Below are positions 1 through 36,681 of a stretch of 36,681 bases of DNA, in pieces. A program made the position numbers and the translations under genes. The DNA is from Propionibacteriaceae bacterium. Lineage in GTDB: Bacteria; Actinomycetota; Actinomycetes; Propionibacteriales; Propionibacteriaceae. Numbering within the stretch: the first letter of the stretch is position 1; every line of letters begins with the position of its first letter. The stretch is from positions 1-36,681 of the forward strand of contig JAUNKV010000029.1 of NCBI GenBank assembly GCA_030532575.1, given 5' to 3'. The notes below the pieces were generated by a model that did not search any database, was not told where the DNA came from, and saw nothing but the letters and a program-made list of their open reading frames with translations.

Positions 1-33
1 ACTCAATGTCTGAGTGTCGAGGCTGTCCTTTTT

Positions 34-251
34 CCGCTGGTCGAGCCGAGGGCGTCCAGCGCCCGATTGTCGAGACCCCTGGCATCCGGTGCTGGGACTT
101 GTGCTGAGCGGGATTGGTCTGGGGTCGGGTCCCTGCGGATGGTCACCAGATCTCGACTCGGGATTCCCTCGCTTCGCATTGGGAATCCCGGCTCGACCAG
201 CGGAAAAATGCCCGGCTCGACCAGCGGAGGAAGAGCCCACCCGACCAGCGG
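34..251 (+). repeat. Dispersed GGTCTCGAC/CTCGACCAGCGG repeat unit downstream of copy 9
   Basis: The unit begins CCGCTGGTCGAGCCGAGGGCG and passes through GTCGAGACC and a conserved linker (GGCATCCGGTGCTGGGACTT). It then has TCTCGACTCGGGATTCC and ends in three successive (G)CTCGACCAGCGG-type termini. The outer ends are inverted repeats of each other, and the inner GTCGAGACC/TCTCGAC blocks are also inverted, so the unit can form two hairpins. It ends a few bases before the stop codon of the minus-strand gene 257-2737. No gene is visible in 1-256. Confidence 0.85.
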
Positions 252-256
252 CGGTC

Positions 257-2737
257 TCACAGTGCTTCGGCGATTTGGCGGGCAACGGTGATGGTCTTCG
301 TTTTTCCCTTGGAGGCCGCCAGGGCTGCGACGTTCGGGAGTGTGATGCTGACCCCTGCGGCCTGGACCTCCGGCAGCAGGCGCAGCACCGTCTCGAGGAG
401 ACCGGCCGTGGTGGCCGGGACCTTGTCCGCTCCCGCGGCCTCCTCGGCCAGCACCGCGAGCAGCGGCCAGACCAGGGCCAGGCCGCCACCGTCGGCGATG
501 ACCGCCAGTACCTCAGCCACCTTCGCCGGGGCGCGGCGGAAATGCCTGGCGGTGTGGCCCAGCTGGTCCGGCAGCTCAAACAGCACACTGTGCCAGGCTG
601 TGACAAGGTCTTCTGCGGTCAAGCGACCCTCGTCCCAGGCGCGCAACCACAGCTCGGCGATGGCGTCGCGATGCTCCGGCGCCGCCCCGCCAGCCCAGGC
701 CAGCCCCAGCACGGTGAGGGCCTCGCTGAACGGATTCGCCACATCCCCCAACAGCTGATGGCACCATGCGGCCTGCTTCACGCCGTGGCGCTCCAGCGGG
801 TGCACCGCCGCCAGAGCCTGGTGGGCCTGATGCTGCGGCAGCAGCTGGGCGACGGCAGGAACCTCCTCGTCCACCGGAATCGTGAACGGCTCCCCGAAGC
901 AGGGGTGGATGTGGGCCTTGGCGGTGAGCAGGCCCCGCCCGCCAGGAGACGAGTGCAGATCGGCCAGTCTCAGCATCGCGAGGGTGACCGGTGCGTCGCC
1001 GTCGAACACCATGCGGTAGTGCCATTGGGCCGTGATGTCGTCCTTCAGCGCAGGCGCGAAGCTGACCGAGATCGGCTCGGGGTCGGTGTCCCGCCAGTGC
1101 GCCAGCACCTCATCCAGCGAGGCGGCGACGCCGTGGATCGGATGGGCGAAGGGGCTCAGGTCAGCAGGGGCAGCGGCCCGGTCCAGCCGGGCCAGGGCGA
1201 CGGCGACATCGGCGGCCAGGAGCGGCTGCCCGACCTCCTGGTAGCGCCCGACCCGGGCCGCGAACTCCTCCCACGAGACCCGAAACCCCTGATGGCTGGG
1301 CGTGGACAGCAGACACGGCAGCTCACCCAGCCAGCCCAGCACCTCCACGATGCGCCTGGCCGCCAGCATCGGCAACGGGCTCCAGCCCTCCACAGCCGGG
1401 GCGACGGTGGCTTCCTTGAGCTCCGCCCCATCCGCCCAGGCCAGCAGCAGGGCCCGGATCGCGAACGGATCGTACTCAGCCGTGAGGTGCCGCCGCACCA
1501 GCTCCCGCACCCGATCCGTGCCGTGGTCGCGGGCGTGGGCGACGAGCACCGCCAAGCTCCACTCCACGAGCTGGGGGAAGAAACCGCTGGTGTTGATGTC
1601 ATCGCCCAGCAGGTCCGCGACCTGTGCCGCATCCAGCCGCAGGGCCTCGTCGCTGAACGCAGGCATCGGCTCAGGGCCGGTCAGGGCGGGCTCCCGCCAC
1701 AACCCCGTCGGCTCCTGCTCCTCCTGTGAACTCGAGACCTCACCCCAGCTCTGGAGCAGCCCGGCGGCGAGGTCGCGGGTGGTGGTGTCGCCGTCAGTGG
1801 TGAGCACCGCGACCAGCTCCCGCAGCTCCTCGTCCGGCTCCGCCAACCGGGGGAGGGCCTTCAGCAGCGAGCGCCGGATGCCCTTCTCCTTGCGCACCAG
1901 AGCGACGACGGCCAGGGCCGTCAGCTCCTCGTCGCTGAGCTCCGGGCGGAGCAGCTGCTCGACGATCACCCCCGCCACCTTTGCCGGTGCCAGCGGCAGC
2001 GCATCACGCAGTGCGGTCCGATGCTGCCACAGCTCGCCGCGCAGCCCGAGCAGGTCGATCCAGTTCAGCGCGTACTGCTGCGCAGCGGGCCGGTCGCCCC
2101 GGGTGAACACCTGAACCAAGGCCGGTAGCACGCTGTGCGGGACGGGTTCGGCGGCCCTGAGCCGCGCGACCGGTCCGGCCAGCTTGTCGAAGTGTTCGGG
2201 TGAAATCCACCCGGCGAAGGAGTCCGTGATGGCCGCGGCCTTCGCCAGCCGATCCCAGAATCGCCGCCCGGGCAGCACCAGCTCCGGACCGGGAACGGGA
2301 AACCGGCTCGTCCAGTAGCGCGGATCATCCGGCAACGGCAGGCCGTGGGCATCAATGAGGGCATCCAGCAGCGGCCGGAACTGATCAGCCTGCTTTCTCT
2401 CGCACGCCGCCGCCACCAGCGCCGATGCCCACTCGGGGCCGCGCCGGGCCAAGTGCTGCGCCACCTGGTCCATGATCTGGCACTCGTCGAGCTCCGGGAT
2501 GATGTACCCATCCGCCAAGGCCAGCGCCGCCCGCTTGACGGGGACCTCGAAGAACGCGGCGACGATCACCGCGAGCTCCGGCATGTCGCGCTCGCCCGCC
2601 ACCCGGCGAAGCCGGGGCATCGACTTCCTCGCCTCCACATCCCAGGCCGCGCGCTCGTCGTCGCCCAGGGCCTCCAGGGTGGCGATGAGTGCTCGAGCAT
2701 CAGCGCTGGTCAGCAGCGCCTCCTCCAGGTTCACCAT
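257..2737 (-). CDS. Array paralogue copy 9: large helix-rich protein of the SWIM-associated (DUF6493-like) family
   Basis: 826 residues, the last gene of the minus-strand array. The N-terminal module runs to the GLWREP linker near residue 344. The C-terminal module carries LLSTPSHQGFRVSWEEF near residue 475 and AWDEGRLTAEDLVTAWHS near 700. It also carries GLALVWPLL near 750 and a tail at about 798-826 (LPNVAALAASKGKTKTI) that is more diverged than in copies 4-6. No signal peptide, membrane helix or catalytic motif is evident; the sequence is rich in Leu, Ala and Glu and looks alpha-helical, perhaps HEAT-like. The ATG overlaps the end of copy 8 by 7 nt (ATGGTGA) and is preceded by GGAG, so translational coupling is likely. 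Assignment to DUF6493 is from memory and was not searched. The biochemical role is unknown. Confidence 0.85.
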   Translation of the reverse strand: MVNLEEALLTSADARALIATLEALGDDERAAWDVEARKSMPRLRRVAGERDMPELAVIVAAFFEVPVKRAALALADGYIIPELDECQIMDQVAQHLARRGPEWASALVAAACERKQADQFRPLLDALIDAHGLPLPDDPRYWTSRFPVPGPELVLPGRRFWDRLAKAAAITDSFAGWISPEHFDKLAGPVARLRAAEPVPHSVLPALVQVFTRGDRPAAQQYALNWIDLLGLRGELWQHRTALRDALPLAPAKVAGVIVEQLLRPELSDEELTALAVVALVRKEKGIRRSLLKALPRLAEPDEELRELVAVLTTDGDTTTRDLAAGLLQSWGEVSSSQEEQEPTGLWREPALTGPEPMPAFSDEALRLDAAQVADLLGDDINTSGFFPQLVEWSLAVLVAHARDHGTDRVRELVRRHLTAEYDPFAIRALLLAWADGAELKEATVAPAVEGWSPLPMLAARRIVEVLGWLGELPCLLSTPSHQGFRVSWEEFAARVGRYQEVGQPLLAADVAVALARLDRAAAPADLSPFAHPIHGVAASLDEVLAHWRDTDPEPISVSFAPALKDDITAQWHYRMVFDGDAPVTLAMLRLADLHSSPGGRGLLTAKAHIHPCFGEPFTIPVDEEVPAVAQLLPQHQAHQALAAVHPLERHGVKQAAWCHQLLGDVANPFSEALTVLGLAWAGGAAPEHRDAIAELWLRAWDEGRLTAEDLVTAWHSVLFELPDQLGHTARHFRRAPAKVAEVLAVIADGGGLALVWPLLAVLAEEAAGADKVPATTAGLLETVLRLLPEVQAAGVSITLPNVAALAASKGKTKTITVARQIAEAL

Positions 2738-5190
2738 GTCTCCTGTTCCTGGGGCAGGGATGCGACGATCAGGCGCGCGGCCTTCACCGTCGGGCTGGCT
2801 CCCTTGTGGTTGGCCAGTTTGTGAATCTCTGTCAGCTCCACCGCGACCCCGGCGGCCACCACCTCCGGCACCAGCGGCTGGAAATCCTCCAGCAGCGGCG
2901 TGGTGGTGCCCGTGAAGCCACGCGAACCCGCCAGCTCATCGACCAGATGGCTGAGCAGCGGCCACACCAGCGCCAGCCCGCCCTGTTGCGCCACCTGGAT
3001 CAGCGTCGTCGCGACGGTGGTGCGCGACGGGTCCAGCACCACCCGGTAGCGCGAATGCCAGGCGGAGACCAGGTCGTCGGCGCTGACCGCGCCCCGCCCC
3101 CATGCCTGCAGCAGCGTGGCGACGAGGGCGTCGCGCTCGGTGTCCTCATCGGCGTTCACCAGCAGCAGCCACAGCAGGGACACCACGCTGCCCCACGGCT
3201 TGGCGGTGCGGGCCAGCAGCGCGAACGGCTCCCGGGCCGCATCCGCTCCGCGCTCCAGCAGCGCGTGCAGCACCCACGCGGCGGGCCGGGCCGGGCGGTT
3301 CGGCATCAGCGTCAGCACCGGCGGAATCTCGCCCAGTGCACTGCGGATCACCGGGTCCGTCACCGGCAGGAACACCGCCACCGCCTCCTGATCGGCCTCG
3401 GTGACCTTGCCCGGGCGGTACCCGTCCAGCCAGGCATCGTGCAGCTGCAGCGGACGGTGCGCCGTCGCCTCCTCACCAGTGACCCGCATCCTGGCCGCCA
3501 CCCGATTCGCCCACCGGGTGGCCTGCTCGTCCTCCGGCAGCAGGATCAGCTGCGCCGGGTCGCCGGGGGAGGTCAACCAGGTCGCCACCACCTGGGCCAA
3601 CGTCGCCGGGACGCCCTGGATCCGCACCAACGGCAGGTCGTCGGGGTCGATCTCCTGGGATCGGTCCAGCCGCCCCAGCGCGACGGCGACATCGGCGGGC
3701 AGCAGGGTCTGGTGGGCGTCCCAGTAGGTTCCGGCCCGCTCCACGAAGGCCGACCAGGAGACGTGGAAGTCGTCATGGGTGGGGGTTGACAGCAGGCAGG
3801 GGATCGCGCCCAGTGCGTCGATCACCTCGGCAGCACGCCGTACCAGCAGATGCGCCAGCAACCCGCACGTTGTGCTGGTCTCGGCGGGGGTGATCTCCCG
3901 GCTGGTGCGCAGCAGCAGGTTCTCCAGTACGTTGACCACGAACCCGGTCAGCCCGAGCCGTCTGGAGATCGCCTCACGGATGTTCGACAACCGCCCGGCG
4001 TGGGCCGTCGCGACCAGCGACGCCAGCACCTGCTCGTGGGTGAGGGGATCGCCCGGGTAGTCGTGACCGACGCGGGCGCACAGCTCGGCCAGCGCCTCGT
4101 CGTCGAGGCTGATCGACGGCGGCAGGGGATGCGGTGGCAGCGGGTCGGGGTCACGCCACAGGCCCTGCACCGGCGGGGCGGGCAGGTTGCGGGTCTCCCA
4201 GGTGTTGAGCAATCGATCCGCCAGGTCCGAGCAGGTCGGGTCGGCCTCGGCGGCGCTGCGCACGATCCGGGTCAGTTGCTCGCTCGGCTCGGTGATGCGG
4301 GACAGGGCTTTGAGGACGGTACGCCGGGGCCCCTTCTCGCGGCGGGGCAGCACCTGGGCGGCCAGCGTGGTCAACTCCTCGTCGGTGAGGTCGGGGCGCA
4401 GCAGATGATCCAGGGCCAGCTTCACGAAGGCGGTGTTCGCCTTCGGCAGCGCCGCGACGACCGCTTCACGCTCCGGCCACAGCTGCGGGGCCAGGTCGAG
4501 GGCGTTCAGCCACATCAACGCCGCGTTCTGCGCGCCGGAGGTCTCGCCCCGGCCGAAGACCTGCAGCAGGCCCCGGAGCAGTGCGCTGGGGTCGACGGGC
4601 TCACCGGAGCGCAGCTCGGTGATGCCGTCGCGAATCTCCCCGACCCGCAGCTCCGGGTCGAAGTTCGAGACCCGGAAGGCGCCGAAGGTCTCGCAGGCGG
4701 TGAGGAAGCGGCGCTGCCAACCGGTTCCGGGGCGGGGCAGCCCGCCGCCCTGCATCCAGCCCAGCCAGTAGCGGGGTTCGCTCGGCAGCGGCAGGCCGTG
4801 GGCGTCGATGAGGGGGTCGAGGAGCCGGGGCAGGTGCTGCACGGTGGTGCGGCGGGCGCAGGCCGCATCGATGAAACGCGCCAGCCAGTCACGGTCACGG
4901 CTGAGGAGCTGAGCGGTCACGTGCTCGGTGGCGGCCCGGTTGGCGAGCAGCTGCGGCACGGTGTTGGGGTCGAGGGTCGAGGCCAGCACCCGAGGAGTGG
5001 TCTGCAGCGTCGTCGCCGCGACAATGACGGTGGCGGGGATGGTGGTCCGGCGCAGCTGGGTGAGGACTTTCGGCAGGGCCTTGGCGAGGGCGGAGCGTCG
5101 CCCCTCCGGGAGGCCGGAGAGCTGGCCCGCAACCTGTTCCCAGTCCTCACTCTGCACCAGTGCAAGAAGCTCGGCGGTGGGATCGGTCAT
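2731..5190 (-). CDS. Array paralogue copy 8: large helix-rich protein of the SWIM-associated (DUF6493-like) family
   Basis: 819 residues. The ATG at 5190 follows an AGGAGG-type ribosome site about 7 nt upstream. Family landmarks are HGLPLPSEPRYWLGW near residue 135, the GLWRDP linker near 343 and LLSTPTHDDFHVSWSAF near 465. They continue with GLALVWPLL near 745 and a divergent tail (LTEIHKLANHKGASPTVKA) that goes past the usual family end to PQEQETW. The stop overlaps the start of copy 9, making this the only directly coupled pair in the array. The roughly 400 bp upstream contain a palindromic element and no obvious sister gene, so copies 8 and 9 may form their own transcription unit. The function is unknown. 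Whole-length similarity to the other copies makes the CDS itself secure. Confidence 0.85.
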   Translation of the reverse strand: MTDPTAELLALVQSEDWEQVAGQLSGLPEGRRSALAKALPKVLTQLRRTTIPATVIVAATTLQTTPRVLASTLDPNTVPQLLANRAATEHVTAQLLSRDRDWLARFIDAACARRTTVQHLPRLLDPLIDAHGLPLPSEPRYWLGWMQGGGLPRPGTGWQRRFLTACETFGAFRVSNFDPELRVGEIRDGITELRSGEPVDPSALLRGLLQVFGRGETSGAQNAALMWLNALDLAPQLWPEREAVVAALPKANTAFVKLALDHLLRPDLTDEELTTLAAQVLPRREKGPRRTVLKALSRITEPSEQLTRIVRSAAEADPTCSDLADRLLNTWETRNLPAPPVQGLWRDPDPLPPHPLPPSISLDDEALAELCARVGHDYPGDPLTHEQVLASLVATAHAGRLSNIREAISRRLGLTGFVVNVLENLLLRTSREITPAETSTTCGLLAHLLVRRAAEVIDALGAIPCLLSTPTHDDFHVSWSAFVERAGTYWDAHQTLLPADVAVALGRLDRSQEIDPDDLPLVRIQGVPATLAQVVATWLTSPGDPAQLILLPEDEQATRWANRVAARMRVTGEEATAHRPLQLHDAWLDGYRPGKVTEADQEAVAVFLPVTDPVIRSALGEIPPVLTLMPNRPARPAAWVLHALLERGADAAREPFALLARTAKPWGSVVSLLWLLLVNADEDTERDALVATLLQAWGRGAVSADDLVSAWHSRYRVVLDPSRTTVATTLIQVAQQGGLALVWPLLSHLVDELAGSRGFTGTTTPLLEDFQPLVPEVVAAGVAVELTEIHKLANHKGASPTVKAARLIVASLPQEQETW

Positions 5191-5466
5191 GGTCTGTCCT
5201 CCTGGGTCCGGGCGGGTGGAGCGTCATCGGTCAAGCGACGGCGAAGCCCACGGCACAGTCTGCCGGAAGTTCATGCCCGATGGTATACGGCTACGCTTCG
5301 GTTTGCTTTGGGGACAGGTTTCTGCGAAAGTGGAGTCAACCCGGCACGGCTCCGGGCTCCGCAGCGAATCCAGCCCGATACGCAAGTATCCCCCCACTCT
5401 CACTGCGGGCCCAAAGGTCAACCGCCGTGCCGGGCCCCCATCTTTTTCACCACCCCCCTCTCCCCG
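5191..5466. other. Gene-free upstream region of copy 8
   Basis: Between copy 8 and the DUF559-type gene there are about 400 bp without a convincing gene. This part is less GC-rich in places and should hold the promoter for copies 8 and 9. A weak minus-strand -10-like TATACC lies at 5282-5287, about 90 bp from the start codon, but no good -35 is visible. I found no remnant of the missing 3' end of copy 7 here. Confidence 0.35.
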
Positions 5467-5540
5467 AAGCGCTGCAAATGCGCGGCGTGTTCTGGTTGGG
5501 AGCGCTCTCAGTAGCAACGCGCCGCACATTTGCAGCGGTT
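5467..5540. repeat. Palindromic element 1 with LacI/CebR-operator-like core
   Basis: An inverted repeat with 22-bp arms at 5470-5491 and 5516-5537, built on CGCTGCAAATG(C/T)GCGGCG. The centre at 5497-5510 is TGGGAGCGCTCTCA, one mismatch from a perfect TGGGAGCGCTCCCA palindrome. It lies 50 bp upstream of the DUF559-type start codon. Copies 2 and 3 are at 6422-6491 and 18896-18967. Confidence 0.85.
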
Positions 5541-5589
5541 TGACTGTGGAAAAGAGTTCTCGAGGCGCGAAGCTGCCCATGGTGTGAGT

Positions 5590-6417
5590 ATGAACTCCCC
5601 TCTTGCAGACCTCCCCCTCATCGTGCGCCGCGAACACCCAACGCTCCGGGGGCACATCGACCGCCTGGTCCGCACCGGAAGGCTGGTTCCAGTGCTCTCC
5701 GGGGTGCTCCGGTGGCGCGAGGTTGAACCGACGTTCGATCTCCTCGCGGCGGCGACGTGCGCCTGGAGCCCTCGCGTCGTCCTTCTGGGAAGCGCAGCGG
5801 CAGCCCTGACATGGTGGTCCGGACTTGTGCCGACACACATCGACGCAGCCATTCGGGCTCCTCGCAGAGCCCCGGTATGGCTGCGATGTACAGAGCTTGC
5901 CCTGCCCCCTGAGCTGGTGTGGGAACGTGCAGGGCTCCGGGTGGCCCGGCCTGAGCTCTCAATCCTGGGGATGCTGAAACCAGGGGATGCCTCTGTCATC
6001 TGTGAGGCGTATCGCCGACAGGTGACGACGTGGGCCCGCCTCGCGGAGGCGCTCAGCCTGCTCCCGAACCGGGTCGGGAACCAGTTTCGTAGACACCTGG
6101 TCGAGGTCTCCCGTGACAACCCGTGGTCTCCCCTGGAGCTGGAGGCGCACCGACACCTCCGGGGCGCAGGCATCACGGGTTGGCAGGCCAACCACAAGGT
6201 GGCGCTGTCAGGGCACATCCATTTCCTCGACATTGCTTTCCCGGAGCGGCTGCTCGCCGTTGAGCTGGATGGTTGGGAGGCCCACTCCAGTCGGGACAGC
6301 TTCATCCTGGACCGGGCCCGCCAGAACCGTCTTGCCACGGCAGGTTGGACGATCCTGCGCTACACGTCGGAGACGCTGGAGCACATGGTTCCCGAGGTCA
6401 GGAAGCTCCTTCGATGA
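5590..6417 (+). CDS. DUF559-type (Vsr/PD-(D/E)xK-like) protein with AbiEi-like N-terminal region
   Basis: 275 residues from the ATG at 5590. The frame stays open upstream into palindrome 1, so that part is unlikely to be coding. Residues 1-45 look like the winged-helix region common in AbiEi-type and DUF559 proteins (HIDRLVRTGRLVPVLSGVLR). Residues 180-275 match the DUF559/Vsr-like nuclease fold: SPLE at 181-184, HFLDIAF at 211-217 and AVELDGWEAH at 223-232. They continue with DRARQNRLATAGWTILRYT at 241-259. Candidate acidic active-site residues are E184, D214 and E225/D227. It is the only plus-strand gene inside the minus-strand array, is bracketed by palindromes 1 and 2, and converges on copy 7. 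DNA strand cleavage or nicking is a family-based inference. No partner toxin or methylase is adjacent. Confidence 0.82.
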   Translation: MNSPLADLPLIVRREHPTLRGHIDRLVRTGRLVPVLSGVLRWREVEPTFDLLAAATCAWSPRVVLLGSAAAALTWWSGLVPTHIDAAIRAPRRAPVWLRCTELALPPELVWERAGLRVARPELSILGMLKPGDASVICEAYRRQVTTWARLAEALSLLPNRVGNQFRRHLVEVSRDNPWSPLELEAHRHLRGAGITGWQANHKVALSGHIHFLDIAFPERLLAVELDGWEAHSSRDSFILDRARQNRLATAGWTILRYTSETLEHMVPEVRKLLR

Positions 6418-6421
6418 CCAG

Positions 6422-6491
6422 GCGCTGCAAATGCGCGGCGCATTCTGGTTGGGAGCGCTCCCAACGGCAACGCGCCGCACATTTGCAGCGC
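6422..6491. repeat. Palindromic element 2 with perfect CebR-like core between convergent genes
   Basis: The 20-bp arms at 6422-6441 and 6472-6491 have one mismatch. The centre at 6448-6465 is the perfect palindrome GTTGGGAGCGCTCCCAAC, containing TGGGAGCGCTCCCA at 6450-6463. It occupies almost the whole space between the stop of the DUF559-type gene (6417) and the stop of copy 7 (6497). It could act as a bidirectional terminator. The centre is identical to the operator known for CebR of Streptomyces. Confidence 0.88.
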
Positions 6492-6496
6492 TTCAG

Positions 6497-8680
6497 TCAT
6501 GGGACCTCGGGACGGAAGCGCTCCAGCGCGTCGCGGGCTGCCTTGGCAGCAGGCCCCAGCTCCTCCAGCAGCGGCCAGGCCAGGGCCAGGCCACCGGCCT
6601 CCGCGATCAGCACCAGCACCCCGACGAGTGGGATCGGCTTCAGCGGCCACTCTGACTTCCACTCACTCCGCCAAGCGGCAACGAGAGTGCTCGGGTGCAA
6701 CCGACCCTCGTCCCACGCATTCAGCAGCAGCGCCGCGAATTCCTCCCGGTCCTTCTTCCGCTGCTTCGTCACCGTCGCCAGGATCGCGAAGGCCGCCTCC
6801 GGGGTGATCCGCGCCGTGGTCAGCAGCCGCGCCGCCAAGGAGTCCGGGCCGTGATGGTACAAGGTGCCCTCGCGACCCAGGACCTGCAGCAGGTGCGCTG
6901 CCGGGCGGGTCGGATGCTCCGGCAGCAGCGACATCACCCCCAGCTCCTCCGAACACTCCCCGTCCAGCGGGACGGAGGGTTCCACCCATGGCCCGTCGAT
7001 CCCAAGCATCCCCGCGACGACAGGGACGTCGCCATCGCAGCGGAGCCGCCGGTAGGGCAGGTTCTGCCAGCGGCTCGCATCCGGTTCCTCGGGGATGAGC
7101 CACAGCCTCCCGGGCTCAGGGTCGGTGTCCCGCCAGCAGGCGACGACCTCAGCCAGCGACGACTCCACGCCGTCGATCGGCTGATCCAGCTCCGTCACAT
7201 CCACCGGGGCTGCACTGCGATCCATCCGGGACAGCGCGACGAGCACATCGGTGGGGGAAAGGGGAAGGGTCGCCTCCCGGAACGCGGTGGCCCGCTCGGC
7301 GAAGCTGACCCAATCGAGCCGGTTGCCCGTCAGCGTCGGGATGGACAACGGCACGGGCACCAGCCCGAGCAGCGGCAACGTCTCCCGCATCCGACGACCG
7401 ATCAGGCTGGTCAGCGGGCGTTCCCCCAGCGTGCCCGGCTCCTCACCGGTCGCGACCTGCAGCAGCACCCGGGTCAGCTGTGTGCGTGCGTCCAGGTTCT
7501 CCGCCGCGAACTCGAACAGCGCCTCACGCCCCCGGGCGTGCGCGGCGTGGAAGAGCTGGGCAAGCCACACCTCCTGGTGATCCCAGGCCTTGGGCTGTTC
7601 CCAGGGGAGCTCATCCATCAGCTCGCCGAGGTCGGCCTCGAGGTCCGCGTGGCGCGCATCCGGCTCGGCCACCCCAGCCGGTTCCCGCCACAGCCCGAGC
7701 CGCTCCGGTGCCGCTGCTGCCTCACCCCATCCGGTAAGGAGCTTTGCCGCCGCAGGGTGTTCCGGCGCCAGCGCAGCGACGGTGTCGCGGAGGTCAGCAG
7801 AAGGAGCCTTCAGCCTCCCCAAGGACTTCACCACCTGCCCGAGGACCCCCTTCGCGGCCCGGGGCATAACGACGACGGCGAGCGCGTCGAGGTCCGCCTC
7901 GGGCAGCTCGGGGGTGAGGAGCTCAGCCAGCGCCAGCTTCACGAAGGAGGCATCCGCTGCGGGGAGGGCGTCGATGACGCGGCGGCGATGCTCCCAGAAC
8001 AGGGCGGTCAGGCCGAGCCCTGACACCCAGTGGGCTGCCACCCGCTGGGTGTTCGTGCGATCACCCCGCTCGAAGACCTGGAGCAGGGCGGACAGCAGGG
8101 CCGCGTCGTCGGTGGGTTCACTCGCCCGCAGCTTCTCGACGGCGCGGGCGATGCGTTGCTCGTCGACCCTCCGGTTGGGGGCGAACAGTTCGGGGGCCAG
8201 GCAGGCCGTGAGGAATCGCTGCTGCCACCGCACCCCGGGGCGGGGCAGTGGGGAGCGGGCGTACCAGCCGCGCCAGTAGTCGGGGGCGTCGGGCAGGGGC
8301 AGGTCGAACTCGGTGATGAGGTCGTCGACGAGTCGCGCCAGGTCGGCCCGCAGGCGCGGGACGGCGCAGGCGGAGCGGATGAAGGCGGCCACCCAGTCGG
8401 CGCCCTTCGCGCGGAGCCCCTGGGCGACGACCGGGGCGTGACCGATCTGCAGCAGCTCCGGGTTGAGGGCCTTCGCAGCCTGGGCGGGGGTGATCGGCAG
8501 ATGGGCCAGCAGCACCAGGAAGCTCTGCGCCTGACCGCGCCCGACCAGCCGGGTTCGCAACTTCGAGGTGGTGGCTGCGAACTCCTTCGCGGCCTCCTCG
8601 CGCCCGGCGTCGTCGAGGGCGGCGATCCGGGCCGCGACCTCCTCAGGCTGCCGGGTGTGGGTGAACAGTGCCTCGATCAT
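6497..8680 (-). CDS. Array paralogue copy 7, lacking the conserved C-terminal tail
   Basis: 727 residues from ATG 8680, with AAGGA upstream. The N-terminal module includes WRGWYARSPLPRPGVRWQQ near residue 140, and the GLWREP linker is near 330. The usual LLSTPS motif is altered to PLSIPTLTGNRLDWVSF near 445. The chain reads GLALAWPLL near 695 and then stops at FRPEVP. Sister copies continue after LLPEVP into about 30 more residues (VELPNITALAxRKGS). The stop codon lies 6 bp from the edge of palindrome 2, so the loss of the tail coincides with that element. It may still be expressed. Whether it works without the tail is unknown. Confidence 0.82.
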   Translation of the reverse strand: MIEALFTHTRQPEEVAARIAALDDAGREEAAKEFAATTSKLRTRLVGRGQAQSFLVLLAHLPITPAQAAKALNPELLQIGHAPVVAQGLRAKGADWVAAFIRSACAVPRLRADLARLVDDLITEFDLPLPDAPDYWRGWYARSPLPRPGVRWQQRFLTACLAPELFAPNRRVDEQRIARAVEKLRASEPTDDAALLSALLQVFERGDRTNTQRVAAHWVSGLGLTALFWEHRRRVIDALPAADASFVKLALAELLTPELPEADLDALAVVVMPRAAKGVLGQVVKSLGRLKAPSADLRDTVAALAPEHPAAAKLLTGWGEAAAAPERLGLWREPAGVAEPDARHADLEADLGELMDELPWEQPKAWDHQEVWLAQLFHAAHARGREALFEFAAENLDARTQLTRVLLQVATGEEPGTLGERPLTSLIGRRMRETLPLLGLVPVPLSIPTLTGNRLDWVSFAERATAFREATLPLSPTDVLVALSRMDRSAAPVDVTELDQPIDGVESSLAEVVACWRDTDPEPGRLWLIPEEPDASRWQNLPYRRLRCDGDVPVVAGMLGIDGPWVEPSVPLDGECSEELGVMSLLPEHPTRPAAHLLQVLGREGTLYHHGPDSLAARLLTTARITPEAAFAILATVTKQRKKDREEFAALLLNAWDEGRLHPSTLVAAWRSEWKSEWPLKPIPLVGVLVLIAEAGGLALAWPLLEELGPAAKAARDALERFRPEVP

Positions 8681-8693
8681 GTGTTCCTTCTTT

Positions 8694-9128
8694 CCGCTGG
8701 TCGAGCTTCAGCGCCCGACAGTCGAGACCCCTGGCATCCGGTGCTGGGACTTTCGCTGAGCGTGGGTAGTTGGGGGTTGGGTCTCTGCGCACGGTTGCGG
8801 GGTCTCGACACGGGATTCCCTCGCTTCGCATCGGGACTCCCGGCTCGACCAGCGGAGTACCCCGCTGTTCACACCGAGGGCCGTCTGCGGCTTGACAGTC
8901 GAGACCACCACCCTCCCGCTGGTCGAGCCGAGGGCGCTCAGCGCCCGACAGTCGAGACCCCCGGCATCCGGTGCTGGGACTTTCGCTGAGCGGGGATGGT
9001 CCGGGGTCGGGTCTCTGCGGATGGTCCCGAGGTCTCGACACGGGCGTTCTCGCAAGCTCGTCCGCCCAGCTCGACCAGCGGAAAACAGGGAAGCCGATTC
9101 GACCAGCGGAGGGGGAGTCAACCAGCGG
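8694..9128 (+). repeat. Two dispersed repeat units filling the copy 6-copy 7 spacer
   Basis: Unit one runs from about 8694 to 8855 and unit two from about 8916 to 9081. Between them is a degraded stretch (CCGCTGTTCACACCGAGGG). Two extra CGACCAGCGG-type or AACCAGCGG termini follow, ending at about 9128. The right-hand hairpin cap differs: unit one has GGGATTCCC...GGGACTCCC, while unit two has CGGGCGTTCTCGCAAGC...GCCCAG, with the arms conserved. No gene lies in 8681-9132. Confidence 0.85.
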
Positions 9129-9132
9129 AGGA

Positions 9133-11487
9133 TCACAGCTTCTCCGCGATGAGCCGGGCGGTCTTGATGGCCTTCGACGATCCCTTGCGCTCGGCCAGGG
9201 CCGTGATGTTCGGTAGCTCGACGGCGTGGGGTACCTCGGGGAGGAACTGGAGGATCGCCTCCAGCACGGCCGAGGTGGTCGCCGTCGCACGCTTGGCCGC
9301 CAGCTCCTCCGCGATCTCGGCCAGCAGCGGCCACACCAGGGCCAAGCACGAGCCCTCGGCCAGCTCGACCAGCACCGCGGTGATCTTCCCCGGGGAGAGC
9401 GCGACGGTGTGCCGGAGGTCGCTGTGCCATGCGGAAACCAGGTCATCGGAGGTGATGCGACCCGCGTGCCAGGCCTCCTGCAGCGCATACGCGACCTCGG
9501 GCCGATACTTCGCGGCGACCTCAGAGGCAGCCGCGAGCAGACTGAGCGCCCCGATGGTGCCCAGCTCGTGGGCGGTGCGGGCCACCCAGCCCAGCCGTTT
9601 CGTCAGGTCCATGTCGCTTCGGCTGAGGCAGGCCAGGGCCAGGGCGACGGGGCGGGTCGGGTGCTCGGGGAGCAGGCCGCAGACGTCAAGCTCCTGGTCC
9701 AAGGTGTCCCACTTGATGAAGGTCACCGGCAGGGACCAGGCGTTGCGGAGCCCGAGCAGCTCGTGGCTGGTGGGGGCGTCGCCGTCGGCGCGGACCCGCT
9801 CATGGAAGTAGTAGGAGTGCTCTTGGCCTGGCTGTGGCGGGGCGACGGTGAGCTCCCCTGGCGCGGCCGGGTGGGCCGCCCAGTGGGCCAGGACATCGGC
9901 CAGGCTCACCTCCAGCCCCGCGATGGGCTGAGCGAACTCCGCGAGATCGGGCACGGTGTTGCGATCCAGCCGGGCCAGCGCCACGGACACATCGACGGGC
10001 AGCGCCGCGGCACCTGCCTCCCGGTAGCGGCAGGCGCGATCCCGGAACGCCTCCCACGACACCCGGAAGTCCTCGTGGCTGGGGGCCGACAGCAGGCACG
10101 GCACCTCGCCCAGGGCGTTCAGCGCCTCCGAGATCCGCTGCCCGACGAGGAAGGCCAGGCCGGTGAGCTTGTGGGTGCGGACCCGGCCGCCCTCCTCGCC
10201 CTTCCGGGCCAGGTTCGCGAGCAGCCGCCGCACCGTCGGGCCGCCGTTGAGGTCGGTGCCGAGCGAGGTGCGGATGGCGTGCCTGACCCGTATGGCCCCG
10301 CGATCATGGGCGGTGGCGACGAGCGCGGCCAGGACCCGCTCGGTGATCTCCGGGTCGGCCTCGTCCAGGTGCTCGACGCGGGCCAGCAGCTCGGCCAGCG
10401 ACGGCGGGTCCAGCACGACGTCGTAGTTGGCGGGCGCGTCGTCACGGCCAGCCGGTTCCTGCCACAGGCCGCGGTGCTCGTGCGGGTTCTGGACGTCGGT
10501 GCCCCACTGCTCCAGCAATGTGCTGGCCAGGGCGGCGGTGGTGGTGTCGGAGCCGGTGGCGCAGGCTTGGAGCATCCAGGTGTCGACGCTGTCAGCCGGG
10601 ACCCGACGGCGGATCAGGTCCTTGAGGACCTGCCGCTTGGGGCCCTTCTCGGGGCGGCTGAGAACGCCGAAGGTGAAGGCGGCCAGCTCGTCGCCCTGCA
10701 GCTCGGGGCGCAGGCACACCTCGACGATCCGCTTGGCCACGCTCCGCTCGGCCATGACCAAGGACTGGATGAGGGCGCGGCGGTGATCCCAGAGCCGGTC
10801 GGCGAGGCCCAGGTGGTCCAGCCACCACAGGGCGCGACGCTGACAGGCCGGGGAGTCGTCGCGCTCGATGACCGACAGCAGGGCCGCGACCAGCGCGTCC
10901 TCGTCGCGATCCTCGACCTGCCCCAGGGCTTCGGCGACGGCACCGGGGTGGTCCTCCTCGTACCAGTCGTCGGTGAAGGCGCCCGGGGCGCGGCAGGCCA
11001 TGAGGAAACGCTCCTGCCAGCGGTTTCCGGGGCGCGGCGAGGGGTCGCGGCTCACCCAGGCCCGCCAGAAGGCCGGGGTCTCGGGCAGGGGCAGGTGAAA
11101 GTCGTCGATGAGGGAGTCGAGCAGCTCGGGAGCGGCGGATACGATGCCGGACTTCTTCAGCGCCGCCTGGACGAAGGTCGTCCCCCATTCCTGGCCTCGG
11201 CCACGGATGACCCTGCGGAGGTGTTCGGCGCCGCGCTCCCTGCTGAGGATGTCGAGCGCCCAGCCGGTCATGGCGGTGACGAGCTGCGACGGCGTCGGCT
11301 CGAGGTGGGCGACCAAGAGCAGGGCCCGTCCCTCGTGGCCCTTCTTGTCCCACATGGCCTTGAGGGTCTTGCCCTCCTTCTTCAGCACCGCGGCGATCCG
11401 GCCCCGCTCGTCGGACTCCAGCCGGGAGAGCTGCGCGGCCAGGTGGTCGATCCCACTGGCCCGGGAGACCAGCTTGTACAGGTTCAT
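9133..11487 (-). CDS. Array paralogue copy 6: large helix-rich protein of the SWIM-associated (DUF6493-like) family
   Basis: 784 residues if it starts at ATG 11487 (MNLYKLVSRASG), which aligns with the N-termini of copies 2-4. An in-frame GTG at 11568 would add 27 residues with no counterpart in the sisters. A short GAGG precedes the ATG, so the start is not certain. It has FWRAWVSRDPSPRPGNRWQ in the N-terminal module, the GLWQEP linker near 342 and LLSAPSHEDFRVSWEAF near 465. Further on are AWHAGRITSDDLVSAWHS and CLALVWPLL, and the canonical tail ELPNITALAERKGSSKAI. It is flanked on both sides by dispersed repeats. No enzymatic motif is visible. Confidence 0.85.
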   Translation of the reverse strand: MNLYKLVSRASGIDHLAAQLSRLESDERGRIAAVLKKEGKTLKAMWDKKGHEGRALLLVAHLEPTPSQLVTAMTGWALDILSRERGAEHLRRVIRGRGQEWGTTFVQAALKKSGIVSAAPELLDSLIDDFHLPLPETPAFWRAWVSRDPSPRPGNRWQERFLMACRAPGAFTDDWYEEDHPGAVAEALGQVEDRDEDALVAALLSVIERDDSPACQRRALWWLDHLGLADRLWDHRRALIQSLVMAERSVAKRIVEVCLRPELQGDELAAFTFGVLSRPEKGPKRQVLKDLIRRRVPADSVDTWMLQACATGSDTTTAALASTLLEQWGTDVQNPHEHRGLWQEPAGRDDAPANYDVVLDPPSLAELLARVEHLDEADPEITERVLAALVATAHDRGAIRVRHAIRTSLGTDLNGGPTVRRLLANLARKGEEGGRVRTHKLTGLAFLVGQRISEALNALGEVPCLLSAPSHEDFRVSWEAFRDRACRYREAGAAALPVDVSVALARLDRNTVPDLAEFAQPIAGLEVSLADVLAHWAAHPAAPGELTVAPPQPGQEHSYYFHERVRADGDAPTSHELLGLRNAWSLPVTFIKWDTLDQELDVCGLLPEHPTRPVALALACLSRSDMDLTKRLGWVARTAHELGTIGALSLLAAASEVAAKYRPEVAYALQEAWHAGRITSDDLVSAWHSDLRHTVALSPGKITAVLVELAEGSCLALVWPLLAEIAEELAAKRATATTSAVLEAILQFLPEVPHAVELPNITALAERKGSSKAIKTARLIAEKL

Positions 11488-11587
11488 GCCCTCATCGGTC
11501 AGGTCAGCCAAGACAAGGTCCTTCCAGGTGCTGTCATCGTCGGTCCCCCAGATCGGGTGAGAATACACCGCCCCGCTGCGCCCGCTC

Positions 11588-12010
11588 CCGCTGGTCGAGC
11601 CGAGGGCGCCCTGCGCCCGACAGTCGAGACCTCTGGCATCCGGTGCTGGGACTTTCGCTGCGCAAGGTTGGTCTGGGGGCGGGTTCCTGCACCGTGTGCC
11701 AGGGGTTTCGACACGGCCTGCTCGCTTCGCATCGCAGTCCGGCTCGACCAGCGGAGAGAAGGCCCGGCTCGGCCAGCGGAGTACCCCCGCTGGTCACACC
11801 GAGGGCCGTCTGCGGTTTGACAGTCGAGACCTCCACCCCCCGCTGGTCGAGCCGAGGGCGCTCTGCGCCCGACAGTCGAGACCTCTGGCATCCGGTGCTG
11901 GGACTTTCGCTGAGTGGGAGTAGTTGGGGGTTGGGTCTCTGCGCACGGTTGCGGGGTCTCGACACGGGATTCCCTCGCTGCCGCATCGGGATTCCCGGCT
12001 CGACCAGCGG
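11588..12010 (+). repeat. Dispersed repeat units filling the copy 5-copy 6 spacer
   Basis: One unit runs from about 11588 to 11754 with the right-hand cap CACGGCCTGCTCGCTTCGC. A partial stretch at 11757-11839 includes GCTCGGCCAGCGGAG and GACAGTCGAGACC. A second full unit runs from about 11840 to 12010. The spacer has no convincing gene. Confidence 0.85.
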
Positions 12011-12028
12011 AGAAAGGCCAGCGGTGGG

Positions 12029-13423
12029 TCAGAGGGCTTCTTTGATGAGGCGGGCGGTTTTGATGGCCTTCGTTGATCCCTTGCGGTCGGCCAGGGCCGT
12101 GATGTTCGGCAGCTCGACGGTGTGGGGGACCTCCGGGAGCAGGGCGAGAATCGTCTCGAACACAGCTGCGGCTCCAACCGGGACCTTTTCAGCAGCAGCG
12201 AAGCCTTCTGCGATCTCGACCAGCAGGGGCCAGGCCAGGGCGGGGGCCTCGGACTCGATGAAGAAGGTCAGTAGCGGGAGGACCTTGGCGGGTTTGCGGT
12301 CCAGGGTTTTCCGACCCGATTCGAGGTTCAGCTGTTCCCACACAGAAGAACGCCAGCCGGTTGCGAGGTCGGATGCGTTCAACCGGCCCTCACGCCAGGC
12401 GTCGAGGAGTACCAAGGCCAGGCGCTTCACCTGCAACGGTTCGAGTTGTGAACAGGTGGCAAGGGCGACGACTACCAGCAGCTCGCTGAAGTGTTGAGCG
12501 ACAACCGCGCAGGAGATGAGGCTGTCCAGGGCGCCGTCGGTGTCCGACTGGCGCAGCTGGTGCAGCACCACCCCAGCCGGGCGGGCCGGGTGCTGTGGCA
12601 ACAGTCGCATGATGATGTCGTGAGGTCGGGTATCCACCGTGTTGCCCTCAGCTGGCGACCAGAGCACGGGCAAGTCCGCCACGTCGCGCATTGGGTGGGA
12701 TGCCTCGTAGTGGTGGGGATGGTTCCAAGCGGTGTCCAGGCCGAGTACTTCATGGGTTGTGGGAACATCACCGACGACCTGGAGCACGACTTCACCTCGG
12801 GCATTCCTGGAGGTCAGGGACAGGCCAGCGGGCTCGACCGAGGTCGAGGCCCAGAGCTCGATGACCTGCGCCAGCCGCAGATCGCAGCCTCGGATGGGAG
12901 CATCGATTCCGACGTGGTCGTCGGACCTGCGGAGCCGGGCGAGTGCGATGGCGACATCCGTTGGCTCCAACAGCACGCTGTCGCGGTTGTACTGCTCGAC
13001 ACGATCCCGCAGGTCCCGCGCGGTCACCTCGTAGCGACTGTTCGAGGGGGTGGAGAGCAGGCAGGGCAGCTCTCCCAACCGCTGCAGTACGTCGTGAAAA
13101 CGCTGGGCGGCCAGGAAGACCAGCGGTCCCTGCGGCGAATGGGCGGACCGAGGGGGTGCGCCCGGCACGATGGTGCCATCACCGAGCCGAGCCAACAGAC
13201 GCCCCGAGTAGCCGAAGAGAAAGGCGAGGCTGCTGAGGGTGCTGCCCTGGCACGCGGCGACGACGGGCTCAGGGCCGCGGGCATGGGCAGTGGCAACGAG
13301 CTGGGCGAGGGCGCGCTCCGTCAGATCGGCATACTCCAGCCAGTTCGCAGAGACCTCAGCGGTCAGCTCAGCCAGAGCGAGGTCGTCGAGCACCGTGGGG
13401 GTGAACTCGGAGGGATCGGTCAT
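12029..13423 (-). CDS. Array paralogue copy 5: stand-alone C-terminal module
   Basis: 464 residues, about half the length of its sisters. It begins MTDPSEFTPTVLDDLALAEL, matching the sisters immediately after their GLWxEP linker (copy 2 reads PLVLDDPALTALL there). It continues with LTERALAQLVATAHARG, LLSTPSNSRYEVTARDL near residue 124, AWREGRLNASDLATGWRS, ALAWPLLVEIAEGFA and the tail ELPNITALADRKGSTKAI. The N-terminal module of about 375 residues is absent, and I see no remnant of it in the repeat-filled DNA upstream. The ATG is preceded by a modest GAAAGA purine stretch. It may be a truncated relic or a functional single-module protein; the intact frame favours recent truncation or retention of function. 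The last 114 bp are identical to copy 4. Confidence 0.78.
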   Translation of the reverse strand: MTDPSEFTPTVLDDLALAELTAEVSANWLEYADLTERALAQLVATAHARGPEPVVAACQGSTLSSLAFLFGYSGRLLARLGDGTIVPGAPPRSAHSPQGPLVFLAAQRFHDVLQRLGELPCLLSTPSNSRYEVTARDLRDRVEQYNRDSVLLEPTDVAIALARLRRSDDHVGIDAPIRGCDLRLAQVIELWASTSVEPAGLSLTSRNARGEVVLQVVGDVPTTHEVLGLDTAWNHPHHYEASHPMRDVADLPVLWSPAEGNTVDTRPHDIIMRLLPQHPARPAGVVLHQLRQSDTDGALDSLISCAVVAQHFSELLVVVALATCSQLEPLQVKRLALVLLDAWREGRLNASDLATGWRSSVWEQLNLESGRKTLDRKPAKVLPLLTFFIESEAPALAWPLLVEIAEGFAAAEKVPVGAAAVFETILALLPEVPHTVELPNITALADRKGSTKAIKTARLIKEAL

Positions 13424-13476
13424 GGATCTTTCTTTCGGGCACTGTTATGGATGCCCAGAAGAGTACTTCCGATGGA

Positions 13477-13836
13477 GGGATGGTTGGGGGTGGTGTCTCT
13501 GCGGATGGTTGCGGGGTCTCGACACGGGCGCATCCGTCAAGCTCGCCCACCCTGCTCGACCAGCGGATACCCCCGCTGGTCGAGCCGAGGGCGCCCAGCG
13601 CCCGACAGTCGAGACCTCCGTCCTCCCGCTGGTCGAGCCGGTTCCCGGAGCTTGGCAGGAGGGAACCGTGTCGAGACCTCTGGCATCCGGTGCTGGGACT
13701 TTCGCTGAGCGGGGTTGGTCTGGGGGCGGGTTCCTGCACCGTGTGCCAGGGGTCTCGACACGGCCTGCTCGCTTCGCATCGCAGTCCGGCTCGACCAGCG
13801 GAGAGAAGGCCCAGCTCGACCAGCGGAGAAAGGCCA
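13477..13836 (+). repeat. Dispersed repeat units filling the copy 4-copy 5 spacer
   Basis: A right-half unit (GGTTGCGGGGTCTCGACACGG to CTCGACCAGCGG, ending at about 13564) is followed by a left hairpin (CCGCTGGTCGAGCCGAGGGC) from about 13573. A second left hairpin near 13627 has a different cap, GGTTCCCGGAGCTTG...GGGAACC. The right half ends at about 13801, with another CTCGACCAGCGGAG at 13815-13828. No gene is seen in 13424-13844. Confidence 0.83.
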
Positions 13837-13844
13837 GCGGCAGG

Positions 13845-16268
13845 TCAGAGTACTTCTTTGATGAGGCGGGCGGTTTTGATGGCCTTCGTTGATCCCTTGC
13901 GGTCGGCCAGGGCCGTGATGTTCGGCAGCTCGACGGTGTGGGGGACCTCCGGGAGCAGGGCGAGAACCGTCTCGAGGACACCGGAGGCCGTCACTGGCAT
14001 CTGCTCAGCGCCTGCCAACCCTTCTGCGATCTCGACCAGCAGCGGCCAGGCCAGGGCCAGGCCTCCGGCCTCGGCGACCATTTCCAGCAGGGCCGCGACC
14101 TTGCCGTCGGCGCGCTCGATTTTCAGGTCATAGTCCTCTGCTGACCGGAACTGCTCCCACAAGGGGGAATGCCAGGCCGTGGCGAGGTCGTCGGGGGTGA
14201 GGCGGCCCTCGTCCCAAGCCTGTAGCAGCTCCGCCGCGACACTCGCGCGATCCTTGGCCGGGACCACTCCTGCCGTGGCCAGCGTCGCGACGATCAGGGG
14301 TTCGTCGAGGGTGCGTGCCACGGCAAGGCAGTCGAGCAGGCGCTCCAGGGCCGCCGCTGGCCCGTAACGGGCGATGCCGTTGAACACCTTCACGACGGGG
14401 CGGGCCAGATGCTCGGGCAGCAGATGCGCAGGAATGCTGTGGTCTTGGCGGGCGACCCCCAGCGCCTCGTGCCACCGTGGGTCATCCCCTTGAACAGTGA
14501 TCGGGTCACACCAACTCGTCGGACCCTCGATGACGAAGGTCGGTGGTTCCACCGTTTCCTCCCGCCACATCTTCAGTACTCCCGCGAATCCCTTGTGGAA
14601 GCCACGGATGGGCGCATCCAGGCCCACCAGCTCGTCAGCCCGGTTGCGGTCACAGCGTCCCAGCGCGACGGCGAGGTCGGCGGGTTCCAGGGCCACGCCC
14701 TCCCGTCGGTACTGCTCAATGCGGGAGCGAAGATCAGTGGCGGTGACCTCCCAGCGGCTCGTGCTGGGGGTGGACAGCAGTACGGACAGTTCACCCAGCC
14801 GATGCAGCGCCCCTCGAACTCGCTGCAACCCCAGGAAGGACAAGGAGACGCTGTCCTTCCTGGGGGGCTCCGGCTCCGTGCCGACGACGATGCTGCCCTC
14901 GCCCAGCATCTTCAACAGGCCAACGAGAGTATTTCCGGTTATCTCGCGGTTGATGTTTCGGCAGGCGGTGACGACGCTCTGCGGGCCGCGCTCACGGGCA
15001 GTGGCCACGAGTACCGCCAGCAGTCGCTCCTCCAGTTGCTGAGGCCGCCATGTGTGGCCGACCTTCTGGATCAGGGCCAGCAGTTCCAGCTCGTACAACA
15101 CCAGGGGGTCGACGGGGAAGGGCTCGGGTGCGGGCAGCGACGGCTCCTGCCACAGACCTCGGGGAGCAACCTCAGGGGCAGGGGCTGCACCCCAGGACTG
15201 GCACAGTGTGCTGGCGAGCTTCGCCGTAGTGGTGTCGGTGCTGGTGCGGAGCTCAGCGACCAGCTCGCTCAGCTCCGCCGTCGGGGCGGTGAGTTGGTCG
15301 AGGCGTTTCAGCGCCTCACGCCTGAGGCCCTTCTCCTTGCGGGGCAGGATCGCCAGCGCCAGCTGGGTCAGGGCGTCGTCACCCAGCCCCAGTCCCAGCA
15401 GCACCCGGGTGAAGGCCATGGCGACGTGGGCGTCGGCGATGCTGAGCGCCTCCAGGAGGCGTTCTGGCTGCGTGGCGAGGTCCAGGTCCAGGCCCTCGAT
15501 CCAGGCCAGGGCCTCACGCTGGATGCCGGGACGCTCGCCACGCTCGATCACCTGCAGCAGCCCGTCGAGCAGCGCCGCATCGTCGAGGGGTTCGACGGGG
15601 CGAAGCGCTGCGGCCGCCTCACGAATCCCGGCGATGTGCTTCTCGCGGTCAAAGGAGGGGGTGCCGAAGGTGCCGGGGGTGATGCAGGCGGTCAGGAAGT
15701 GATCCTGCCAGCGGATGCCCAGCGCGGGCAGGACCTGGGTGGCGCGGTCGAGGTAGGGCTGGGACTCAGGGATCGGCAGCCCGAACTCCGCGACCAGCCG
15801 CGGGACGATCAGGTGAACGGTCGTGGCCACCCGACGGTTGCGCAGGACACGAGGAATGAAGGCCTCGGCCCACTCCGGTCCCTGCGCGGTCGCAAGACGC
15901 ACGAAGGGCTCGATCCCGCCGTCGGCGTGCAGGTAAAACACGGTCTCGGGGACGAACAGGGCCGCGACCTTCGCCCCGGGAACCCCGAGGGCGACGGCGG
16001 CCAGCGCCAGCCGGGAGGCGATGCGCTGCCTCGTGGTGAAGTCCGCGACATCCTGCGGGGTGTGTTGCTCGACGACCACGCCCCCGTGGTCCTCCACCAC
16101 ACTGGGGGTCAGCTGCGCTGGGTCCAGTGACCTCCGCCACGCGGGCAACGACTTCGCCGCCAGCTTCGAGACGGCGGCGCGTTCCTCGTCGCTCAGCGCC
16201 TCCAGCGCGGAGACCAGAGCAGCCGAGTCGCTGCAGCCACGGATCAGGGCAGGCACGTCGATGGTCAC
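13845..16268 (-). CDS. Array paralogue copy 4: large helix-rich protein of the SWIM-associated (DUF6493-like) family
   Basis: 807 residues from GTG 16268 (VTIDVPALIRG). I chose this start because GGAAGGAG sits 4 nt upstream and because it aligns with the MTINIPRA and MTITIPKL starts of copies 2 and 3. The frame is open 9 codons further. Landmarks are LGIRWQDHFLTACITPG, ALAWIEGLDLDLATQPERLL near 240 and ILPRKEKGLRREALKRLDQL near 290. The GLWQEP linker is near 373 and LLSTPSTSRWEVTATDL near 498. It ends with AWDEGRLTPDDLATAWHS, GLALAWPLL and the canonical tail. Copy 3 ends only 45 bp upstream, so the two are probably co-transcribed. The 3' end shares a perfect 114-bp stretch with copy 5. Confidence 0.87.
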   Translation of the reverse strand: MTIDVPALIRGCSDSAALVSALEALSDEERAAVSKLAAKSLPAWRRSLDPAQLTPSVVEDHGGVVVEQHTPQDVADFTTRQRIASRLALAAVALGVPGAKVAALFVPETVFYLHADGGIEPFVRLATAQGPEWAEAFIPRVLRNRRVATTVHLIVPRLVAEFGLPIPESQPYLDRATQVLPALGIRWQDHFLTACITPGTFGTPSFDREKHIAGIREAAAALRPVEPLDDAALLDGLLQVIERGERPGIQREALAWIEGLDLDLATQPERLLEALSIADAHVAMAFTRVLLGLGLGDDALTQLALAILPRKEKGLRREALKRLDQLTAPTAELSELVAELRTSTDTTTAKLASTLCQSWGAAPAPEVAPRGLWQEPSLPAPEPFPVDPLVLYELELLALIQKVGHTWRPQQLEERLLAVLVATARERGPQSVVTACRNINREITGNTLVGLLKMLGEGSIVVGTEPEPPRKDSVSLSFLGLQRVRGALHRLGELSVLLSTPSTSRWEVTATDLRSRIEQYRREGVALEPADLAVALGRCDRNRADELVGLDAPIRGFHKGFAGVLKMWREETVEPPTFVIEGPTSWCDPITVQGDDPRWHEALGVARQDHSIPAHLLPEHLARPVVKVFNGIARYGPAAALERLLDCLAVARTLDEPLIVATLATAGVVPAKDRASVAAELLQAWDEGRLTPDDLATAWHSPLWEQFRSAEDYDLKIERADGKVAALLEMVAEAGGLALAWPLLVEIAEGLAGAEQMPVTASGVLETVLALLPEVPHTVELPNITALADRKGSTKAIKTARLIKEVL

Positions 16269-16272
16269 GGCT

Positions 16273-16280
16273 CTCCTTCC
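16273..16280 (-). promoter_or_regulatory. Ribosome-binding site deciding the GTG start of copy 4
   Basis: The minus strand reads GGAAGGAG, then AGCC, then GTG at 16268-16266. No comparable site precedes the upstream ATG of the open frame, so the GTG is preferred. Confidence 0.7.
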
Positions 16281-16313
16281 AGCACACTGTGCCACTGGAA
16301 GGGAAACCAGAGG

Positions 16314-18758
16314 TCACAGCCCGTGCAGGTACAGCGTATCCCTGATGGCCCGGGCCAAGGTGATGCTCTTCAGCGTCTCGTCCCGAGCCGCCAGGGCCAG
16401 CAGGTTTGGCAGCTCGGGGCGCTCCCCGGCCGCCAGGGCCTCCGGCACCAGCTTGAGCACGGCCTCGAACACGGTGGGGGCCACCGGAGAAATCTTCTCC
16501 GCCCCCGCCAGCTCCTCCGCGATCTCCACGAGCAGCGGCCAGCCCAACGCCAGCCCGCCCAGATCGGTCAAGGCGGTCAGCAGCGTCAACACCCTGCCCT
16601 CGATGCGCTCCACCCGCAGATTCGACTCCGCAGGCTGCAGCACCTCCCACAGCTCGGAATTCCACCCGGCGATGAGATCACCCGGCCTCAGGCGATCCTC
16701 CGCCCAGGCCTCCAGCAGGGCGGCCGCGACGGCGGGGCGTCCCTTCGGCTGGATGATCGCGACGGTGGCCAGGGCCGCCACCACCAGCGGCTCGTCGAAA
16801 CGCTGCGCCACCCTCATGCAGGGCAGCAGGTACTCCAGCGCGGTCGCAGGGCCGGAACGGGTGATGCTGCCCAGAATCTCCGCGCTGGGCCGGGCCATCA
16901 GGCGGGGCAGCAGATGGCCGGTCAGCGGCCCCGGGGCCTGCGGGATGCCGAGCAGCTCATGCCACGGCGGCACCTCACCCTCCACCCGGATCGGGTCCAG
17001 GTTCCAGGTCCACCACTGCTCCACGCTCAGCCGCGCGGGTGCGGTCTCGTCGGCACGCCACGCCGCCAGCACCTCAGCCAGGCCCGCAACCACACCGTTG
17101 ATGGGGGCATCCAGCCCGCTGAGATCATCGGTGCGCTCACAGCGCCCGAGTGCGACGGCGAGGTCGGCGGGATCGAGCGGTACCCCGGCCTCGACGTGGC
17201 GTGCGATGCGGGCGCGCAGGTCGTCTGGTGTGACCACCCAGCGGTCGGTGCTGGGGGTGGACAGCACCACGGGGAGTTCTCCCAGCCGTAGCAGCACCCC
17301 GTGGCGGCGCCTCTCACCGAGCGGCAGCGGGGCGTCGTCGTCGGTCAGACGCGCCTGCGCCGCGCCCAGGCTGCCATCGCCCACCTGGGCCACCAGCGTG
17401 GCCAGGGGGGACAGCGCCTTCTCCGGGTCCAGCTGGCTGCAGGCCCGGAGCACGACGTCCGGCCCGTGAGCGTGGGCGGTGGCGACCAGTGAGGCCAACA
17501 GCTGCTCCTCCAGCAGCCAGTTCTCCATGACGCCGTTCTGCCAGCTGTAGCGGGCCTCCTGCACCAGGGTGTCCAGCTGCGGCGGGTCGAGGATCAGGGG
17601 GTCGAGGCCCGGGAAGGGGGCGGGGGCGGAGTGTTCCGCTTCCCGCCACAGCCCCTGCGGTTTGGGCGGCGGGGGCAGCGTGACCCCCCAACCGAGCAGC
17701 AGGTCCTGGGCGAAGCGGGCAATGGTGGTGTCGGTGCTCTGCGACAGCGAGACGATGAGTTCGGCCAGCTCGGGGGTGGGCAGCTCGAGGGCGCTCAGCC
17801 GGGTCAGGACCTCGTGCTTGAGGTGCTTCTCCCTGCGGGGCAGCACCACCGTCGTGAGCTGCAGCAGCTCGTCCTCGGTCAGGTCCAGCTCGATCAGGCG
17901 GCTGGTGAAGGCCGCGACGAGGCGGGCATCGACGGTGGGCAGGACCGCCAGGACGCGGGCGCGTTCGGTGGCCAGATCGAGGCCAAGGCCCTCGATCCAG
18001 GCCAGGACCTCGCGCTGGATGCCGGGGCGTTCCCCGCGCTCGAGCACCTGCAGCAGGCCGTCGAGGAGGGCGTCGTCATCGGTGGGTTCGGCGCGGCGGA
18101 GCGTGGCTGCGGCTTTGCGGACGTCCTCGATGTGCTCCTGGTCACTGGTGGGGTGGTTGAAGGCCCCGGGGACCGTGCAGGCGATCAGGAAGTGCTCCTG
18201 CCAGCGAACACCTGGTTTCGGGATGCGTCGGGTGAAGCCGGTGAGGTAGGCGGGGTCGTCGGGGATGGGCAGGTCGAGCGCGGTGAGGAGACGGGCGATC
18301 AGCGGGGATGCGGTCTCGATCATGCCGGGGCGGTCACGGAGCCCGGCGATGAAGGTCTGCACCCAGGGGATGCCGTGGGCGGTCATGAAGCGGGCGACGT
18401 GGGGGAGTCCGCCGTCCAGCTCGAGGTAGTGGATGGTGCTGCGCTGGAACAGGGAGAGCACCTGCTCCGGGGTGGTGTCCAGGGCGGCGGCGAGGATCAC
18501 CAGCCGGGTGGCGACCCGCTGCTTCTTCTCGTGGGCGGCGATGTCCTTGGTGCTGAAGGTCTCCACCATGTCGAAGCCCTGGCGGACCATGCCGGGCTTC
18601 AGCTTGCCGGGGGCCAGTTCCTGCTGCCAGGACAGGAGCGAACGCTGCGCGGCGGCCGACCATCGGGCGCGTTCCGTGGCGTTCATGGCGTCCAGCTGGG
18701 CGGCGAGGCTCGCGGCGCTGGTGGAACGGGTGATGAGTTTGGGGATGGTGATGGTCAT
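16314..18758 (-). CDS. Array paralogue copy 3: large helix-rich protein of the SWIM-associated (DUF6493-like) family
   Basis: 814 residues from ATG 18758 (MTITIPKLITRSTSAASL), with a strong GGAGGAGGAG site just upstream. The open frame extends 49 codons further back into palindrome 3 but aligns with nothing. Landmarks are PGVRWQEHFLIACTVPG, VLAWIEGLGLDLATERARVL near 245 and the GLWREA linker near 368. Next come LLSTPSTDRWVVTPDDLRAR near 499, AWAEDRLRPGDLIAGWNS and GLALGWPLLVEIAEELAGAEK. The tail is diverged (PELPNLLALAARDETLKSI) and extended to LYLHGL, unlike copies 2 and 4. It is closely followed by copy 4. Palindrome 3 lies about 140 bp upstream of the start and could influence its expression. 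Confidence 0.87.
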   Translation of the reverse strand: MTITIPKLITRSTSAASLAAQLDAMNATERARWSAAAQRSLLSWQQELAPGKLKPGMVRQGFDMVETFSTKDIAAHEKKQRVATRLVILAAALDTTPEQVLSLFQRSTIHYLELDGGLPHVARFMTAHGIPWVQTFIAGLRDRPGMIETASPLIARLLTALDLPIPDDPAYLTGFTRRIPKPGVRWQEHFLIACTVPGAFNHPTSDQEHIEDVRKAAATLRRAEPTDDDALLDGLLQVLERGERPGIQREVLAWIEGLGLDLATERARVLAVLPTVDARLVAAFTSRLIELDLTEDELLQLTTVVLPRREKHLKHEVLTRLSALELPTPELAELIVSLSQSTDTTIARFAQDLLLGWGVTLPPPPKPQGLWREAEHSAPAPFPGLDPLILDPPQLDTLVQEARYSWQNGVMENWLLEEQLLASLVATAHAHGPDVVLRACSQLDPEKALSPLATLVAQVGDGSLGAAQARLTDDDAPLPLGERRRHGVLLRLGELPVVLSTPSTDRWVVTPDDLRARIARHVEAGVPLDPADLAVALGRCERTDDLSGLDAPINGVVAGLAEVLAAWRADETAPARLSVEQWWTWNLDPIRVEGEVPPWHELLGIPQAPGPLTGHLLPRLMARPSAEILGSITRSGPATALEYLLPCMRVAQRFDEPLVVAALATVAIIQPKGRPAVAAALLEAWAEDRLRPGDLIAGWNSELWEVLQPAESNLRVERIEGRVLTLLTALTDLGGLALGWPLLVEIAEELAGAEKISPVAPTVFEAVLKLVPEALAAGERPELPNLLALAARDETLKSITLARAIRDTLYLHGL

Positions 18759-18760
18759 GT

Positions 18761-18771
18761 CTCCTCCTCCT
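18761..18771 (-). promoter_or_regulatory. Ribosome-binding site deciding the start of copy 3
   Basis: The minus strand reads AGGAGGAGGAG a few bases before ATG 18758, a strong Shine-Dalgarno match. This excludes the 49-codon upstream extension as the preferred start. Confidence 0.75.
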
Positions 18772-18895
18772 CGATGGACCTGAAGGTACCCGAGGAGGAA
18801 GCAGACGGCGGGGAGTTGACCCCGGTGTTGACCACGGTCGGTCAAGAAGTGGCCAAAGGTTCGTGTGGTCCTGGTTTCCGCCCTTGAGGACGCGA

Positions 18896-18967
18896 AGCGC
18901 TGCAAATGTGCGGCGCGTTGCTGATGGAAGCGCTCCCATTCGGAACGCGCCGCACAATTGCAGCGGT
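18896..18967. repeat. Palindromic element 3 with CebR-like core between copies 2 and 3
   Basis: The arms are at 18898-18919 and 18944-18965 (CGCTGCAAATGTGCGGCGCG and its near-complement CGCGCCGCACAATTGCAGCG). The centre at 18925-18938 is TGGAAGCGCTCCCA, one mismatch from the perfect palindrome. Its right edge touches the stop of copy 2. It lies about 140 bp upstream of the copy 3 start, with the same orientation relation to a gene 3' end as element 2. Confidence 0.86.
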
Positions 18968-18968
18968 T

Positions 18969-21542
18969 TCAGCGGGAAACCACTTTCTCAGCGATGGTCC
19001 GGGCCAGGGTGATGGCCTTGCTTGATCCCTTGCGGGCGGCCAGGGCCGTGATGTTCGGCAGCTCGACGGGGTGCGGCACCTCGGGTAGCAGGGCGAGGAT
19101 CGTCTCGAACACTGTTCCGGCAGTTGCGGGGACCTTGTCCGCGGCGGCGAGCTCTTCTGCGATCTCGGTCAGCAGCGGCCAGACCAGGGCCAGACCTCCG
19201 GCCTCGGCGAGGGATTTCAGGACCGGTGCGAGCTTGGCCGGGGCGCGGTCGATGGGCTTCCCGGCCTCGTCGTCGGCGAGGACATCCCAGGCGGGGGAGC
19301 GCCACCCGGCGACGAGGTCGTCGCCGACGAGGCGCCCCTCGTCCCAGGCAGCCAGCAACACCTCGGCCACCTTGTCCCGGTCCTTCGCCGCGACGGTTGT
19401 CGCCGTGGCCAGCGCTGCGACCGCGAGCAGCTCCGGGAACCGTCGGGCCGTCGCTGCGAGGTCGAGGAACCGGTCCAGTGCAGCGGAGGTCTGGCTGTTG
19501 GTGAGCAGCTGCAGCACCGTCGCCGCGGGTCGGGAGGGCAGACCCGGCAGCAGCGTGAACACCGACGGGAACTCGGTTCGGGAGCCGAACCCGCCATCAG
19601 CCACGGCTGCGCCCCACTGGCTGGAGGGGCGCCACTGGTCCGGCGGGAACCAGCCGGGGCGGTAGGGCTGGTTCCACGCGGTGTCCAGGCCCAGCAGCTC
19701 GTGCCAGAACGGGTCCTCGCCGTCGACGACGAGGTTGCAGCCCCACTGCGGGTTCTCGGCCTCAGACTGGAGCCAGGCGGGTCCGGGCTCTGCCGAGCGC
19801 CACGTGTCGATGACCTCCGCCAACGTCAGATTGCAGCCGCGGATGGGGGCATCGAACCCAGCGAGATCAACGATCTCGGCAGGCTCACAGCGGCCCAGCG
19901 CGACGGCGACATCTGTCGGCTCCAGCGGCACCCCGGCCTCGATGTAGCGGGCGGTGCGGGAGCGCAGGTCATCGACGCTGACCCGGAACCGGGAGTCACT
20001 GGGGGTGGAGAGCAGGCAGGGCAGCTGCCCGAGCCCGTGGCAGACAGCGCGGGCGCGTTCAGCCGCGAGGTACAGCAGCGGCCCGCCGTCGGGTTCGATG
20101 TCCGGCGGCGGGGTGCCCGGGGTGAGGGTACCGTCGCCCAACCAGCCGAGCAGCTGCTGCAGGTAAGGCGGCAGGGAGTCGTCCATGTCGAACCCCTCAC
20201 AGGCCGCGTCCACGGGCTCGTCGTCCTGCGAGTCCGGGGCGGCGACGACCTCGGGGCCGCGGGCGTGGGTGGTGGCGACGAGTTGGGCGAGGGCTCGTTC
20301 GGTGAGCTCGGTGCGTTCGTCCCAGTCCTCGTCCACCTCCTCCAGCAGCGCGGTGAGGGCGGGGTCGTCGAGGACCAGGGGCTCGAGACCGGGGAAGGGC
20401 TCAGGATGGGACCGGGAGGGTTCCTGCCACAGTCCTTGGGTCTGGGCGTCCTGGGCCGGAGCGCTGCCCCAGGACTCGCACAGTGTGCTGGCGAGTTTGG
20501 CCGTGGTGGTGTCGGTGTCGCGGCTGAGTTCAGTGACCAGCTCGGTCAGCTCTGCCGATGGGGTGGTGAGTTGGTCGAGGCGTTTCAGGACGTCTCGTTT
20601 GAGGCCCTTCTCCTTGCGGGGCAGGACGGCCAGGGCCAGCTGGGTCAGGGCGTCGTCGTCGAGGGGCATTGCCAGCAGGGCCGCGCTGAAGGCGGCGACG
20701 ACGCGGGAGTCGGCCAGGTCCAGGGCGCGCAGCAGCCGTGCGGGCTGGGTGCTGAGGTCAAGGTCCAGGCCCTCGATCCAGGCCAGGGCCTCGCGTTGCG
20801 GGCCGGGGCGTTCGCCGCGTTCGATCACGCTCAGCAGGCCGTCCAGGAGGGCGGCGTCGTCGGTGGGCTCGGTCAGGCGGAGAGCTGTGGCCGCCTCACG
20901 GATCCTGGCGATGTGCTTGTCACGCTCGGGGCTCTGCCAGAAGACGTCGTGGGTGGCGCAGGCGGCCAGGAAGTGGTCCTGCCAGCGGGTCCCCGGGGCG
21001 GGCAACGTCCCAAACCATACGCCGAGATGGGCGGCGACGTGCGGGACGGGCAGGTCCAGCTGTATGACCAGGCGTGAGATGAGTGATGATGCGGCTGCTG
21101 CGGTGGTGGGTCGTGCCAGGAGCCCGGTCATGGTCTCCTCCGCCCACTCGGTGCCCCGCTCGATCATGAGGTCTGTGAGGTGTTCGATGGCCTCCTCGTG
21201 CTCCAGCTTGGTGAGGCCCTCGGGGTGGCAGAGCTTCACGAACTGGGCTGGCGTGGCCCCCAGAGCGACGGCGACGAGCAGCAGCCGACCGGTTGTGCGG
21301 TGGTGGCGGTCGAATGCATCGACGGCATGGTTGAGGATTTTCCTGCGGGTCGGGTCGCTGGTCTTCGTGATGTCGTCGCGGTCGATCATCCACCACTGCA
21401 TCACCTGGCGCCACACCGGCAGGGACTTCTTCATCGTGGCGGTCCACTCGGCGCGTTCGTCGTTGCTGAGGGCCTTCAGCTGGGCGACCAGGGCCGCGGC
21501 GTCGTCAGCGTGGGCGACGGCTCGGGGGATGTTGATGGTCAT
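18969..21542 (-). CDS. Array paralogue copy 2: longest member of the family
   Basis: 857 residues from ATG 21542 (MTINIPRAVAHADDAAAL), with a GAAAGAA purine stretch upstream. Landmarks are PGTRWQDHFLAACATHD, ALAWIEGLDLDLSTQPARLL near 250 and VLPRKEKGLKRDVLKRLDQL near 305. The GLWQEP linker is near 375 and LLSTPSDSRFRVSVDDLRSR near 510. It then has AWDEGRLVGDDLVAGWRS, GLALVWPLLTEIAEELAAADK and the tail ELPNITALAARKGSSKAI. Extra length sits in the C-terminal module: an acidic Asp/Ser-rich loop after the ATTHARG helix and an aromatic stretch (YRPGWFPPDQWRPSSQWG) near 630. The stop lies at the edge of palindrome 3, but here the tail is intact and merely extended by VVSR. Confidence 0.87.
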   Translation of the reverse strand: MTINIPRAVAHADDAAALVAQLKALSNDERAEWTATMKKSLPVWRQVMQWWMIDRDDITKTSDPTRRKILNHAVDAFDRHHRTTGRLLLVAVALGATPAQFVKLCHPEGLTKLEHEEAIEHLTDLMIERGTEWAEETMTGLLARPTTAAAASSLISRLVIQLDLPVPHVAAHLGVWFGTLPAPGTRWQDHFLAACATHDVFWQSPERDKHIARIREAATALRLTEPTDDAALLDGLLSVIERGERPGPQREALAWIEGLDLDLSTQPARLLRALDLADSRVVAAFSAALLAMPLDDDALTQLALAVLPRKEKGLKRDVLKRLDQLTTPSAELTELVTELSRDTDTTTAKLASTLCESWGSAPAQDAQTQGLWQEPSRSHPEPFPGLEPLVLDDPALTALLEEVDEDWDERTELTERALAQLVATTHARGPEVVAAPDSQDDEPVDAACEGFDMDDSLPPYLQQLLGWLGDGTLTPGTPPPDIEPDGGPLLYLAAERARAVCHGLGQLPCLLSTPSDSRFRVSVDDLRSRTARYIEAGVPLEPTDVAVALGRCEPAEIVDLAGFDAPIRGCNLTLAEVIDTWRSAEPGPAWLQSEAENPQWGCNLVVDGEDPFWHELLGLDTAWNQPYRPGWFPPDQWRPSSQWGAAVADGGFGSRTEFPSVFTLLPGLPSRPAATVLQLLTNSQTSAALDRFLDLAATARRFPELLAVAALATATTVAAKDRDKVAEVLLAAWDEGRLVGDDLVAGWRSPAWDVLADDEAGKPIDRAPAKLAPVLKSLAEAGGLALVWPLLTEIAEELAAADKVPATAGTVFETILALLPEVPHPVELPNITALAARKGSSKAITLARTIAEKVVSR

Positions 21543-21557
21543 GATGGTTCTTTCAGT

Positions 21558-22185
21558 TCAGTGAGCGGGGTTGGTCTGGGGTTGGGTCTCTGCGGATGGT
21601 TGCGGGGTCTCGACTCGGGATTCCCTCGCTCCGCATCAGGAATCCCGGCTCGACCAGCGGAGAAAAGGTCCAGCTCGACCAGTGGGGGGTTCCGCTGGTC
21701 GAGCCGAGGGCGCTCTGCGCCCGACAGTCGAGACCTCCACCTTCCCGCTGGTCGAGCCGGTTCCCGGAGCTTGCGGAGGGAACCGTGTCAAGACTTCTGG
21801 CATCCGGTGCTGGAGCTTGGGCCGAGCGGGGATGGTCTGGACTGAAGTCTCTGCCCCGGGTTGCGGGGTCTCGACTCGGGATTCCCTCGCTTCGCATCGG
21901 GAATCCCGGCTCGACCAGCGGGGGGTTCCGCTGGTCGAGCCGGTTCCCGGAGCTTGCGGAGGGAACCGTGTCGAGACCCCTGGCATCCGGTGCTGGAGCT
22001 TGGGCCGAGCGGGGATGGTCTGGACTGAAGTCTCTGCCCCGGGTTGCGGGGTCTCGACACGGGATTTCCTCGCTCCGCATCGGGAATCCCGGCTCGACCA
22101 GCGGAAAAATAGCCCGCTCGACCAGCGGAGAACGGGGATCCTGCCCCGACCAGCGGAGAGAAGGTCCCGGCTCGACCTGCGGAAG
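21558..22185 (+). repeat. Dense block of dispersed repeat units filling the copy 1-copy 2 spacer
   Basis: The largest repeat block, about 630 bp. Right halves occur near 21605-21662, 21865-21922 and 22050-22105. Left hairpins occur near 21690-21735 (GAGGGCGCTCTGCGCCC cap), 21745-21790 and 21930-21980 (GGTTCCCGGAGCTTGCGGA cap). Several isolated CGACCAGCGG termini follow up to about 22180. Two internal segments starting near 21745 and 21930 are close direct duplicates, including the linker CTTGGGCCGAGCGGGGATGG. No gene is supported in this gap. Confidence 0.85.
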
Positions 22186-22192
22186 GGGGGAC

Positions 22193-24574
22193 TCACAGCT
22201 GTTCTCCGATGGTCCGGGCCAAGGTGATGGCCTTGCTTGATCCCTTGCGGGCGGCCAAGCTCGTGATGTTCGGCAGTTCGGTCTTGTGAGGCACCTCGGG
22301 TAGCAGGCCGAGGATTGTCTCGAACACTGACGAGGCACTGGCTGGGACCTTGTCCGCGGCGGCGAGCTCTTCTGCGACCTCCACCAGCAGCGGCCAGGCC
22401 AGGGCGAGCGCGCCATCGTCGGCCAGCAGGCGGAGCATGGCGGCGACCTTCGACGGCGACAACTGGAACTCGCGACCCTCCGGGCTGGTCCAGGCGTCGA
22501 CCAACTCCCGCGGCTGCAGCCTGCCCTCCTCCCACGCCGTGCACAGCACCGCTGCGACGGCCTCGCGCTGCTGCGGGGTGCTCTCGGAGGCGACGACCAG
22601 GCAGGCCAGCGACAGCACCGGGCCGAACGGGGCCGCCACCTGACCGACCACCGTCAGGTCCTCCAGCGCCGTCCCCGCCCCCAGCCGATGGGTCAGCTTG
22701 ATGATCCGCAGCGCCGAGCGGTGGGGCAGGGCGGGCAGCCAGCGCAGCGCCTCCATCCGCTCCGAGTAGTAGCCCTCATCCGGCGAATTCCACAGCCCCA
22801 CCAGGCCGAGCGCCACCACGAGGGCCGGTTCGTCGTCGCTCAGCCTGCATCGCATGGACGCCCCGCCGTCGCGATGCCCCGACCCGTTTGGCGGCAGCAC
22901 CTTCAGCCGTGGCCGGTGGGGGCGATCCAGCCAGATGCTGATCACCTCCGCCAGGGTGCGTTCCAGCCCCCGGATCGGCTGCTCCAGCGCGCTCAGATCC
23001 GACGGCGCACCGCCCGGATCGACGCGACTCAGTGCCGCCAGCACATCGGTGGGCTCCAGCGCGACGCCGAGGTCCCGGTACCGGGAGGCCCGCTGCAGCA
23101 GCGCCCGCCACGTCAGCTGATTGTTGCGGTGGGTCGGTGTGGACAGCAGGCAGGGCAGCTCCCCCAGCCGACCCACGACCGCCAGCGCATGGCCCAGCAC
23201 CAGATGGGTCTGCTGCCGGGTCTGCGGTGTCGGCAGGTCCTCGCTGCTCGCCAGGTGGGTCAGGGCCTCGGCGAGGACCGACTGGTCCAGGTACTCGCTG
23301 GCCAGCGGGCGGAGGTCGAACTGCTCCAGCACCGCCACCACGTCGGACAGCCCCCGCGAATGGGCGGTCGCCACCAGATCGGCCAGCTGCGACTCGAACT
23401 CGCCACCGGTGATCCGGGAGCGGTCGGTGACGACGGTGAACAGCTCAGCCAGCCCCGGATCGTCGAGGACGCGGGGCCGCTCGGGGAGGGGCTCGACCTC
23501 GCCCGAGGGGTCCCGCCACAGGCCCGTGACCGGTTCGGCCCCCTCCGGTGCGATCCCCCACGCGCCCAGCTGGGTGATCGCTGCGGCGGCCAGGCCGGGG
23601 TCTGGCTCCTGGGCGAGGGCCTGCAGCGCAGCCACCAGCTCCGGGCTGGGGGAGGTGATGCGGCCCAGCTGCTTCAGCACCTGCTTCCTCGGGGATTTCT
23701 CCTTCCGGGAGAGCACCTCGACGGCGAGGGCCTCGAGGTGTTCGTCGTCGAGGTCCGGCAACAACTGGGCGCAGGCGAAGGCGACGACCGTCGAGTGGGC
23801 GTTCGGGAGCGCGGCCAGGAGGCGGTCTGGCTTCTGGCGGAGTTGGTCGGTGAGGTCGAGGCCCTCCAGCCATACCGTCGCATTGGTCTGGGCGGCGGGC
23901 CGGTCACCGCGTTCGATGATCCCGAGCAGCGCGGCGGTGAGGGCGTCGTCGTCGAGGGGTTCGACCTGACGCAGCCGGGGCGCCCATTGCTGGATACGGG
24001 TCACGGCGACGGTCCGGGCCCCCATCGGGGTGCCCAACGCATCGGGCAGCGAGCAGGCGGCCAGGAGATGCTCCTGCCAGCGCCGCCCGGCGGTGGGGGC
24101 GCCCAGCCGCTGCACCCAGTCGCTGAGGTAGTCGACCTCCAGGGGCAGGGGCAGCTGGTGGGCCAGGATGATCGGCTCGAGGATCAGCGACACCAACGCG
24201 GGTGCCGTGCGGCCCATGTACTCGGAGATCAGCTGCCGCCCCCACTGCGCCCCCCGGTTGATCATGGCCTCGGTCAGTGGGTCGAGGTCGTTCCCGTCGT
24301 CGATGAAACCCCGGAACCACGCATCGACGGTCTCGGCGAACTGCTCCGGGGTCGCCCCCAGCTCGACCATCAGGACAGCCAGCTCCGCCTTGAACTCGCT
24401 GCTGCGCAACCGGCGGACGACATCGCCCTGATGCTCGGCGAAGACGGCCTCCAGCCGGGCCCGCTCCTCACCCGGGAGGCTGCGGAGCTGTCGCAACAGC
24501 GCGACGGGGCCGCCTGCATCCATGACGAGACGACGCAGGGCCTTCGCGTCGGGATGCTCAGGAGTCTTGGCCAT
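22193..24574 (-). CDS. Array paralogue copy 1: family member next to the SWIM gene
   Basis: 793 residues from ATG 24574, with GGAAGGA upstream. It has LPLPLEVDYLSDWVQRLGAP in the N-terminal module, the GLWRDP linker near 353 and LLSTPTHRNNQLTWRALLQR near 478. It continues with AWEEGRLQPRELVDAWTS, ALALAWPLLVEVAEELAAADK and the tail ELPNITSLAARKGSSKAI. It is the first array member after the SWIM gene in transcription order, with a 204-bp repeat-containing gap between them. In other actinobacteria, as I recall, a SWIM protein is typically accompanied by a single large protein of this kind. That would make this the positional counterpart of the single-copy form, although N-terminal divergence means this is only an inference. 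Confidence 0.86.
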   Translation of the reverse strand: MAKTPEHPDAKALRRLVMDAGGPVALLRQLRSLPGEERARLEAVFAEHQGDVVRRLRSSEFKAELAVLMVELGATPEQFAETVDAWFRGFIDDGNDLDPLTEAMINRGAQWGRQLISEYMGRTAPALVSLILEPIILAHQLPLPLEVDYLSDWVQRLGAPTAGRRWQEHLLAACSLPDALGTPMGARTVAVTRIQQWAPRLRQVEPLDDDALTAALLGIIERGDRPAAQTNATVWLEGLDLTDQLRQKPDRLLAALPNAHSTVVAFACAQLLPDLDDEHLEALAVEVLSRKEKSPRKQVLKQLGRITSPSPELVAALQALAQEPDPGLAAAAITQLGAWGIAPEGAEPVTGLWRDPSGEVEPLPERPRVLDDPGLAELFTVVTDRSRITGGEFESQLADLVATAHSRGLSDVVAVLEQFDLRPLASEYLDQSVLAEALTHLASSEDLPTPQTRQQTHLVLGHALAVVGRLGELPCLLSTPTHRNNQLTWRALLQRASRYRDLGVALEPTDVLAALSRVDPGGAPSDLSALEQPIRGLERTLAEVISIWLDRPHRPRLKVLPPNGSGHRDGGASMRCRLSDDEPALVVALGLVGLWNSPDEGYYSERMEALRWLPALPHRSALRIIKLTHRLGAGTALEDLTVVGQVAAPFGPVLSLACLVVASESTPQQREAVAAVLCTAWEEGRLQPRELVDAWTSPEGREFQLSPSKVAAMLRLLADDGALALAWPLLVEVAEELAAADKVPASASSVFETILGLLPEVPHKTELPNITSLAARKGSSKAITLARTIGEQL

Positions 24575-24610
24575 CGGGGTCCTTCCAGATTGTGGGGGCT
24601 GGGTTTCTTT

Positions 24611-24774
24611 CCGCTGGTCGAGCCACGATGCGGAGCGAGCATGTCGAGACCTCTGGCGCCCGGTGCTGGGACTTGCGCTGAGTGGGGTTGGTTGGGGGTC
24701 GGGTCTCTGCGCACGTCGCGGGGTCTCGACATGGACTGCTCGCTGGCGCTCGCGGTCCGGCTCGACCAGGGGAG
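24611..24774 (+). repeat. Degenerate dispersed repeat unit between copy 1 and the SWIM gene
   Basis: It starts CCGCTGGTCGAGCCACGATGC, passes GTCGAGACC and GGTGCTGGGACTT, and then has GGGTCTCGACATGGACTGC. It ends CGGCTCGACCAGGGGAG, where the usual CCAGCGG terminus has a C-to-G change. The hairpin caps differ from the other units, so this appears to be an older or separately seeded copy. Confidence 0.78.
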
Positions 24775-24778
24775 CGGA

Positions 24779-26134
24779 TCACCGAACCTCGACCGGAGGC
24801 TGATGCCCCGCCCCTGCCTCCGGCATCGACTCGCGTCGCAGCAGCTCCACCGCCAGCACGTGCTTGCACACGCCCCGCGAGCCTTGATGGTCCCGCCACC
24901 ACGGGCAGGTGCAGCTGTTGGGTTCGGTGCGCACGATGTACTCGCCGTGGTCGCCGCGGACCCGGAACACGCCGTCGTGGCCCTCGTAGGGAGTGACGGC
25001 CCCCTCCGCGATGAGCCGCCGGGCCTGCTTCAGCCGCGGATTGGCCTTCTCCACCCGTGCACTGTCCGAGGGCAGCTCCCGGTGGAAGTAGGCCTCCTCG
25101 AACAGGTCGTAGCCGACGCGGCCGTCGTTGGCCAGCACCGCCAGCCCCTCGGCGACCCGCTCCTTGCTGAGCGCGGTGTCCCGGGTCAGGGTCTCCACGT
25201 CGATGCGTGGCTCGAAGGCCAGGCAGGCAGCGATCAGGTTGGCGTCATCGACGGCGGTCGCGGCACCGAGCTTCAACAGCAGCGCACCCTCGCCGGAGAA
25301 CCCACGGTAGAACTCCGGGGTCAGGGTGAAGGTGAGGCGACCGTGCGGCAGGGCGAACTCCCACACCGACGGCGACAGCTGCTCACCCGGCTTGGCATAG
25401 ACCCGAAGCCCCATGATCTGCGGGCTCAACCGCCTGGCCGCCCGCAGCCGGTTCAGCCCCTCCGCGTAGACGGTACCCTTGCCGGGCCGCAGCGCAGGCT
25501 TGACCCCCAACCTGCTGATCGCCCAGTGCCCCTTGCGCCCCGACCCGGACGGGATGGCCGCCAGGAACTGGCGGGTCTGCACCGCCGGGGCCTCACCGAC
25601 CAGCTCCAGGCCCCGGCTCAGCTCCTGCGACGACCCGAGCGCCTTCAACCAGCGGTCCGGCAACGCCACCTTCCGCTCCACATGGGTGCCCTCCAGCGTC
25701 GAGACCCGCATCTCCTCCTGGCCCACCGCCAGATGCATCAGCTCCGAGGATGTGATCTGGGTCAATGCCTCACGCAGCGGTGCGTTGATGTCCACATTCG
25801 TGGTGCCGTGCTGGATGTCGCCGCCGTCGAAGGCCGAGGCCAGCAGGTCCAGCCTCACCCCTACCGTGTTGCACGCCGAGAACGACTCGAAACGCATCCG
25901 GTCCCCGTTGGCCGTGCAGATCGGGTCCCTGGCATCGACCGGGAGTGGCTGGAAGTAGCGGGTCTGGGCCACATCGGCCAGCACCAGCAGACCGCGTGCC
26001 AGCACCGTCGGCTGCGCCGCGAAGCCGGAGAAGAACTCCGGGCGAGGCACCAACCCCTCGGGGGTCAGCGCCGGGGCCAGCTCCAGGCTGAGACCGGCGT
26101 CGTCGAGCAACGATGCAGAAGCGAAAGTCCTCAT
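24779..26134 (-). CDS. SWIM zinc-finger protein
   Basis: 451 residues from ATG 26134; an in-frame TTG two codons upstream is possible. The C-terminal SWIM finger is clear: C408-x-C410-x12-C423-x-H425 (CTCPWWRDHQGSRGVCKH). It is preceded by a beta-rich segment (EGHDGVFRVRGDHGEYIVRT). Residues near 310-345 (VETLTRDTALSKERVAEGLA) look like a winged helix. The N-terminal part contains RFESFSACNTVGVRLDLLA and HGTTNVDIN, conserved as I recall in actinobacterial SWIM proteins. SWIM fingers bind zinc and usually mediate DNA or protein contacts. SWIM proteins often accompany MoxR/vWA genes (for example around E. coli yehQ), but neither is in this window. It heads the nine-copy array and is divergent from lgt. 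Confidence 0.88.
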   Translation of the reverse strand: MRTFASASLLDDAGLSLELAPALTPEGLVPRPEFFSGFAAQPTVLARGLLVLADVAQTRYFQPLPVDARDPICTANGDRMRFESFSACNTVGVRLDLLASAFDGGDIQHGTTNVDINAPLREALTQITSSELMHLAVGQEEMRVSTLEGTHVERKVALPDRWLKALGSSQELSRGLELVGEAPAVQTRQFLAAIPSGSGRKGHWAISRLGVKPALRPGKGTVYAEGLNRLRAARRLSPQIMGLRVYAKPGEQLSPSVWEFALPHGRLTFTLTPEFYRGFSGEGALLLKLGAATAVDDANLIAACLAFEPRIDVETLTRDTALSKERVAEGLAVLANDGRVGYDLFEEAYFHRELPSDSARVEKANPRLKQARRLIAEGAVTPYEGHDGVFRVRGDHGEYIVRTEPNSCTCPWWRDHQGSRGVCKHVLAVELLRRESMPEAGAGHQPPVEVR

Positions 26135-26142
26135 GGACAAGG

Positions 26143-26148
26143 ACTATA
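26143..26148 (-). promoter_or_regulatory. Candidate -10 box for a leaderless SWIM-gene transcript
   Basis: The minus strand reads TATAGT, then 8 nt, then ATG 26134. No Shine-Dalgarno sequence lies between them, so transcription would begin at or next to the start codon. Leaderless mRNAs are common in actinobacteria. No consensus -35 is evident. Confidence 0.45.
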
Positions 26149-26220
26149 GAGCGAGGCACCGACATTTTCTGTGCCGTCGGGTCGACTGCTCGGGGGACGA
26201 CGATGTGGAAAGCTTGAGCC

Positions 26221-27207
26221 GTGAACCTGCTGGAGATTCCGTTCCCCGACATCAACCCCGTTGCCTTCGCCATCGGCCCGCTCAAGGTGCACTGGTACGG
26301 CCTGATGTACCTGCTGGCCTTCGCGATGGCCTACCTGCTGATGCGAAGGCGGCTGCGCCACGAGCCCTACGCCTCCATCACCACCCCGAAGCCGTGGGGG
26401 ACGGGAGACGTCGAGGACCTGCTGATGTACGCCATCGCCGGGGTCATCGTCGGCGGGCGACTGGGCTACGTGCTGTTCTACGAACCCGCCGCCTTCCTGG
26501 CCAACCCGGGCAACATCATCCGGGTGTGGGACGGTGGGATGAGCTTCCACGGCGGGGCCATCGGGGTGGTGCTCGGCATCTGGTTCTTCGCGTGGCGACG
26601 GAAACGACCCTTCCTGCAGGTGGCGGACTTCCTGGTGCCCGCGGCCCCCCTCGGCCTGGCGGCGGGACGGATCGGCAACTTCATCAACGGCGAGCTGTGG
26701 GGGCGGGAGGCCCCCGACGGGTTGCCCTGGGCGATGAGGTTCCCCACCGGTGGGCTGACCCTGCGCCACCCGTCGCAGCTGTACCAGGCCCTCCTGGAAG
26801 GGGTGCTGCTGTTCCTGCTGCTGTGGGCCTACGCCCGCAAACCGCGACTGCGCGGCCAGGTCGCGGCCGCCTTCCTCGCGGGCTACGGCTGCTTCCGTTT
26901 CATCGCCGAGTTCTGGCGCGAACCCGACTCCCAGCTGGGACTGCTGTCCTTCGGACTGAGCATGGGGCAGTGGCTGTCGGTGCCGATGATCGTCGCCGGG
27001 GTGGTGCTGTGGTTGTGGGCGCGCGCTGCGGGCATCTCGGACGTCGAGACCCCGGCCGACGACGAAGCCGCCGACGACGAGGAAGCAGCGGACGAAAAGG
27101 CGACGACGTTGGCCGATGGTGAGGAACCTGTGGAAGAAACCGGGGATGCTGTGGACAAACCGGAGGAAAGCGCGGACACGCCCCCGGCAGGCGGTTCCAA
27201 GGACTGA
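26221..27207 (+). CDS. lgt: Prolipoprotein diacylglyceryl transferase
   Basis: 328 residues from GTG 26221, with GGAAAG upstream. Lgt transfers diacylglycerol from phosphatidylglycerol to the lipobox cysteine of prelipoproteins in the cytoplasmic membrane. The Lgt signature [14 protein letters not shown] is at 149-162. Also present are SFHGG at 108-112, RHPSQLYQ at 182-189 and EFWREPD at 230-236, the last carrying a family-conserved Arg. Hydrophobic segments are spread from about 20 to 265, consistent with a polytopic protein. After about 275 comes an acidic tail of about 50 residues (Asp/Glu/Ala), which is cytoplasmic by expectation and is seen in many actinobacterial Lgt proteins. It is divergent from the SWIM gene and appears unrelated to it. 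Confidence 0.96.
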
Positions 27208-27398
27208 CCACAGCCTGCACACAAAGTTTTCCACAGGGTTGTGAACAGTGTGGAAACAACCGAAAGGTTGATGGAGATCAACACATCTGACGACTCGAAA
27301 GGCCATGAACGAAGGTGACCGGCCGCCGAGTCGAGCTGGCCAGAAGTGGGCGGGGGCACCCCGCTGGGCGGATCGCCCCTCGGCCCCGCCCCTCTTGT
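27208..27398. other. Gene-free segment after lgt with overlapping hairpins
   Basis: TTTTCCACA (27227-27235) faces TGTGGAAA (27249-27256), giving an inverted repeat. CAACC-GAAA-GGTTG (27257-27270) forms a perfect 5-bp hairpin. It overlaps a second perfect hairpin, GTTGAT-GGAG-ATCAAC (27267-27282), so only one of the two can form at a time. No T-run follows, so termination of lgt here is possible but not shown. No gene is visible. Confidence 0.5.
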
Positions 27399-27471
27399 GC
27401 ACGAATCGCTGGGGAAAGTCGTTGGCGCGTCGTCATGTGACGGCGAACCGTCGGTTGTCGGCGGTTCCTGC
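27399..27471 (+). repeat. 73-bp palindromic element, copy 1
   Basis: It begins GCACGAATCGCTGGGGAAAG and ends GTCGGCGGTTCCTGC. The ends are an 11-bp inverted repeat (GCACGAATCGC/GCGGTTCCTGC), here with a mismatch near the tip and one wobble. The interior differs from copy 2 mainly in the hairpin (GTCGTCATGTGAC in place of GTCGCCAGGCGAC). Confidence 0.85.
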
Positions 27472-27479
27472 TCGAAGAG

Positions 27480-27580
27480 GGCGAGCGGGGGACGGGTTCC
27501 TGCGGAGGGTCGCGGGGTCTCGAGCCGGGATTCCCTCGCTTCACATCGGGATTCCCGGCTCGACCAGCGGAGAAAGAGTC
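27480..27580 (+). repeat. Right-half dispersed repeat between 73-bp copies 1 and 2
   Basis: It reads GGGGTCTCGAGCCGGGATTC, then GGGATTCCCGGCTCGACCAG and CGGAG. It corresponds to the right hairpin of the array-spacer repeat. Its presence accounts for copies 1 and 2 being 158 bp apart, while copies 2, 3 and 4 are each 26 bp apart. Confidence 0.75.
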
Positions 27581-27629
27581 CCGGTGTGACCGGCGGAGTG
27601 AAGGCGCCCCTGGCCCCGATCCCTCGTGT

Positions 27630-27702
27630 GCACGAATCGCTGGGGAAAGTCGTTGGCGCGTCGCCAGGCGACGGTGAACCGTCGGTTGTCGGCGGTTCCT
27701 GC
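27630..27702 (+). repeat. 73-bp palindromic element, copy 2
   Basis: Same length and ends as copy 1. The interior has the stem-loop GTCGTTGGCG-CGT-CGCCAGGCGAC (one bulge) and the overlapping alternative GACGG-TGAA-CCGTC. It is separated from copy 3 by a 26-bp G/T-rich spacer. Confidence 0.88.
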
Positions 27703-27728
27703 CGGGGGTGGTGTGGGAGGTGGGGTGT

Positions 27729-27801
27729 GCACGAATCGCTGGGGAAAGTCGTTGGCGCGTCACCAGGCGACGTCGAACCGTCTCCGCTCGGCGGTTCGTG
27801 C
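27729..27801 (+). repeat. 73-bp palindromic element, copy 3
   Basis: It starts exactly 99 bp after copy 2. The ends GCACGAATCGC/GCGGTTCGTGC pair over 11 positions with one G-T wobble. The second half is the most diverged of the series (CCGTCTCCGCTCGGCGG). It is followed by a 26-bp pyrimidine-rich spacer unrelated to the previous one. Confidence 0.88.
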
Positions 27802-27827
27802 CTTTCTTCCTGTCGGGTCTCCTTTGG

Positions 27828-27900
27828 GCACGAATCGCTGGGGAAAATCGTTGGCGCGTCGCCAGGCGACCGCGAACCGTCGGTTGTCGGCGGTTCGTGC
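27828..27900 (+). repeat. 73-bp palindromic element, copy 4
   Basis: It starts exactly 99 bp after copy 3. The ends pair as in copy 3. The GTCGTTGGCG stem has one change (ATCGTTGGCG). It is followed by TCGAAGAGGGCGAG, the same flank that follows copy 1, and then by a dispersed repeat. Confidence 0.88.
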
Positions 27901-27914
27901 TCGAAGAGGGCGAG

Positions 27915-28070
27915 TGGGGGTCGGGTCCTTGCCGAGGGTCGCGGGGTCTCGAGCTGGGATTCCCTCGCTGGCGCATCGGGACTCGCGGCTCGACCAGCGG
28001 AGGAAAGGCCCGGTTCGACCAGCGGAGAAAGAGTCCCGGCTCGACCGGTGGCGAGAAGCCAGTGTGGTCA
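27915..28070 (+). repeat. Dispersed repeat right half downstream of treZ
   Basis: It reads GGGGTCTCGAGCTGGGATTC, then GGGACTCGCGGCTCGACCAG and CGGAGG, followed by degenerate termini (GGTTCGACCAGCGGAG, CGGCTCGACCGGTGG). It ends about 14 bp from the treZ stop codon. No gene is seen in 27901-28083. Confidence 0.75.
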
Positions 28071-28083
28071 GCGGAGGGGGCGC

Positions 28084-29823
28084 TCAGCCCCAGATGACCG
28101 CGCCCGGGCCGCTCAGGGTGCTGCCCTCACCCATACGGGTCAACCTGCCCCAGATCAGCAGCGGCTCGGTTCCCAGCGGGAGATGGACCTCGCCCTCACT
28201 GCGGAAGGCCGCAATGGTGAACCGGCCCCGCCGCATCAGCACCGCATCCTCATCCACGACCTCCACGCTCACCGAACGCAACGAGCCGTCGCGCAGCTCC
28301 GGGTGCTCGCGACGAAGCGCCAACAATGCCCGATACCAGGCCAGCATCCGGGCGTGCGGGTCATGACCGACCTCATCCCAGCGCAGCACCGCCGATTTCC
28401 GCGTGGCAGCGTCCTGCGGGTCCGGCACCTCCGCGCTCCAGCCCATCCTCTCGAACTCACGCCGTCGCCCATCGGTCACCAGCGGCCCCAGCTCCGGCCC
28501 CAGATCGGAGAAGAACGGGAACGGCGTGGAGGCCGCCCACTCCTCACCCATGAAGATCAACGGCGTGAAGGCCGACAACAGGTACAGCGCCGCCGCAGCC
28601 GCCTGCAGATCGACCCCCATCCCGTCGCGCGACCCCACCAGGTGCGAGGTCCGATCCCCGACCGCCCGGTTGCCCACCTGGTCGTGATTCTGCAGACACA
28701 CCACGAAACTGTGGCCGTCGTACAACGGCGAATCGGGATCGACGGGGGCGCCCCAGTCCCGCTCCCGGAACGTCGACCATCCTCCCTCGTGCACGAACAC
28801 CCGGGTCAGGGCGTGCTCCAGCACCGTCGCAGACCCGAAATCCACGTAATACCCGCTGGTCTCCCCGGTGAAGAAGGAATGCAGCGCATGGTGCACGTCA
28901 TCGGCCCACTGCGCATCCATCCCCATCGCGCCCGGCACCGAACCGACGGGGGAGACCATCGACGGCTGGTTCTGATCCGACTCCGCGAACAGCGTGAACT
29001 CCCGGCCCGTCTCCTCCTCCCAGCCGCGCACCGCCCGGCTCAGCTCCGCCAGGTAGTGCAGCGACGAGTCGTCGCGCAGCTCGTGCACCGCATCCAACCG
29101 CAGGCCGTCGATGCGGAAATCCACCAGCCACTGCCGACACGCCCCCAGCAGGAAGTCCCGCACCTGGCGGGAACCCGGCTGATCCAGGTTCACCGCCTGA
29201 CCCCACGGCGTGTGGTGGGCGTCGGTGAAATACGGCCCGAACTGCGCCAGGTAGTTGCCCTCCGGCCCGAAATGGTTGTGCACCACATCCAGCACCACCC
29301 CCAGGCCCAGGCGGTGACACTCATCGACGAACCGCACCAGGGCCGCCGGGCCACCGTAGGCGTGGTGGACGGCGTACTGCCCCACCCCGTCGTAGCCCCA
29401 GCCCTGCACCCCGGGGAAGTCCGCCACCGGCATCAACTCCACCGCATCCACACCCAGCGCCACCAGATGGTCCAAACGCTCCGCCGCCGCATCCAGGGTG
29501 CCCTCCGGGGTGAAGGTGCCGATGTGCAGCTCGTAGAGCACCGCGCCACGCAGGTCACGGGAGAACTCCACCCGGTCGGTGAAGATCGCCGGATCGACGA
29601 CGACGCTCGCCTGGTGCGGGCCGTCGAACTGATCCAGGCTGCGCGGGTCGGGCAGCGGCATCCCGCCGTCGAGGCTGAACCGGTACCGGGTGCCGGGGGG
29701 CAACGGCTCGGCGCGCCACCAGCCGTCCCCGGTGGCGGTCATCGGCTGGCTGCCCTCGTCCAGCACCAGCTCCACCCGCGACGCCGCAGGCGCCCACACC
29801 GTCGGCACGCTGAGGTCACGCAT
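28084..29823 (-). CDS. treZ: Malto-oligosyltrehalose trehalohydrolase
   Basis: 579 residues from ATG 29823 (MRDLSVPTVWAP). This GH13 enzyme releases free trehalose from the maltooligosyl-trehalose made by TreY. The N-terminal beta-sandwich is at 1-85 and the catalytic barrel follows from about 95. GH13 motifs are VVLDVVHNH at 176-184, GLRLDAVHE at 240-248 (nucleophile D244), FAESDQ at 279-284 (acid E281) and CLQNHDQVGNR at 376-386. The start overlaps the treY stop by 8 nt (GATGCGTGA), so translation is probably coupled. The substrate would be glycogen-derived maltodextrin in the cytosol. No debranching enzyme treX/glgX is present in the window. Confidence 0.95.
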   Translation of the reverse strand: MRDLSVPTVWAPAASRVELVLDEGSQPMTATGDGWWRAEPLPPGTRYRFSLDGGMPLPDPRSLDQFDGPHQASVVVDPAIFTDRVEFSRDLRGAVLYELHIGTFTPEGTLDAAAERLDHLVALGVDAVELMPVADFPGVQGWGYDGVGQYAVHHAYGGPAALVRFVDECHRLGLGVVLDVVHNHFGPEGNYLAQFGPYFTDAHHTPWGQAVNLDQPGSRQVRDFLLGACRQWLVDFRIDGLRLDAVHELRDDSSLHYLAELSRAVRGWEEETGREFTLFAESDQNQPSMVSPVGSVPGAMGMDAQWADDVHHALHSFFTGETSGYYVDFGSATVLEHALTRVFVHEGGWSTFRERDWGAPVDPDSPLYDGHSFVVCLQNHDQVGNRAVGDRTSHLVGSRDGMGVDLQAAAAALYLLSAFTPLIFMGEEWAASTPFPFFSDLGPELGPLVTDGRRREFERMGWSAEVPDPQDAATRKSAVLRWDEVGHDPHARMLAWYRALLALRREHPELRDGSLRSVSVEVVDEDAVLMRRGRFTIAAFRSEGEVHLPLGTEPLLIWGRLTRMGEGSTLSGPGAVIWG

Positions 29824-32362
29824 CGTGATCCACCTGGTGCACCAGCAGCGCGACGGGCAGATCGGCCAGGATGTGGGCCAGCGGTGTTGCCCCACCCGGG
29901 TACTCGCGCCCCGTCAGGACGTCACGGAACCTGAGATTCGGCAGCACCAGCTCACTCTCACCCCAGCCGTGCTCGCCCAGGCCCGAGTGGGCGCGGGTGG
30001 CGACCGTGATCGCCACCGGGGTCTCCGAGTCCTTGTAGCCGCGCTCGAAGACCACCGCGTGGCCGGTGTTCAACGACACCGAACGGTAGTCGGCATCGGG
30101 ACCACGGAACGCCTCCGGGTGGTCGCGGCGCAGCAGCAGCGCCCGCGAGGTGACCAGCAGCTTCTCCGCATCCAGGTCCGGCGGCGGGGAGGTCTGCAGC
30201 GCCGTCAGCATCCCGGAGCGGCGGAAGAAGTCGACGGCGCGACGGTTGTCCGGGTCCACCAGCGACAGGTCCACCACCTCGCAGCCCTGGTACAGGTCCG
30301 GTACCCCCGGCATGGTCAGCTGGATCAGCTTCTGTCCCAGGATGTTCGCCCGTACCGACTGGTAGGTGAGTGCCACGAAGGCGTCGAGCAGCTCGGCGAC
30401 CTGCGGCAGGGCCAGGCAGGTGCGGGCGAAGTCCAGCACCGCGGTCTCGTAGGAACGCACCGGGGCCGTCCACGTGGTGTGCAGCTTCGCCTCCCGCATG
30501 GCCTTCTCCAGGTAGCGGGTCAGCCGGTCGGCGTCGATGGGGGCCGACCCGGCTGCGGTGCCCGGCAGGCTCCACGTGGCGAACAGGGTCTGCCACAGCA
30601 GAATCTCCGTTGCGCCGTCGAGCTGCGCCGGGCGGATGTCACCGGTGGTGGCGTGCAGGTCGGCGACGCACTGCACCCACTCGCGCGGGTACTCGGTCAG
30701 GGCCGCCAACCGGGCCCGGACGTCCTCGGAGCGTTTCGTGTCGTGCGTCGAGAGCGTGGTCATCGTCGTCGGCCAGGAGGTCTCCAGGAACCGGCTGAAG
30801 GTGTGGAAGTCGTCGTTGCTGATGCCGACGATGGTCGGGTCGCAGCCCACCTCGTTGACCCCGACGAACCGGTTCCAGCGGTAGAAGGCGGTGTCCTCCT
30901 TCGACTTGGCCATCACCGGCCCACAGGTCTGCGCGAAGCGAACCATGAACTCGGCCCTGAGATCGGCCAGGCTGTGGACGCGGCCCGGCAGCTGGTTGAG
31001 AATCTTCGACGGCGGCGGCAGTGTGACGGCGCTGCCCAGCTCTGTGTCCCCGGTCTCGCCGAGGGCCAGCGCGACCACCAGGTCCAGCGCCTCCAGCTCG
31101 TCGGGCTGCAGCGAGTATCGCGCCCGGTCTGCGGCCTCCAGGATCACCTCGCGCTCGGCATGAGGGTTCTCGCGGCCCGGCTCCACGTAGGCGCGGTAGC
31201 GGCTGAAGTGGATGAGCAGGCCCCGGATGGCGTGGGTGAGCTGACGGCGGGTGTGGTCGCGCAGCCGGATGTCGGAGTCGCAGATCGCCACCGCGATGTT
31301 GACCAGCCGGTTGATCTCGGTGAACAGGGAGTCCTTGACCACGGTGCGCTTCGCCTGCAGCGTGACGGTGGTGAAGCCGTCGCCGGAGCCGGAGATCTGC
31401 TCCCACAGGTCGGTCAGGCGCGGGGTGGACCCGGCGACGTGGAACAGCCCGCCGACCCGCAGCAGCGCGTCGTAGCCGGTGGTCCCGGCGCACTCGAAGT
31501 CGCCCGGCAGGGACTCGTCGGGCTCCAGGATTTTCTCCGCCACCACCCAGCAGCCGCCGGTGGCCTGCTGCAGGTCGGCCAGGTACTGGCGGGGGTTGGC
31601 CAGGCCGTCGATGTGGTCGATGCGGAAGCCCTCGATCAGGCCGTCGCGGAACAGCTCCAGCAGCTTGGCGTGGGTGGCGTCGAAGATGGCGCGGTCCTCG
31701 ACGCGGATGGCGGCCAGGGTGTCCACGTCGAAGAAACGACGGTAGTTCAGCTCCTCGCTGCCGATCCGCCAGTACGCCAGGCGGTACCACTGGTTCTCCA
31801 GCAGCTCCTCCAACTCCATCTCCTCGGTGCCGGGTTTCACCGGGAAGACGTGGTCGTGGTAGGTGACCACCTGCTGGGCCTCGCCGTCGATCTCGGCGGT
31901 GGTGACGTCGATGTGCTCCAGTTCCTTGCCGATCCGATCCCCCAGCACGGGCATGAGGATGGCCTGGGAGGAGGTCATGTCCAGGTCGAACCAGTTGGCG
32001 AACTCCGATTCGGGGCCGCGGCGCAGCACGTCCCACAGGGGCCGGTTGTGCCAGATGGGGGTGGGCACGGCCATGTGGTTGGGCACCACGTCGACGACGA
32101 TCCCGATGCCCTGCTCCCGGGCGGCCTCGGCCAGGCGGCGGAACCCCTCCTCGCCGCCGAGCTCCTGCGAGATGCGGGTGTGATCCACGACGTCGTAGCC
32201 GTGGGTGGAGCCGGGGGCAGCCTGCAGGATGGGCGAGCAGAACAGGTGGGTGACGCCCAGGTCACCCAGGTAGGGCAGCTGCACCACGGCGTCGCTGAAC
32301 GTGAAGTCGGCCGTCAGCTGCAGCCGGTACGTCGAGTTCGGGATGTTCCTCACAGTGTCCAC
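29816..32362 (-). CDS. treY: Malto-oligosyltrehalose synthase
   Basis: About 848 residues from GTG 32362 (VDTVRNIPNSTYRLQL). GTG 32371 and an upstream ATG at 32419 are alternatives, and none has a strong ribosome site. The enzyme converts the reducing-end alpha-1,4 bond of maltodextrin to alpha-1,1, the first step of TreY/TreZ trehalose synthesis. GH13_26-type motifs are STYRLQL near the start, VVDVVPNHMA near residue 90 and GFRIDHIDGLANP near 250. They continue with VAEKIL near 275 and STHDTKRSEDVRAR near 540. The length is normal for the family. Trehalose is a common compatible solute and envelope-sugar precursor in actinobacteria. The gene is divergent from the hydrolase at 32490. Confidence 0.94.
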   Translation of the reverse strand: MDTVRNIPNSTYRLQLTADFTFSDAVVQLPYLGDLGVTHLFCSPILQAAPGSTHGYDVVDHTRISQELGGEEGFRRLAEAAREQGIGIVVDVVPNHMAVPTPIWHNRPLWDVLRRGPESEFANWFDLDMTSSQAILMPVLGDRIGKELEHIDVTTAEIDGEAQQVVTYHDHVFPVKPGTEEMELEELLENQWYRLAYWRIGSEELNYRRFFDVDTLAAIRVEDRAIFDATHAKLLELFRDGLIEGFRIDHIDGLANPRQYLADLQQATGGCWVVAEKILEPDESLPGDFECAGTTGYDALLRVGGLFHVAGSTPRLTDLWEQISGSGDGFTTVTLQAKRTVVKDSLFTEINRLVNIAVAICDSDIRLRDHTRRQLTHAIRGLLIHFSRYRAYVEPGRENPHAEREVILEAADRARYSLQPDELEALDLVVALALGETGDTELGSAVTLPPPSKILNQLPGRVHSLADLRAEFMVRFAQTCGPVMAKSKEDTAFYRWNRFVGVNEVGCDPTIVGISNDDFHTFSRFLETSWPTTMTTLSTHDTKRSEDVRARLAALTEYPREWVQCVADLHATTGDIRPAQLDGATEILLWQTLFATWSLPGTAAGSAPIDADRLTRYLEKAMREAKLHTTWTAPVRSYETAVLDFARTCLALPQVAELLDAFVALTYQSVRANILGQKLIQLTMPGVPDLYQGCEVVDLSLVDPDNRRAVDFFRRSGMLTALQTSPPPDLDAEKLLVTSRALLLRRDHPEAFRGPDADYRSVSLNTGHAVVFERGYKDSETPVAITVATRAHSGLGEHGWGESELVLPNLRFRDVLTGREYPGGATPLAHILADLPVALLVHQVDHDA

Positions 32363-32453
32363 GCTCTTCACTCTATGCGGGTGGGGTGACAAAAATCTCG
32401 CGACGGTGTTTTCTGCCATTCTTCGGGCGGGGGAGGCCCGTTGGGGTCGAAGA

Positions 32454-32482
32454 GTGGCAGGAAATACCGGGGTGGCTACAGT
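32454..32482 (+). promoter_or_regulatory. Candidate leaderless promoter of the hydrolase gene
   Basis: GTGGCA (32454-32459), a 17-bp spacer and TACAGT (32477-32482) resemble a sigma-70 type promoter. ATG 32490 lies 7 nt after the -10 and there is no ribosome site between them, which points to a leaderless transcript. Confidence 0.5.
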
Positions 32483-32489
32483 GGCCGTC

Positions 32490-33402
32490 ATGAGCGACAA
32501 CCCGTACGTGGCCTTCCTACCCGAGGTGCGACGGGCGGCGGCGAGTGCGCCACCGGAGGAGAGCTGGTGGTCGTGGGAGGGGCATCGGGTCCACATCGCG
32601 CGGGCCAGGCGGCCGGAGTCGCCGTTGCGGCTGTTGCTCATCCACGGGGCCGGTGGTCACAGCGGGGCGTTGTGGCCGCTCGCGGCGCTGCTCGCGGATC
32701 GGGGACTCGAGGCGGCCGCCGTCGATCTGCCGCTGTACGGGCGCACGATCAGTCCGCGCCCGGAGCAGGTCCGCTACGACCACTGGGTGCAGCTGCTGTG
32801 TGATCTGGTGGCAGCGGAGCACGACGGCCGACCGCTCGTCGTGCTCGGGGCCAGCATCGGGGGTCTGCTGGGGCTGGAGGTCGCGGCCCGAACCAGCGGG
32901 GTGGCCGCTGTCGTCGCGACCTGCCTCATCGACCCGGCGAGCCTTCGCACCCAGGCCCATCTCACCCGGTTCGGGCCGCTCGGGGTGTTGGCTGGGCCGC
33001 TGTCACTGCTGGCCAGGGGGAGGTTGGCTGCGACGATGGTGCCGATGCGATGGATGGCTGCCCTCGGGCGGATGAGCCGTGACACCAAGCTGAGCAGGCT
33101 GTGCGCCGTCGATCCGCTGGGTGGGGGGAGCGCGGGTCCCGCTCGGCTTCCTGGCTTCCTGGCTGCGGTTCCGGCACACCCCGCCGAGCCGGATCACCGC
33201 CCCGGTGGCGCTGCTCCACCCAGCCGAGGACGCCTGGACCCCGGTGGAGCTCAGCGTGCGGACGCTACGTCAGCTGGCAGGCCCCAGCCGCGTGGTGATG
33301 CTGCGCGGCTGCGGTCACTTCCCCGTCGAGGAGCCGGGGCTGGGTGACCTCATCGACGAGACGGTGCAGGTCGCGCTGCAGCTGTCCAGGGGTGAGTGCT
33401 GA
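32490..33402 (+). pseudogene. Alpha/beta hydrolase with a frameshift in a G run
   Basis: From ATG 32490 (MSDNPYVAFL) the first frame gives the alpha/beta-hydrolase core: LLIHGAGGHSG (oxyanion region) and LGASIGGLLG (nucleophile Ser). It runs to LCAVDPLGG near 33120. There the natural frame is lost, and the rest of the fold continues in the +1 frame to 33402: PVALLHPAEDAWTP (likely acid) and MLRGCGHFPVEEP (catalytic His). Removing one G from the six-G run at about 33122-33127 joins the frames into an intact enzyme of about 300 residues. The first frame would otherwise run to 33347 as Pro/Arg-rich nonsense. A sequencing error, phase variation or a true pseudogene are all possible. The substrate is unknown. 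Confidence 0.75.
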
Positions 33403-33517
33403 GGGGTGGCGTCGGGTCGGGGAAACCGGGCTGAGACGGCAGTGGTCCTCGACGGATCGGTGAGCCCCACTTTGGAGGCGAAAGGCGTTGTCACAGCATT
33501 TTTGCTGGGAACTTTTC

Positions 33518-33583
33518 GTAGTTTCGCTGAAGGAAAACGGTAGTTTCGCTGAAGGCTTTTCGTAGTTTCGCTGGACCTTGGGG
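33518..33583 (+). repeat. Three 22-bp tandem direct repeats
   Basis: The core GTAGTTTCGCTG begins at 33518, 33540 and 33562, an exact 22-bp period. The first two copies continue with AAGG, while the third diverges (GACC). The linkers alternate AAAACG and CTTTTC, and another CTTTTC-type run precedes the first copy, so the linker arms are partly complementary. The arrangement resembles iterons, but there is no rep gene. Confidence 0.8.
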
Positions 33584-33609
33584 CGGGCGGTGGGCCGCAA
33601 AACTCATGA

Positions 33610-33682
33610 GCACGAATCGCGGAGAGGGGACGGTTCGGCGTCGGGTGGCCACGCGCCAGCGTTTTTCATCGGCGGTTCGTGC
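33610..33682 (-). repeat. 73-bp palindromic element, copy 5, inverted
   Basis: It is exactly 73 bp from GCACGAATCGC to GCGGTTCGTGC. Its interior matches the copies at 27.4-27.9 kb when read on the minus strand (CGCTGGCGCGTGGCC and CGACGCCGAACCGTC). It is more diverged than the other four. Confidence 0.78.
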
Positions 33683-33733
33683 TCGGGTGTGGTCGGTGGG
33701 GAGGGGCGGTTCGGCGCAAGCGTTCGCTGGGGC

Positions 33734-35197
33734 TCAGGCGTTGTCCTGCCACCACCGGAGCAGCAGCTGCCGGGCCTCGTCCTCAGGGACCGGGCCGTGT
33801 TCGGTGCGGTGCTCCAGCAGGAACTTGTAGGCCTTGCCGACCTGCGGGCCCGGGCCGATGCCCAGCACCTCCATGATCTGGGCGCCGTCGAGGTGCGGAC
33901 GCAGGGCCTTCAGCTCCTCCTCGGCCGCCAGCTCGTCGATCCGCCACTCCAGCTCCTCGTAGGCGCGCCGGAGCCGGGTGGCCTTGTTGCGGTTGCGGGT
34001 GGTGCAGTCCGCGCGGGTCAGGATGTGCAGGCGCTCCAGCTCGTCCCCGGCGTCGCGCACGTAGCGACGCACCGCCGAATCGCTCCACGAGGCGTCGCCG
34101 TAGCCGTGGAAGCGCAGGTGCAGCTCGATCAGCTTCGTCACGGACTTCACCGTCGCGCTCGAGTACTTCAGCTCCTTCAGCCGCTTCTTCGCCAGCTTCG
34201 CCCCGACGACGTCGTGGTGGTGGAAGGTGACCTTGCCGCCCTCGAAGCGGCGGGTCGCGGGCTTGCCGATGTCGTGCAGCAGCGCCGCCAGGCGGTTGAC
34301 CAGGTCCGGCTGGTGACCCCTGGCCCTCTCCAACTCGATGGCCTGGTCCAGCACCGTCAGCGAGTGCTCGTAGACGTCCTTGTGACGCATGTGCTCGTCA
34401 CGCTCCAGCCGCAGCGCGGGCAGCTCCGGCAGGATGAAATCCGCGATCCCGGTGCGCACCAGCAGGTCCAGGCCCTCGCGGGGCGAATCGGTGAGCAGCA
34501 GCCCCGTCAGCTCCGCCTGGATGCGCTCGGCGGAGACGATGCGGATTCGATCCGCCATCTGCTTCATCGCCGCCACCACATCCGTGGCGACGCTGAACCC
34601 CAGCCGGGCCGAGAACCGGGCCGCCCGCATCATCCGCAGCGGGTCGTCGCTGAAGCTGACCTCGGGGGCGGCAGGGGTCCGCAGCACGCCGTCGGCCAGA
34701 TCGTCGAGACCGCCCCACGGGTCGACGAAGCGGCCCTGGATCACATCGACCGCCATCGCGTTGACGGTGAAGTCGCGGCGCACCAGGTCGTCGTCGATGT
34801 TGTCCCCGAAGGCGACGACGGGCTTGCGTGATTCCGGCTCGTAGGCGTCGGCGCGAAACGTGGTGACCTCGATCTGCCATTCGAGTTCGCCGTCCCGTTT
34901 CATGGCGCCGATGGTGCCGAACTCCTTGCCGATGTCCCAGGTGGTGGGGGTGAACTCGCGCAGGATGGCGTGGGTGGTCTCCGGGCGGGCGGAGGTGGTG
35001 AAGTCCAGGTCGTGGCCCAGTCCGCCCAGCAGTGCGTCGCGCACGGAGCCGCCGACGAGGTACAGCTCGTGCCCGGCGGTCTGGAAGTGGCGGCCGAGCT
35101 CGCCGATCACGCCGGAGGTGCGGAGCAGCTCGGCGACGGCGTTCTGCTGGGCTTGGGTCAGGTCAGGCACGAGAGGCAAGTCTACGGGGTCGGTCAC
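33734..35197 (-). CDS. cca: CCA tRNA nucleotidyltransferase
   Basis: 487 residues from GTG 35197; no strong ribosome site is seen, and a later GTG is possible. It adds or repairs the 3'-CCA of tRNAs using CTP and ATP. The class II nucleotidyltransferase head shows LVGGSVRDALLG at 47-58 and the metal-binding pair in HDLDFTT (D63, D65). RRDFTVNAMA follows at 140-149. An HD domain with HDIGKPATRRF lies near 310 and may give phosphohydrolase activity. Length and order match actinobacterial CCA enzymes (often annotated PcnA). The gene is divergent from the M23 peptidase across a 200-bp region with a strong inverted repeat. Confidence 0.94.
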   Translation of the reverse strand: MTDPVDLPLVPDLTQAQQNAVAELLRTSGVIGELGRHFQTAGHELYLVGGSVRDALLGGLGHDLDFTTSARPETTHAILREFTPTTWDIGKEFGTIGAMKRDGELEWQIEVTTFRADAYEPESRKPVVAFGDNIDDDLVRRDFTVNAMAVDVIQGRFVDPWGGLDDLADGVLRTPAAPEVSFSDDPLRMMRAARFSARLGFSVATDVVAAMKQMADRIRIVSAERIQAELTGLLLTDSPREGLDLLVRTGIADFILPELPALRLERDEHMRHKDVYEHSLTVLDQAIELERARGHQPDLVNRLAALLHDIGKPATRRFEGGKVTFHHHDVVGAKLAKKRLKELKYSSATVKSVTKLIELHLRFHGYGDASWSDSAVRRYVRDAGDELERLHILTRADCTTRNRNKATRLRRAYEELEWRIDELAAEEELKALRPHLDGAQIMEVLGIGPGPQVGKAYKFLLEHRTEHGPVPEDEARQLLLRWWQDNA

Positions 35198-35210
35198 CGG
35201 GAGGTGTGGT

Positions 35211-35251
35211 GCGAGGGGGTCGTGGTTTCCCTGTCACCTCGACCCCCTCGC
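35211..35251. promoter_or_regulatory. 12-bp perfect inverted repeat upstream of cca
   Basis: GCGAGGGGGTCG (35211-35222) and CGACCCCCTCGC (35240-35251) are perfect reverse complements across a 17-bp loop. The site is 14 bp upstream of the cca start, in the region shared with the divergent peptidase gene. It could be an operator or a 5'-leader hairpin. A second small inverted repeat, AACACT-AGGAA-AGTGTT, is at 35264-35280. Confidence 0.6.
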
Positions 35252-35398
35252 GAACCCAAGAATAACACTAGGAAAGTGTTGTGTAAATGCTTGGGGTGGT
35301 GCAACCCTCAAGTGCTGCGTGAAGGACTGGCCCCGAGGTCCCCTGGTGTGTTTTGATGATGTTGCCGACTTTTCGGCCAACACAAAAATGGGGAGGGT

Positions 35399-36466
35399 GT
35401 GTTGAAACAGTTCCGGCCACTCGTCGCGGCCGTCTCAGCAGTGTTGTTCATCGCGGGGGCGATGAGCATCGCCCTGTGGGGCACCGAGCCAGGACTTCGC
35501 GCCGTACCGGAGGTCGCCGCCCAACCGGCGGAACGCAGCTCCCGCAGCCAGGAGCGCGCCCCGATGGGCAGCGGCGATGGCGCCCTGCTGATGGTCGCGG
35601 CCCCGACGATGGCCGCCGTCGATCAGCTGCCCATCGCGCCGGACCAGGCCGAGGCGCCGGGCGAGGACACCACCGTGTTGAACGTGCCCTCCGCCATCCC
35701 CACCGAGGTCCTCGACCAGGTGGACGCCGACGGCGGAAAGCTGCTCTCCCAGCCGGTCAGGGGACGCATCACCTCCCGCTTCGGGATGCGCTTCCACCCC
35801 GTCCTGCACGTGTGGAAACTGCACACCGGGCTGGACTTCGCCGCCCCCTGCGGCGCCCCAGTCGGGGCATCCGCACCCGGACGGGTCACCCGCACCGGCT
35901 GGGCTGGCGGCAACGGGGTGCAGGTGCGGGTCGATCACGGGCAGATCGCCGGGCATCACGTCGTGACCACATACAACCACCTCTCCAGCGTCGCGGTGAC
36001 GGTGGGGCAGCAGGTCACCACCCATCAGGGTGTGGGGCGGATCGGCAACACGGGCTACTCCACCGGCTGCCACCTGCACTTCGAGGTGATCGTCGACGGG
36101 AAGTTCCAGAACCCCGAGTCCTGGCTGAACGGGGTGCCCGCCGTCGACGCCTCCTTCGCGGCCCCGCCCAGCACCCTGCCGGTGCCCGCGTCGTCGGCTC
36201 CGAAGGCTCCCGTGAGTCCTTCGGCCTCGGCCTCGACGAAACCAGCGCCCAGCCCGAGCGTCAGCTCGAGCCCCAGCGCGCGTCCCACCCAGCGCAGCTC
36301 GGCCCCTCGAACCCCGACGCCGACCCCCGGCCCGAGTGCCAGCCGCACGCCGTCGCCGACCCCCAGCCCGTCGCGGAGCGAGCAGGAGCCGAGCCCTGCG
36401 CCGTCGCAGTCGGAGAGCGCGGGCAAGTCGTCGCCGAGTGCTGAGGAGAGTGCACCCGCCCGGTGA
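35399..36466 (+). CDS. Secreted M23-family metallopeptidase with Pro/Ser/Thr-rich tail
   Basis: About 355 residues from GTG 35399; TTG 35402 is the next codon and GGGAGG lies just upstream. Residues 1-28 form a signal peptide or anchor (KQF, then VAAVSAVLFIAGAMSIALW). The LytM/M23 domain spans about 115-240, with zinc ligands in HTGLD (H142, D146) and HLHF (H225-x-H227). GRITSRFGMRFHP precedes the first ligand motif. M23 enzymes cleave peptidoglycan cross-bridges or stems outside the membrane. After about 250 the chain is low-complexity Pro/Ser/Thr/Ala, suited to spanning or attaching to the wall; no LPXTG motif is seen. The stop is 4 bp from the stop of the convergent gene. Confidence 0.92.
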   Translation: MLKQFRPLVAAVSAVLFIAGAMSIALWGTEPGLRAVPEVAAQPAERSSRSQERAPMGSGDGALLMVAAPTMAAVDQLPIAPDQAEAPGEDTTVLNVPSAIPTEVLDQVDADGGKLLSQPVRGRITSRFGMRFHPVLHVWKLHTGLDFAAPCGAPVGASAPGRVTRTGWAGGNGVQVRVDHGQIAGHHVVTTYNHLSSVAVTVGQQVTTHQGVGRIGNTGYSTGCHLHFEVIVDGKFQNPESWLNGVPAVDASFAAPPSTLPVPASSAPKAPVSPSASASTKPAPSPSVSSSPSARPTQRSSAPRTPTPTPGPSASRTPSPTPSPSRSEQEPSPAPSQSESAGKSSPSAEESAPAR

Positions 36467-36470
36467 CGAA

Positions 36471-36681
36471 TCACTCGTGCCGGTCGGCCCGGGCGAGGGC
36501 CCGCTTCACGATGGCGATGAGTTCGTCCGGGGTCATGTGGGCCTGCAGCCACTCCAGCAGCGTCCCCTGGGGTTCGATCTCCTGGAAGAACTGCTCGTGA
36601 TCGGTGCCCCACACCGTCGGGTTGCTCGGGTCGGGGTCGGACAGGCAGACGTAGAGGTGGTCGGGGAAGCCGTAGCTGTGG
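36471..36681 (-). CDS. C-terminal end of a small protein, possibly SUKH (SMI1/KNR4) type; 5' end outside the window
   Basis: The last 69 codons are visible, ending in TGA at 36473-36471. The chain includes HSYGFPDHLYVCLSDPDPSN, then VWGTDHEQFFQEIEPQGTLL and EWLQAHMTPDELIAIVKRAL. The pattern of acidic residues, VWGTDHE and a GTLLEWL helix resembles the C-terminal part of SUKH-superfamily proteins. These often serve as immunity proteins for polymorphic toxins, but the N-terminal part that would settle this is missing. The frame has normal high-GC codon use and ends cleanly beside the peptidase gene. Confidence 0.6.
   Translation of the reverse strand, partial: HSYGFPDHLYVCLSDPDPSNPTVWGTDHEQFFQEIEPQGTLLEWLQAHMTPDELIAIVKRALARADRHE

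What the first reader, a model, noticed from the sequence alone, without database searches (positions are those of the whole stretch)
257..26134. SWIM zinc-finger gene heading a nine-copy tandem array of one giant protein family
Seen: nine consecutive minus-strand genes share ordered motifs: (L)PLPxxPxYW, PGxRWQ, a GLW(R/Q)(E/D)P linker, LLSTPS, DEGRL..DLxxAW, GLALxWPLL and ELPNIxALA. They follow a SWIM-finger gene. Known: SWIM proteins sit with large helical proteins and often with MoxR/vWA ATPases. To my knowledge the DUF6493-like partner is usually single or low copy. Inferred: about 24 kb kept as an expanded array implies selection for dosage or diversity, for example interchangeable scaffolds recruited by one SWIM protein. 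Recognition, conflict or stress roles are all open.
Basis: partly seen in the sequence, partly recalled or inferred. Interest (0 to 1): 0.78.

Follow-up and report, generated by a model that had tools for sequence, protein, structure and literature searches.

The report
SWIM gene heading diversified solenoid array
A bacterium of the oral genus Arachnia carries one zinc-finger (SWIM) gene followed by about ten very different but individually conserved copies of one large helical-repeat protein, which looks like a repertoire of different binders around one shared partner rather than extra dosage of a single protein.

Summary
The array is real: on the minus strand a SWIM gene (24779-26134) is followed by nine paralogues (257-24574), eight near full length and one C-terminal half. 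A tenth very probably lies on the next contig and seven more are scattered in the genome. The host is an Arachnia-type Propionibacteriaceae. The proteins are divergent relatives of the known SWIM neighbour, DUF6493-DUF7824-DUF7825; one copy models as a helical solenoid. Copies are only about 32-51% identical, yet 9 of 9 have a colinear orthologue (66-83%) in a second species, the half copy included. dN/dS is 0.28-0.48, against 0.11-0.18 for the SWIM gene and two neighbours. This contradicts dosage and supports a maintained, fast-evolving repertoire. An Actinomycetaceae MAG has a 74%-identical SWIM gene and five copies, four from a separate expansion. Function is inferred: the SWIM protein matches PADLOC's SWIM_XIII, and three relatives' loci adjoin or contain restriction-type genes (genes hand-picked), while others do not. 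Best guess: one WH-SWIM hub serving many target-binding solenoids in a conflict system. MoxR/vWA partners were not seen.

The parts
24779..26134 (-). SWIM gene, 451 aa; zinc ligands C408, C410, C423, H425; winged-helix-like stretch about 282-350
   Evidence: PF04434 22.6 bits over cut-off; ligands invariant in 4 of 4 aligned; PADLOC SWIM_XIII E 1.3e-40; model poor, pLDDT 39. Start could be 26110 by the gene caller
22193..24574 (-). copy 1 (793 aa)
   Evidence: 1002 bits; HEAT_2 over cut-off, DUF7824 24.5 bits under cut-off; model pLDDT 88.6
18969..21542 (-). copy 2 (857 aa)
   Evidence: 1136 bits; orthologues in G034 and G023, support 96
16314..18758 (-). copy 3 (814 aa)
   Evidence: 1016 bits; orthologue in G034, support 100
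13845..16268 (-). copy 4 (807 aa)
   Evidence: 1060 bits; DUF7824 over cut-off; orthologue in G034, support 100
12029..13423 (-). copy 5, C-terminal half only (464 aa)
   Evidence: profile positions 355-804; kept at 455 aa, 78% identity, in G034 and G023
9133..11487 (-). copy 6 (about 784 aa from the ATG; open frame to 11568)
   Evidence: 1061 bits; DUF7824 over cut-off; orthologues support 100
6497..8680 (-). copy 7 (727 aa), C-terminal end missing
   Evidence: 876 bits, ends at profile position 773 of 804; 728 and 732 aa orthologues in G034 and G023
5530..6417 (+). antisense DUF559/MTES_1575-type gene with AbiEi-like N part, flanked by 72-nt inverted repeats (5466-5537, 6423-6494)
   Evidence: orthologue at the same place in G034, 75% over 158 aa
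2731..5190 (-). copy 8 (819 aa)
   Evidence: 1000 bits; DUF7824 over cut-off; 83% orthologue in G034
257..2737 (-). copy 9 (826 aa), overlaps copy 8 by 7 nt
   Evidence: 1032 bits; DUF7824 over cut-off; orthologues support 100; gaps

Best explanation
This is an expanded form of the SWIM-DUF6493 gene couple. One winged-helix-SWIM protein is shared by a repertoire of about ten clustered, and up to seventeen genome-wide, HEAT/ARM-like solenoid proteins. Shown: homology, order, divergence between copies, copy-by-copy conservation in other species, a second separate expansion, and a helical solenoid model for one copy. Inferred: the solenoids bind different targets through their fast-evolving surface, a part conserved between paralogues docks the slow-evolving SWIM protein, and binding is passed on through the WH-SWIM protein, which probably contacts DNA. 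The likeliest use is intracellular conflict, i.e. sensing of phage or mobile elements.
For: Copies about 32-51% identical to each other but 9 of 9 have a colinear orthologue in G034 at 66-83% (tree support 96-100) and 7 of 9 in G023, including the half-length and the C-terminally short copy. dN/dS 0.28-0.48 for the nine copies against 0.13 SWIM, 0.18 and 0.11 for two flanking metabolic genes. SWIM is 94% identical where copies are 66-83%. Second SWIM + five-copy array in an Actinomycetaceae MAG, SWIM 73.6% identical, four copies one separate clade. N-half-only and C-half-only copies are themselves kept. Conflict: SWIM_XIII match of the window SWIM and of 5 of 5 other SWIM proteins tested; type III restriction-methylation genes beside the G001 locus and inside the G002 array, DISARM/Dpd/DruE-like genes near the G062 locus; relatives of the SWIM protein in 8 plasmid records; patchy presence (SWIM in 18 of 39 genus genomes; 8 of 396 phylum genomes, own included).
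Against: No direct functional data. The array content is stable across three species, more than expected of a fast-turnover defence repertoire. Window flanks are metabolic (Lgt, two alpha-amylase-fold genes, CCA-type transferase, M23 peptidase), as are the scanned flanks at G019, G028 and G029. The ten genes were chosen by me, mostly for size, from three loci, with no background control. None of the seven DUF6493-type proteins tested (window copies 1 and 9 and five relatives... plus the G001 protein) gave a convincing PADLOC match. Physical contact between SWIM and any copy is untested. No match in phage records.
Confidence: 0.43

Rival explanations
1. A physiological scaffold set: the solenoids are subfunctionalised scaffolds or regulators of a normal cell process, each with its own client, with SWIM as a common regulator.
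For: Colinear one-to-one retention in G034 (9 of 9) and purifying selection; SWIM locus close to the same metabolic genes in G000, G034, G002, G004 and G005; metabolic flanks at several relatives.
Against: Patchy presence in the genus, array absent in most genus genomes searched (11 of 36 with a match), a closely related SWIM plus array in another family, restriction-type neighbours in three relatives.
Confidence: 0.33
2. Recombination-driven drift: interspersed repeats caused tandem duplication and the copies are kept by chance.
For: Spacers full of a repeat found 193 times genome-wide; partial copies; 3' ends of copies 4 and 5 with spacer 84% identical over 297 nt.
Against: Nine open copies, each with an orthologue and dN/dS 0.28-0.48.
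Confidence: 0.08
3. Dosage: many copies to make more of one protein.
For: Same-strand tandem copies, some overlapping.
Against: Copies about 32-51% identical and each nearer to its orthologue than to any neighbour.
Confidence: 0.02
4. An effector module of a retron-like system (the SWIM protein matches the PADLOC retron XIII-named model).
For: SWIM_XIII E 1.3e-40, over residues 226-432. That type XIII retrons pair an ARM protein with a WH-SWIM protein is recalled, not from a call.
Against: The only RVT_1 match in the genome is C54:32511, not in this contig; no PADLOC match for the copies tested.
Confidence: 0.02

Closest known systems
SWIM zinc finger family protein + DUF6493 family protein couple (PF04434 with PF20103, PF25148, PF25149), e.g. 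on plasmids of Asticcacaulis, Diaphorobacter and Streptomyces
   Same: SWIM gene followed on the same strand by a large DUF6493/DUF7824/DUF7825-type protein; profile match of the array family to these, prob 99.6, E 1e-24
   Different: There one or two partner genes; here about ten clustered plus seven scattered, diverged, with free-standing halves. DUF6493 itself is not detected by HMMER in the nine
Single-copy SWIM + 1030-1090-aa protein loci of other species of the genus (G001, G019, G028, G029, G062)
   Same: Homologous over about 670 columns (prob 100, E 2e-44); SWIM 44-50% identical
   Different: One longer partner (about 280 more C-terminal residues) instead of many
PADLOC SWIM_XIII (by name and recall the WH-SWIM protein of retron type XIII)
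   Same: SWIM protein matches the model
   Different: No reverse transcriptase nearby; helical partners match no PADLOC model
MoxR-vWA ternary conflict systems (PMC7159879, passages seen)
   Same: Only the general idea of a multi-part conflict system
   Different: No MoxR or vWA gene found at the window; the word SWIM does not occur in that paper's main text

Membership tests
SWIM-DUF6493 couple | SWIM domain with intact CxC...CxH ligands | tested here: met
   PF04434 over cut-off; ligands invariant in 4 of 4
SWIM-DUF6493 couple | Partner directly downstream, homologous to DUF6493-DUF7824-DUF7825 proteins | tested here: met
   DUF7824 over cut-off in 5 of 9; profile-profile 99.6 over most of the length; weaker, 91, against the C31/C53-type set
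SWIM-DUF6493 couple | PF20103 (DUF6493) itself detectable in the partner | tested here: not met
   0 of 9 at E 0.1; the genome's 3 PF20103 matches lie on C31 and C53
SWIM-DUF6493 couple | One or two partners per SWIM gene (usual state seen here, not a formal criterion) | tested here: not met
   nine in the window, about ten in the array
HEAT/ARM-type solenoid proteins | Stacked-helix solenoid fold | tested here: met
Retron type XIII | Reverse transcriptase gene adjacent | tested here: not met
   one RVT_1 match in the genome, C54:32511-33122, other contig
Retron type XIII | WH-SWIM protein matching SWIM_XIII | tested here: met
Retron type XIII | Partner matching a PADLOC retron partner model | tested here: not met
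   copies 1 and 9: 0 families at E 0.1; the other seven copies were not given
MoxR-vWA systems | MoxR AAA+ and vWA genes at the locus | tested here: not met
   no such Pfam hit among the window genes scanned; part of the flanks of relatives scanned

The most novel reading that the evidence does not exclude
A bacterial receptor repertoire: one conserved WH-SWIM signalling or effector protein shared by 10-17 rapidly diverging HEAT/ARM receptors, each tuned to a different phage or mobile-element cue, expanded separately in at least two actinobacterial families and passed between them together with the SWIM hub - a prokaryotic counterpart of immune-receptor repertoires around a common adaptor.
Probability: 0.25. 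Interest if true: 0.85.

Novelty: new variant of a known kind. Interest (0 to 1): 0.57.

Why it matters
The SWIM-DUF6493 couple occurs in distant bacteria, yet the ten literature searches made here gave no paper on its function (in one search, none of the 20 papers listed of 32 held DUF6493, DUF7824 or DUF7825). One SWIM gene facing ten divergent, individually conserved partners, with natural N-half and C-half copies, is a ready-made way to find which part binds SWIM and which part meets targets. A second, separate expansion in another family points to selection on diversity. If the conflict reading holds, it would be a new receptor repertoire in bacteria.

Tried and rejected
Dosage: rejected by divergence and one-to-one orthology. 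Drift: mostly rejected by dN/dS (NG86 only). Retron membership: no reverse transcriptase on the contig. MoxR/vWA: not seen. Phage carriage: no match of copy 1 in phage records; of the SWIM alignment in viral contigs 70 pattern matches, none confirmed. Solved structures by sequence: none for SWIM at E 1; for the array profile one weak match, syntaxin-12, E 2e-5 over 85 residues, not followed up and probably composition. The SWIM model was too poor to fold-search (pLDDT 39). PDB neighbours of the solenoid are generic. Promoter scan 0 found, 0.4 expected, uninformative. Conserved sites could not be placed on the model, whose coordinates are not readable here.

Limits. One search scored at most 16 and at most 2 candidates per genome, so their counts are lower bounds; one search gave G028 no match although its SWIM neighbour matches the profile. 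The genome-contig scan used one peptide pattern, so other species may hold arrays. PF20103 in 5 of 296 phylum genomes, own included, undercounts, since that model misses this family. My gene caller was trained on window genes and missed genes in other base compositions (L036, and the SWIM genes of G030 and G018). For the tree, 3 of 80 profile hits under 300 aa were dropped; it is a quick tree with long-branch warnings, so deep branches are not used. For the tree, 34 rows were chosen by hand. SWIM loci where no partner was recognised beside SWIM: G015 and Streptomyces cadmiisoli.

Literature: listings gave no paper on this gene couple. Passages only were seen of PMC7159879, PMC4858521, PMC12548924 and PMC11953036 (which lists retron type XIII among PADLOC results). 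The retron classification paper 10.1093/nar/gkaa1149 is not held; its content is recalled.
Full report
WHERE IT IS. The window is a whole 36,681-base contig (C56) of a 3.19-Mb, 75-contig genome. Named relatives of its proteins are Arachnia propionica OH2822_COT-296 and OH887_COT-365 and Pseudopropionibacterium massiliense. The organism is therefore an Arachnia-type Propionibacteriaceae.

THE OBSERVATION. The SWIM gene and nine minus-strand paralogues are real. All nine match one profile (606-1136 bits). They are 34-37% identical to copy 9 and 32-40% to copy 1; the best paralogue of each is 36-51% identical. Copy 5 (12029-13423) is only the C-terminal half, and copy 7 (6497-8680) lacks the C-terminal end. 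A DUF559/AbiEi-like gene lies antisense inside the array. The gene at the right end of contig C14 is the orthologue of the copy that follows copy 9 in G034 (74%), so a tenth copy is very probable. In all, 17 gene calls of this genome match the profile and are at least 300 aa long. Their lengths sum to about 13,000 aa, some 39 kb or 1.2% of the genome (my sum). A separate SWIM + two DUF6493 locus lies on C31 and a DUF6493-DUF7825 gene on C53.

HISTORY. 9 of 9 window copies have an orthologue in G034 (support 96-100), in the same order. 7 of 9 have one in G023; the other two would fall where its assembly breaks between contigs C132 and C124. G034 has an extra copy, a short C-terminal fragment after SWIM, and three unrelated genes (hydrolase, EamA, LysR types) inside its array; G023 has a full copy where G034 has the fragment. 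Orthologues are 66-83% identical, against 94% for SWIM and 93% and 89% for the two alpha-amylase-fold genes here named TreY and TreZ (names by me). dN/dS is 0.28-0.48 for the nine, 0.13 for SWIM, 0.18 and 0.11 for those genes. Each copy is thus kept by selection but changes faster than the hub. G002, G004 and G005 have 5, 4 and 4 members, headed by a 75-76% identical SWIM gene. Of 36 genus genomes 11, own included, match the array profile; of 24 same-order genomes outside the genus none does. The SWIM protein is found in 18 of 39 genus genomes.

SECOND EXPANSION. An Actinomycetaceae MAG (L036) has a SWIM gene 73.6% identical over 432 aa, followed by five head-to-tail copies, one (584 aa) lacking the middle. 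Its first copy pairs with window copy 1 (SH-aLRT 99). Its other four form a clade (96) beside window copies 2-5 and a G034 copy (99 for the joint set, quick tree). The simplest reading is that a SWIM + two-copy locus was shared by transfer between the two families and the second copy then expanded separately. Flanks differ: three DUF6138 genes and a beta-lactamase-fold gene there, Lgt and alpha-amylase-fold genes here. Actinomyces dentalis has two copies; no SWIM relative lies in the 22 kb held around one of them.

SURROUNDINGS. Window flanks are Lgt, two alpha-amylase-fold genes, a CCA-type nucleotidyltransferase and an M23 peptidase. In relatives the picture is mixed. PADLOC labels a type III restriction and methylation pair beside the G001 locus, the same kind of genes plus an SNF2-type helicase between copies of the G002 array, and DISARM-, Dpd- and DruE-like genes within about 18 kb of the G062 SWIM gene. 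These ten genes were picked by me from three loci. Scanned flanks at G019, G028 and G029 are metabolic. A Fic gene lies upstream of SWIM in G034, and a fic-type toxin gene near SWIM in one Streptomyces plasmid. Eight plasmid records hold a SWIM relative.

MECHANISM. Shown: homology, a solenoid model, divergence, selection and recurrence. Inferred: stretches most alike between paralogues (58% at 201-225, 46-52% at 501-550, 39-56% at 676-793 of copy 1) hold shared contacts such as SWIM docking, and the rest holds differing targets. The scaffold rival explains the stability of the set better. The conflict reading explains patchiness, the second expansion, plasmid carriage and restriction-type neighbours better. 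I put the conflict version at 0.43 and the scaffold version at 0.33.

REPEATS. The spacers hold a mosaic repeat (families D7-D10) whose 17-base core occurs 193 times in the genome with up to one mismatch, 0 in the reversed control. Of the 90 exact sites listed, 10 lie in this contig, which is 1.2% of the genome. It may have helped duplication.

VERDICT. A real, expanded and diversified variant of a known but uncharacterised gene couple. Dosage is contradicted, diversity is supported, and function is open with a lean towards conflict.

Noticed in passing
window 5466-6494: A DUF559/MTES_1575-type gene with AbiEi-like N part sits antisense in the array, flanked by 72-nt inverted repeats that recur at 18894-18968; an orthologue lies at the same place in G034.
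   Followed up: partly
window spacers, e.g. 8679-9044, 11565-12015, 21484-22189, 27395-28058: Mosaic interspersed repeat with core CCGGCTCGACCAGCGGA, 193 sites genome-wide with up to one mismatch; 10 of 90 exact sites in this contig.
   Followed up: partly
L036:1260-5766: Three tandem DUF6138 genes lie divergently upstream of the MAG's SWIM gene.
   Followed up: no
G062 C1:3073927-3074465 (L056 about 9927-10465): Broken pieces of a second SWIM gene, 57-75% identical to the window's, lie at the far end of a DISARM/Dpd/DruE-like gene cluster.
   Followed up: no
G002 C1, between array copies (L046:16811 to L047:7066): A type III restriction-methylation cluster with an SNF2-type helicase is inserted between copies of the P. 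massiliense array; the restriction gene is called in two pieces here (544 and 581 aa), the second not scanned.
   Followed up: partly
L046:10463-10882 and L050:11078-11512: A pyrimidine-dimer-glycosylase-type gene (PF03013; L046 copy tested) lies antisense between array copies in G002; a gene of similar size sits at the same place in G005.
   Followed up: no
L024:3432-6746: Two DUF4303 genes precede the C31 SWIM + two DUF6493 locus.
   Followed up: no
C14, C52 and C58 copies (L017, L019, L022): Several scattered copies carry an extra N-terminal module that itself matches profile positions of about 5-166, i.e. a partial internal duplication.
   Followed up: partly
G000 C54:32511-33122: The genome's only RVT_1 match (658-aa open frame), about 20 kb from a scattered copy on the same contig; type not determined.
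   Followed up: no
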